This document shows positions 1-64,000 of a stretch of 64,000 nt of DNA, piece by piece (position 1 is the stretch's first letter; each line of letters opens with the position of its first letter). The stretch is from Eretmocerus hayati (lineage: Eukaryota > Arthropoda > Insecta > Hymenoptera > Aphelinidae): the NCBI GenBank assembly GCA_029851415.1, contig CM056743.1:78138186-78202185 (forward strand). Direction: 5' to 3'. Below the pieces are notes generated by a model, which saw only the letters and a program-made list of their open reading frames with translations, was not told the DNA's origin and searched no databases. Made by a program: the position numbers and the translations under genes.

Positions 1-956
1 TAGGACTTGTAGGATACTATCGCAGATTCATCAAAGACTTCTCGAAAATTGCCAAACCGTTTTTCGATCTCACAAAGAATTGTCACAACACTTTTATTGG
101 AAAGAGGAAGAAGAAGAAGCTTTCCAAGTACTCGAGGAACACCTGTGTAAGGCTCCAATTTTATTATTTCCTGATTATGATAAGCCTTTCACTTTGGCTA
201 CAGATAGCTTGAACTATGCTATAGTAACCATGCTCAGTCAGGAGAAGGATGGGTTTGATCATCCTGTAGCCTACTTATCAAGGGTACTGAACAAGCACGA
301 GAAAAACTACCACACTACCGAGAAAGAGTGCCTTGCTGCTCTCTATGCCATGCATCATTTTCGCCCTTATCTTTTGGGTAGAAAGTTCAGAGTAGTTGCG
401 GATCATGAACCATTAAGTTGGCTGCATAATCGCAAAGATCCAGGCCAGAGATTAGTGCGCTGGATGTTTAAATTCACAGATTTTGAATATATTTTCAAAT
501 ACAAACCAGGAAAACTCAATAGCAACGCTGATGCATTGTCTCGTAATCCGGTTGAAGAGGAGGGAATTAATAAGAATTTATACTTATTACGAATACTCAT
601 CATAGCCAGAAAAGCAGCCAAGAAGAACGCAGATGAAAATCAAGGTAGAGGGACTCCACCACCACCAACGCAGCCAAGACTAACAAGATCTGCTTCCATG
701 AGAGAAAAGGTGACAAGAGAAAGATTAGCTTAGGAATCCCCGCCGATTACTATTGGAAGACCAAGAGCGAACACGTTAGGTGAAGACTCTAAGAGTGGAG
801 CAGAACCCAAAGGTTCAAAAACGAAAAGAAGACCAGTGGAATTGGATCAAAGCGTTATAGCTGATAACAAGAGCCAGGAAGGCAGCGGAAATCAAACAGG
901 AAACGGAGGAGCAATCACCCGAAAATAAGAGTCCTGGAGGAACCATTTATCCTATT
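1..956 (+). pseudogene. Element Y, left part: RT end, RNase H and start of the pol linker
   Basis: This is the C-terminal part of a Ty3/gypsy pol polyprotein. Bases 3-78 encode the RT thumb signature (GLVGYYRRFIKDFS). After a one-base frame change near 79-82 the RNase H domain follows: the TLATDS segment, then ADHEPLSWL, and a typical end motif NADALSRNP near 540. RNase H degrades the RNA strand of the RNA-DNA hybrid during reverse transcription. Beyond 560 the chain becomes a low-complexity linker rich in Pro, Lys, Glu and Arg, with a stop at 731-733 and at least one more frame change before 956. The linker frame open at 957 is the one that continues at 51430, past element X. The 5' part of Y lies outside the window. 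Y is decayed. Confidence 0.88.
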
Positions 957-960
957 CCCG
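957..960. repeat. Left target-site duplication of element X (CCCG)
   Basis: The four bases CCCG lie directly before the TGTCAGGAA start of the 5' LTR. The same four bases follow the TCACA end of the 3' LTR at 51426-51429. Four- to six-base duplications are usual for Ty3/gypsy integrases. With one copy removed, the Y linker frame runs on without a stop, which supports a single insertion event. Confidence 0.75.
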
Positions 961-1176
961 TGTCAGGAACCCATATAGGTTCCCAACTAGCCCTACATAT
1001 TACTATAAATACCCTACACGCTCGCCACTGGATAAATATATCCCATGAGGCCACCTGCATCCAACGCACGATCATAAGAAAGATGCAACCCCAATCCACC
1101 AATCATGATGCAGGGACGACCCTCAGCTGATCCAATCCTAGACACGGATCGAGGATGACGCCCGCCCACGAGAGGG

Positions 1177-1182
1177 TATAAA
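1177..1182 (+). promoter_or_regulatory. TATA box in the X 5' LTR
   Basis: TATAAA lies in GAGGGTATAAATGGGGCC and is conserved in the 3' LTR copy. It is the likely core promoter element for the X genomic RNA. Confidence 0.6.
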
Positions 1183-1383
1183 TGGGGCCTCAAAAGCTCC
1201 GTCTAGTGCTTCTAGACGCGCACTCCAACGCAACACCACGCACCCTCCACAGGTGCTTCTAGAAACCCAGTCGAGCTCGTTTCACGATACAGCCATTTTG
1301 AGCCGAGCTTCTTGGGGAACTCGTCTCGTAGAATCATTTACGCATTGTACAGTCTCTCTCTCTCCTTATTATACTTTGGATTT

Positions 1384-1389
1384 AATAAA
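1384..1389 (+). terminator. Polyadenylation signal in the X LTR
   Basis: AATAAA follows the TATA box by about 200 bp within the LTR and is conserved in the 3' LTR (TCTAATAAACC). This gives the usual U3-R-U5 order. Confidence 0.5.
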
Positions 1390-1515
1390 CCTAGCTTACA
1401 TCAAACCCAGCATTTATTAATACCACCGCCCATTTTCCACAAACCAATCTGGTTAGTCCTCGGACTTACCAGGCGCAGTACCAAAGAACCCACTTCGGGG
1501 AATCCCGTCACAAAC

Positions 1516-1533
1516 TGGTGCTAGGTGTGGGGT
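1516..1533 (+). other. Putative primer-binding site of X
   Basis: TGGTGCTAGGTGTGGGG begins within a few bases of the LTR end. A TGG at this position is what a tRNA 3' CCA end would pair with. I could not assign the tRNA. The 3' LTR has no such sequence after it, which confirms which LTR is the 5' one. Confidence 0.5.
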
Positions 1534-2090
1534 ACTACTGTGGAAATTTGGAGAACAATTTGGGTTTCTGCTGTGGAAAATCTAGGAAACAAGCTGGCTT
1601 TTGCTGTCAAAAATTTAAGAAACAAACTACTGCAGGAATTTTGAGAATTTTCGCGTCAACCGCATCGCGCCCCCATTTTGGAGCTTCCCATCAGATACAA
1701 CGATTGTCAGGAAGGAAGACAAGGGAGGATGTCCATTGGAATTGCTTTTCTCCTCATCTACGCAGTGTCTGGGTGAGAAAATTTTTATTATCCCTATACA
1801 CGTCCTTCGCGGGGAGAGTCGCGAGGCACAGACTCATTCCAAATTCATAGAAGTCAAACGAAAATACTTCCCATCTGAATATTTAAATCTCATCCTCTCT
1901 GAACATCACCTGACAATCACTTTTTCCTTAAAATTATCTGAAACAGTTCGACTGAACAAACAATCTCAACCATAGACGGGGTCGAAGTTTGTAGAAATTT
2001 TTCCCCATTTTCTAGACTTTGTATTCTTGTGTTACTCGTAAAAAGCTAGGTCCTCTGAAATTGTTCAAGTTAACGCCTTGATTTGAGAAG
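1534..2090 (+). other. 5' leader of X
   Basis: No convincing coding sequence is visible between the primer-binding-like site and the gag start. The stretch is probably untranslated leader and packaging region. Confidence 0.5.
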
Positions 2091-4358
2091 ATGGCGAAGA
2101 ACCGTCAAAATTTAAATAGCCTCAAGTCTCTTCACAGTATCACCGAAGGTACTGTTGACCACCGGATCGCTAATATTCGAGAAAATGCTGAGGGAAGCGA
2201 GTCGACATCACCCTCTCTGCGAACACAAGAACAATCTGCAATGAAAGAAGCTTTTGACTCGGGAAGTCCTCTCGTTTATGACAATAATGACGCTTTGACT
2301 GAACATTGTGCCGCATCAACCGAATATGCTATGGCCAAAGAATACTCGAGGCCTCCCGTTGACCAAAATAGTAGATCACAAGTTCAGTTTGGTGAAAGTT
2401 CCAGCCACCGGCTTCTTAGCCTGGACGCTGAAGTGCAAAACAATTCCAGCCGCCGGCTTCCGAAAAGCCTGGACGCTGATGGACAAAATATTTCCGGCCA
2501 CCGGCTCTCGAATAGCCTGGACGCCGAGACGCGGAAACATACCAGCCACCGGCTACCACGCAGCCTGGACGCTGAGTCGCATTATGTATGTTATAGTATA
2601 AGTGAACGAGACCAAATCGAATGAAGTAGAAAAAATGAGAAGCCACGAAGACGGGGTAGAGAAGAATCGTCGCTTGAATCGTCCAATCGACGCTCACGCG
2701 GACCAAAGCCATCTGACAATTTGAAGAACACTGAGCATGCAAATATTGACGAGACAGATCACGATAAGCCAGATCGCTATAGAAATATTCTCGACGGCAC
2801 GAGCATTCCCAAACAGGATAGATTTAGAGACAATAGTGATTCTTCCGATAGAATGAGGAGCCATAATCCATTGCAACGCGAACTCAAATATTCGGGAGAA
2901 AGTATGGAAAATCGGTCTGATGGCAGGGGCTACGATTCTGACTCTCACGAAGAAGCTCGACAGTTTAGACCCAAAAATTTACCAACACATGCTTGTGCCG
3001 ATGATTGGCCTAATTCAAAACATCATCTGACACTTAAACAAGCCCTCAGCCGAATTCCCTCTTATGATGGAAGCCCAGATAAGCTAGAACAGTGAGACTC
3101 TCAAACGTATTGTGGATAAATATGGTCCCGATTCGAAACCAGTGGTGATGAGCGCACTATCAGGGGAATTTATAGGACACGCAGCTGATAATATTCCTCT
3201 TCGCGATTGAGTCAATATACTTCCGTAAGCGAATTATTAACCGACATGTTGAAGCAATACAGCTCACTAGCGGGAGAGGACAAAATCTTAGCAGAGCTGA
3301 GAGTAATACATCAAAATCCGAAAGAAAGCGTAGGAGATTATGGTTTACGAGTACAAACTCTCCTTGATCGTCTCTTGATAGCGTATCATTCAGATACCAA
3401 ACTCAAACATCGGGATCGTGACACATACAAGCAAAACGCAAATGAAGAAGCTCTAAGACAATTTATGTTTGAACTATTGAGCTCTCTCGGCGATGAAGTC
3501 CGATTGAAGAATCCTTCGAGCTTACGAAAGGCAATTCATAAAGCAATAGATGTGACGCGGGGTATGAATTCTTCAAATCATTCCGAAGGAGACAGCGACC
3601 AATTCGAGAATACCATCGATGCTGATATAGCGCAAAAAATGGAGAAGATGGGAGGAACAGAGTCTATTCCTAAGAAATCTACGGCTATCAAATCGTCACA
3701 GACTTCGAATGCATGTAGTCATTGTCGGAAACTAGAACATTTTGTGGAAAATTGTTCAAAACATGTTCAAACCTCGAAATTTTGTTTTTACTGCCGTAGA
3801 CGTGGGCATGATTTGAATGAATGCCGCTCTCTGAAATACTTACTCAGAGCCGGATTGATTTCGAAAAATCGAATGAAACAACCGAACAGAGTAGAAATTG
3901 TTCCGAAACGTTACGGCACTGAACCCCGAGAATATCATCCTCCGCGACGCAGTCGGGCAGGTTCAATAAGGAATGAAAGCCGAGGCCATGCTAGAAATAT
4001 TCATGATGAAAGTACATATTACAGAGATGAAAATCATGAAGTCAGCAGCGTGCATGACTATACGAAGTCTGGACAGAGTATTGAGAGTAACCGTGATTAC
4101 GAAAGGGATTCAATAAGTGATGAACCACATGAATATGGTTCTGGGGCAGAATGCGAGAGTCCGGACAAATACTTGAATAATGATCATCGAGATTTATTTG
4201 AAACCGACGACGGTCGTGAACCCTCTTTGACAAATCAGGGGCAGCGAAATCCGCGAGAGGATGGTGGACACCAAAATGAATCGATAAGTGAGTCAACCAA
4301 ATTTTCAGATTCTAATGACGTTCAATATCAGTCTCCGGGGCCCAGCTCCAGTAATTAA
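2091..4358 (+). pseudogene. gag: gag of element X (broken), with two CCHC zinc knuckles
   Basis: Gag is the structural polyprotein that coats the genomic RNA. The start is the ATG at 2091 (MAKNRQNLNS). The N-terminal third is polar and charged and carries a 16-residue repeat. A helical capsid-like region spans roughly 3090-3600 (ELLTDMLKQYSSLAGE, then a VGDYGLRVQTLLDRLL stretch). Two nucleocapsid knuckles follow: a C-x2-C-x4-H-x4-C motif around CSHCRKLEHFVENC (about 3712-3755) and CFYCRRRGHDLNEC (about 3783-3825). The tail is long, acidic and Ser-rich. Breaks seen are an in-frame TGA at 2622, a TGA at 3093 next to a frame change, and a second frame change and stop near 3205. After the stop at 4356-4358 no protease or RT follows, which is unusual for a gypsy-type element. 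Confidence 0.75.
2401..2585 (+). repeat. 48-bp minisatellite within X gag
   Basis: There are four tandem copies of a 48-bp unit starting CCAGCCACCGGCTT, each encoding a variant of SHRLPKSLDAE plus five residues. The frame is kept across all copies, so the repeat expanded within a coding context. Confidence 0.75.
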
Positions 4359-5648
4359 TTGAATGAACCAAATCTGCCACGACGAAATATTTGGATTCCC
4401 TGGTTTTTTGTCCTCAAAGCAGATCATGAAGAGTACGGATGAGTAGGAGGAAAAGATGGTGTTGAGAAATCATTCAAAGCTTATTCTTAATACGAGATAT
4501 GCGTTGCGAATTATGGAAGAAAATATCTAGGAAAATCAAGGATAATCATAGAGCAATTCAACGCAAGGCAGCGCATCACTTGGAACCAAATTAGAAATGA
4601 TAGGATAATCGTATGTTACTGATGATTTGCAATTTAGGAGTGCTCTTCATTTTGTAATCGAGTATTGTAACAGAAACTGCGAGACAAATATTAGAGAGCC
4701 AAATGAGTCAATATCACTGTGTCCGAGAACCAAATGCAAAATCTACCGTGAAACTACCAGAGCCCTTATTTTTAATACAAAAAAAAAACGATTTTCTATT
4801 GTTACTAACGAAAGACAGAATGATAACTGAGATAGATGCCCGATGGTTTCAATTAGCAGGATCTGTGAAGCAATATTGAAAGAGTTATAATATATTGGTT
4901 GGGTTACAGCCCGTACTTGGGTGAATTATTCATGGCATTATGAGGAGCTATCAACGCGGGGAGTATTGACTGATACGAATTCAATCCACTCGTAGTGATA
5001 AGTAAATGATATGCTGAAAACGAGGGAGTTTTTCATAGGCGAAACTTACAAGAAAGAAACGTTATGATTTTAGGATTCATATCGATGGGGATTATTCCTG
5101 AGGCTAGAAATGCGCCCTCAGAGCATCGGTTATTTTCATGCTTGGTAACACAATGATGATGATTTTTGGGGATACTTACATAGTTAATCTGTGATTGAAA
5201 GAACGATCTATCTAGGATTCTACAGGTTCTGTTGGGGGGAAATTATTGGCCACGGTGTGCCCTTGGGAAATTGTTTGATTACATGGTTGGATACTGCAGG
5301 GAAATGATGATTTTCAGGAGTATTGACATAAGCAACCTATAATTGAGAATCGCTTATGGTTTCAGAGTTCATGTTAGGGGGGATCATCCATGGCGCCAGA
5401 GTACGCTCTCAGGGGATTGATCATTTAGGTAGATGTACAGGAGGGGAAATGATGATTTTTCATACATCCGGAAACCTCCGATCCTAATCGGCAGCGACAT
5501 TTCCGTTGATGTAAAATACGAAATGTGATAGATTAGGTAGAAAGCATGAAGCTACGGAATACATAATGTGATGGGAATTCATTGCTTGAAAATATTGACG
5601 GGATGAGCTCGTATTGACGAAAAATTGTCAAAGTGGTCCTGGCTAGAA
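4359..5648. repeat. Non-coding X interior with degenerate ~143-bp repeats
   Basis: No gene is seen. From about 4915 to 5470 a unit is repeated loosely. G-runs followed by ATTATTC or ATCATCC plus a TGG or GCG context recur near 4919, 5092, 5235 and 5377, and GGGGATACTTACAT- or GGAGTATTGACAT-like stretches recur between them. The last two spacings are about 143 bp. Confidence 0.35.
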
Positions 5649-5650
5649 TT

Positions 5651-5758
5651 TGTAGGGGAAAGGGGGGATAAGCTTATATATGTAGGAAAATGGGGGATGG
5701 TCTTATATTTGTAGGGAAATGGGGGATGAGCTTATATTTATAGGGGAATGGGATATAT
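5651..5758. repeat. 30-bp tandem repeat
   Basis: About 3.5 copies of a unit of the form TGTAGGGGAAATGGGGGATG plus CTTATATT start at 5651, 5681, 5710 and about 5740. No coding role is visible. Confidence 0.7.
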
Positions 5759-6663
5759 GTCCGCTTTGTTGAAGAAGTATAACGCGAGTTTATTTGAGGG
5801 GAATGACAGAATTGAATCGCATACGGGGTACAGTTTCTGACTGATACGGGGAAATGAGTTATTTTTTCGAGCTCAAGATTGAAAAAAAAACGCAATTAGA
5901 GTCCAGAGAGGGACATTATGGAGGAATTCAAACGTGAAAAATATCAACCGGGCGTCAGTCTCACAGAATGAGTACATCGGCAACAAATATTTTAGCTAAC
6001 AATGGGGGGATTATTCGACCACAGTCGATTTTCTTGGATTTAAGAAAACTGTCCGCATTTCACGAGACTCCACAGTTTATCTAATAAACGAGAGTAGCTG
6101 ATAGCATTGGGGAGACAAACACTAGGGGGATTTGAATTCACCAAAATTTGGACGAGAAAGTTGGAATTGACAATCGATTTGGACGAGTTGATAGACCACC
6201 GAAGTCCGTGAAGCAAGCTGGAAGATATTTGAATCTTGTAGAAGTGAATCAAAATGCGGCTTGGGTGGATTTGAGTGCCACTAGGGTCCGCGAAGCAACA
6301 AACGTAAATGGAAGTTGAAGAATCTAGATATTCTATGATATTGAATCTCGCAAATCCTGCTAGGGCTAGAAATGAAAAATTTGTTTTCGCATTCCAACTT
6401 GTGAGGTTGAATTCTGAGAGAGCAATCAAAATCAGATTGTATCATTCATTTATGTGTGATAGGTTCAAGAGGATGAAAGTTGCGTGCAGAATAGTTGTCA
6501 CTGAGTTCAAAATGAAAATTAAGCTCGTTCAGTTGAATGCGGCATCAAGAATGTATCTCTCAAACGAAATAAGGAAAAATTTGAATTATTAACCGCAAAT
6601 AATATAATTTTATTTTTTTCTTCATAGGAAAGCATTTGGTTTGGACATAGTGATTCATCATAT
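5759..6663. other. Non-coding stretch of X
   Basis: Only short open frames without family signatures were seen on either strand. Confidence 0.5.
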
Positions 6664-7036
6664 AATTGTTTGAATTACTGATAATACAGGCTCATAGATG
6701 AAATTGACTTCTCTGAGGCTTTTATCTGAATCCGTTGATTTTGAGGAATAGCGATGCGCGTTTCAAGTGAATTAATGAATCATTGAAATTGTTTGAATTA
6801 CTGATGATACAGGCTCATAGATGAAATTGACTTCTCTGAGGCTTTTATCTGAATCCGTTGAGTTTGAGGAATAGCGATGCGCGTTTCAAGTGAATTAATG
6901 AATCATCGAAATTATTTGAATTACTGATGATACAGGCTCATAGATGAAATTGACTCCTCTGAGGCTTTTATCTGAATCCGTTGATTTTGAGGAATAGCGA
7001 TGCGCGTTTCAAGTGAATTAATGAATCATCGAAATA
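6664..7036. repeat. Three tandem copies of a 123-bp unit
   Basis: The segment containing GAATTACTGATGATACAGG and GAATAGCGATGCGCGTTTC occurs three times. Its GAATTA marker falls at 6672, 6795 and 6918, exactly 123 bp apart. The copies differ at only a few bases, so the duplication is recent compared with the decay around it. The period is divisible by three, but no long frame spans it. Confidence 0.85.
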
Positions 7037-8400
7037 TTTCAAAAAGTCGTAGCTCTTCGTTGAGACGAATGGAGGAGGATCCATTGAGACAAAAAAAAAT
7101 ATTCGGGCGTATCCTTTTTTTCCACATTTCACGAAGTCAATGCCATTTGATTCATTTATTCCCGAGTAAACCATGATATTTTTCGAATATTTTCTGTAAC
7201 ATAAGGATGAAGACAAGTCACAGAATTACCCACATCAAATTGTCAAGAAAAATGATACTCAATCTTATCGAGTCAGATCGACTCATGAGGAGTTGATGTG
7301 CCAGCGAAGAAATGGACGTGAGATGCAAGCAGTTAATTTTCTCTTCGTGAATGATAAGATAAAATACTTACTCGTCTGGTTTTTGTTATGAGCAATAATA
7401 ATTTGGACGCATCAGTTACGTCAAAGTTGCAGGGATGTTTTCATACGAACAAAATGGTTCGATAGAGCAACAGAAAATATGTCGGTGAATGGTCCATGTC
7501 CCTCTCCCGAATTCCTGATATTCTAATGGTCTGGAAAATCTGCTTTACATTCGATTTCCTCAGCTCTGTAAGTCGTTAATGGGTCAGCTCATTGAGATGC
7601 CTCAGGTATCGAGTTGAACTCGGAAGCGGTGACTCAAGTCAGTCGCTTGCATCTTTGAGATGCATGAAACACAATATAGCGTGACTATATTAGTGCAGAT
7701 GGTGTCCCAAACAGTGCTCATGAAAGGGTGTGACTGGAGTATCTGGTGGAGTGAATCATCTCGCTTACAAGAATCAAATCGGTGTTTCTCAATACGACTT
7801 GGTCATGGGATTTGCCACAATGGAAATTGAAAACGCCAGGTGATCTTACTGCATACCGAAAGACGATTGCGGAAAATGAACCTGCTGAAGATGGGATAAA
7901 TCGACAGTAAAACAGAGCTAACAATGAACTAATCTGACTCCTAAATATTCCACATAACTCAACCTTGAGGGAAAATGGATTCTTTTCACTCACTATTCCT
8001 CTGGTTGTCACGCGAGGTGAAAACCCGAGAATTATGTTGATATAAGATGTTATGTAGAAAAAACAATAATCGAAAAATCAAACTTTGATGTGACTACTTC
8101 GCAAAGCAGCTGAAAAAGCTAGCTCGATGGTGTACACGAATTTCGATTGTTCTACCAATCACCATATTCAAGTACTCTAGAATAGCAAAAGGAGCACATC
8201 GCAAATAGCTGAAGCTATTTTTTTATCCAGCAAAACCAATCCAAAATTCAAAATAAGAAAAAAAAAGATCAAACGTACAAAAACAAACGATACTGTGAGC
8301 AAATGCTGATCTACTTTATATAAATGAAAATCGTTGTGAATGGAAATCATCAAATGACCAACCACCAGCAACTCAATGATCTCATACAATGAAGATTTAT
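7037..8400. other. Non-coding stretch of X
   Basis: The region is AT-rich with short spurious frames only. I see no gene, RNA or repeat that I can support. Confidence 0.5.
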
Positions 8401-8404
8401 CTAC

Positions 8405-8475
8405 CTATCTATATCTATATACCCTGAGGCGCCAGTACAGTTCAGTATCAGTCCGTAAGCATCGAGTGGCGTATA
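8405..8475 (+). promoter_or_regulatory. Possible core promoter
   Basis: TATCTATATCTATATACC is followed about 30 bp later by TTCAGTATCAGTCC, which contains TCAGT matches to the insect initiator consensus. A more GC-rich 400-bp stretch follows. No downstream open frame was recognised, so this rests on spacing and motifs alone. Confidence 0.25.
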
Positions 8476-11303
8476 TAGTCATCTATAAGCAGTAGCTCAG
8501 CATCATGGGGTATACAGCGGGCGGGCTGTATGTATCAAGCACGGCAATAGATACAACGCGTATCCCTATAGCAGTGACTCGGCAATGGGTCGGTCCATAG
8601 CAGCACACGTACACTGAGTGGAGGCACCGCTTATTGTCCTTGGTGCGTCTGTGTGAGTCGCATGTTAAAGCATAGGAAGTGCGCGCAAAGAGCGGTCGAC
8701 GCTATCCGAGATGAGTGAATCTCTTTCACACGCACAAGCCACTTTTGTCCCGGGTGCTTCTGTGTGCGTTGAACGCAGCCAGTATAGGCCTGTACATCGC
8801 ATGCGACATGCCAATGAGTCTACTGAGACAAATGTCTAATGAAAGAGCAATAGTTTTGGGGTAACACGGGTGAGCTGTTCTCTGCTCATTATCTCTGATT
8901 TAAACTCTCTTCGACCTTGAAGTTACAAATTTCCTTTATGTGATGCAGCAATAATGACATTAACATTCTCATGACATTTCTAACCTCAATCTTTCAAGTG
9001 CCTGTTAGAAATTCAAACTGAATAAAAATGAGCAATTTCTTCTATCATGCACTCTTTCATTCAAATTGGACATTGAAAATATTAACCACATCAAAAATCA
9101 TAGGTCAAAACTTATAACCATCATCACATAAGCAGTAACAGCTATTGTCAAAACTCTGAAATGAATATGTATTTTGTGACAAAAATTAGCCCAAACTGCC
9201 CCTCATCAAGTACAAGTCCCACATCTTATCAGAATTGTTAGTCGCTCAAAATATTTTTTTTTCTTTCTCTCCACACTACCTTGCTCACCAATCATTAACT
9301 TGTGTCCCATGACCACATTATGAATGGCAATCCCTCACTCATGCTGAGCATCTTAATTAACAAACCAACTATGCATCAAAATAGACAATCAAAAGAGTCG
9401 AGTGGTTGTGAATGAATTTTTCAGCTAAACCCAATGAATACTGAGTAATTTCACAATAGCCATGCTGTACTGGTCAGCAAAAATTGATAAAACTCAAATT
9501 GCAACATTGTAAAATTCAACAGCTACAACTATGCACAAAACAAGCTCTTGATCTAAGAAACTGGACAAGGAGTTCAGATCTACTATCCCATCCATCACAA
9601 ACTGCAGTAAAACTCACCAAATGCATGAGCGGGTATAAGATTCTTTGATCTCACACTTCTTTTCCAGAACACCATAAGCTTACAGTTACACTAAAGTTGA
9701 TTTAGTATGGAAAATGGGATTCAATTGTCAAAATTACAAACCCTGTACCGCACAAAAAGTAATCTTACTCATGCTGATTTACTTACCTACAATTTCAGCG
9801 TACACCAGCATCATACTCCAAAGTTGAAATAGCACATCTTGGGGCAACAGCAAGACTCAGCTTTCTTCAGCATTCTCACTCACAAACAAATTCATTAATC
9901 AATTTTGAATTACAATTACAGCTGAATCACTCTTGTTAAATTGTTCAAGTGAAGTATAGTTTTCTAGCAACAACAACATTACACACATCTAAATTGATGT
10001 ATGTATGCTTGTCAAGAGTCAAAGATGAACTTTGTCTGCTTACTCTAAGACGCATTGAACACGCTATAGTACAGGCAGAGATCATCATCTGATGTACTTG
10101 ACTTCCCCTTCCTGTACTTACTGTCATGATCTTTCCTCTCTCTCACACACATTGGAAAAGGGAAAGCCTTCTGCTCAGTGTCGAACGTCAATGCGGCTTT
10201 CATGTCATTGATGCCTAAGCAAAGCCTGAGTGGAGAATCCAAATCTCTTCTGACTGATGGTTGATATTTCAATAGCAAGAATATGAATGTAGCTTTCATG
10301 CTTTGATGAGATTTTCCAGGTGAATACTCATGGGTTTTTATTTTTAAATATTACATCAAAAATAATGAAATGAGTTCAACTCATGGAATGGTCATCTTGG
10401 AAAGTTTTTGCACTGCCCAGTTTAAAACATCAACATTGTGGCTAATTCATTGTATAGACTCTCTCATGATAGAAAATTTCAGCCGGCTCTTTTGTTTTGC
10501 TCACAAACCACAATGAACAGTCTATCAGTAAGCAATTGGGCTCATGTAAAGAGCTATAGCTTCATAAAAGACTCTTATAGCCATCAAGTCTATTCTCATT
10601 CTCAACATGAATTCTTATACCTATAGTTCATGAATAAAACTGAAATCCATTAATCAGTGTTTACCCAAAGGGGGATACCCATGTATAGATGTTGAACAAC
10701 AGCCTTCACACAATTAGGATGGTGAATACAGTATTTCAGAAAATACTTACCCACAGTAATGAGGATTCCCAATTTTTCATTCACCAAAACCTATCACACC
10801 TATAGGATATTGCTCTAACAAAGCAAAATCTTTCAAAGTCATCTGAACTATAGTAATGTGGGAATAGGCCTTTGAATAACATCAGTTTATGTTTGATAAA
10901 CTACCCTGCTAGTACTCATTAGGTCTCAGCTTCATTGGTAACCGAATGAAAAATATTGTCATTCTTATAACTGGACCCCAATAGTAGCTTTGAAGTATAC
11001 CTACTCCACTCAAATTCTCACTCACGCTCTGGTAAATATTCAAACCTTCTGCCATGAAGGGCTTAAACATGAGAATCAGCATTCTTGGTAAATGCCGGGT
11101 GAGACCTTCAATGGAATGGATCACTTTCTCACATCATGCATAGCATCAGTCACAACATTCCACTAATGCATGGGTCAAACTATAAGACCACAGATTCATG
11201 ATTGGAAAAGAATCACAAAATGTCACTATAAAACCCGAGCAATGCCCACTCAATGTTTCAAGACAGTATGATTCTTATGACCCTGTATGATATGAATCAG
11301 ATA
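8476..11303. other. Non-coding stretch of X
   Basis: A GC-richer segment (about 8480-8850) is followed by AT-rich sequence. No coding region, structured RNA or mobile element end was recognised. Confidence 0.5.
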
Positions 11304-11305
11304 TA

Positions 11306-14300
11306 GGGGAGAGTGGGGTAAAATTGGACGGGGGCAAAATTGGATAAGCGCCACGGCGGCTTTGTAAACTAATCCCCGCCGGTAGTGTAGATACTCATTA
11401 TTATCACCGACAACGGTTTTCTAAACGTTTGCGCCACTCGCCGTTGACTATCGGAGCAGTTTTGGCGTAGGTGTCAGTTTTAGGGGTTGCTCGCGGTTTA
11501 TTTTTCAAATGCAAAAGTTTACACTACGTCTTCAGAAGTAGATGGGCTTCATCGGCGTTCGAGGAGCAAAAACTACATTGAAAAACGAAGATTTTCAGCC
11601 GTCGTGGGTCAAAATCCATCCAGTTGGAGGTTTGTAATCTCAACTTTACGAAAGAAACGGCCGGGGGTATTTTTTGACGAATTGAGCGGGGCGAATTTGG
11701 ACGAAGGAATATCATACAATAACCGCGTATAGAGCACTTTCTTGATTTCCTCATCCTCTCTCATGTCCTACAGGGTTATCATGGTTCGAACTTATGAAAA
11801 GAAAAGCAACAAGTGTGAGTACGACACGGAGCATATGTACAAAGCTGTGCAACAAATAATACTGTGTGACAGAAAACTCAGTGATGTTGCTGGAGAGTAT
11901 GAAATCAAAAGGTCAACACTGGCTTATAATGTCGCAAAGTGCAGAGATGTAGATGTTAGTTTATATGAGAATATTTCACATCTATTTTCAAATATGAAAC
12001 TAATCTTGAGTACAGAGTTGGAAGAAGAACTCGCCTCACACATTTTGAGGAGCGCAGAAATGTACATTGGATTGACTCCTACAGATATTCGAGTCTTGGC
12101 ATATAAATTAGCTGTTGCAAACAAAATAGATGTTCCTCAACAGTGGGATGATGCTCATTCAGCTGGGCGAGACTGGTTTGGTTCATTCATGAAGCGACAC
12201 AGTAAACTATCAATACGAGTTCCTGAAGCCACCAGTATTGCTAGAGTTTCCGCTTTCAATCAGCAGACTGTTGCGACATTCCATAATAAGTATGCAGAAG
12301 CTAGAGCCAGATTTGATATTGCTGGATCAGAGATTCATAATATGGAGAAACAGGAGCTAAAACTTGCCACAAGCCAGTTAAAATTGTTGCGCCCAAAGGA
12401 GTTGAACAAGTTGGGTCAATTGTTAGTGGAGAAAGAGGTAAGTGTTGGAGAAGAAATTATTCTTCAATGTTTATTGTTGTCTCTTAAAATATTTTCTATT
12501 TAAATTAGGTGAGCTTGTCACATTGGCTGCGACAGTGTCTGCTACAGGTCAAGCTATACCACCTTTCTTCATCTTTTCAAGGGTGAATTACTGTGAAAAA
12601 ACTATGCTTGTCGGAGCCCCAGAAGGTAGTGTGGGAGTCGCACACCCAAGTGGATATATGACCAAGGAATATTTTCCTTCGTACTTAAGGCACTTTGTAC
12701 AACATACTGGATGCTCGGTGCGAGATCCTCACCTCCTCATCTTGGACAACCATGCATCTCACACAGCCATTGAGTGTGTGAAGTTTGCCAAAGAGAATGG
12801 CATATGTTGACTTTGCCTCCACACACCTCTAGCAAACTCCAGCCACTGGATAGATGTGTTTTTGGACCTTTGAAGTCCGCTCTGAACAAAGTTATGAATA
12901 CTTGGATTATAAATAATCCAAGGAAGACCATGAGGATTCATGATGTAACAGGTTTTTTTGAGAAAGTTTATGACGACGTTTTTACTCAAAAAAACATCAC
13001 TGCTGGATTCAAAGCAAGTGGTTTACATCCTTTCAACCCATCAATTTTCAAGACATCAGATTTTGCACCCAGCCTTACCACTAATAGGCAAAATCCTATC
13101 GAAGAGATTGAAGAAATTGATAGCGAAGAATGCGCTGCTCCACATCTTTCCTCTGGAAATTTGATTTTACCTGCTGAAATTCGACCTATTCGCATCCCTA
13201 GCCCAGCCCGAGAGAATACGTCGAATCGACGCAAGCAACGGAGTACAATCCTCACTGATACCCCTGAAATGGAAGAGATGGAAGAATTGGAGAGAGAAAA
13301 GCGAGTCAAGAACTTGAAGAAAACATCAAAGGTAGAAAAAAAATCTGCGAGCAAAGGAAAGAATGTGAAACAGTCTGCTTTGATATTGGTGAGTGACGAA
13401 GACTTAGGGCCAAACTCATCGGTAGACAGTGATCCTATCTTCATTCAAGACACTGAGAAAACAAGGAAAATTACTTGTGATTCTTTAGATGATGATCTGA
13501 TTCCAGTTAAGAGGCTGAAAAATGATAAAAATCACAAAAAGCGGATACATAAGCAAGAGCAATTTTGAAGAGATATTGAATTCGCAGGGCCGAGTACATC
13601 GAGTCTTAGTCACATCAATTCAAAACAACAAACCAAGAAATCACGAAAATCCGTTTGTAATTCTCAAGATGTTGATGTGATTTTAGTTAAGGGACTTGGA
13701 AAAAATGAATCACAGAAAATCGATTAATTGAATCAAGAACGAATCTCCAAGGATATTGAATCTGTAGATCTAGCTTCATCGTGTGATGAACTAATATTCC
13801 AACAACCAGCTACGAAGTTGAAGAAAATTACCATGGATACTCAAAATGATGATTTGATTCCAATTGAAAAAATCAAAAAGGAAATTTATCAAGAAAATAG
13901 AGAGAAACTCAATGAAAAGAAAGTATTCACGATTAAAATTAAGTTGGATAAAAATATCGTGGAAGAAAGAATTGTGATAAAACCGAGGAGAATTTATGAA
14001 CCTCTTACAGAAAGTAAAATTCAAGAGAATGAAAAGAGAATAATTCGACTGAACAAGAAGTACTTTGATTAGCAAGATTAAGAGTATTTCGTAAATGTGA
14101 ATATTGGCATTATTCTATATGAAAACATATTTTATGAAGCGTTTCTGCAGTTATTGTTTCTTGTATATTTTATTTTTCAAGTTAATGTGTCATATTTTGG
14201 AGTTTAGATGAGAAGAATCAAAGAAGAAGTCTACCTCATGTTCCAAAGATTAGCAAATGATTGTCAAAATGAGTTATATGCATTCAACGGTGAATTAAAA

Positions 14301-14581
14301 GTCATACTCTGATTAGTATGAGTTAACTCTTAAACAGTCAGAAAAGATGATCGTCCAAATTTGACCCCAAAACTTGTCAAAAGTGCCCCCAAGCTCGGGG
14401 CGAATTTGGACGATTTTTTTTTCAACCTCAAGAAAAAGTATGAAAGCGTTGACCTAGAGGTCTGAAAATTTTTTCACATACTATTCAATAGTTGAACTTC
14501 AAAGTCCCGTAGCGCGCCTAGCCCCAAGTATCGCCAGATAACCCCACTGCGAAATCCGTCCAATTTTGCCCCACTCTCCCC
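11306..14581 (+). mobile_element. pogo-family (Tc1/mariner superfamily) DNA transposon
   Basis: Near-identical terminal inverted repeats of about 26 bp begin GGGGAGAGTGGGG (11306-11331 and 14556-14581), and the element is flanked by TA on both sides (11304-11305 and 14582-14583). TA duplication is the hallmark of Tc1/mariner elements. The interior encodes a transposase with a CENP-B/pogo-type N-terminus and a DDE domain. Short subterminal motifs resembling GAATTTGGACG are scattered inside both ends. The element lies within X. Confidence 0.92.
11781..14072 (+). pseudogene. pogo-type transposase (inactive)
   Basis: The likely start is the ATG at 11781 (MVRTYEKKSNK). Residues 1-60 form a psq-like helix-turn-helix, followed by a CENP-B-like second DNA-binding region (GLTPTDIRVLAYKLA to RDWFGSFMKRH). 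An intron of about 70 nt begins at one of two possible donors (12438 or 12442) and ends at 12508. The DDE domain follows, with ATVSATGQAIPPFFIFSRVN, the second catalytic Asp in LLILDNHASH and the third in LQPLDRCVFGPLK. Where the family has its first Asp (a DETG-type motif) the sequence reads IHNMEKQEL, so that residue seems lost. A one-base frame change near 12800 splits the domain. The Lys/Glu-rich tail has stops at 13566 and 13725 in the continuing frame. The protein would cut and paste the element but cannot be made intact here. Confidence 0.85.
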
Positions 14582-14583
14582 TA

Positions 14584-15097
14584 TGTTTGGACCACCACAA
14601 ACTAATGGGATCATTTACCTAGTGTACCTACTATCAATCTATCATGTCAGCAACTGGTATAAAAGAATCTTACAAGTTGACGCATTTTGACTGTTCATAA
14701 ACTTGTGGCTCCCAATGTTTTTAACTCACACCCATGAGTTCCAATGGTGGCTCACTCAGGGTTTATACAGTTAAAAGTATCACTCCAGTACAACATAAAA
14801 CTTGCACTTTTTGAGGTATATTGATTAGACTTGAGCCGAACAAGAATATTTCATCTACCTAATGCATACCTGAATATGCATTACAGGTAATCTTATGAGA
14901 ATAACATGCTCAAAGCTTGCTCATGAGCTGAATCATTTGGCATCATGATTCAATTAAAAAAATTTCAGTGACTCTTGTCAAATATTATAAACAACCACAT
15001 CACCAAGTTAAACAAATTAGTCAAACTCTCATGTTTTGAAACTGTCTAACTGGATGGTGAACTATAACACCATAAGCTGATCAGCATCACTGTTAAA
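14584..15097. other. Non-coding stretch of X
   Basis: Nothing recognised between the pogo element and the palindrome. Confidence 0.5.
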
Positions 15098-16253
15098 CCC
15101 TACTGAAAGAGGCCGAGTCGGTGACCGAGTTGGTGTACGGAGTCGGTGACTGTTTCAGTTTACCGACTCGGTCACTTCGCATGGAATGACCCCAAATGCC
15201 ACGAAACGAACAATAAATGATAAATTATCGTCAGAGGTTAATAGAAAAATAAAAAAAAAATAGAAAAAAACATGCCCGGCTATTTTCACAATTTTGACGC
15301 GAGTGAGGTTCGAACCTGCAATCTCTTGATTACGAGTCCAAGCACATGTGCCCGGGGCCAGCGAGACATGTTACGAGGGAGGGCTTAGTGAGCGTACTTG
15401 GAGTGTGACTCATAGGAAGTACCTAAGATCTGTTTATCATCAGTTTTATCATGAGTTGATCATAAACTCTGGCGCCAGAGCACTGAGTCAAGCCGTAGTT
15501 AGGATGGGACTTGGAATATTTCTAGATCTGGCTGCTTGACCGAGTCGGTTGACCGACTCGGTCAACCGAATTCAAATTTTCGCGGGAAAGCAACACGCAT
15601 AAAACTAGGAAAATTTTCAAAATTTGACTGGTTAACCGACTCGGTGTTACTTTCCCGTGAAAATTTGGATTCGGTTGACCGAGTCGGTGTACCGTGTCGG
15701 TAGTTAACCAGCCAAATCTCGGAAATTCCCAAGTTCTATGCGTGTTGCTTTCCCGTGAAAATTTGAATTCGGTTGACCGAGTCAGTCAACCGACTCGGTC
15801 AAGCAGCCAGATCTAGAAATATTCCAAGTCCCATCCTAGCTACGGCTTGACTCAGTGCTCTGGCGCCAGAGTTTATGATCAACTCATGATAAAACTGATG
15901 ATGAACAGATCTTAGGTACTTCCTATGAGTCACACTCCAATTACGCTCAGTAAGCCCTCTGACGCAACATGTCTCGCTGGCCCCGGGCACATGTGCTTGG
16001 ACTCGTAATCGAGAGATTGCAGGTTCGAACCCCACTCGCGTCAAAATTGTGAAAATAGCCGGGCATGTTTTTTTCTATTATTTTTTAATTTTTCTATTAA
16101 CCTCTGACGATAATTTATCATTTATTGTTCGTTTCGTGGCATTTGGGGCCATTCCATGCGAAGTGACCGAGTCGGTAAACTGAAACAGTCACCGACTCCG
16201 TACACTGACTCGGTCAACCGTCTCGGTCACCGACTCGGCCTCTTTCAGTAGGG
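15098..16253. mobile_element. 1.16-kb palindromic (foldback) element with a tRNA-like segment
   Basis: The two halves are near-perfect inverted copies. The ends are CCCTACTGAAAGAGGCC and its complement. The arms run about 15098-15600 and 15740-16253 around a short centre. Multiple copies of GACCGAGTCGGT and its complement lie at the ends and near the centre. Each arm includes a tRNA-like 3' half. There is no coding capacity, so this is a non-autonomous element. No clear target duplication is seen (TGTTAAA before, AAGCATT after). Confidence 0.8.
15984..16046 (+). other. tRNA-Thr(CGT)-like 3' half in the palindrome arm
   Basis: GACTCGTAATCGAGAG resembles an anticodon arm with CGT, followed by GCAGGTTCGAACCCC, a canonical T-arm with a B-box, and an acceptor-like CTCGCGTCA. 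No proper D-arm or 5' acceptor strand is visible. The inverted copy is near 15299-15360. The anticodon stem is imperfect, so this is a tRNA-derived piece, as in SINEs, rather than a working tRNA gene. Confidence 0.55.
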
Positions 16254-18389
16254 AAGCATTTAATGTTGCAGAATAGTTCATAGTGAGTACTAACTTTGAG
16301 GACTCATAAGAATCAGCTAAAAAGGGCCAATCATGTCATACATGAGTGATCCCTCAAAACAAGTGTCTTACAGATGAGCAAAGATTGATATCTGAGATAG
16401 CGGTAAACATCAGACATGATATAGAAGCTTCAAAAATCCATAAACTCTTGTAACCATCCAATACTCTACCAACATAGGAGAACAAATTCATCATCATCAT
16501 AACTTTTATTCACTGAGCTATTAAACTGTACTGCTACTATGAATGCTACTCTGCTGCAGCTGTCAAAATATTTCCTCAATAACCGCATATGAGCATCACC
16601 TGTAGAACAAACATCAAGTTTTCTTTTCAATTGGTCAAAAGATCTCATGATCAGAGAATCTCATGAGGAATCCAGTTTTCATTGACATAAGATTGAATTT
16701 ATCACAATCAAGGCATTCTTTCTAGCAAGCTGGTCTGCTAGACAAGAATGAGTGACTATATGTAGTAGGGTAGATTATTGAATCAATCTTACTTTTAATT
16801 CAACATTTAGTATGGCTTTAGGTCAGTCTGCAATAACAGTGAGTTTCAAACTCAAGGAGCAACATGAAAGCAAGTAACTCTGAGTTACAATGCTTAGATA
16901 ATAGTGACAAAAGATGAAATCCTAACTGATTGAGGAATGCTCACAAAGAATTTTCAAGGTTTTTTTTTGTACTCCTCAGGAACCATGAATTTGTTAATAT
17001 TTGTCTAGACAGCCTTTTGCTCGCTTTAAGATACATTTAGAACTCCCTGTCACTGCATCTGACTGCTTAAACATGATGGGCAAAGCCATGAAATAAGTTA
17101 GGGAAACAAAAGAATCTTTTTTTCCCCAAGCGAATTTACTTGAAAAATCGTCAAGTATGCGGAGTTTTTTAAAGTTGAGGGCCGATTACTCGTAAACTAT
17201 GACTCCAATCGAAATCTTACAGGAGATCAAAAACGTTCTGCTCTGGGAGCTGAGTAATTTTGCTCTGGGACACTTCTCTGAAAAACCCACCGGTTTCGAA
17301 CTACACCAGATGGAAGTTTGACCCACTCCAAACCCAGGAAAATGCATACCAGAATTACCAAATTTTTTTTTCTTTCTCCTCATAATTCTGGTAGATAGGT
17401 GGAGTAAGTATTAAACTGATACAGAAATCCAGCATCTTTTTGAACAATATTTATTGAAAATAATCAATAGAATCACATAAAGTGTGCCATTCATGCTATA
17501 CATAAATGAACTACCAAAACTGTTGAATCCAGAACTTATACACCTTATCTGCTGAGCAGTATTTCATCTCCATAGAGCAATCACAAGAAACAGATCCCAT
17601 TATTCAATAGAAGAGAAAAAATCACAGTCTGACAGAAAGAGAACCACGCAAAATTCATCAGCCCACAGTTAAGAACAGCTGGAACAAAAAAAAACACCCA
17701 ATCTCGTCATAACTCTGCAAACATCACAAGATGCAGTAATGTCCCACATAAGTCCCATAATCATTTGAATAAGATCCACAATATCAAAATCAATCGAAGT
17801 ATTCTGCTGAGCAAACTGTTCTACTAGGCGGAGCAAGTGCTTATATGTATGATAACTTTTAGATCAAATATTGGTATGACTTCAGGTCACTCTACAATAA
17901 CACCATCAATGCTTATGCAAAGCTACACAAACCGATGATTTAGAGTTAAATTACGTGATAAATGCCCATGATTAACAAAATAATGGTAGATTGGGAATGC
18001 TCACAACAGAAATCCTAGAGATATTTTTATAAACTCAATATTATTCAAAGAGGGGTTGTGTTATCAACTGCTACATCCATTTAAACACTCACACTACATT
18101 TGGAAACCCCTTTCACTACATAAGTACGAGAGGCAAGGCCGTAAAACAGGTTATGAGAGAAAGAAATGACATTTTCTCTTGGATGAAATTTCTGGAAAAA
18201 TCGGCAACTATGCGAAGTTTTGCTCGTAGTACAAAATTAAGCCGTCTAAAAAATGAGCCAACTCACAATTTCTCTCCGCAAAAATTGTATCGAACCTCTA
18301 GTGTAAATTTGGGCATAGATGAGCTAATACATGAATCCAACAGGCATACAAAATTATTTTGGGTTCGCAAATCACAACTTTTTTCAGAA
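16254..18389. other. Non-coding stretch of X
   Basis: AT-rich sequence without supportable features. The 3' UTR and polyadenylation site of the antisense gene would lie at its right edge, but no clear AATAAA on the minus strand was identified. Confidence 0.45.
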
Positions 18390-18578
18390 TTAGGAGTGGC
18401 GAAAGTCATTAGCAACGTAAAAAAAGAGGGCTATAAGTTCTTCTACCGTTTCGCATAGTCTACTCGCTTCAGCAAAATGAGCTTCGAACTCAGACGGTTG
18501 CAACGTTATATATCCTTGACGAAGCGCAGTAGACAAAAACCAACGCATGTCTGCTTCAATTTCAGCTCGAGCTGAATT
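18390..18578 (-). CDS. Antisense gene, last coding exon
   Basis: The exon begins after a strong acceptor (a long pyrimidine run ending TTTTTTTCAG at 18579-18581) and reads NSARAEIEADMRWFLSTALR onward, ending at a stop at 18390. The sequence is helix-rich with balanced charge, as in a folded domain. It enters in phase 0, matching the preceding exon end. No domain was recognised. Confidence 0.6.
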   Translation of the reverse strand, partial: NSARAEIEADMRWFLSTALRQGYITLQPSEFEAHFAEASRLCETVEELIALFFYVANDFRHS

Positions 18579-19188
18579 CTGAAAAAAAAGAAAGAAAACA
18601 AATAAGCTCCAAATCGAAACTTCCTCGAACCGGAAAGCTAACCGCCCTACATTGAGCCTCCTAATCAAAACATCTGTAAAACACTGTAGTCAAAGCGCTC
18701 AGGGGTTCTCATCTTGGACAAATGACACATCGACCGGCATCACGCTATAGCAGCATAGCGTTCATACAATTCATATTAGGCTTACTCGGACGTTACAAGA
18801 GCTAATTCAAATTTGTGGTAAAAATTGAGATAATCCCAAACACCCCAGGTCCTTGAACAACACCTTTATCTAATGAAATTATGTTTGCACAAATCAAATC
18901 TCATTCACATTCACATTTTCATTGATAGCCCTGGTCACATTACAATCGAAAGTACATTATTATTTGCAGAAAAATCGAACCAGGAACTCTTCGACAAGCT
19001 GACTAATATCTCTATCAATTACCAGAAGGTCTCCAATCGAATTGAAAGAAAACCCGATGCGGTATAAGCGTGGTACAATATTATAATGAAAAGGGCACGA
19101 TCAGCTAGATGGAAATTTTAGCCTCTCAGGTTCATATTTCACCCAAAACGGACACGAAAAAATTTATTCACTCAAGCCTCGAAATTAC

Positions 19189-19605
19189 AACTGTCCGCAG
19201 CCAAATTATACATATATCTCGCAAATCCTGAATTAAAATTCTGCCAAAGTGTAGTATTCCTCGCATGAGAGCATCGAAGTCTGCATCGCGAGCATCATTA
19301 ACGTAATCAAAGAATACGGGCTGGTGTTCACCCACATCCAAATCAATATCCTCGAAAATATCGATTAAATCAAGGTTTTCGGAGGCAGAATCAAATTCAT
19401 CCGTCTCCTGGGGGACGTCGATATTGTGTTCACCCGGCAATTCCGGAGTAACAAAGTATAAGCTGTTAACACAAAAGTAACATGAATAAGATCTCACACA
19501 TTTCATTGCGTTCAATAAAAATCCAAAAGAACGACTCACAAAAGAATAGAAAGCATGGTTAACTATGAACTTCACGAGAAGATGTCCAAGGGCATACTGA
19601 CGGTT
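19189..19605 (-). CDS. Antisense gene, penultimate coding exon
   Basis: The acceptor is TTCTCCAG at 19606-19613 and the donor is GTAATT at 19188. The frame is open for 139 codons. It starts NRQYALGHLLVKFIVNHAF and later has an acidic stretch (ENLDLIDIFEDIDLDVGEH). A possible 77-nt intron (donor GTGAGT about 19539, acceptor TTAACAG at 19463) lies inside. Removing it would break the phase with the flanking exons, so I prefer the continuous reading. Function unknown. Confidence 0.5.
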
Positions 19606-19782
19606 CTGGAGAATAGTGCTGTTGGCCAGATTGAAATACCATGTTATGACCGGACCTGATGGGTCCGGGTAACAAATATATTTATTTTAGAGTGGGTTTT
19701 TGGACATCGAAGGGCGGCCTGCCCTGTTGCACTCACCTTATTCAAAAATGTAGGCAAGAATATGAATACGCTTTTGATGTGT

Positions 19783-19809
19783 ATGTATATATATATATAT
19801 ATATATATC
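19783..19809. repeat. TA microsatellite
   Basis: A run of about 12 TA dinucleotides in an intron of the antisense gene. Confidence 0.9.
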
Positions 19810-19987
19810 GTTCAAATTTTGAGAAATGAAATATGCATATTAATCATCAGGGAGTAGGTCAATTCAATTAATAAATATTGATTTGGGAATAATTCGATTT
19901 ATATGCTAATTTTGAATTGGACAATACAAAGGTAACAACGATAGATTCAATATACTAAACTTTAATGGTAGATTTTCTTAGACTTAC

Positions 19988-20152
19988 AATTATATTGATA
20001 CTAAATTCTACTCGAGGATTCCCAGCTCTGCGGGTCAAGATATCCTGGAGGCTGGTAGACAGGTTGATTAGCTCGTTCTCGGGATGACGCCGGAGATGCG
20101 CGGCGGGATTCAGTCGACTCAGTTTCTCACTTAGAAATTTACTTTGTCGTGC
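19988..20152 (-). CDS. Antisense gene, 3' half of the exon split by the errantivirus
   Basis: The frame is open from the LTR edge (ARQSKFLSEKLSRL) through 55 codons to a perfect donor GTAAGT at 19987. The other half of the exon is at 34899-34931. With the errantivirus disregarded the two halves stay in frame. No known domain was seen. Confidence 0.55.
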
Positions 20153-20467
20153 TCAACACTTGGGTAAAATCTGCGCGTGAGTTTAAGAGTTACGTTTCAA
20201 GACTGATCAATCAACTGCTGTTGACACTCAATTTTCATAGCTTTGTGGTTATGAAATTTTGACCTGTTTTTTCGGCCGTGCGCGTAACTCGGAGTTACTG
20301 TGGGTTACGCGCACGGCGACAACAATGCGCTGAATCAACCTGTCTTCATAATTCTGATTGCTTAATTAAATAGAGGTTACTCAAAAGACAAGCAATCCTC
20401 AATCGCAACTCAGCAATTCACAATTTGTTTGGGTAATTGGGTCACCTCGGGATGGCGGGACGCCACA
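20153..20467 (-). repeat. 3' LTR of the errantivirus
   Basis: On the minus strand it starts TGTGGCGTCCCGCC directly after a G-rich polypurine tract and ends AAGTGTTGA. About 314 bp. It contains an inverted pair around GTGCGCGTAACTCGGAGTTAC that can form a strong hairpin. Confidence 0.85.
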
Positions 20468-20480
20468 TCCCCCCCCCCTA
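20468..20480 (-). other. Polypurine tract of the errantivirus
   Basis: Minus-strand AGGGGGGGGGGA abuts the 3' LTR start. It is the expected plus-strand DNA primer and fixes the orientation of the element. Confidence 0.75.
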
Positions 20481-20548
20481 GACCATTCCCGTCCCGGGAA
20501 TGCATCCAGCAGGGGCGCCGTGGTCCAACCTCCCAATGACCCGATTAC

Positions 20549-21718
20549 TCAAAGCTGTAAAGATGTATTTTGTGTCATGCGTTTAATGTGATTCTTACAA
20601 CTTTTGCATTGGAAAGTTCTCACATTGTTCTTCCTCAGGCATGAAATATCCGCCCTGGCCTTGCTGCAGGTTCTGCATTTTGCCCATCTAGTCGGCGATA
20701 TTGCGTGAGCATGCTTGCACAAATAGCACCAACTTTTACTTATTTCACCTGCCTTTTTCCGTTCCCTATATATTCTGGCTCGTATCCTATTTTGTTGTCT
20801 CATCCTAATTTTTTTTGAATCATCAATATCAAAATTCATGCCATTTTCCTTCGATGTAGCTGGCATTAAATCTCCTTTTTCACATTCTGTGGCTCCTTCA
20901 TTTTCGGCGTAAATTGAAATTGATTATTGACCCGAGAAATCGAATGAAATTAAATTTTCGCTCATTTCTGCCTCGGGTTCAGGAGATATGAGCTCATAAT
21001 GTGGTCCTGGTACGAGTGTGATCCATTGATCTTGTGGCAACGATACATCATTAATTACTTTAATGGAAGGCTTCCCATTTAATGATGAGGCTCTTTGCTC
21101 GATGTCTGGAGTCGAGCTAAAAATGGGTAATTCCACGTCCAGTAGTTCATTTCCCTGTTGATGGTTTGTTTGATTCTCCGTTATGCATGACGGGCTTGAT
21201 GATGAGATATATACCAAGTCGAGGAGAGCGAGCGTGGGTGGGGGCCGGTTGGCGAGAAACCTGGCCCGTGGTGGCTCACTATTTCGCGTGTCGTCTGGTG
21301 GGTTAGCAGTTACGCGTGATGCACCTGTTATGCGCGATGCGGCATGCTCAGTGTCGTAGTTCACCACAACTTGACCACGTGGACTAGAGGAACTTTTGGC
21401 ACTTATCTGGGAATTGTGTGGTGCGTCTCCCACGTTTGATGTATTATATGGAATGCTGTCATGGTGATTTGATGGTGTGTCGTCGTCCACCTCTTTATCA
21501 GTAGGATTGCTATTCTTGCGAATACCAATGTATTCATATGGTTCAAAAATTTCACAATCTATAAGTGGGACCACTGATATACTCACATCCCGCACTTTGC
21601 TCGATGTTTGAGTTTCCACATTGCACTTTTCCTCGGCTGGCACCATGATGGTCTGTGTCTCGACGGATTTTGTTAATAATAATAAGTCCAGATCTTCGTT
21701 AAAATTTTCACCATATAG
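20549..21718 (-). pseudogene. Errantivirus accessory frame: acidic, basic-region and Cys-rich protein (one stop)
   Basis: From a good splice acceptor (GACTTTTTGCAG, ending at 21719) one frame of about 390 codons runs to 20549, broken only by a TAA at 20924-20926. The N-terminal two thirds are acidic and Ser/Pro/Thr-rich, with two VETQT motifs near residues 20 and 38. After the stop comes a strongly basic stretch, RMRQQNRIRARIYRERKKAG, with the Asn-x7-Arg spacing of bZIP basic regions. Next is a Cys/His cluster with C-x2-C pairs (CYLCKHAH, CRTC, CLRK, CKSC) able to bind zinc. It lies between env and the 3' LTR, where complex retroviruses keep transactivators. The likely role as a DNA- or RNA-binding regulator is inference. 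I recognise no family. It could instead be a captured host sequence. Confidence 0.55.
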
Positions 21719-21732
21719 CTGCAAAAAGTCAC
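21719..21732 (-). promoter_or_regulatory. Splice acceptor before the accessory frame
   Basis: Minus-strand GACTTTTTGCAG ends one base before the open frame that continues into the acidic accessory protein. It suggests a spliced subgenomic RNA with its start codon in an upstream exon. Confidence 0.5.
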
Positions 21733-21740
21733 TATATATT

Positions 21741-22199
21741 TTAACATAGTTCTCTAATTTTTTTCCGTTTCATGAGCACATCTTGTTTTGCTGCATCACA
21801 TAACACTTGCGCTACCCTACACTCTTCTACAACACTTGCGATTACACTTTCGAAATTGGTTTTTAATGATTCTAAGTTTTTCTCCATCGCAACTCGGCTG
21901 TATTCTTCTACTGTAGCTGCTTGTTGATTATCACGTGGCGTGGTTCCACGTTCGATTTCCATGCGGTCAGTCGGTAATTGCTCGGTTGCTGCATGGGAGA
22001 GTAAAAAGGCCACGGTGGCGCCATCTCTTGGTTGCTCGGGCAAGTAGCGGTGTGGCGCAGAGATTGAAATCACAGGACATCGTGTGTGAAGTGTATGTAT
22101 TATTACAAATGGACGTTTATATGTTCGATATCTAAATTGTGTTCTATGTAAATTTTGCGTGTTGCGATTGAATACTGTATACCTCCGAGTAACCTTCAT
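21741..22199 (-). CDS. Errantivirus accessory frame: short coiled-coil-like protein
   Basis: The open frame runs from an ATG at 22199 for 152 codons. A more plausible product starts at the internal Met at 21962 (MEIERGTTPRDN), 26 bases after a good acceptor (TTTACTCTCCCATGCAG, ending at 21989). That gives 73 residues dominated by a charged, helix-forming segment (EEYSRVAMEKNLESLKTNF) ending MKRKKIRELC. The rest of the long frame has a composition less typical of protein. It overlaps nothing and precedes the larger accessory frame by 23 bases. Function unknown. It could be a separate small protein or an exon of the same accessory gene. Confidence 0.45.
   Translation of the reverse strand: MKVTRRYTVFNRNTQNLHRTQFRYRTYKRPFVIIHTLHTRCPVISISAPHRYLPEQPRDGATVAFLLSHAATEQLPTDRMEIERGTTPRDNQQAATVEEYSRVAMEKNLESLKTNFESVIASVVEECRVAQVLCDAAKQDVLMKRKKIRELC
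21989..22006 (-). promoter_or_regulatory. Splice acceptor before the short accessory frame
   Basis: The pyrimidine-rich minus-strand TTTTTACTCTCCCATGCAG lies shortly before the Met at 21962. With the acceptors at 21719 and 27879 it suggests several spliced subgenomic RNAs. Confidence 0.4.
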
Positions 22200-22478
22200 T
22201 TTACATGAATAATCTTGTTATCAATACTACATCATCTCTCATCGTAAAATTAAAGGCGGCCTTATACAATATAATATATACATATAATGAATTGATAAAT
22301 CCACTTACTCACGTATATATATACATATATATTCTCCAAGGCAAGTTTTTTTTCAAATTTTCAATTTTTTTTTCTTTTTTTTTTTTTAAATTTTCTGAAA
22401 TTCAAAATGCATGAAGTATTCGTATCATGGCAACCCTATACAACATACATATGTTTCATTTATTTATCTATTTATATA
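22200..22478. other. AT-rich errantivirus segment
   Basis: TA-rich runs (about 22310-22335) and T-runs (about 22345-22390). No gene. Confidence 0.5.
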
Positions 22479-25072
22479 TGAGAACATGTTCTTTTAGATG
22501 TCTATTTAAAGGCCCAACAATAATTTGGTTGTTCCTTTAAAATCCCGATTTTATACGAGCTGTTAAAAACAGTCGAAAATACCGAAAATCGTGTCGAATT
22601 CGGGCCTTATTATGAAGCTTCGTGGGCTGGGTCTTCCCTTGCTCTCGATTCGTGGACTCTAATTATACAGCACTCGGCATATAATATTGTGGAAGATGAG
22701 ACCTAGAGCTGAAAAATGGCCTCTCGTGCGATGTTTTACGATGGAACCGTCCAAAACTAGAGTAAATTGAGTAAATACAAGATAAATCGAGGAAATCGAT
22801 TGTGATGCATCTCTCACTTAACTAGCCCGCGCTCACTAGCCCAACCGGCCGCTTTGGCACTCCGCGTATGCTCCGCACTGCATGCCATCCTCCGTTTATG
22901 CGGAAGTGATAAGTGATATTAACAGCTGATGCAGTATTGTCAGGTATTATCCAGTATAGACAGAGATAAGAAGGTTCTCTCATATCCGTTATAGACTGTA
23001 GAATGTACGAGGTTTCGGTTGTTACTGACCACCATGGAAAAATTGTATGTGTCAGTCAGCGTCCCGATCAAAAATTTCGCACCTTCCCCGCGGGGTTTGC
23101 CCCGAAGATGGGCCAAATGTATTGTGAAGCATATGAAGTGTAACGCCTTCCCCGCGGGGCACCCGCGAGGTATCATCGGGGCAATATTTGCGCAAAATTA
23201 GTGCAGTTTCTGTTGAGACCTTTAAAATAATTTCGGATATGTTTGTAATGTTATCACTATTATGTGATTGTTCAAGTAAAGTATGTTCAAGTAAAGTTGA
23301 AAATTCATTGAAGACCTGGTAAAGCCTCATAAGAGCTACTTGGAGCTACTAATATCCAGCCTGTGTTTACTTCTACTGAGAGCAAATAGTCACTTGACTT
23401 TGCAGCGTGTGACGTAGAAATTAATTTTGCTGGACTGAGATTTGTGTGAAAAGTGCGTGGTGCTCATCAATGATATTAAAATACAGTATTTTCACGTTCA
23501 ATGCCTCTGTTGAAATTTCCATCATACACCCACAGAAGTGAGGTTAACTCTGAGACACTATGCAGGAATGTTGTGAAAGTGATCAGATACTTTGCGGGGG
23601 CCCTGCGGGGAAGGCGTTACACTTCATATGCTTCACAATCACAATACATTTGCCCTAATACCCGCGATGTTCGGGGCATGGCGTAAAAATAACAAGGTGT
23701 GTGACCGCGTACGTTTTCGATGTGTCTCCACTCGACGCCATTTTGATATTCTTGACCGCGAACTTCCAAATCATGCTCCCTGTATAGTAGTGTACAAACG
23801 AGTTGCAAGTAGGTCTTATTTCGAGGAAGGTAAGAAGTCCTAGCGTGAACAAGCAAGTTTCAGCGTAATTATAGGCAAATACGTAAATCTAGAACGATGC
23901 CGCAACGATATTGCAGTTGGAATAAAGAATAAAATCATGAATTCTTTTCAATCAAAATGGGTATTTATTTTCAATTTAGTCCACGAGACTAAAATTTTGA
24001 GGGAATCAGTGAAACTGCACATTCTTAACATCGATAACTGATCCTGTGCTTTTTTTGCACTTCGACAGAATGATCTGGATAGCGGGACAACAATTGTCGG
24101 TAAGCCAAGCTATACACGCTTGTCGGTCACCAACACTTACACGCGGCTCGAACTAGAATACGTAAGAAGGGCGAGTGGAGACAACTGGAGACTTAGAGAA
24201 TCTCCACTCAGAGATTAGAGACCCTGAGTGGAGGGTCTCTAGTGGAGACAGGGCCATGTCTGCGCGAGAGTAGACGAGTTTTAAGGCTCCGGTGTCACAC
24301 ACCTCGTTATTATTCCGCCATGGTTCGGGGCAAACCCCGCGGGGAAGGTAATGATGGTCAGCGGCCATTCGAGATCTCCCATCTCACTTGCACCTAATAG
24401 GTTATCCCATGAGTGCGAGGGAGACGACAGATCTCGAACGGTCACTGACCGTCATCCCATTGTAGTTCACCTCATGGCGTAAAGATAACAGAAGTTATCT
24501 TCACGCCATGGTTCACCTTGTTCTCGAGTGTACCAAAATTTCTGATCGAGACGCTGACTGACACATACAATTTTTTCGTGGTGGTCACTAACAACCAGAA
24601 CCTCGTACAGTCTACAGTCTATAACGGAGATTAGAGAACCTTCTTATCTCTGTCTATACCGGATAATACCTGAAAATACTGCATCACCTGTTGATATCAC
24701 TTATCACTTCCGCATTAACGGAGGATGGCATGCAGTGCGGAGCGTACGCGGAGTGCCAAAGCGGCCGGTTCTCGATTTATCTTGTATTTACTCAATTTAC
24801 TCGAGTTTTGGACTGTTCCATCGTGAAAGATCGCACGAGAGGCGATTCTTCAGCTCTAGGTCTCATCTTCCACAATATTTTATGCCGAGTGCTGTATACG
24901 AATCGAGAGCAAGGGAAGACCCAGTCCACGAAGCTTCATGATAAGGCCCGAATTCGACACGATTTTCGGTATTTTCGACTGTTTTTAACAGCTTGTATAA
25001 AATCGGGATTTTGAAGGAACAACCAAATTATTGTTGGGCCTTCAAATAGACACCTGAAAGAACATTTTCTCA
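22479..25072. mobile_element. 2.6-kb terminal-inverted-repeat element inside the errantivirus
   Basis: Long inverted arms of about 540-600 bp (22479-23080 and 24530-25072) have outer ends TGAGAACATGTTCTTT and its near-complement, flanked by TA on both sides (22477-22478 and 25073-25074). The centre holds further inverted pairs: a segment with CCTTCCCCGCGGGG and GTGTAACGCC occurs at about 23085-23160 and reversed at about 23595-23680. Another pair lies at about 23660-23705 and 24290-24335. No transposase was found, so it is non-autonomous. TA duplication would fit the Tc1/mariner group, but the family is not identified. Confidence 0.75.
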
Positions 25073-25074
25073 TA

Positions 25075-25791
25075 GGTTTGTGGTCGATGAAAAATAAACG
25101 ATTTTTTTAAATTGGCCTTGAAGTTTCACGTTTTTACAAAAATGCCCAACTTAAATCGGCTGTAGATCGTACGTGAGATAAGATAATGACACGTTCCAAA
25201 AAGGAAATTGAAGGTTTTTCCAAGGCCTACAAGTCTTTTCTCTTGCAAAATTTTGCTACGAGGCTTACATTTTGACCTATACGCCTCCAAAGGTGGTGCA
25301 AAGTCGTATTTTTGGGCCTTTTTTGATGCAACCGTGGGACCTACCAGATATCAATTTTTTGGACCGGTCAATTTTTTTCTTGAAAGTGTACGTCATACCG
25401 AAAAAAATGCGCCCAGCTAGGATGAAAAAGATGCATTTGGGTCCGAGCTACGAATTTTCCAAGATAGCGAAAAATAGGCGAAAAACTGCTCAAAAATGGG
25501 ACTTGGAAAATTCGTAGGGCCCGCCATGGGTCCCAAAAAAATCTGAAAAAAATTTTTTCCAACTATATTCTAGTAGTACTAACGGAAAAAAAATGTTTGG
25601 GGCATTTTTAAATTTCGTCGATTTTCAAAATGTTCACCTTGGTCCAGAATGACCCATATATATGTTCTGGAACATCGCACGTTGTCACTTCTGTCGTCAG
25701 CGTTTATACGCGTCACTTGGGTGTTGAGTTATTTCCAATATGCGGCCAAATGGTCAGCAAGAGTTATGCGTGATCGACATCGGTCAAGATC
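25075..25791. other. Errantivirus stretch downstream of env
   Basis: No coding region was recognised. The sequence is rich in homopolymer T and A runs, and a few short frames look spurious. Confidence 0.45.
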
Positions 25792-27855
25792 TTAACGATA
25801 GTCTACGTCTTGTGTCGGTAATAAAGATAATTGTGGGTGCAGTTGTGGTGAAACATGTATAAATGACGTTTCTTGTTGAGTATTCTCAGGAAGGGCTGGG
25901 AGTAATGAGGTTATTAAGGGTACCAGGGCTTTGGTCACAGGAGTAGACTCTGGAATGGCGGGGGGTGGTGATAGTGGTCTTGTTACTGTCCTGTGTACTG
26001 TGCTTTTCTGTGACAAATGTTGCGGGTCGTCTGTTTGGATGATAAAGGGTGGGTTTGGTCTCTTGTTTTTTCTCAATTTTAGGCATTTCTCTATTTTTCT
26101 AATACATATGCAGAAAACAATCGCTATTACAACAGTCGAACATAATGATGCTCCTAGATAGCTATGGAAGGTATTCATTACTCTCTTTTGTTTAGCTACT
26201 TCTCTATATTGTTTCTCTATCTCGCCTAATGCCACTGAATCGCCGTTTGATAACCAGGCGTCGAGTCTTTCATAAATTTCGTGATTCGCGCCTTTGAGTG
26301 CTGACTGAGTATCTTCGGACAAATGGCTTGTGATATCCAGCTGGAATTCTGGTTCATAGGAAAATGAATAATCCATATCAATTTTATTAATTCCAAAAAG
26401 CGAGAAATTACTAGCGTGCGCCGTGCATAGTCCGTTAATTGATAGAATGCCAGTTCTGTTCAGTACAATTTCGGTTTTGGATTCGTCAGCACAAATTAGT
26501 CTCATACGTATAGCTATGGTTGTAGAAAACAGCCACTCATTCGTAGATTGTAATCTCTTGAAAGAGGGAGTGTTTGCCGACGATATTACGTAATTACATG
26601 ATTTTAGGTTGCCCGGTGACGTTTTTGCCAAGAGTTCAAATTCACATGGATCTTCAGCGTGACTAACTCGTATTGGTTCTACAGCGTCCCATAGTGTAGT
26701 ATGGTTCCGGTCAATGCAGTCTTGTAATTAGTTCTCTCGAAAAAGAATGTATGTACGAAAGTTTTTTGATACAAATATGTCTGAGAATTCTGGTATGATG
26801 GAAATGAATGAGTTCTGAGTTCTTACTACTTTTGTCGGGGTTGGCAAACTGTGAATTTCATAGTGCATAAATTGGGTAGCATCTGCTATTGGGAAGGTTA
26901 AAGTTACGACAAGCCTTTGATGTGTTATGTGCACGTAGGTTTTTGATATCGAAAAAAGGTATTCTGGGGTGATTTTCTCTTTGTCCCATGGTAGGGCATG
27001 ATTAGCTCTGTAATTGTTAACGTCATGTAAAATGTCTTGTAATTGCTCGTGGTTCAACATCAGTGGATGTGAGTGCCCCCTTGCTGTTACCTCAATAGCA
27101 TTGACAAGAGTTTTGTATGAAGAAATAGAATGCTGTAGGGCCATTTTAAATTCCGTCACCCATAACTCTAAATTCTCTCTGAGAGTTAGTTCGTTTATGG
27201 TGTTTGATGAAGAAGCAAAATCCTTTGATTATTTGTTGTGTAATATTTCTACTTCATTTCTCTGTAAATTCATGAACTTGTGAATGTTATCTAATTCAGA
27301 TCTTAATATATGCGTGCTCTCTGATGCGAGTAATGATATGTTCTGGTTTCTGTCATACAAGTCATTCACTTGTTTGGTTATCAAGTCACGATCGTCAGCG
27401 TCCATAGTCCCAAATAATTTGCGGTTCACCCATCCCACTATTTCCAAAGGAGCGCCCCTCTTTCTTATATTGTGCTCTTTAATTGAGTCGGGTTGTGGCA
27501 CTGACGGGATGGCAAAATATTCTGTAAGGTCTGATTGTAAGTCGTCGAGGGTGTGTAACATAGTTTCTAACTTTGCAAAAGGGATGAGTCGGTCACAGTC
27601 CGCTAATTTCCGAATACACCGTTCTCTAACAGCCCTCAATTGCTTCTCCCTCCAATCATTTTTCTCTAATAATTTATCACAATTTATAACTATCGAGAGT
27701 CTCCATTCTGATTTGATTATTCTTCCCTCGCCAAAATACTCGAAGTAAATGCCTGGATTTTCCGAGAAATGCGTGAGTCTATGAGTTATGTTCATACTAC
27801 CCGATATAACTCTGAAATACAGGGCGCCAATCCACAAGAAATTCAGAAGTATCAT
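25792..27855 (-). pseudogene. env: Errantivirus env, F-like fusion glycoprotein (two stops)
   Basis: Env mediates attachment and membrane fusion. The frame opens at the ATG at 27855 with a hydrophobic signal-like segment (LLNFLWIGALYF). About 150 residues on is a basic cleavage site RKRG followed by the conserved fusion-peptide-type stretch ending KLFGTMDADD, diagnostic of baculovirus-F-like insect env proteins. Near the C-terminus a transmembrane segment (STVVIAIVFCICI) is followed by a Pro-rich cytoplasmic tail. The same frame continues to 25792 and is interrupted by TAA at 27229-27231 and TAA at 26728-26730, so it cannot be made whole as it stands. A splice acceptor lies just upstream of the ATG, as expected for a subgenomic env RNA. 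Confidence 0.82.
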
Positions 27856-27878
27856 TCTGCTTCGCGTTTCGCGTACGC

Positions 27879-27898
27879 CTGTAATAACAAAACAACAA
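27879..27898 (-). promoter_or_regulatory. env splice acceptor
   Basis: Minus-strand TTGTTGTTTTGTTATTACAG ends about 24 bases before the env ATG and just beyond the integrase stop. This is the expected site for the spliced env message. Confidence 0.65.
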
Positions 27899-27904
27899 TA
27901 GCTA

Positions 27905-29353
27905 TTAATTATATGCGCGCTTCACTTTGTCAATATGCTTTGAGAAAGTTTCCCCGGTCGAAGTTTCTAGCAGAACATTATTATTTCGAGACACTTCTTT
28001 GATTTTGAATTTCCCATTGAAAAACTTGTCTAATTTGCCTTTTCTTGGTTCCTTAAGAACGTATACCTCCATCCCCACCTTGAGGTCTTTAGGCTTCTTA
28101 TTCTTATCATATCGAAATTTTGTCTGATTCTTAGAATCAATCAAATTTTCTCTAGCTTTTCTTTGGAAATCGGCGAGGACTTTAATCAGATTGCACAGAT
28201 ATGAGCTGTATGTTCCAAGTTCAAATTCGTCAGGGTATTTGTCTACTGTCCGGGCTTTGCGTCCGTAAATTATCTCGGAAGGGGTGAATCCTGTCGAAGC
28301 GTGGACCGAGGTATTGTACTTAAAGCTCGCGAAGGGCACGATCATATCCCAATCTTGTCTTTGTTCAGCCTTAGTTCTGATGTAGCTCCCTAACATGGCG
28401 TGACTGCGTTCGAGAGACGCGTCCCCTTGGGGGTGATAACTTGTGGTCATAATTAGCTTGATACCAAAAATTGTTGCTAGTTCTTTGAGAAGTCGGTTCT
28501 TGAAACTGGTGCCTCTGTCACTCAAAATTATTCTGGGCACACCAAAATTTGCTATGAGATGTCTAGCTATTGCATCTGCAATGGTAACGGCACGGATATC
28601 AGGAATAGGGATGGCAAGACAGAATTTTGAAAGTTGACACTGCATAGTTAAAATGTGACGGTTACCCGAGGGAATGGTTGGCAAAGGGCCTACGGTATCT
28701 ATAGCGATTTTCGTAAATACCTCCGTAGGTGTGTCTGAAATAATCATTGGGATTTTTGTTCGGATTCCTCTTAGTTTTTGTTCTTGACAGACGGAGCATT
28801 TATTTACAAAACTTTCTACGTCTCTTTTCATGCCCACCCATGAGAATTTCTCTCGAATGCGTCTATATGTCTTCCCTATTCCTCGGTGTCCTCCAAATAA
28901 ACTCGAATGAAATTCCTCCATGATGTTTGCCGTTTGGCTAGCTTCTGGGATGATACAAGTACCATAACAAAAGGTTATAGTCAAAGGAAAATTTCGAAAT
29001 TCGGTTTGAATTGTGTCCTTTATGAAAGACTTTGGAAGTTTATCTGTTAACTCTCCTACTCGTGCTATACGAAAAGAATCTATCTCCGATTTCCGTATCA
29101 GTTTGGAAAGATTTGAAATGGCTAATTTCACGTTTGCGGGTGTAATAGAACTATCTTTTTTGTCAGAAATTAGGAGACTATAAATGAATCTTTTTCGGTT
29201 TTTAGTCACTAAAACTTCGCCTATTTCGGGATCTTGTGATTTTAATTTAGCATAATCAATTGCTCCAATGTCAGTCAATAATTTGTTATTAGGAGAGCTC
29301 AAGTCTAAGTTCGCGGGTATGAAATGAACTATATCATCTTTCAGAAAAGTGAG
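27905..29353 (-). pseudogene. pol: Errantivirus integrase
   Basis: Integrase inserts the viral DNA into the host genome. The N-terminal zinc site has His in EEFHSSLFGGHRG and Cys in CSVCQEQK. The catalytic core has Asp in IDTVGPLP, Asp in ILSDRGTSF and Glu in DASLERSH, so the D,D-35-E triad is complete. The C-terminal region (KPKDLKVGMEVYVLKEPRKG) is the usual SH3-like DNA-binding domain. The frame is open for 465 codons from the first Met. It is separated from the linker by a TGA at 29354-29356 in the same frame. The stop is at 27905, about 50 bases before the env start. Confidence 0.88.
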
Positions 29354-29356
29354 TCA

Positions 29357-30660
29357 TTCACGTGTGGTGCATACATTCAGTGTTGTTGGTAGTTTGTCCT
29401 CAAGGTCAGATTGAATGGTCGAACCAAAGTCTCGTTTTTCATTTGGGGGTTGAGTCGCTTCAATGCGATGAGGTGGCGGTTGGTGTTTGGGAGAGTGATC
29501 AGCACGAGGAGAGATGGAACTTGATCCTGATCTATTTCTTTCGGGGGCGCCCGAGGCTTGTTTTTTCATAGTTTGAGATTCTAAGGGAGCCTTTGAGATT
29601 CTATGAGACGATACGTCATCTTCAACATCACTGCCTTCCTGCGCGATGGTACTGAGTGTTTTCCAAAAACTTGGAAGACCACTCCTCCTGCTTCCAGTCA
29701 GAGGAAGGGGTGTTGATCTGGCAACTGTTTTTCTAGATGGAGACATTTTTGTTCTCATGGCTTCTGGTGTTGGGGTAGTCTCAGGAGGTATGAAAGAATG
29801 TGCTATCCACTCTTCCACGATCTCATTTGATACCGGTTCTGCCCCCAAGTAGGCTGGTAAGGATGTCGTAGATTTGTTCAAGGAAGAATTTGAGGAATGC
29901 AAGTTCGGGTCGGAAAATGTTAAATGAGCATTGTCTTTATTCATAGGTTCATCGTCCCACCAATAGGTTTGGCTTTTATCGGGTTTCGAAATTTCTGGAA
30001 GATTCTTCGACCATCTCTTGGTAGATTGAGCATCTGGTATAAAACTCTCACCAGACGAAGAAGAAGAATCGGGGTCATGAGTGATATTGTATGGTATGTT
30101 TTTCTTTTGATTGCAAGTTGGGTTTTGGGTTGGTGTAATGATGTTGGGCAGCCCCTGTTCGTCTGGCGTCTCAATATTGCTCCTTTCTTCGGTGTCAGAT
30201 TGTTTAGATGACTGGTCTGTTAGATTGGATTCTTCATCCTTGTCCAAGAGATCTGGCAGAAATGATTTGTCTCGCTGGGGAATAGGGGGTTCGTCAAACT
30301 CTTGAGCTTCAGATTCGTCACTTGAGGTGAGAGATTCAGACGAGCTCTGCGTTTCTCGCGAAGACTTCAGTATGGGAATTTGAGTCCTTGGGCCTCCTTT
30401 CCTAATTCTGAGTCTTTCGGTGATGGTGCTCCCATCCAAATCCCCTTGTCCTCCGGACATATTTGTTGGTTCTCCGGAGGCTCAATCTTGGAACCTTCCT
30501 TCCTTCCTCGCTTAGACGGAGCCCTAGATGTAGTCGACGATGAATCTGAAATTGATTGTTTGCGGGCATTTTCAGCTCGTTGCTGTGAAGTCTTTGTCGG
30601 TCTAGGACGTAACGGTAGCATTTTTACTGATGCTACAGACGAATCAGAATGAGTACTCTC
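29357..30660 (-). pseudogene. pol: Errantivirus pol linker between RNase H and integrase
   Basis: This is a long, low-complexity, Ser/Pro/Glu/Lys-rich segment, in two overlapping frames (30660-30367 and 30460-29354), so a frame change lies near 30370-30460. It is separated from RNase H by a TAA at 30661-30663. Element Y has a comparable long linker, so the two elements share an unusual pol architecture. No catalytic motif is present. It may be a spacer or a Gag-Pol processing region. Confidence 0.6.
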
Positions 30661-30663
30661 TTA

Positions 30664-30960
30664 AGACTCAGATGATGAGCAAGAGCACTCTCCATTACTT
30701 TTGAACGTAGGTGCAGGGTAATCAGAGGGCTGGGTTTCAACTGGGTTGCGAGAAAGGGCATCTGCGTTGGTATTCTGTACTCCAGGCTTATATTTGAAAG
30801 TATAATTGTACCCTCTGAGTTTAGCCCTCCAACGGTTAAGTCTACTCATGGAATCCTTGATGGATTCGATCCAGGTTAAGGGCTCGTGATCTCCGTAGAT
30901 GGTGAAATGGCGTCCGTATAAAAAGTGACGGAAGTGTTGAACGGAATTCACGACAGCCAG
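30664..30960 (-). pseudogene. pol: Errantivirus RNase H, C-terminal part
   Basis: The domain shows GDHEPLTWIESIKDS, LRGYNYTFKYKPG and the NADALSRNP end motif. It is joined to RT through a frame change in a GAGA-run near 30955-30970, a typical slippage mutation. Confidence 0.8.
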
Positions 30961-31988
30961 ACACTCTCTCTCTCTGTTGCGGAATAATTTCTTTCTGCTT
31001 TAGATAAGGATTTCGACATGTAAGCGATGGGTTGGTCCTTGCCAGGTTCGCCTTGAGAAAGTACCGCCCGTATGGCTCCGTTCGAAGCATCACAGGTCAA
31101 AATGAAGGGTTTGTCGAAATCAGCAGGAATTAGAACGGGGGCCTCACACAAAGCTTGTTTGAGGGTCTCAAAACTCTTCTGTTGTTCTTCTTTCCACTCA
31201 AATTTCACGCCCTTGGAAAGGAGGTCATTCATGGGTTTCGCTTTCTTAGAAAAATCCTTGATGAAGCGTCGATAGTAATTCGCGAGGCCTAAAAATGATT
31301 CGATATTGCGTGTTGTTTTAGGCGTAGGAAAATTCCGAACGGCATACAGTTTTGAAGGGTCGGGTCTAACTCCGCGTCTATCAATGATGTGACCAAGATA
31401 TTTTACTTCGGGCGTTAAGAATTCACACTTATCTGGCTGGAGTTCCATACCAGCATCTGACAGCCGTTGGAAGACTTTGTAAATTTTCTTAATATGAGAA
31501 TTTAGCGAATCTGAAAAAACCAGTATATCATCCATAGAAATGAAAATTCCAATGCCTTGTAATCCAATCATTACGTTATCAATAGCTCGCTGGAAAGAAG
31601 CTGGACCATTGCATAAACCAAAGGGCATAACCAGCCATTCAAATAAACCATACGGAGTTCGAAACGCTGTCTTTGGCCGATCAGAAGGGTTAACTTGAAT
31701 TTGATGGAATCCGCTGACGAGGTCAAATACCGAGAAATATTTTGATTTTCCCATCAATTTTAGGATCTCTTGAATGTTGGGTAACGGATATGCATCTGGA
31801 ATGGTTTTCTCGTTCAACTTACGATAATCAATGACTAACCTGTAACGCCTCTTCCCATCCGGACCTGGTTTTTTCGGTACAATCCATAAGGGATTTACCC
31901 ATGGACTGTTAGAGTGTTGAATTGAGTGATCTTGTAGTAATTTGATAATTTGTTCCCGGATCTCTTTGTGTAGGGTGGGTGGGTACCT
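30948..31988 (-). pseudogene. pol: Errantivirus reverse transcriptase
   Basis: RT copies the genomic RNA into DNA. The frame shows the fingers motif RYRLVIDYRKLNEKTI, FDLVSGFHQIQV, then PFGLCNGPASFQRA, the active-site segment FISMDDILVFS, and the thumb GLANYYRRFIKDFS. The Tyr that normally precedes the x-D-D is replaced by Ser, a change that could weaken activity. The two catalytic Asp remain. In-frame stops TAA at 31989-31991 and TGA at 32094-32096 separate it from protease. The N-terminal half of RNase H with CDASNGAIRAVLSQG is included at the end. Confidence 0.85.
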
Positions 31989-32093
31989 TTACTGCTTGGA
32001 GGTGGTCGGTTTGTCATCTCGAGTGCCAATATGATGTACATATTTCGTTCTTGGTGGCATATCTCCCGGCAACATGAATATATGATGGAATTT

Positions 32094-33185
32094 TCAAACT
32101 ATTCGTCTTAATTTCTTCCGACCATGACGACAATGATGTTTTCGCAATAGAAACTTTACTATGATCTTGACTCTCTCTGATTTAGATAATGGTTTCGTCG
32201 GTTCTATTGGTTCGGGTTCAGAATCAAGACAGTCCTCTGAAAGTTCTAGGTCATATTGATCTAAGTTTTGGGGAGGTATTTCCACTGTGATATCTCTGTC
32301 TAACGTGTTAGTGGCTATGGCATAGCATATGCCATTCATCACTTTAACAGTACATTCTCCTAAAAGAACCCCTTTCTTTGTTTTGACAAAGGGTAGGTAG
32401 GCGTCTCCGTCAGGGAGATCAGTCCAAATTTTGACGGGGGCTTTTGACATGGGAGGTATTGTAACAAAGTATATATTCGCTGCATTAGCTGTTTCAGCGC
32501 TAGCATCACTGTCCTGATAAGGGAGCTCCTGCCATTGGTCTCCAATAGACCGAGTTACGGAGTCCATGGTGGGGGTGTCGTGGGTGATTGTTGCGTTAGC
32601 GTGTGACTCATTTGAGTTCTGAGGCTCATGAGTTACCTCGAGTGATTCATGAGTTACGTTGATGTTACTGTTTTTTCGTAACTCAAGTGGTGTTGTGTCT
32701 GTCTCTGTAACATTAAGTCGGCGTTTTTCTGGGACAATGATTACATCCGTCATTGGATGAAAGAAAATTTCTTCTTCGTCAAGTTCGACGTCTTCCTCGT
32801 CATCTGAGGAATCTAGGTTAGGTTTGGGTGGAAGGAAGGATATGGGGTGTTCTCTCTCTCCTTCGAATGACACTAAGTTCTTATCAAACAATATCCATGC
32901 TCCATATTTCCGAAAATAATTTGATCCTAAAATAATGTCATATTTTACTATGGAATCTGGAGGAAGGACATGGAGTCTGATTTCTTTACCAAAAATACAA
33001 GTTTTAATCACTCCGAGAGTGTAAATAGGCTCTTCAGATACTCCCATGACACGTATAATACGTGAGACATCCATTTTAATATCTGGTCTACATGAAGTGA
33101 GGCGAACGGTGCAAATATCTGCCCCGGTATCCAAATACACTAGACCCTGATTTGCTAGAAGCATATCATCCTCAATTTTTATCAT
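32094..33185 (-). pseudogene. pol: Errantivirus protease and start of pol
   Basis: The aspartic protease that would cut Gag and Pol shows the active site YLDTGADIC near residue 17 and the flap/ILG-type motif IILGSNYFRKYG near residue 85. A long acidic, Thr/Ser-rich spacer follows. The open frame extends upstream of the first Met and overlaps the gag end in the -1 frame, as expected for Gag-Pol made by -1 ribosomal frameshifting. I could not identify a perfect slippery heptamer. It ends at a TGA at 32094. Confidence 0.8.
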
Positions 33186-33190
33186 CGGCC

Positions 33191-34561
33191 CTATTCCTGG
33201 GCTTTTGGCAGTTCGTAATTTCCTACGCTCATTATTTTGATTGAAGGCTTCGCCGGCGAGCCCGCGGTCTGATCTTGACTGCGGGCAGGCTGGGAGTTTA
33301 AATGCTGGGCGACAGTAGGATTGGGTAACTCTTTTTGGGTATTAGAGGATACGAAGGGTTTTTCCCGTTGATACGTGTCGGAGGGATATTGAGGAGGGGG
33401 AAAATATCCTGGGAACATGGGTGGCCATGGATATGGATAGTAGGGGTGGAATGATTGAAATGGAAACTGCGGATAAGGGATAGTCGGAAAATTTTGATAA
33501 GGAGAGCGAGGTCGCACAGGAGAGTTGGAGCGGTTATATGGTGATGTGGGGCGTTGATATGGTGAACTTGGACGAGCTGGTGAGTTCGATCGGTCAGATT
33601 TTTGTGCTCTTGATTCAATAGGGCTAGATGAATAACTCAAATTGGGATGAGCTAGAATTCGGCCTTGGGAGTCAAAACGCATCGGCGCTGACGCGATAAT
33701 GTCATTTTTGTCGTAATGGTGTGGTATATGGTTCCTATCATATATTCTGGGGTCGTGACGGTCCATGAAAGTGACGTGTTTTTCTTTATTTCTGTCTATC
33801 TCGGGAGTTGAAGGGCGTTGAGGGGTCGTGTGATGTAACTCAGCGTGACTAAGGTTTAAGCTTACAGCAAAGCTTTCAGCTTTCTCTGCTGCTTCAAGAG
33901 CCTCAGCCATTGATTTTGGTGAAATGAAAATGATACCGTTCCGCACACTATCTGGCAATCCTCTAATGAATGACTTCAAACCGAGAATTTCCAAAGATGG
34001 TTTATAATCAGTATTTCTAGCTTCTCCTTCAACGTCGTTTCTGATCGCGGCGATACCACCTCTCATCAAGCCTCTGATTCTATTATAAAATTGACGTGTA
34101 GATTCATTTTTCTTCATCTTAACTGACATGATCTCATTAATGTAAAAATCGTAAGGTTTCCTGGGTGAAAAGTTCAATTTCAAAATTTCCTCAAGCTGAT
34201 CAATGGTCTGTATATTTTCGTCTCCGAGACATTTCCTAGCATCACCTCCAATCTTGGTTAATATACCACGTAAAAAGTCAGGATGTTTGTTATCTGGAAT
34301 AGTTCCGAGATAATTTTTTATGTCTTGGATGGAGTCTTTGAGAGGGGTGGTACCATCGTATTCTTTTATGTTAGCTAGAGCTTCGCGCACACAACTACTT
34401 AATGAAGTGTTGATAAAGGTATCGAAAGTGAGTTTCAACTGTTCCTGATTTTCTAACTCTTTTAGTCTGAGAAAAGTAGTGAGAGCTTGTTCTCGTGCAG
34501 TTGCGTCTGCGATGGCGTTGATATCCATCAAGGATTTATTCAATTCAGAAGAAAAGGCCAT
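33191..34561 (-). CDS. gag: Errantivirus gag
   Basis: The frame is intact for 456 codons. The N-terminal two thirds are helical and capsid-like, with the retrotransposon-gag signature region (NESTRQFYNRIRGLMRGG, then SFIRGLPDSVRNGI). The C-terminal third is rich in Pro, Ser, Tyr and Arg. No CCHC knuckle is present, as is usual for errantiviruses; basic stretches may bind RNA instead. A PPxY motif (PPPQYP) near residue 390 resembles a late budding domain. The start ATG is only 25 bases from the LTR edge, an unusually short leader with no obvious TGG primer-binding site. It is the best preserved gene of the element. Confidence 0.8.
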   Translation of the reverse strand: MAFSSELNKSLMDINAIADATAREQALTTFLRLKELENQEQLKLTFDTFINTSLSSCVREALANIKEYDGTTPLKDSIQDIKNYLGTIPDNKHPDFLRGILTKIGGDARKCLGDENIQTIDQLEEILKLNFSPRKPYDFYINEIMSVKMKKNESTRQFYNRIRGLMRGGIAAIRNDVEGEARNTDYKPSLEILGLKSFIRGLPDSVRNGIIFISPKSMAEALEAAEKAESFAVSLNLSHAELHHTTPQRPSTPEIDRNKEKHVTFMDRHDPRIYDRNHIPHHYDKNDIIASAPMRFDSQGRILAHPNLSYSSSPIESRAQKSDRSNSPARPSSPYQRPTSPYNRSNSPVRPRSPYQNFPTIPYPQFPFQSFHPYYPYPWPPMFPGYFPPPQYPSDTYQREKPFVSSNTQKELPNPTVAQHLNSQPARSQDQTAGSPAKPSIKIMSVGNYELPKAQE

Positions 34562-34585
34562 CGTTGGTTTGGGGATTTTGCGTTT

Positions 34586-34898
34586 TCAACACTTGGGTAA
34601 AATCTGCGCGTGAGTTTAAGAGTTACGTTTCAAGACTGATCAATCAACTGCTGTTGACACTCAATTTTTATAGCTTTGTGGTTATGAAATTTGGACCTTT
34701 TTTTGGCCGTGCGCGTAACTCGGAGTTACTGTGGGTTACGCGCACGGCGACAACAATGCGCTGAATCAACCTGCCTTCATAATTCTGATTGCTCAATTAA
34801 ATAGAGGTTACTCAAAAGACAAGCAATCCTCAATCGCAACTCAGCAATTCACAACTTCTTTGGGTAATTGGGTCACCTCGGGATGGCGGGACGCCACA
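34586..34898 (-). repeat. 5' LTR of the errantivirus
   Basis: A direct copy of the repeat at 20153-20467, differing at about seven positions by eye. It starts TGTGGCGTCC at 34898 and ends AAGTGTTGA at 34586. Confidence 0.85.
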
Positions 34899-34931
34899 AC
34901 CAGAACACATGGACCAATCTATGAGACCATA
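34899..34931 (-). CDS. Antisense gene, 5' half of the exon split by the errantivirus
   Basis: A good acceptor (TTTTTTTCTCTTTAG) ends at 34932. It is followed by 11 open codons (YGLIDWSMCSG) up to the LTR edge; the same exon resumes at 20152. The entry phase is 0, which does not match the phase-2 end of the exon at 35568, so an intermediate exon is probably missing. Confidence 0.5.
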
Positions 34932-35567
34932 CTAAAGAGAAAAAAACTCGGGGCAAATTCAATAGATAAGAGGATAGATGCTCTACTTAGCGTATGAAGA
35001 TCAGGCGTCTACTTGCTTCACACCGGGACGCGTAACTCTAGCAATAGCCCTCGCAGTACCGAAATGAGATGAAGATTTTTCTTATATAGTGCGAGAATCT
35101 TACAGGCAAGCTTTTGAGAGCTAATTGAGACGTTGTGTTATAACCCATCTCAGAGTCTCTTTCAAGAGGAAACTATACACATACTTTTTACGGTAAAATA
35201 TTCTAGATTCGTATCAACAATTTATAGCCTCTCAACAAATTTTCAATCACAATGTAAATTTTTGTCCCAAACAAGCAATCAAGGAAGACGTACTGCGGAT
35301 GAAAAACCAAATCGCGTGCATCGCAAAATTAATCAAGAAAATCAGCTAAGGAAAATTGTAAAATCGTAGGAAAGTTTTGGGTTCCGCAATTAAATTACTA
35401 ACTAAACGTACACGGAATATTCTGTATTGAAGATATTGAGGATAAACAACTATCGGCACTAATAATTGTCTTCCTTCATAGCCGACGTAGAGATAGAAGA
35501 TTTTTATTATCATCAATATCGAAAGAACATGTGTCGAATTCACCATCTTCAGAATGATAATACTTAC

Positions 35568-35945
35568 AAACACCTCGCGCAGAGCGTAGAGAAATCTACG
35601 TTGTTTGTAAAAGGTCCAGTTGATTCGCAATGTAAACAAACTGTGCTTGCTTCAACGGGACAGTCATCAGGTGATGAATGATGTTTAAAGTACTCAATTA
35701 GTCCATATACGTTCGAGATACGATCGTGGATCCATCTCTCCATACCATTAATTTCGCTGACAAGGGGTAAGATGGCTTTCTCGTAAGCTATCTGATACTC
35801 ATACAGGGCAATGATTATAGAATCTTCTAACTCGATGTTCGCAGGATTTATAATCTCTGGTCGTAGCCTTTGCGAGCGACGTTGGTGGCTCTTCCGCAAT
35901 CGCTTTGGAAGCTGCACTCGTCGTAACCATACAACAGGAAGTTTT
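35568..35945 (-). CDS. Antisense gene, third exon (CxxC pairs)
   Basis: The frame contains a basic segment (QLPKRLRKSHQRRSQRLR), a helical region, and C-x2-C pairs (VCLHC and LCARC) like a zinc ribbon. It ends at a perfect donor GTAAGTA at 35567. The start is uncertain. The acceptor TTTAG at 35946-35950 fits the phase of the second exon, but the open frame extends upstream to about 36073, and an alternative first exon with ATG at 36049 is possible. Confidence 0.5.
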
Positions 35946-36629
35946 CTAAACGCATCAAGGCAGTGCTGATTCTTGTATTGTGAAACTCGATTACGATCCA
36001 GATGAACACAAAGTAGGGCATTAAGGTTTGCGAAAACGTGCGGAGACATTAAAGCAAATTTTGTAAACCAGAAAACTTCAAAATATTGAACAAATCAAAT
36101 GGAACCACTATCTCGTAAGCTCGGAAACGAAATGACAGCACGATCAAAGTGTGTGTAGCCTCTCACTTACGCTCGATTAATTTTATCGACAGAGGAATTA
36201 GGAACGAAAGAAGAAGACATAGAAAAATAATGATGAGTGCAGGCTCTTGAGATCAAATGAGCACCGCAACTCAATACTGAGGCGTGTTAGCCCATCTACT
36301 GAATAATTTCTCTTGTGTCAAAAAGTTTGGTCGACAACTGACATTTCCCACTATTCAGAAGAGAACCAATACATACTGTAGTTATCTTCGTTACATATTC
36401 GGAACACTAATTCTATTCATCGACAAATAGCTCGAAATGGTGAATCTTTTGAAGTAAGGAATTTCGATCAATAGAGAAAAAGCTTAGCAGCCTGTCGAAA
36501 ATGACATCAGTGAAGGTCTCTCTGACTATCCATCTTAGAGCTGGAATTTGGTATGAAAGAAAAAGTTCTTATCACTCGCAAACATTCAATCAAAAATTTG
36601 GTTCTTTCCATATTTGGAGCTCTACTTAC

Positions 36630-36988
36630 ATACAACTTTTGGAGAACCCGTAGATATGATCCATCAACTTACGTTGAACTGTCCAACAATTGGGGCAGCG
36701 GTTTGCATGGGTTTCTGGACTCTCTTCACCACTATATTTCAGATCATATTGTCCGTCGACAATTAGCTGATGGAGGCGAGCCATTTGCTCGTCACGCTCG
36801 AGATACCGAGTCGTGCGCCGGGTATCCGTGACTCGCAGCCCTGCGATTGACAACTGAAGTTGACGAATGACAGGATCACTGTCTGAATCAGAATCCTCTG
36901 GTTCTTCCATATGGAGAGAAAGTCTTCTCTTCTTACAAGACAACGATTTCTCGGACGTATCAACAATACCTCCACCAGTAAGTGGACT
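36630..36988 (-). CDS. Antisense gene, second exon
   Basis: The acceptor GACGTTTTCAG (ending at 36989) and the donor GTAAGTAG (at 36629) both match consensus. The exon begins SPLTGGGIVDTSEKSLSC and carries an acidic Ser/Asp run (EPEDSDSDSDP) and a C-x2-C (RCPNC) near its end. It enters in phase 0 from the first exon through a 77-nt intron and leaves in phase 2. Confidence 0.65.
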
Positions 36989-37065
36989 CTGAAAACGTCA
37001 ATAATTGTCGGAATAATGAGTTCAGAAGTAATGCTTGACGCTTCCATATCAAGTGTAGAATCTAC

Positions 37066-38244
37066 CTCGAGGGTTATGGACGTTTTTCTCTCGGCATCAT
37101 CAGAGCACTGTTCTGTTCTGGGGTCCGGTACATCGACCAACAAGGCAGCAGCTTTCGCGCTTCTGCCCCGTGTTTGAATAGGCTCACTGCAAGTTTGCAA
37201 GAGAGGTTTCTCCAATTTTCGCTCGGACTTCGGGCCTGTCTTACGTTTTCCTAAACCTGGACTGTATGCACTATTTTTCATCGGCTGTTTTTTCGACTTT
37301 TTGCGAGGTCTACCACCTCGTTTAGGCGAAGGAAACAAATGTTTATTTAGTTGATTACACCTGGAGACGCAAATTCGCTCTTGTCTCACAAGCACAGGAA
37401 GCAATGGCCTCTCACCAGCAGTTATAGTCACACTGTTAAGGTGATTCATTGATGATACCTCACTCTTTCCATTTACATCGGGAAGTGACTCGCTATCAAC
37501 CTCAAGAACAATTTCTCCCAAAAGAAGGGGTGGTCTGATAAATGCCTCATCATAAATATCCATTTCCGAGTCATCAGCAAGTAAAGGATCGAACTCTTCA
37601 CTATCTTGTAAATCATCAGTGGTGACAGTAGGAACGTCCGCCCCCACGCCAGAATCAGGTCCAATGCGGCTTGCAAGGGTAGCTACTACACGGTCATCAA
37701 TGTCCTCGAGGCATTCGGTCAGTCCTGTACTATGGCTTGTAGAAGAAACGGACGCATCTTGGTTTACAGCCATACTATCACAAGAAATTTCATTGCTACA
37801 CACATCACGCACAGTCTCCTCTTTGAATCTCACCTTACGCTGACAAAATGTCTGAAGTCCGCTCGTTGACGGTACAGCACCGTCAGGTTGCACAAAATCC
37901 AAAGGATCCGAAAACCCTGGTACTTTGACGGCTGATGGCAAACTTGTAACACTTGTAATAATAGGCCCTTGAAACCCGGACTCATTCGAATCTTCATGTT
38001 CATTTAGATCAGTGTCGTGCTGACACATAACTTCGTGCACCCTTTCGTAATGGGCAAATCTACAAGGCCCACTTTCATCATCGTCATCATCGGAAGTGAC
38101 ATAACGATAACTGTCGAAATCATAGTCTTCGTCACCGGGACCAGAATGTCTATTATCACTGCCGGTCTCATAATCTTCTTCTCCGTGCTCCAAATAATCA
38201 TAATCACCCACTTCACAATCGTCACTTTCACGATCAAAACTCAT
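37066..38244 (-). CDS. Antisense gene, first coding exon (acidic, AT-hook)
   Basis: The ATG at 38244 opens 393 codons ending at the donor GAG/GTAGAT (37065). The first 80 residues are very acidic with Tyr/Asp/Glu repeats. A basic AT-hook-like motif (KRGGRPRKKSKK) lies near residue 311, followed by further Lys/Arg stretches. This suggests a nuclear, DNA-associated protein. The frame is intact, in contrast to the decayed gag and env of X. No enzymatic motif was seen and I do not recognise the family. Confidence 0.65.
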
Positions 38245-39979
38245 TATGTAAACGTTTATGTAAGGGTGTAAGGTGAAGAAAAATCCACCTCACCAAACCG
38301 AGGTAAACACGATACTGAAGATGAGAATTATATAGCTTGCCAGTGAAACCAAAAACAGCAATCTCAAGAGCTCAGATTGACCATAAGGGGCACGCGATAG
38401 TTCAAAGTACGAGAGAGGGAGGTAAGATGGGTAACGTTTATCAAAATAAAACCGGCGGAATGATCAATCAATAAATCCAGTCCCAACAAGCGTCTGTCTG
38501 TCGAGTGCAAACTCAAGGAGCAAGTAAGAGCGGTAAAGTGGCGCTTGACTGATGTCTTGCGATAAGTATACGGTGACGCGCACGAGTCACTCAGCGCCGA
38601 CACGTCAAGTGCTCCACACAAGAACCACCATTCAGTGCAGAATTGAGCTTCTTAACAACTTGTCAGGCTAACCAGGTGGTCACCAGATCATCCCAGGCGA
38701 TACACTTTCTCATTTAATGCGCAGGAGGAGATACCGCAACAGCGCTACCCTTTTAGGAACCAATACAAAGTCGAGGTTATCTATCGCTCCACACATAAAA
38801 TTTAAGGCTCATTAATTAAGAGACAGAATGGACACATGGCACGCATAGAACACGCACACCCGAAATATATGTGAAATTTCTTATCTGCACGAGATCATCA
38901 AAAATATCAGAATCAAAGTAAATAAACATCGAATATTTATCAATATCAGTGGTCGAACCAGAGCATAGCCGACAGAACTCTCCTCACCGGGGATCATAAA
39001 ATTACTGTCTGAATTTAATTTTATTGCAGAACTCCGGAATTTCGAAAAGATCGAATGGATTTGCGACCCATCAAACACAGTCCGCTCTTATGACTCTAGA
39101 ACGTGGATTTTGCTCGAATCGTATCGCCGATCTCGTTTGTGTATCGAACTAATCGCTGGCCTGCCCATGGGGATGTCTCGATTCTAGCCGGGTCGATCGA
39201 TTCTGGCTCTGCGCCTATGCTTTATCTCTTGAACACACTGATACACCGGGGTATTGCTGTATTGGTGTGTTCGGGAGAAGGATGATCGAGAAGCAGCTCC
39301 GTATATATATAGATTCCTGCATCGCGACGATATATACAGCATAGCAGATGGAAGCAGAAGAGATTTTATCCATCTAACCTACTCTTGCGAATCGCGATGC
39401 TTGGCGATGCTGATGCTCAAACTGCTCATGTTTTTCGGTATGGTCGATGAGATATGTGTTGATCAATGTTGATTTTCCAGATTGTCCGTTCATCCGTAGT
39501 TTCCAGGAATATATTGAGTATGATTCTAGACTTTTAAAATATGATTTGTGAATAGTGCGGCAGGAGGCGCAAAGATGATTTTTTTCATGTTCTTATACAT
39601 TGGTACTCTCTTTGTATTGTAATCTCACGACACATTTCCTGGCTGGATACAGTGCAAATAGTGCAAATGTGTAGAGGATATGGTGCATATAGTGCGAATG
39701 TGATGTGTGATGATGAAGCCTCCAGCCCCAATGAGAGTTGTGTGACAAAATTTCTTCAGATTGTTAAGATAATGCAGAATTCCCAACCAAAATATGAAAA
39801 TTTTGGCGTGATCCCAGCTCCATCCGGTTTCAAAGAGCTTTTGGCCTGCTTTGATGTTGATGGCCATTAATTGGATTACGTACTTTATTATCCTTTCAAT
39901 CTTGAGCATTGTTTTGAAGTGGTGTCAAAAACTCATTGTTCTGCTACAACCTCAATTCATTCATCCTGATGATTCAATA
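38245..39979. other. Upstream region of the antisense gene
   Basis: 5' UTR and promoter sequence for the minus-strand gene would lie here. TCAGT initiator-like matches occur on the minus strand around 38545-38560 after a TATACTTA, but spacing is shorter than usual. No other gene was recognised. TATATATATA runs occur near 39303-39345. Confidence 0.35.
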
Positions 39980-40672
39980 AGCTTATTCGTCCTTGATGAA
40001 TTCAATTTGTCTCTATTATTGAGTGAGAGTGATGAAGCTCTGATCAGAAAGTCTTATGATGAAGTTAGAAATTTGAAAGAGTATAAGCTTGGTTATAGCG
40101 TCCTTGCAATTTCAACACAGTTGCTTCTTGAAATATATTAATACATGATTCTAAATTGTTCCACGCTCAGATTTTGGTAAAGACAAGTGACTCATATCAA
40201 CATGACATGATATCTATCAGTTATCAAGTTTTACTGAAATCAAGCTCAGTTGTTCAATGTAATCCCTCATAGGAGTAACCAATACAATTGTGTGGAGATT
40301 AAACAACAGTCATGAGTTTGGTGTGGTTGTGATAGCTGTATGTGGAATATGTGGTGGAAAACCGACACACAATTGTTTTGGACACTGTCATGAGAAATCA
40401 CAATGGATGGCTACGCTTGATTGTCACCGGAACTTGATTGCCAGACGATGTATTATGTCATGTTGATATATGTTATCTCTACCTATACCAAAATGTGAGT
40501 GTGCAATGATACCAGAATCATACAGTAGTGCATTTGACGTCACAACTGTGTTGAAATTGCAACCCCGCTGTAACCAAGTTTCATATTCTTTTAAATTTCC
40601 AACTTCATCATCAGACTCTTCGCTCAGAGTTTCATCACATTCACTCACTAATGGACACAATTTGGATTCATC
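39980..40672. repeat. Inverted duplication with about 435-bp spacer
   Basis: The segment at about 39980-40110 (plus) and that at about 40545-40672 (minus) match imperfectly along about 130 bp. Both encode a related acidic frame ending DEVGNLKEYE or DEVRNLKEYK. A 21-bp duplication (AATTTGGATTCATCAAG) lies next to the right arm near 40660-40700. It is a decayed inverted repeat of unknown origin. Confidence 0.55.
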
Positions 40673-40823
40673 AAGCAACACAATTTGGATTCATCAAGAA
40701 TGCACGAGTCATTTAATCAGTAGCTCAAGGATGGATGAATTTCCAAGAATATTTGTAGACATTCACCAAGATCCCCAGTTGCTAGGAGTGGAATTGTCTG
40801 ACTTTCATGGCTACAAAATATGA

Positions 40824-43800
40824 ATCTTTTTTTATCAGATCATATAATGCATGCGTAAATATAATGTTTGAGTGTGATGAGTGAGCAATGGAGAGACTTT
40901 GTAACGAAAGAGTATCAATGTGTGATTATATGGCAACTCTTGGATTTCTTTCCTCCATGATTCACATTTTTTCAGCCTCACCCTGAGACCACCAACTGGA
41001 AATTTTTTTTATTACGCCCTTGATTACATGGTGACAATTGACAGGATTTTGGGATTCAAGGTCATAATTATTGGATTTTATCACTCATGAATGTCACAAG
41101 ATGGTTGGTTAAGAACTATGATATAGGACAATAACAGAAAGCCTGTGATGATCAATGAGTATCAGCGAGCTCAAAGTCAATGAGTACTGCATTTCATTGA
41201 ATTCTTCAAGAATGTTGTTTGAAGGATGTGGTATATTTTTTGCTTCATTGGGTTTCCTAAACAACACCAACGAAACCGAGGGATCAACTTTTGGGATCTC
41301 TGAATATTAATGATTCATCATGACGTAAGATGAGGATTGTTTGTTGATCAACTTTTCTTTGTTTAATTGAATATAACTTCCATTTAAATTTTGCTGAAAA
41401 ACAGTTCAACATTTCAAGTAGAGACTTGTATATGAACATCTGAATCTCAAGAAATAGACAATCATTGTGCCACAAGTCCAGTGAGTTTAGAGTTAATCTT
41501 TTTCTGGACACTAAGATACCCAATGTTTCCGTGAAACTTGGTAGTTGAGGGAAAATTAGTTGAAATTGAATTCTGAAGTCGTCTTTTTCTTCGACTTCAG
41601 AACCAGTTTGTGTTCCAAATCAAACTTAGTGAATTTTGTCAGATTTCATCAAATATTGGAATCAACCAGGAGATGAAAGTCATGCAATGATGTCTCAAAA
41701 TTTGATACCAAGTCTGAATTAGGAGCAATCAGTTCTCTACTGAATTGGGCAAGAGATTCAAATTTCATCAAATCAAATTCCACCACCCAAGCACTGACTC
41801 CTATTTGATCTCATTGATTATTTTAAATTCAATTTTTCATTCTACAAGACTATCATGTCTTGGTAAAATCAGTTTCAATGTTAGAACTATTCAATTTCAT
41901 TAATTTGCTCTGGGCTCCTCATATTTAGTGTCATTGATAACGTGAATTTGAACGATTTCAGATTAAAAAAATTTCAGTTTTATACTAATTTGCATGTTTG
42001 GTTTCATCAGCAAAAGTTGACTATGAAAGAAAATCTGATTGAACATGAATCTGATCCATGCATTTTTTGATATGCATTACTTTTAGGTTATTTCAAATTC
42101 TTTTTGAACTTCACAGTCTTATATCAATTTTGCCCTGTCACTATGATGAGTTTCGAATCAGTAAGTACTTTTCACAATGAATTCTTTAATCCTAATAATG
42201 TTATGGACTCGTGTACCCAAAAATTCGGCTGAATCGGTGGAATATATCTTATTACGAGGACTCTGATTCTAATACCGTAAGATGTACAGATCATAGAATT
42301 TACTTTCACAATTGAATGAGCAATCACCAAAGCGATGTTCGAGTAACTTCGATGAGACAGGTGCGTTCCGTTTATGATCAGAAGCTACATTATCTTAGAA
42401 CTGAGTTCGTATTAGCACCATTCCGAGAAAGGATTGATCAATATTTTATTGTTCGTGAATGGAACACTGAATGATCTGAAGATATCGGAAATGTTGGATA
42501 GTTTTCTTGAAAATTGGGGCATTGGTCGATCTTTTTAGATTCCACAGTTGTAGATTCCCTAATTGGACCCTGTTAATATGATGACTTTATAATCGGGCTC
42601 TTTCAAAAGTAGTTTGTTGAGTCATGATCTCAAAAAAAGTATGTTTATTCAATCATCAATATCTATCGGTTCGTTAAATCAAGTGTAAGATGGAAGTATT
42701 CCAAATTTAGTTCTATCAAGGATCCAATAGGTCAATTTGAATGAAATGGTGTATTACATTCGACAGTAGAAGATTTTGATGTGGACATCGGTGTATTCGA
42801 TCCATTACATCATCTGATCTGATGAGAATGAATCCAAAGGCTGATATGATGCATATTCAATCTCTAGAAAGGTATCTGTGTATGTTTTGGGAACGAAAAA
42901 CGGAAAGCAATTTTGATTGAAACCGTGTGAGATTTATTTTTATTACCCGGATCACAATTATATGAGTCGTTTTTAAATCGAACCTCTTTGAACCAGATTG
43001 AAATGAAATATCGAACTGCTTGCATCACAGCCGATTAAAATTTAGATCATGAACAAATAAATCTCAGAAACACTTAATTCCTTTATAAAACGTAAAATAG
43101 AGTATGTACACCGTTACTTCAGAATCTCCTCATACTTCGATTTCTCAGTTGTATCTATGATTTATGGATTTCAATACAAAGTGCTGTGATTGATTTAAAT
43201 ACGGAATGGGGGAAAAGATTGATCTTCATCTGAAGATTGGAATTCATAGTGATAACGAAATTTTATTATAGAGTGGAGTTGATATATCTGGCAATCTGGT
43301 CGATGAAAACTCGCAACCATGGATGAGAGACATCACTCGGAGAAAAACGTTTGACTGATATTGAAGCGTGTGAGTTAGAATTTGGGGTGACTTTCGGGTA
43401 TCGACATTTTTGTCAGTATATGGCTTCATTGGACATTTGTAAGTAATCGAATTCCAGTCAAGATCTTGATCTCAATCATGCATCAGGCAAAAGATTTCAG
43501 AAAATGGATCGGTTTCACCCCGAAGTACATTTTTCTGGATACTAAATTAGGATACAATAATTTTTTTGCGTTACCTAGAATCGCTCCATTTTTGAGATAC
43601 ACAATTATTTACTTATCAAGCCTGGTACCTACTTTTGCGAAAAATCGACTCAGAAACCTCCATTGATCGCAGGGATCGTTGTATATACTGGAGCACTTTG
43701 ATGCTGATGATCGAATACAAGGAGTTAACGTTAAGAAGTGGCTACTGAGGCGAGATGAACTGAATTTTTGCTATTGTATACACAGAACGATGTTCGACAA

Positions 43801-45461
43801 AATCCTTCTTCCCGGAGATGGTATTTTTTTTCTCGCTGAAAAATGTTAGTAGTTCTCTATTGAGATACTCAACACGCTCGGATTCGTTCCATGTAAGAAT
43901 TTCATTCGAGAGTGGTGCTCGAACTTTTTGTTCTCTCCAAACAATACTTGGCACCCGAGTCTTTTAGAGGGAAATTCGCATTTTTCGGTGATGATCATTT
44001 CATGATACACGATGAACCGAAAAGTAAAAAATTGAATATCTCAAGAATAGGGCGTCTCTATGCAAAACAAAAAAACTAAGGATATTCTAACTTTGCACTC
44101 ATAATCATATACTTTGGGATAAAATCAATCCATTCTTCGAAATATGGCGCCTGCCTGATTTTTATTGATTCGGTCTGGTCTTGAGTCTTTAAAATTGTGA
44201 AAATTTCATTAGCTCAAGGATTTCGCTCTCAGTCTAAAAAAATCCGAATTTATTTTATGGTCGTCGGGCTACAATTTAGCACATCACGGCCCGGCGACCA
44301 TAAAAAATCATATGCACCTCGTGTTGCAATCGAATACATAATCTACTAATCAAATTTCGTAGTTGGGATCAACTATGTCTAGGATCAAGTTTTGTAATGT
44401 TTGGATAAGATTCTGGAATTCCCGTTGTGTTCTGATAGTGTGAACAGTATATCAACGAATATTTTTCGACATTTTCTTCATTTCTGACGACGCTCAAGTG
44501 ATGGAGTATATTATTCTATCTCATTCATTAATGCATTTGAGGAGCTGACGCAATATATTTTGATATAAAAAATATCAAATATATCTTATCTATCTCAAGG
44601 AGCGAAATTTCCCGGATCCTAGGATCCGGGTTCGGGAATATTCCTGTCAGATCATCAGTCTTTCGAATCAATTTTACTCTCTAAAATATCCAGGGATCTG
44701 GAACCGCAGGAGACCCAGTAGGAAATTGGAGTGATTTTTTCATCTTGAGATATTTTACTATGTGTCAAGATATTCTGGTGATTGCTGATTCGACATTCCT
44801 GTTCCGCAAGAATACGGAAATCGCGGTATTTCAAAAAATTGGAAACATGCCATTATCAGGGGAAACAGCATTTATAACAACACTGCCAAGAAAAAATAGC
44901 GTTGGAGGCAAATATCATTTTATCATTGAATGAATCCATGAGGATGTAAAATATTCCAAATTTTCTATATTTTTTTCTCCTAACTGCTTATCGAAGTCTC
45001 CATCTTTTGAGTTTGCAACAGTGAAATTCTTCAACTGTTTCCAGAATCACACGAATCTTACACTATCCAGATACAAGCATAATATTAACATAGAATTCGT
45101 CAATAGAATGTCCCCAAACGTTGCGTATCAGTTTTTCGCCAGAAACGAAACTCTCCAAGAATACTTGCAAGTTGATGTTGAAAGAGGGATGACTGTATCG
45201 AGGATTTCTAAAAATATTGCGACCCCATACCATGGTGATGCAAACAGAATCGAAAGAATTTAGGTAGTATGAGAGCTTCAAATATTGCTCAAAATGATGC
45301 AGGCATCCTTGGAAGGACAGTGCAAGTGAAGATGTAAGAATAGGTCTACTATTGGATATATAATTGCAATTGCGATGACATGGAACTATTCAATGGAGAA
45401 CCTGTAGACGTTTTAGTTCAGAACAAATCGAAAATCGTAAGCTTTTCATCGCAATACGTCT
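40824..45461. other. Long AT-rich non-coding interior of X
   Basis: No coding region, RNA gene or element end was recognised in 4.6 kb on either strand. The only structure seen is a hairpin near 44252-44308. Confidence 0.5.
44252..44308. repeat. Hairpin
   Basis: ATTTTATGGTCGTCGGGC at 44252-44269 pairs with the near-complement at 44289-44308 around a 19-base loop. Function unknown. Confidence 0.6.
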
Positions 45462-47450
45462 GATATCCTACTGGAAATCCTAACCCTTGGACAAAAATTC
45501 CTAACTTGAAATCCGCGCGCGTAGCGCGCATTTCTCGTTCTAGTCCGGGCTTGATTATGGAAGAACTAGAGCAACTGCACACATCTCGAGTAGTGTGGAA
45601 AATTGTGAACGAAGTCAACCTTCAGCCATATCTTTCTCAAGGAATGAATCTATACGATACTTGGAATGTGATATAACAAAATTGCGATGAACGGGGTGGA
45701 GAATGTAAGAGCAAGGATCAGATTGACAGATTGGGAGAACGAATTCGTGACACACAAAAGAATGCGAATAGACTGCTAGAACTGCTACAAGGAACAGAGC
45801 CAGATATGCCCCATATGCGAGTCGAGAGGGCACTTTTAAACATCATGGGAAAATTTTACAAATATTTATACGGACAACTGGATGAGGATAACGAAATTGA
45901 ATTGAAAGAGTTGATACGATCAGCCTCTAATGACACAAGTCAGCTAGCGGGTCTTTTAGCCAATCAATCAGGAATCATTTATAACCAGTTTGGTCTTCAA
46001 CAAGATAAAATTGACAAACTAAATTCTGTCATACCTAAGCTGAAACTCGAAAATGAAAAATCAAGCGACCGTCTTGATTTCTCTATAGTAATGGAAATTC
46101 TCATAGAAAGCGTGCTACAATACGAAATTACAACGGAACAGCTCACAGAATCTATTCTCTTTGGTGTGCAAGGTATATTACACCCACGATTCGTCCCACC
46201 TTCGATCCTGAAAAATACAAGGAATACAGTGATGGGGACTGTCACTGACGCCAAGTTTCCAGAAATTGGAGAGAATGAGCCTCTTCTGGAGCTCTTAAAG
46301 ATTGCGGATCTGTCTATTATGTTTAGCTACCCAAAACTATTATACTAAGTACGACTACCACTACTCGATCGTATGGATTCCGATCTCTACAAGGCTTTAC
46401 CTGTACCGGTACGACAACTTAATACTTCAGTTTTCGCTTACATTTGGCCAGACGCCGTATATACTGCAATCGATGTGGAGGCTGGAGTTTATGTGCCTTC
46501 CAGCGCAGAAGCTCTTAGCTTGTGTAAGAGATTGAAGAAAACATACATTTGCGAGGGTTCTACTCCGGTACACAAAATTAGTAATACGTCACCTTGCGAA
46601 GTCAAATTTGTTGCGCAAAGATTTATAAAAGATCTGTCTAATTGTGAAATGGAATTAGCTAGAATACAAGAAACCTTCTGAGCAAAATTGGAAAGAGAGA
46701 ACACTTGGGTATACTCCACGAATAGGGCAGACACAATATTTGAATCTTGCGGGAAACGGGTAGACAAGGAAGTAAATATAAAAGGTACTGGAATAGTTCA
46801 CTTACCTTCAGGTTGCTCAGCTCGCACAGAGAATGTAAAACTCACAGATGCTGTCATCTCGGAAAATTACAGTAACCTCGGAAGTATTAGTCTTCAATGA
46901 CAGAACCCTAGATTTGTCACACTTACTGAACAACGAACTCAAACGAATGTCTGACGATCCAATCAAAAGCGCGGATGTAACTTCGAGTATACAGCTACAT
47001 GGAGACGCGCCGCTCAAACCATTAGAGAAAGGAGACGATCTGAAAGATATCATAAACAAAGCTCGGAGCATGAGCCAGCTCAAGTTCATTTCAAAAAGAT
47101 TCGAAAGCCTCCAAAATTCATTAAGTATCATGGAATATTCATTTCTATTTGCCATCATGGCATTTATCTTCGCAGCAAGAGTCTGTTGCCTGGGGGGTGC
47201 AATTGTTTCACTGTTCGAAGACTTGTTTCAGGTTTTATCCCACAACGTAGAAGACAGGAGCAAGTATTGGAATATGGGAGGAATGATGTCATTACCTTAT
47301 ACAATCGAACGACGAGTTCAACCTCATGTTACAGAAAATTCCACAAACATTATTATTGAGGTTACTGCCATAGGCAAACCAGAAAATCAACCAACAATGT
47401 CATCCCAAGATTTGGAAGGAAACATGGAAATCCCGGGGACATTTGTATGA
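45462..47450 (+). pseudogene. env: env of element X (broken), F-like
   Basis: A surface-subunit-like segment (VVWKIVNEVNLQPYL) is followed by a minimal cleavage site RVER and the conserved block ALLNIMGKFYKYLYGQLDEDN, the signature of insect F-like env proteins. The middle includes LYKALPVPVRQL and a Cys-containing SU/TM region. A transmembrane segment (FLFAIMAFIFAARVCCL) lies near 47150. Breaks are a frame change near 45675, a TAA at 46346-46348, a TGA at 46679-46681 and a frame change near 46850-46900. It lies in X orientation, about 3.5 kb before the 3' LTR, where env belongs. No integrase precedes it. It is clearly different in sequence from the env at 25792-27855. Confidence 0.75.
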
Positions 47451-48500
47451 AGGATGTAATTCGCAGTGTTTGGAAAATTTCCACAAATCATTCAGCAGAG
47501 TGATGGAATATAGAGCGCCAGGACCATAAAGTTCTTTCATGAATCAACCTGTATTGATAGGGTAGTATTATACTAGTCATTCATTATCTTAACCACGATT
47601 TGTCAATTTTCCATTATCACACTGTAACTATTATCTAAGGTACAGTAATCTCAATAGTTCATATGGAAACGAGCTACTTTTTCTGGTCATACCAAAGAGA
47701 ACCAAATTCATTCTAAATTATTTGCGTTAATGATAAAATCTTAAGCTCAATCCAGTATCGTACAATTTTGGGTAGTTTTGGTTTTCTCTCTTCTTTTTTT
47801 TTTTTTTTTTTTTTTTCATACTCACTCATCCAAAGATTATTCAAGAACATGATTAGGATTGTTGACCGCTCGGGCAATCTCCAACCTAGCATATCATAAT
47901 TCAAACTCCCAAAAACTGTATAAAAAATTTGCAAAAAACAAAATTAGCTCAAACTACTCTTAACTGTTAGACCTTAGATTGTATGCCGTAGTTAACTCAG
48001 CTTATCATAATGCAATTCACAATTTTTTACAGAATTCACACATATCAAAAAAAGAGCTCAACTTCGATATTAAAACTTATATTGTATACCGTAGACAATC
48101 TAGTTCATCATAATATCAAGCTCCGACGGAGTTCAGATTCTTCCGTTAAGTGTAAGCAACCTAGAATTAAGTCATAGTATCAGTATTCCTAACATTTGCC
48201 TTGGGCTACCTAGCTAATAGTACATCAAACGGAAGTTGATTCTCTTTTTCTAGTAAAATACAGCACGTTTCCACCCTTTAGTATTAAAACTCACACCGTC
48301 TCTTACTGCTTCACAAATAACCTAGCTTATTATGAAACAAAGAGGAAATTTTCTATTTCAAAAAAAAAAAGGTCACATTTTCAATAGTTGAACGCTGGAA
48401 TCAGCACATCTCTCCTTATTGTTGAGATTTTAATTCCTAGAGTATTTGAAGTTTATAATTATTGTAACCAAAATAGCATCGACATCATTTGAAAATTCAC
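47451..48500. other. Non-coding stretch with a T-run
   Basis: There is a run of about 24 T (about 47793-47816). No other feature. Confidence 0.5.
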
Positions 48501-50541
48501 CTACTATCGGTTTAAAAATGATTGACACCTAGAGAATTTCTGCTATCCTGGCTCCAAAAAAAGTCGCTAATTTTTTTAACTGGGATAACGTCGAAGCACA
48601 TCTAGTCGCGGCCATGATAAAATTCTTTTGAAGTCGATCGGATGACAACTGCGGCTGTAGCTGTTATCAGAATGTAAAAAAACGCGGGTATAAGGCCAAT
48701 TTCAGAGGTAGCTCGACTTTGGGATGCTACAGCTCTGCCAAAAAAAATTCTGGGGCGCTGCAAAAAATGTAGGTGATAGATATTTGGTTCCCCAATAGCG
48801 TCCAACAACAATCAGCCAAAAAAATTAATAACTTTTGGAGATAATCCAGTTATTGTTATCTCGGGATCTATTGAGGTTGAAGATTTGATTCAAAAACAGA
48901 AAAATCATAAAAAAATTCTGGATGTCAAATACAAAAATGCAATATGAGATTTTAAATAAACAAACGCGTGTCAAGGTCGCAAAGTTGAAAAAAATTAAAG
49001 TTTGCGCCTTTTGTGAGGCTTTTATTGTCCTTTACAGCCGGGGCCCGTAAAATCGTCGATGGGCGAGACTACCTGACCGCGGACCATAAAAGTCGTAAAT
49101 TTGCGGTCTCGGAGTCAATTAGGGTACCATCAGTCTGCTTCGGCTGCAATAATGAAGCTGAATTTTCAACAAAGAGAGCAATAAAACTATTTCGAACGCG
49201 ATTTGGGCCTTGCGTTACTATTACAAATATCGCCGATTCATCGATGAAGCATTGTCAATGATGAGTCGAACAGTATATCAATGAGGCGTGTGTGCAGGTG
49301 TCTTTCTCTCTCTCAGAGTTTCGCGATATCTGCATGTAAGTATTCTTTGGCGGATCCTTTAAATGATTGATAATATACAGTCAATACTTCATCCACATGA
49401 TTCCGATGGTGAAACAGTTGGATATCATCCGTATTGATAAGATGAAAATCAACAGTTGAATGATTTTACTATTATCTTGTTCGATCGTTGATTGAAATTA
49501 TTGATTGTGCGAAACGCGCAATAACACGACATACATTCATTTCTATGATGCTATAAATGATCGGTCGAACAAGATGATGGTAAAATCATTCAGCTGTCGA
49601 TTGTCATCTTATCAATACGGATGATATCCAACTGTTTCACATCGGAATCACGTGGATAAAGTATTGATTGTATATTATCAATCATTTAAAGGATCCGCCA
49701 AAGAATACTTACATGCAGATATCGCGAAACTCTGAGAGAGAGAAAGACACCTGCACTCACGCGTCATTGATATACTGTTCGACTCATCATTGACAATGCT
49801 TCATCGATGAATCGGCGATATTTGTAACGCAAGGCCCAAATCACGTTCGAAATAGTTTTATCGCTCTCTTTGTTGAAAATTCAGCTTCATTATTGCAGCC
49901 GAAGCAGACTGATGGTACCCTAATTGACTCCGAGACCGCAAATTTACGACTTTTATGGTCCGCGGTCAGGTAGTCTCGCCCATCGACGATTTTACGGGCC
50001 CCGGCTGTAAAGGACAATAAAAGCCTCACAAAAGGCGCAAACTTTAATTTTTTTCAACTTTGCGACCTTGCCACGCGTTTGTTTATTTAAAATCTCATAT
50101 TGCATTTTTGTATTTGACATCCAGAATTTTTTTATGATTTTTCTGTTTTTGAATCAAATCTTCAACCTCAATAGATCCCGAGATAACAATAACTGGATTA
50201 TCTCCAAAAGTTATTAATTTTTTTGGCTGATTGTTGTTGGACGCTATTGGGGAACCAAATATCTATCACCTACATTTTTTGCAGCGCCCCAGAATTTTTT
50301 TTGGCAGAGCTGTAGCATCCCAAAGTCGAGCTACCTCTGAAATTGGCCTTATACCCGCGTTTTTTTACATTCTGATAACAGCTACAGCCGCAGTTGTCAT
50401 CCGATCGACTTCAAAAGAATTTTATCATGGCCGCGACTAGATGTGCTTCGACGTTATCCCAGTTGAAAAAATCAGCGACTTTTTTTGGAGCCAGGATAGC
50501 AGAAATTCTCTAGGTGTCAATCATTTTTAAACCGATAGTAG
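48501..50541. mobile_element. 2.04-kb near-perfect palindrome (foldback element)
   Basis: Arms of about 980 bp (48501-49489 and 49561-50541) are almost identical inverted copies around a unique centre of about 71 bases. The outer ends read CTACTATCGGTTTAAAAATG. Each arm carries the same short frames, including a 69-codon one (48602-48811 minus and 50231-50440 plus), but no known domain. High identity between arms suggests youth or gene conversion. No target duplication was identified. Confidence 0.85.
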
Positions 50542-50908
50542 TTAACAATATGTTCCTCATCCTATCTTATGAATAACTCAAACTCTTTCAAATATGTACC
50601 AAGTTCAATCATTGTGATGTTATTGTAGATTCGCTAGACCTATTTTTATCATTAATAATCTCCTAGCTTTAGTCAGTATATTTTCTATCAATTATCGAGA
50701 CGAGGCTCATAATATTACTCAGCTAAAGCATACTCAATACCTTCATCAGTTCATGCCATTTAGTTTGTCAACTACAAGTAGGAATTTTCATGTATAATAT
50801 TGATTAGAATACGCGGAAAATGGGAATTGTATGGAAAAACAAAAAAGAATTTTTTTTTTACGATATTCTTGGGATTGCTCAGGAGAGCAATAAATGCGGC
50901 TATGGACG
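50542..50908. other. X sequence before its 3' LTR
   Basis: No gene. The expected polypurine tract directly before the LTR is not visible (the flank is AATGCGGCTATGGACG). A purine run occurs only at about 50832-50848. Confidence 0.5.
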
Positions 50909-51425
50909 TGTCAGGAAGTCATATAGGGTTCCAACTAGCCCTACATATTACTATAAATACCCTAAACGCTCGCCACTGGATAAATATATCCCATGAGGCC
51001 ACCTGCATCTGCACCTGCATCCGACGCACGATCATAAGGAAGATGCAACCCCAATCCACCAATCATGATGCAGGGACGACCCTCAGCTGATCCAGTCCTA
51101 GACACGGGTCGAGGATGACGCCCGCCCACGAGAGGGTATAAATGGGGCCTCAAAAGCTCCGTCCAGTGCTTCTAGACGCGCACTCCAACGCGACACCACG
51201 CACGCTCCACAGGTGCTTCTAGAAACCCAGTCGAGCTCGTTTCACGATACAGCCATATTGAGCCGAGCTTCTTCAGCCCTTGGGGAACTCGTCTCGTAGA
51301 ATCATTTACGCATTTTACAGTCTCTCTCTCTCATTATTATACTTTGGATCTAATAAACCTAGCTTACAGTCCTCGGACTTACCAGGCGCAGTACCAAAGA
51401 ACCCACTTCGGGGTATCCCGTCACA
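50909..51425 (+). repeat. 3' LTR of element X
   Basis: The 517-bp copy of the repeat at 961-1512, same orientation, starts TGTCAGGAAG and ends GTCACA. The TATA box and AATAAA are both conserved. It has a small duplication (GCATCTGCACCTGCATC) not in the other copy and lacks about 50 bp present there. Confidence 0.88.
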
Positions 51426-51429
51426 CCCG
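51426..51429. repeat. Right target-site duplication of element X (CCCG)
   Basis: Matches CCCG at 957-960. Confidence 0.75.
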
Positions 51430-51603
51430 CTATATTGCCGGAACTTCAACCAAACATAGTAAAACCAGCATCTAGTGTCGATTATTCACACGAAGCAGTG
51501 GCTGGAACAAGCGCATCCTTTTTGTCATCAACTGCCGTTGACACAGAAGAGGATGACGATTCTGGAGCACCTCTTTCAGATAACACAGGCCCACAGAAAG
51601 AAA
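51430..51603 (+). pseudogene. pol: Element Y pol linker, continuation
   Basis: The open frame (LPELQPNIVKPASSVDYSH onward) is acidic and Ser/Thr-rich like the linker left at 956, and in the matching phase. It is cut by the foldback element at about 51604. Confidence 0.6.
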
Positions 51604-51849
51604 AAAGTACCCGTACCCAGCGACCAGACCTGTGTGTACCTACGTAAATTCGTGCGCTGATTTTTGAAATGGCATCAGTTTTCAACGAACACCCCTAAAA
51701 TTTTGAGAAAATTAAGGGAGAAAATTTTTAAAGCCAGATATCAGATTTTTGACCTCGGATTCTGAGAGGGGAGGGAATTTTACGTCCAAATGTGTACTTT
51801 CGGAATTTTTCAGTTTTGGTGGTATTCCTGATCCAGTATCCAGAGTGGT

Positions 51850-52950
51850 ATTTGCGATTGGATACTCAATGTGGTACTCGTGATCGACAACTCAATGTGG
51901 TGGCCGTGATCGAGAACTCAATGTGGTACTCGTGATCGAGACCAAGAACTCAATGTCGTACTCGTGATCGAGAACTCACAAGGGGAGGACCAGACCTTTC
52001 GATCACCAATCTTATCCAAGATTTTTTTACAGTTTTGTATTACCTAGAATATGAAGAATCCAGAGTAACTCCGTCGAATAAGTCTTCTGTCCGTAGATAC
52101 AGGCACCGAGATTATCATTGCCCATATAGGCCCATGTTAAAAAGTGATATATATATATAGATATACTGGCAACGCTAACATTTTTGCTTGTAGCTCTGGA
52201 CTGAAGGCCCATTTGACGGAGTTACTCTGGATTCTTCATATTCTAGGTGACACAAAGCTGTAAGAAAAATTTGGAAAGAATTGGTGATCCAAAGGTCAGG
52301 TCCTCCCCTTGTCAGTGTGGTATCCGTGATCGAGAACTCAATGTCGTATTCGTGATCTAGAACTCAATGTGGTATCCGTAATCGAGAACTCAATGTGGTA
52401 CTCGTGATCGAGAACACAATGTGGTACTCGTGATCGAGAACTCAATGTGGTACTCGTGATCGAGAACTCAATGTGGTACTCGTGATCGAGAACTCAATGT
52501 GGTACTCGTGATCGAGAACTCAATGTCGTACTCGTGATCGAGAACTCAATGTGGTACTCGTGATCGAGAACTCAATGTGGTACTCGTGATCGAGAACTCA
52601 ATGTAGTACTCGTGATCGAGAACTCAATGTCGTACTCGTGATCGAGAACTCAATGTCGTAGTCGTGATCGAGAACTCAATGTCGTACTCGTGATCGAGAA
52701 CTCAATGTGGTACTCGTGATCGAGAACTCAATGTCGTACTCGTGATCGAGAACTCAATATCGTACTCGTGGTCGAGAACTCAGTGTGGTATACGTGATCG
52801 AGAACTCAATGTCGTACTCGTGATCGAGAACTCAATGTGGTACTCGTGATCGAGAACTCAATGTCGTACTCGTAATCGAGAACTCAGTGTGGTATCCGTG
52901 ATCGAGAATTCAATGTGGTAGTCGTGATCGAGAACTCAATGTAGTATCCG
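51850..52950 (+). repeat. 26-bp tandem array, left half
   Basis: The unit is GAACTCAATGTGGTACTCGT plus GATCGA, with more than 25 copies varying mainly at the GG/CG of GTGGTA and at CTCG/TCCG. The MITE at 51979-52311 interrupts it. Confidence 0.9.
51979..52311. mobile_element. 333-bp MITE within the array
   Basis: Terminal inverted repeats of about 95 bp have ends CAAGGGGAGGACC and the complement, flanked by TCA at 51976-51978 and 52312-52314. A 3-bp duplication would fit PIF/Harbinger or CACTA-type transposases; the family is not fixed. No coding capacity. Confidence 0.8.
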
Positions 52951-53029
52951 TGATGTCAAATGCTCAGATATATCCTTCATGACAAAACCTGAAGTTCTAG
53001 ATCATGAATACCACACTGAGTCCTGTACC

Positions 53030-54480
53030 ACGATTATCTTATCGAGTTCTAGATCACGAGTACCACATTGAGTTCCAGATCACGAGTACGACATTGAGTT
53101 CTCGATCACGAGTACCACATTGAGCTCTCGATCACGAGTACCACATTAAATTCTCGATCACAGGTACCACTTTGAGTTCTCGATAACGAGTACCACGTTG
53201 AGTAGTCGATCACGAATAACCAAATTCTCTGTGAACCATCAACTCGTAATCGAGAACTCAATGTCGTACTCGTAATCGAGAACTCAATGTAGTATCCGTG
53301 ATCGAGAACTCAATGTGGTACTCGTGATCGAGAACTCAATGTAGTATCCGTGATGTCAAATGCTCAGATATATCCTTCATGACAAAACCTGAAGTTCTAG
53401 ATCATGAAAACCACACTTAGTCCTGTACCACGAGTATCTTATCGAGTTCTAGATCGCGGGGACCACATTGAGTTCCAGATCACGAGTACGACATTGAGTT
53501 CTCGATCACGAGTACCACATTGAGCTCTCGATCACGAGTACCACATTAAGTTCTCGATCACTGGTACCACTTTGAGTTCTCGATAACGAGTACCACGTTG
53601 AGTAGCCGATCACGAATAACCAAATTGAGTTCCGAATCACGAGTATCACATTGAGTTGTCGGTCACGAGTACCACATTGAGTTTCAAACACGAGCACCTC
53701 ATTGAGTTTTAGATCACAGGTACCACTTTGAGTTCCCGATACCGAGTACCACGTTGAGTCCTCGATCGAGAGAACCACGTTGAGTCCTCGATCGAGAGAA
53801 CCACATTGAGTTCTCGATCACGAGTATCACGTTGAGTTCTAGATCACGTGCACCACATTGAGTTCCAGATCACGAGTACCACATTGAGTTTCAAACACGA
53901 GCACCTCATTGAGTTCTCGATCACGAGTACCACATTGATACTCGATCACGTGTACAACATTGAGTTCTCGATAACGAGTACCACGTTGAGTCCTCGATCG
54001 AGAGAACAACATTGAGTTCTCGATCACGAGTACCACGTTGAGTTCTAGATCACTGGTACCACATTGAGTTCTCGATAACGAGTACCACGTTGAGTCCTCG
54101 ATCGAGAGAATAACATTGAGTTCTAGATCACGAGTACCACAGTGATTTCCAGATCACGAGTACCTCATTGAGGACTCGATCACGAGTACCACATTGAGTT
54201 CCCCGAGTACCACATTGCGTTCTCGATCACGAGTACTACATTGAGTTCTCTATCACGAGTACCCCATTTAGTTCTAGATCACGAGTACCACATTGAGTTC
54301 TCGATCACGAATACCACATTGAGTTCTCGATCACGGATACCACACTGAGTTCTCGATCACGGAATCAACATTGAGTTCTCGACCAGGAGTACCACATTGA
54401 CTTCTAGATCACAAATACCTCATTGAGTTCCAGATCACGAGAACCACATTGAGTTTCCAATCGCGAGTACCACTCTGGAT
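53030..54480 (-). repeat. 26-bp tandem array, right half (inverted)
   Basis: More diverged copies of the same unit in the complement orientation (TTCTCGATCACGAGTACCAC plus ATTGAG). A block of about 200 bp (including AATGCTCAGATATATCC) occurs twice, at about 52955-53170 and 53340-53560, showing internal duplication. Confidence 0.85.
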
Positions 54481-54715
54481 ACTGGATCAGGAATACCACC
54501 AAAAACAAAAAATTTCGGAAGTTCATACTTGGACGTAAAATTTCCTTCCCTTCCAGAATCCGAGGTCAAAAATCCGATATTTGGCTTTAAAAAATTTTCC
54601 TCCCCACGTTTCTCAAAATTTTGGGGGTGTTCGGTAAAAACTGATGTCATTTTCCAATTCAGCGCACGATTTCACGTAGGAATACATAGGTCCGGTCGCT
54701 GGGTACGGGTACTTT

Positions 54716-55780
54716 GTGGGCATGTGTAATCGTTATGAGGGTTTACAGGACGAAGAAACCGAGGAACAACAAAAAGAACAAAGTACTGCCGCAGAATCAA
54801 GTGAACCAGAAAAGAACTTGCTACTACAAATGATATAGAGGTCCAAATTGATGCCACACCACCCAGTGATTCTCAAGATATGTCTGATATGAACCTGTCT
54901 GAACTCAAATCAGATTATGATGAGGTATGTAAGAGGATTCGTGTTTCAAGAAAGGAAGTCGAGGAAATGAAACGACAATTAGAGGAAATACATCTAAGAA
55001 GGTCTCAAGATAGGTAGACTGAGTTAAGTGACTCAGGAGATGGAAGCTCAGATGGCAACGATATAGAGGAAATTGATGATGGACCAGACCACATTGCATC
55101 GGATTGTGAAATCACTGTTGAGAAAACTATATTACATGATACATATTATTCCGATGGCCGAGGTCCAGGAGATAATACTAGAGAACTCTTGGAGGAACTG
55201 GATCCCTACGACGTCGGAAATTTAACGGACGATATTATGCAGGAGAGAGTAGAAAGTATTGTGAGGAGAGCTCAAGCAGAATAAGAAGCAAAGGAAAATT
55301 CTATTGAAGGTGAATTAAACGATGTTATAACTGCCGGGCCGAGTCGAGTCATTTCTGTAACGCCCAACATCAAAATGGGTAAACCATGTGCCAAAAGTAC
55401 GCCCTTGCCAGGAGAGGAGTGTGGCGGAATAAATGTAGCAGAGCGTCTAGAAGAAATACCCGAGGCGAATGAGAACTCCTCAGTCCAGCTCAACTTCACA
55501 GAGCCACCAAAGTTAGACATTACCATGCTGGTGCCTCTTATTCCGTTTGACAAACCCGTTAGCCCGCGAATGAATCAATTATCAGAACGAGCTCCATCAG
55601 AAAGCGAGGAGATGGATCTGGTGGATCAGTTCAAAGCAGAACAAAAGGCCATCATGTCGAGACAGTGCTTGACATATAAAAGGGATGATCTAGTACATTC
55701 CATAACCAAGGACTGTTTTCCAGCTTCTTCGGTTATTAGGCTGCTCAGTGAAATACATGCTATCAAGCTCACAGGGTAAA
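54716..55780 (+). pseudogene. pol: Element Y pol linker, right part
   Basis: A decayed frame rich in Glu, Asp, Ser and Lys with a coiled-coil-like stretch (KEVEEMKRQLEEIHLRR, about 54955-55000) and stops at about 54836, 55017 and 55282. The open part at 55375-55779 encodes an acidic Pro-containing segment that leads toward integrase. It is comparable in position and composition to the linker of the errantivirus. Confidence 0.6.
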
Positions 55781-56755
55781 AATTGAGTCATCCAAAATCA
55801 GGACAGATTATGACCCCGCCGTAAAAAGGCCATACAATATTTTCTGTGGTGATAGGAGAACGCTATAACGATCCTATCAATTTACTTCAACTGAAAAATG
55901 CATTGAAAAATTTGAGATCGTTACTTATTAGTAAACAATGTACGAGATTCCGTATCTCGAGGAGAGGTGAAATCACCGATTCTTCAGAGGCAGGTGTGAT
56001 AACTGAATTGATTTCTGAAACCTTCCAAGAACAAGCTATAAAGATGACCATATGTTATGGAAAGTAGAATTCCCAAGGGAAGAAGACCGGAAAGACATAA
56101 TCAACTCTCTCCACGACACATTAGTTGGAGGTCATAAGGGAGTTAACCAGACATATCAAGAGATTCGGGAGAGATATCATTGACCAGGTATGAGAAACGA
56201 CATCTTAGATTATATCCGGCGATGTCCAAGCAGTCAAGAAAGGAAACTTGATCGCGCAAAGACCAGAGATCCTATGATAATAACAGATACTCCGATCGAA
56301 GCCTTCGATAAGGTATCTATTGATACTGTAGGAAAGTTGCGTACGACGCCACGAGGAAATTGTCATTTGTTAACAATGCAACGTTATCTGACTAAATATG
56401 TGATAATAGTGCCAATCAAAGACCTTAGAGAGACAACGATCGCTGATGCGTTGGCCAAACATCTCATTCGCCACTTCGGAGCACCAAGGGCAATATTATC
56501 GGATCGCGGAACAAGTTCCATGTCCGAATTGGTAGAAGCATTTCTGTACACTTTCAAGATCAATCATTTAGTTAGCTCAGGGTATAGACCCGAGACTAAC
56601 GGAAGTTTGGAGAGAAGTCATGCACCCTTAGGTGATTTCATGAGAATTTATTCGGAACAATATGATGATTGGGACAATCTAGCGCCGTTCGCTGTGTTCA
56701 CATTCGATACCAGTATTCATTCCGCCACAAATTTCGATTTTCGTTCGAATTAGTA
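55781..56755 (+). pseudogene. pol: Element Y integrase (truncated)
   Basis: The N-terminal region (about 55846-56066) corresponds to the integrase leader. The zinc site has GGHKGVNQTYQEIRER, and its CxxC reads CPSSQ, so the second Cys is lost. The core keeps Asp in IDTVGKLR, Asp in ILSDRGTSS and Glu in NGSLERSH. The frame ends at a stop near 56753 just where the conserved PFELVYG-type motif should follow. Element B begins at 56765 and removes the rest to its far side. A TGA near 56181 and other frame changes are present. It is similar to the errantivirus integrase, so Y belongs to the same broad clade. Confidence 0.8.
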
Positions 56756-56764
56756 TAAGGGAAA

Positions 56765-57114
56765 TGTGGTATCGTGGAGAAGGTGTGAAGCACTTGATGA
56801 GATCGGCGTCTAACTACTTTATTGAGTATTGGTATACAATAGACACGGAGCCGTATGTATGGCTTGCCGGTCGTGTGCCGTCTGACTGGCTATACAGTGG
56901 GTACATCTTTTTTACTCTGTGCTGTACCAGCTCGTACTCGGCTGTACCTGGCTGTACCAGTCCGTGTTTGTTACAAGCTCCTTTCACCGGACTTCAAACT
57001 ACCATATATGGTTCGATGCGTATTTGCTATTAATATACTGTGAAGATCTTTCTTGCATTCCTTTCACTGCGTGTCATCTTTACTCCGACTTGTATCTATT
57101 CGCAATACACTACA
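56765..57114 (-). repeat. 3' LTR of element B
   Basis: On the minus strand it starts TGTAGTGTATTGCG directly after a polypurine tract and ends CGATACCACA, about 350 bp with TG...CA ends. AATAAA lies at 56818-56823. The matching 5' LTR is not in the window. Confidence 0.7.
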
Positions 57115-58307
57115 ACTCCCCTCCTCTTATTTTTGACATCGGGTCGCTGCTTTTTTTAGCAATTCGAGACGAACGTCTCGGTATATTTTGATCATTTCCA
57201 GGGTACAATTTGTTCTTACATTCTTCCGAAACATTTGGGTGTACATATGAATTTCCAGAATTATCATTACATATCATGTCCCCTCTTCTTGAAGTAGATT
57301 CTAGTTGAGTTCTGACAATTTGATTTGCGTGTCGTTTTGTAATATACCCGTCATTGAATTTTATTTCATACATTACAGGAGATAGATGTCTTACATTTTT
57401 AGCTTGAGTCTTTCTCTCAGAGTGCGTTCTATAATCGTTCATAAAAACAATCTCATTCTCTACAAATTGTATCTGTCTGTTACCCTGCTTGTGTCGTGCT
57501 TGATCAAATTGGTGTTTTTCGAAATCGCTCATTGAATTGGGAGACAATAAATCAAATCTTGTGCGCAAATCTCTTTTGAGGAGCAGATTTGCTGGTGTTC
57601 TGTTCGTTGTCGAGTGTTCCGTGTTCCTATAATCACTCAAAAATCTATTTATCGAAAATTCTAGTGAATGACCTCCTTCAATCATTTTGTCTACTTTGTG
57701 TTTGACCGTTTTGACAACATTTTCTGCTGCGCCGTTAGTAGCAGGATGATAAGGTGCTGAAAATGTGTGTTTTATGTGGTATTGATTGAAATATTTTCCG
57801 AATTCGTGGCTCGTTAATTCTGGACCGTTATCGTTCACTATGTGGTGAGAAAGACCATAACGCGAAAAAATTTCGTCTAGCTTTTGTAGCAGATTGTACG
57901 AAGTTGTGTCCTTTGTGAATACGTGACCAAGGTTGACTAGGCCATTGCCACGGTGTAAGTGGTACTTTTCGTGGTTCTGCTCGTGTTGATAGGCAGATTC
58001 TACATGAATTTGCAATTCGTTCAATAGCTTAGACGATATGTGGCCACCAGAAATGATTGCGTGCTATTTGCTCCATCTTTACTATACCAAGATGTGAAGA
58101 ATGAAGTTCATCGAGTATGTTTCTCTGTAAAGTTTCTGGAATCATTATTCTGTAACCGCAAGACAAACATCCTTGTTCAAAGCTCGCTTTGTGTCTTCTA
58201 TGATGAATGCTTTTCTCTATGTCATTCAATGTTTCTATTTTAGGCCATGACGTCTGTATGTATGATATGACCTTTCTCAATATCTTGTCGTGTGAAGTTG
58301 CTTTCAC
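57110..58307 (-). pseudogene. pol: Element B integrase (internal deletion)
   Basis: The zinc-binding N-terminus (ELHSSHLGIVKMEQIARNHFWW) ends at a stop at 58029. The next frame starts at 58024 and soon reaches FTKDTTSYNLLQKLDEIF, so the segment with the first catalytic Asp is missing or scrambled. The second Asp (HHIVNDNGPELTS) and the Glu (HPATNGAAENVVK) remain. The C-terminus has PRRSSRIAKK. This is a Ty3/gypsy-type integrase unrelated in detail to those of Y and the errantivirus, and it cannot be active. Confidence 0.82.
57115..57133 (-). other. Polypurine tract of element B
   Basis: Minus-strand AAAAATAAGAGGAGGGGAG ends at the LTR start, giving the orientation of B. Confidence 0.7.
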
Positions 58308-59012
58308 AACTTTTGGGAAATCAATAATTGTGCATTCATTCTGTATAAAATTGATGTTTGTGTATTCTGTTTCGAATACCAGCGTTGTGTCTGCGATCGG
58401 TAACCTAGAAAGCGCGTCGCAGTTTCCGTTAACTTTCGATCATACTACTTTGATGGTATATCTGTAGCCTGATGAAAAATATGCCCAGCGTAATAGTCTG
58501 CTGTTTAGCATTTTCGACATATCTTTATTGCCAAAAAAATATATTTTAAAGCTTCATTGTCAGTTTTCAGGATAATGTGATTTCCGTAAACGTATTGATG
58601 GAATTTTTTGAAACCGAAAATAATTGCTCCTGCTTCCCTATCGATTATTGCTCTATGTTTCTCGGATATTGGAATTATCTTGGATGCGAATGCTATAGGT
58701 TTCTCAGAACCGTTTTCGTACCTGTGCGACGAAATTGCTGGAACCCCGGCGTCACTAGCATCACATGCCATGACGAGTTTTATGTTTGGATCGTAGATTG
58801 CTAGAACTTTATTTGAAGAAATTTCTTTCTTGATCCAATCAAATGCTTTTTGACATTCGTTAGTCCAAGTCCAATTTTTTTTTTGATTTGATTATAGAGG
58901 AGATAAATGTGTTCCGCTCTATCTGTTAAGAATCTTTCATAAAACTTTACGAGACCTAAAAAAGCTTCTAATTCCTTTGAATTTTTTGGTACTGGTGCTT
59001 TCGTAATTGCGT
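58308..59012 (-). pseudogene. pol: Element B RT thumb and RNase H
   Basis: RNase H motifs are seen in ACDASDAGVPAISSHRYENG, IIDREAGAIIFGFKKFHQYVYG and LKTDNEALKYIF. The end motif CDALSRLPIAD is near 58400-58430. Stops and frame changes occur at about 58440-58510 and 58870-58990. Confidence 0.75.
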
Positions 59013-59588
59013 CTACCTTGATTGACTTGCCTTCAGCCCTTCTTTGTCGATAACAAAGCCTAGGATTTCAATATCATCTTTGAAAAAATCGCATTTTCCA
59101 AGGTTTACGCGTAAGCCTGCGTCTTTCAATCGTTCAAAAATTTGTGTCAGTATATGTAAATGCTCAGAATCTGTTTTTCCTGTGCAATATATATTATCTA
59201 TATAGATCTTTGTATGATCTATACCTTTCATGACGTCTTCTGAAATATCCTGCACTCCTGCGGGATTTGAGGCTATACCTTCTCCTAAGCGTGTGTACCT
59301 GTGTAACCCCTCGTGTGAAATAATTGTCAGGGCGTCTCTCGATTCGTCATCGAGTTGAAATTGCATAAATGCGTGTGTCAGGTCGATCTGAGACCATCTT
59401 TTCCCTATTCGTAGCGTATGGAAAATTTTCTCTTCCAGAGGAATGGGATGTCTTTTGATTATTAATTGTGGATTAACCGTCATTTTGAAATTTTCACAGA
59501 TGCGTACCTTACCATTCTTTTTCAGAACTGGGATAATGGGTGTTGCCCATTTACTACAGGAAACCGGTTCTAGATTGCCTAGTTTCAC
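59013..59588 (-). pseudogene. pol: Element B reverse transcriptase core
   Basis: The segment runs from SCSKWATPIIPVLKKNGKVRIC through WSQIDLTHAFMQFQLDD to the active-site block KIYIDNIYCTG. The second Asp of the usual Y-x-D-D is Asn, which would abolish catalysis (a G-to-A type change). Stops near 59586-59597 separate it from protease. Confidence 0.85.
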
Positions 59589-59597
59589 TAGTCTGTC

Positions 59598-60116
59598 TTA
59601 CTCTTTGGAGATTTTCTGTGTTAAAGTGAATGGCGCGTTATATGGCTCCATTTGTATCGGTTTGGCGTCTTCTTTAAAGACCAAATGTATTTTCCTACCT
59701 TTGTAACACCCTTGCGTGTTCGAAAAAAGGATTGGAAATTTTTCAAGCATTCGCTTCCTGATGTCCTCACTCTGTATTTGTAGAATATTTGAGGAATTTG
59801 TATTTTTCCATGATTTTAACGGCCAAAGTCCAAAAGCTGCTAGCCATTGTCTACCCAACAAAATTGGTCCTTTGCCTTTAATAACGTAGATGTCCAATAT
59901 TTTACTCATTCCATTGAATACTACTTCTGATGACTCTAGCTTCCCAATAGGATGAAGCGGTGTTCTACCGTAACTCTTGAGTTTAAGATCACATTCTCTC
60001 AGTGGTAATTTTGGAAAGATTCTATTCTTATCGGTTCCGGATACGACTGTAACATATGTACCCGTGTCTAATTCCATTTTGACTTGAATATTATCTATTG
60101 TTAAGTCAAAATACAA
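59598..60116 (-). pseudogene. pol: Element B protease and pol start
   Basis: The aspartic protease active site MELDTGTYVTVVSG is near residue 15, with ILLGRQWLAAFGLWPL as the second signature. The chain then leads toward RT (VFKEDAKPIQMEPYNAPFTL). The first Met is not necessarily the true start, since pol is normally made as a fusion with Gag. The stop is near 59597. Confidence 0.8.
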
Positions 60117-60239
60117 TGGTTCTGCTTTGATGTTTTGTCGAGAACATTCTGATATTTGGAAAGAATCTGTGTTTGAAACCGTATCTCCATCGTCCGACTC
60201 AGTTTGTAGAACTTTTACTTGCTTATTACGTTCATCCCG

Positions 60240-61399
60240 ATTGTCTTTTTGAAGACGATTTTTACCGAACGTACCAAAAATTTTGTTCTTTCGCTGTTTT
60301 TTGATACATGCTTTTTAGAGATGCCCTTGATTATCGCAAAAAGTGCATTTCCTGTCTCTGTAACGACAGTCTTTTGTGTAGTGGCTATTGCTTATTCCGC
60401 TACAATAACAAATATTTTTGCGCGATCTATTATTGAATTCGCTTTCACCTGTTTGAGTAACTTTATCGTTGGCTTGTTGTATCGATGTGCTGCGACGTGT
60501 TGGATTGAACTGTTGCTTCGATGTCGTTCAGTGGTTGCTGCATCTCTCGCTGCTGCTTCACGAGTGGGAGCAAGTTCTACCGCTTTTGAGTACGTGAGAT
60601 CTTTATCGCTGAATAGTGCGACTCTGGTACCTCGATCCGTGAGACCTGTGACCAGTTGGTCACACAGCGCGTCGTTCAAGTCCGTGAAATCGCAGTTTAT
60701 GGCCAATTCTCTCAGCCGTGCGATATACTCTGCTATAGATTCGCCCGCATTTTGATGAGCTTGACGAAATTTGCTCCGTTCCATGCGTTTGCTTTCTTTC
60801 GGGTATGAATGAGCTGACATTGAAAGCTTTATCTCCTCAAATTGATTGGTTTCTGGGAGATTCGGTGCTGCTAAATCTTTGATTAGCTTGTATGTTTTTG
60901 ATCCGCATTTTGTTAACAAGGTTGCTACCTGTTTATCATCTGATGTAATATCGTTTGCCGTGAAATAAAGTTCCATGCGTTCAATGTAGTCATCCCAAGA
61001 TTGCTTGTTTTTGTGGAATTCCATTTATTCCATCATATCTGTATTTGGGCTGCAAATTTGTTCTTGTACCGCTTCAGTCCTTGCAGATATGCTGTTTTGT
61101 GGGGGTGCCTTAGCCAGTGGTGTTAAAGCTTGTTCGGTTTGTCCACTCGATTCTGTTTCTTTTGGCACTACAACCCGTAATCCTTCTTTGGAAATATTGA
61201 CTTCTTTAGTTTTTACTGAGAACTGTACGCTGCGTATTTCTCTTGCTATTGACCTCAGAATTTCTAATGAGACCAAATTGCGATGGAGTGTTACCGGGAA
61301 TTTTGCCAACAATTCGATCAATTTCTTTTTAGTAAATGTTTGAATCGTTAAGTCTGTAACGTCTGGATGATCACCTGGAGGTATTTCTACAGTAGTCAT
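60240..61399 (-). pseudogene. gag: Element B gag with upstream open frame
   Basis: The main frame (61024-60392) has the retrotransposon-gag signature (WDDYIERMELYFTANDI, then ERSKFRQAHQNAGESIAEY and LRELAINCDF). After a frame change near 60400, knuckle-like Cys/His residues follow (CYCSGISNSHYTKDC, then CTFCDNQGH) with a stop in between. A 125-codon frame upstream (61399-61025, MTTVEIPPGDHPDV) is in the same frame, separated by a single TAA at 61025-61027. It is therefore either a gag N-terminus with one stop or a separate small protein. It contains Lys/Glu-rich helical sequence. Confidence 0.75.
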
Positions 61400-61766
61400 A
61401 AATGTTAAATTACGACCAACTTTATGGCTGGCTCTCTTACCGCTCTCGCCTTGTTTCGATGTTTTGATGTATCCTCATGGGGACCAAGCTGCTTGTAGGC
61501 ACTCACCTTATGCGTTGATTTGGGACCTGTATGTATATGCTGAAGAGACCTTTCTCCTCTCCAGCTCCTCTCTGTATCCACGTTCAGTGGCTTTTTAATG
61601 TATGCTGCGGGCACCTTTCTCCTCACTCCAGCTGTGCTTTGTTGTGTTATCCTCGTCGGATGGCTCTTAATTTTTCTGTATATCCTCGTCGGATCTTTTT
61701 CCTATCTTCGTCAGATAGATTGATGCTTTTGATATGCTGTATATATCCTCGTCGGATGTCTGTACT
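61400..61766 (-). other. Element B leader with repeated TCCTCGTCGGAT motif
   Basis: A motif TATCCTCGTCGGATG recurs near 61640, 61675, 61703 (variant) and 61745. CCTTTCTCCTCnCnCCAGCT-like segments recur near 61548 and 61612. This is probably untranslated leader. It is interrupted by the hAT element at 61767, so the 5' LTR of B should lie to the right of the window. Confidence 0.45.
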
Positions 61767-61829
61767 CAGGGCCGCATTTAGGACTGCTGCCGCCCCCCAC
61801 GGCGGCACGGCAGTGCCGCCCACTTAAGG

Positions 61830-63083
61830 AATTCAAAATCATGGAGAATTCACTGCACAAAGAACAGGCCTGACGAAAAACTATGGACTAATGACTTATT
61901 GAACTATTCAATACCACAATACTTTATCAATCATAATAATGGCATTCAATTCAATAATTGAACATTGGCGATCGTTAATAACAATTCAGTACTAACAATA
62001 AAAAAGTCCCCAGTCAATTCTTGAGCATTAACTTGAGTATGTCTTCACTCTTATTGCTAACATAGTAACATAATATTTCAGTCAGGGATTTCAGTGATCG
62101 CACCGGTCAAATTGTGTATATATTATGTACAGTTGGCGGTAGTCGATTCTTTCCGAGCCTCGACCGGGTCGCCGATTTTAGGTGATGGTAATGGTCATCG
62201 TTTTATTTACACGGTGATGCCGGAGCGCACGGCCGCAAGCTCGGAAAGAATCAACTCCCGCCAAGTGTACAATGGTTCTAAGTTTTCAAGAAGCATGAGG
62301 GTGCGGCCACATGAGCAAAACATTTGGCGGGAACGCCTATACCATCCGTGAGTGCGACAAGGACAGTCCATTTGGCGCCACTCTTATCTCCTTGTCGCAC
62401 TCACGGCTTATCGGCGTTCGCGCCGATTGTTTTGCTGCATGGGATGATGGTCACTTATCCATACAAGTAGGCCTGCATACAAGACTCAGTTTTTTGTCAG
62501 AGCTCACGATTATCGCAATTGATATGTGACGTGCGATTTATTCAAACTGGAACGAGTGATCGCTCTATTGTATTACATGGATCGAAATTCAAAAACCGCG
62601 CCTCCCGTTGTAGTACCAATTCTGCCGCTTGATCGAGCTAGCGTTGCAGTGATACCACCATGAAATTTGGAGCTTGGGCGTTGAGATTGTGTTTAACCTG
62701 CAGTAGGCGATGTACACAGCGATTGGTGGTCTCAGCAAGCGGAGGTAATAAGTAAGAAAGAGAGACGGGCGTGCAAGCTCAATTTCTATTCAACTCCGGA
62801 TTTGAGAAAAAAACCTGTCAAGTTTCTCAAAACCACTTCGATCGACTCGAATTGTTGATGTGTGGCAGATGTAAACATTACCAAAAGACTGCTTCTGCTC
62901 CGGTGTGAGTTGAATCTAACTTCTAACCTACATATCATTGACGAATCTCTTTTCATTAGCAAAATTCGAGAAATGTTGTCGATGTATTTAATGATTAGCA
63001 GGTATCAATGCATGTTACTGCAATGAAAATATGTGACGCGCACATACATCGTTTGTATTAATATTCACGTAGGTTAGGTGATC
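61830..63083. other. hAT 5' untranslated region with two hairpins
   Basis: No gene. Inverted pairs lie at 62126-62158 with 62239-62271 (GGCGG and TTCTTTCCGAGC cores) and at 62314-62362 with 62390-62436 (GTGAGTGCGACAAGG core). Such subterminal structure can serve transposase binding; this is inference. Confidence 0.5.
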
Positions 63084-63312
63084 ATGAGTAAACGGGAAAG
63101 ACTCAGTGGAGCCCAGTACAGACAAAAAACTATACAAAAACGATTGAAAGAAGGGAAAATTTTGGATGCTACTCCAAAACTCAGCACCTTTTTTCCTATC
63201 AGTGTTAGCACGATTGTAGATAGAAGTGGAAAAGAGCTTGTGAATGATGAGAATGGCGATGCTGATGTCGAAGTGGTGGAGAATAGTATGAATAGTGGGC
63301 TTGCGAAGACAG
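63084..63312 (+). CDS. hAT transposase, first exon
   Basis: The ATG at 63084 opens MSKRERLSGAQYRQK, with TPKLSTFF at about residue 32. The SGA-x-basic-run and PKLxxFF pattern is the N-terminus of ZMYM/hAT-5-like transposases. The exon ends at donor GTAATT (63313) in phase 1 and joins the exon at 63824 in matching phase. No stops were seen. Confidence 0.65.
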
Positions 63313-63823
63313 GTAATTGAGCACGATCTTGTCACTTTTTTAAATTAAATTTTTGATAGTGTGATAGATATAGTCTCCTGCGTCTCCACTATTCTTGTAT
63401 TCAATCTTTCAGTAAAAATGAGAATAGTTAGTAAATGAAATAGTAACAAGCAGACAAGTAACTGACGCAAGTAAAATTAGTATGTTATTCTTCCTGTTGT
63501 TGTCCATATCGTGTAATTCGTGAATCCCAAGGACTGCAGTATCCTGGAACTTGTTGACTTGGCATTTGATACAAAACATCTAAGATTTTTACTTTCATAA
63601 CCAAAAATTGAGACCTAACATTTCTCAAAGAATATCTAAACGGCTTTTTCGCCGTAAATTTATCACGTTTCTTCACGTTCCAATCATGAATCAACAGCAT
63701 GTATCATACAGATTCTAACTTATCTTGGGAGACTATTTCTTACGAAGATAGTGCTGTTCATACTTTTATACGGGCTACGGTATGATCAATCAGATTTTAT
63801 ACAACTCTGCGTTTCATTTATAG

Positions 63824-64000
63824 ACGAAATCTGCAATGAAACGATTGAATGCTACCCTGATGCCAACGAACAGCTTATATCTACCGAGAGTCTACATAAA
63901 ATCAATTTCCCTGATCCGGAGAGTAGTCCTGTTCCGAGTTCGCTGTCTTCGAATAAGGTTCTAGAAACCAATCAAAGAAATGTTCTCAAAATAGATGTTT
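63824..64000 (+). CDS. hAT transposase, second exon (start, runs off window)
   Basis: The acceptor GTTTCATTTATAG ends at 63823. The frame EICNETIECYPDANEQL onward is open to the window end. The catalytic DDE and dimerisation domains would follow beyond the window. The intron is 511 bp (63313-63823) and shows nothing else. Confidence 0.6.

Follow-up and report, generated by a model that had tools for sequence, protein, structure and literature searches.

Errantiviruses (insect env-F endogenous retroviruses) combine a Ty3/Gypsy-type pol, a Baculo_F-type env, a 4-bp target site duplication (TSD) and a spliced subgenomic env RNA (portions of PMC12992720). The family described here has LTRs with a 4-bp TSD, a Ty3/Gypsy-type pol, a Baculo_F env and spliced env, although element X, the member under study, has no pol of its own; unlike errantiviruses as described there, the family is 38–40 kb long and holds a conserved antisense gene set between pol and env. 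The Burro giant Gypsy elements of planarians are likewise giant LTR elements (>30 kb) with extra coding capacity and Env homology, but, in the sections of PMC6431247 drawn on here, Burro Env lies in frame between gag and pol within one large polyprotein, whereas this family has a separate, spliced env gene and places its additional genes in antisense. LARDs, treated in the same source, resemble X in that it lacks pol and would need enzymes in trans, but X retains gag, env and an antisense gene.

Tens of kilobases of gene-containing DNA inside LTR elements have been described for the composite DA and Xiao elements (parts of PMC2700803), whose core lies between two modified HERV-E copies; here there is one LTR pair and one provirus. 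Retroviral antisense genes of the HBZ type also code on the opposite strand, and spliced antisense transcripts are described for deltaretroviruses (parts of PMC8622228), whereas those considered here are predicted from sequence; HBZ is one small gene, and this family has several large ones that include JmjC and RING domains. Fungal DNA transposons encoding TET/JBP dioxygenases offer another case of a mobile element with a dioxygenase that could lift silencing (excerpts of PMC12730594), but these are DNA transposons concerned with DNA demethylation, and here a JmjC gene sits in an LTR element.

Organization of element X

Within the window, the 64,000-nucleotide stretch of DNA that was analysed, positions 961–51425 form one insertion, as a sequence-only reading had proposed. 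X has direct LTRs with TG..CA ends (TGTCAGGA...CCGTCACA), the same CCCG at both outer flanks, and a surrounding Y frame that is open on each side (33 and 73 codons, flanks not joined); insert plus TSD comes to 50,469 bp (0 mod 3). The LTR pair shows 17 substitutions over 497 aligned columns and 3 indels (K2P 0.035). Features outside the antisense gene are as follows.

957..960, TSD CCCG, left copy, directly outside the 5' LTR
961..1512, + strand, 5' LTR, 552 bp
1513..2090, + strand, leader; presumed primer-binding site; splice donor after 1772 (TCTGG/GTGAG), seen as a junction in copies D and E
2091..4358, + strand, gag, in three stop-broken pieces with two CCHC-like motifs; 40% to copy B gag over 600 aa
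4359..8152, + strand, region lacking pol and any coding signal; about 96% to copy A
5899-6067, + strand, frameshifted remnant of the pol linker, 56 codons
8153..19150, stretch common to X, B and C outside nested inserts; coding signal only in the nested elements
11306..14581, + strand, nested pogo-like transposon with TIRs and TA duplication
15098..16253, nested foldback element
19642..34898, - strand, nested env-bearing LTR element Z, TSD ACCA/TGGT
39030..39084, + strand, start of env exon, after acceptor TTATTGCAG
39085..45541, nested insert within the env exon; direct repeat of 6 bp, AGTCCG
45542..47450, + strand, remaining env (Baculo_F), broken
47451..50908, + strand, 3' region, ending in a family-conserved stretch instead of a purine tract
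48504..50538, nested foldback element, arms 99% complementary
50909..51425, + strand, 3' LTR, 517 bp
51426..51429, TSD CCCG, right copy, directly outside the 3' LTR

The five nested inserts amount to 28.2 kb and leave about 22.3 kb of X's own sequence. The earlier estimate of about 29 kb was too long because four nested elements had been counted instead of five, the insert at 39085–45541 apparently having been taken for interior. All five are cleanly absent from copies B and C, described below. The ages of Z and X were compared through LTR differences (9/322 vs 17/497, p=0.69), which was uninformative, and a search for repeats common to both ends of the X interior gave nothing informative. The absence of a purine tract was considered as a sign of rearrangement and rejected, since copies B, C, D and E have the same sequence in front of their 3' LTR and copy A has nearly the same one.

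The placement of gag at the 5' end and env at the 3' end, both on the LTR strand, was borne out, with a Baculo_F match in env at 45.7–46.3 kb (4.3e-5, just below the Pfam cut-off). The reported lack of pol also held: apart from the 56-codon remnant, tblastn with three other pols from the window and the pol of copy B found no pol belonging to X, and Pfam found no pol domain among 134 plus-strand and 114 minus-strand short frames.

Giant and spliced relatives in the same genome

Other loci with the same LTR family, and the pol of this gag/env lineage, had been named among the checks to make, and both were found. Copy B is an LTR pair spanning 38,460 bp (1 LTR difference/583, TSD GTAG) and copy C spans 39,134 bp (6 differences/581, TSD CAAG), while a second family, F2, is represented by a 40,186-bp element with identical LTRs (0 differences/640, TSD GTGA). 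Both B and C carry gag-pol-env, and frames of copy B match RVT_1, RNase H, rve and Baculo_F in Pfam; the Ty3/Gypsy-type pol was assigned by Pfam in B and by similarity in C and F2. In copy B, env occupies a frame of its own, downstream of pol (Baculo_F E-value 1e-41; 1.6e-37 for the F2 env). F2 has the same gene set and orientation and the same antisense gene order at protein identities of about 27–77% (pol 58–77%, RINGs 44% and 48%, JmjC 27%, env 60%). Copy A is without its own pol, the only pol there being that of a nested W-like element, and the antisense gene had no match in copy A.

These copies bear directly on the alternative raised at the outset, that X was a normal 6–10 kb provirus later given a large piece of chromosome with a host gene. 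An intron-bearing antisense gene, strand skews like those of chromosomal genes and the absence of pol would all fit such an event. However, copies B and C are collinear with X across the antisense-gene region (mostly 88–96%), with the same order between LTRs that have other TSDs, and related antisense genes occur in F2. Moreover, exon A of the antisense gene was found at eight loci, each with a family LTR no more than 13 kb away (seven at <5 kb, X's own at 12.6 kb), and at none away from one. Thus, the copies are not all ordinary 6–10 kb elements with an unlinked interior, and a late insertion is scarcely credible: the collinear copies already refute it, barring errors in their assembly. In stretches predicted from the spacing in copy B, matching DNA was missing at three of eight loci (L026, L029 and L034); L040 had no second LTR in the stretch searched, and L033 gave no match.

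Copies D and E are LTR pairs of about 5 kb with an exact GT-AG leader-to-env junction and, judged by that junction, are copies of spliced env RNA. The exact splice indicates that RNA of this lineage was spliced and reverse-transcribed; D and E do not tell which parent made the spliced RNA. Alternatively, the giant copies could be DNA-level duplications of one composite locus, since 38–60 kb is far beyond the usual size of a retroelement, and segmental duplication has been discussed for DA and Xiao (parts of PMC2700803). The copies begin and end at LTRs, though, with 4-bp TSDs on X, B, C and F2, their LTRs are near-identical (B) or identical (F2) within a copy, and the spliced copies reveal an RNA route for the lineage, all of which makes duplication quite unlikely. 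A 4-bp TSD flanks the D and E pairs as well; that of copy A is imperfect (GAAC/GAGC).

Genes on the opposite strand

The antisense gene of X spans about 38.2–19.2 kb, with Z lying between exon C and the last exon.

36998..38243, - strand, exon A; acidic protein with an AT-hook-like stretch
36632..36997, - strand, open frame B; CxxC cluster, conserved GTAAGT donor, 36% over 123 aa to an F2 frame
35567..36094, - strand, open frame holding exon C; donor GTAAGTATT, 92% aa to copy B
19171..19466, - strand, last exon D; acceptor TTAACAG, stop, AATAAA directly after

The exons look coding: exon A has a period-3 signal of up to 10.8, and the open frames and splice signals are common to three copies, in agreement with the earlier proposal of an intron-bearing antisense gene. 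Antisense transcription and splicing are predicted from these frames and signals. A GTAAGT at 36671 was rejected as the exon B donor, as copies B and C have GGAAGT there. A single-sequence fold of exon C reached a pLDDT of 42.8, and searches of Rfam, protein databases, viral contigs and phage records returned nothing informative.

Copy B carries further antisense genes that are absent from X, namely a KDM4-like JmjC/zinc-finger gene (Pfam JmjC, 8.4e-13) and two SIAH-type RING genes (Sina_RING, 2e-7 and 3.8e-12). The nearest solved chains are KDM4D for the JmjC protein and SIAH1 for the RING proteins. Residues H, E, N, K and H are kept in the JmjC proteins of copy B and F2; these we take to be the Fe(II) and 2-oxoglutarate positions (H-x-E...H, N, K) by reference to KDM4A. 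The likely products of the opposite-strand genes are a JmjC demethylase-like enzyme and proteins resembling ubiquitin ligases. Among the matches listed, at least 28 of the 68 env loci scored had an upstream JmjC gene on the opposite strand and 40 had none there; the 28 compare with 0.30 expected by chance among those matches and with 1 of 68 loci that had an upstream JmjC on the same strand.

Pooled over 8 of the 14 antisense frames, dN/dS was 0.55 (p=2.5e-4). Individual frames are weakly constrained within the family (exon A, 0.58, p=0.087; RING527, 0.61, p=0.13), JmjC279 showing 9 non-synonymous and 1 synonymous differences, and the JmjC frame of copy C contains a 7-bp insertion. In the open-licence literature, word matching turned up no LTR element that carries JmjC or RING genes in antisense, which is weak evidence of absence.

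Proposed model and significance

Taken together, the comparisons suggest with good confidence that X is a pol-less member, interrupted by nested elements, of a giant env-bearing Ty3/Gypsy-type family whose 38–40 kb relatives carry gag-pol-env in sense and, in antisense, acidic, KDM4-like JmjC and two SIAH-type RING frames predicted to counter silencing. The idea of a giant, non-autonomous retroelement carrying an intron-bearing gene in antisense was upheld; that the gene is private cargo was not, the gene being a standing part of the family. The sense RNA running from LTR to LTR would be the genome that is reverse-transcribed, and a giant parent would be the source of the RNA behind D and E. 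The antisense genes may be driven by promoters of their own, with one likely site immediately upstream of exon A, and could keep their introns because the sense RNA would not splice them. X itself would have moved with enzymes of relatives such as B. It likely arose by template switching, as copy A is its closest match in the 5' part and B its closest match over most of the 3' part. One clean switch would not give the whole pattern, since copy A is also 95–96% identical to X at 14582–15097 and 16254–16736.

The antisense genes may act against silencing, with the JmjC protein, if it has the predicted activity, likely stripping silencing marks and the RING proteins likely tagging host factors for degradation. 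A different role within the element, such as regulating its own transcription or the host ubiquitin system, is possible, if somewhat doubtful: antisense regulators are known in deltaretroviruses (parts of PMC8622228), and the role of the acidic and RING proteins is a prediction, but both families keep the active-site positions of the JmjC protein, which is more in line with a chromatin-type enzyme than with a structural regulator. We tentatively extend the anti-silencing reading to an old and diverse clade of ambisense giant endogenous retroviruses, in which sense gag-pol-env would be joined to an antisense intron-bearing cassette (KDM4-like JmjC, SIAH-like RING and acidic zinc protein) whose products open the chromatin of the element itself and clear away silencing factors of the host; within one genome, this clade would have kept the antisense JmjC from 100% to 44% env identity.

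These elements extend the gene content of LTR elements well past gag-pol-env, to retroelements some 40 kb long with coding on both strands, in which genes placed in antisense can keep their introns. Because 38–40 kb copies with near-identical LTRs share one genome, the size limit of reverse-transcribed genomes becomes directly testable. Should host silencing be the target of the JmjC and RING proteins, the family would represent a retroelement-encoded counter-defence against chromatin-based silencing.

The LTR-bounded element and its copies

That one LTR pair bounds 50.5 kb, as the sequence-only reading proposed, was borne out. The LTRs of element X (961-51425) are 552 and 517 bp long, have the ends TGTCAGGA...CCGTCACA, and differ by 17 substitutions in 497 aligned columns plus three indels. 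CCCG flanks X outside both LTRs, and one frame of Y, the element into which X inserted, is open for 33 codons upstream and 73 downstream (sides read separately) of 50,469 bp of insert plus duplication. Pieces of gag and env share the strand of the LTRs, and pol is missing, also as proposed: tblastn with the pol of copy B and three further pols from the window did not find a pol of X, nor did Pfam run on its short frames (134 and 114), and the sole trace of pol is a frameshifted 56-codon remnant of the pol linker (5899-6067). Triplet periodicity is strong over gag and env, both of which contain stops and shifts, and does not rise above noise over 4.36-11.3 kb or over roughly 38.4-45.4 kb.

A search of the insect's own genome (692 Mb, 17 contigs; the window is C3:78138186-78202185) for other loci with the same LTR pair gave at least 41 LTR matches (40 of 70 candidates scored). 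Several were same-strand pairs, five of which were retrieved and compared.

Paired-LTR copies A to E of X's family, and F2, a second, related giant family (TSD, target-site duplication)
B: C3:77291232-77329691; 38,460 bp; LTRs 1 difference in 583; TSD GTAG
C: C2:62372136-62411269; 39,134 bp; LTRs 6 in 581; TSD CAAG
A: C2:74954068-75014546; 60,479 bp including nested inserts; LTRs 12 in 583; flanks GAAC/GAGC
D: C4:60514641-60519577; 4.9 kb; LTRs 15 in 570; TSD CTAT
E: C1:110342019-110347022; 5.0 kb; LTRs 1 in 583; TSD CTAA
F2: C1:96233964-96274149; 40,186 bp; 640-bp LTRs, no difference; TSD GTGA

The giant pairs B and C are collinear with X over 8153-11305, 14582-15097, 16254-19641, 34899-39089, 45544-48503 and 50539 to the LTR, at 82-96% identity (88-96% for most pieces). 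The gaps are five nested inserts of X, and B is uninterrupted at all five sites. The large interior therefore stood, but the proposed four nested elements leaving about 29 kb did not: the five inserts total about 28.2 kb, and about 22.3 kb remains. X is about 96% identical to A over 1976-8172, 94% to B versus only 76-85% to A over 8153-11305, and again 95-96% to A over 14582-15097 and 16254-16736. This alternation indicates that X is a mosaic of one pol-less and one pol-bearing lineage, and template switching would have produced the mosaic.

Further features of X, Y and A
19642-34898, minus strand: Z, nested env-bearing LTR element, 5' LTR and leader truncated
20552-22217: extra sense frames of Z downstream of env, with a basic stretch and cysteine clusters
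22477-25074: nested TIR element within Z
39085-45541: 6.5-kb insert bounded by a 6-bp direct repeat, no coding sequence recognised; segments from 41-44 kb also occur at other places (67-88% identity)
51845-54473, both orientations: large arrays of a 26-bp satellite, within or adjoining Y
C2:75005138-75010144: W-like LTR element nested in the pol-less stretch of A and carrying separate gag and pol genes

Upstream of the 3' LTR, X (50863-50908) and A to E have no purine tract; a conserved mixed stretch ending GCGGCTATGGACG takes its place, which makes the priming of plus-strand DNA puzzling.

Sense and antisense genes

B has sense frames for gag (974 codons), pol (1805 + 181 codons, read in two pieces) and env (654 codons), with long antisense frames between pol and env. 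Pol was thus present in a related full-length element, and Pfam recognised RVT_1, RNase H, integrase and Baculo_F on the sense frames and no family at 0.01 on gag. The pol linker of B spans about 900 codons (RNase H ends at 731, the integrase zinc domain starts at 1635). The antisense frames encode JmjC (8.4e-13; 556 codons, nearest solved chain KDM4D) and two Sina_RING domains (2e-7 and 3.8e-12; nearest solved chain SIAH1). In C, which shares this gene set, gag has one stop and pol two, and the JmjC frame contains a 7-bp insertion that B lacks. Tblastn with the RING, zinc-finger and JmjC proteins of B gave no match in the window or copy A.

Between B and C, dN/dS was 0.33 for gag, 0.39 for pol and 0.12 for env (each p<1e-4). 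Among antisense frames it was 0.26 for exon D (p=0.006), 0.58 for exon A (p=0.087), 0.61 for RING527 (p=0.13) and 0.57 for RING356 (p=0.28), and JmjC279 had 9 non-synonymous changes to 1 synonymous. Taken together, 8 antisense frames (six others, small or overlapping, were omitted) gave 0.55 (p=2.5e-4), a modest constraint. Judged from sequence, the stronger sign is that frames stay open and active-site residues are kept at 27-48% identity between families; the functions of the antisense set are predicted from its domains and those residues.

Antisense gene structure and spliced env RNA

Antisense gene of X, exons as predicted from frames and splice signals
36998..38243: exon A
36632..36997: frame B
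35567..36094: open frame that contains exon C
19171..19466: exon D

Exon A DNA occurs at 8 loci in the genome (10 rows, 9 of 9 candidates scored). Were the interior unlinked chromosomal DNA, exon A might lie apart from the family, but all 8 loci are near a family LTR: within 5 kb at seven, and within 12.6 kb in X, where nested inserts intervene. Common to X, B and C are the antisense start codon, two donors (GTATGTAAGT following frame B, GTAAGTATT following exon C), a TTAACAG acceptor, and a stop codon accompanied by AATAAA. All three change reading frame on passing from frame A to frame B, close to 37.0 kb in X coordinates; in F2 the counterparts of these two frames form one continuous frame. 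A 560-codon antisense frame of F2 matches frame B of X (4.8e-20; 36% over 123 aa), and the cysteine-rich end has the same position in both. One stop in frame B of X relative to copy B's frame speaks against the gene. Z sits between exon C and the acceptor and, since the open frame of copy B continues through the Z site, may lie in either an intron or an exon.

D and E each read TATCTGG/AACTCC, and X has TCTGG/GTGAG at 1773 and TTATTGCAG/AACTCC at 39030. With their paired LTRs and TSDs, this indicates that a GT-AG-spliced leader-env RNA was reverse-transcribed and integrated. D and E do not reveal the length of their parents; E and B LTRs differ by K2P 0.005-0.010. In a giant parent, one transcript would lose gag and pol, along with the antisense genes, through the same splice. 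Insect env-F elements usually express env from spliced RNA (PMC12992720). By the features tested, X is an env-F LTR element, a type suggesting an insect host, and it works like an env-F retroelement plus an antisense gene set. The earlier description, a non-autonomous giant retroelement with an antisense gene, holds and was too modest.

A second family and the breadth of the pairing

F2 has the antisense order of X's family (RING, RING, JmjC, acidic gene), with identities of 44% over 358 aa and 48% over 227 for the RINGs and 27% over 251 for JmjC, and sense identities of 46% (gag), 58-77% (pol) and 60% (env). F2 also retains H, E, N, K and H at the five JmjC positions. Gag matches reduced from 44 rows to 40 loci (4 second pieces dropped) and listed JmjC matches from 139 to 133 (6 dropped). 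Among the matches listed, JmjC lay 8-45 kb downstream of gag in 8 opposite-strand and 0 same-strand pairs, five of the eight from X's family; random placement gave a mean of 0.13 and a maximum of 3 in 2000 draws.

The B env query gave 69 rows, or 68 loci (best 68 of 1270 candidates). Among the matches listed, 28 of the 68 have an opposite-strand JmjC gene 3-45 kb upstream, 1 has a same-strand one, and 1 pair lies downstream; the other 40 have no opposite-strand JmjC in these lists. Random placement gave 0.30, maximum 5 in 2000. Env identity across the 28 ranges from 100% to 44%.

The JmjC piece of B matched at least 139 places, 7 loci at 93% or more, among the matches listed. About 130 further JmjC-like places in that list have 25-50% identity; many contain open frames 400-800 codons long, and equal-score groups occur on several contigs. 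Mobile elements seem to have raised the number of JmjC genes in this genome.
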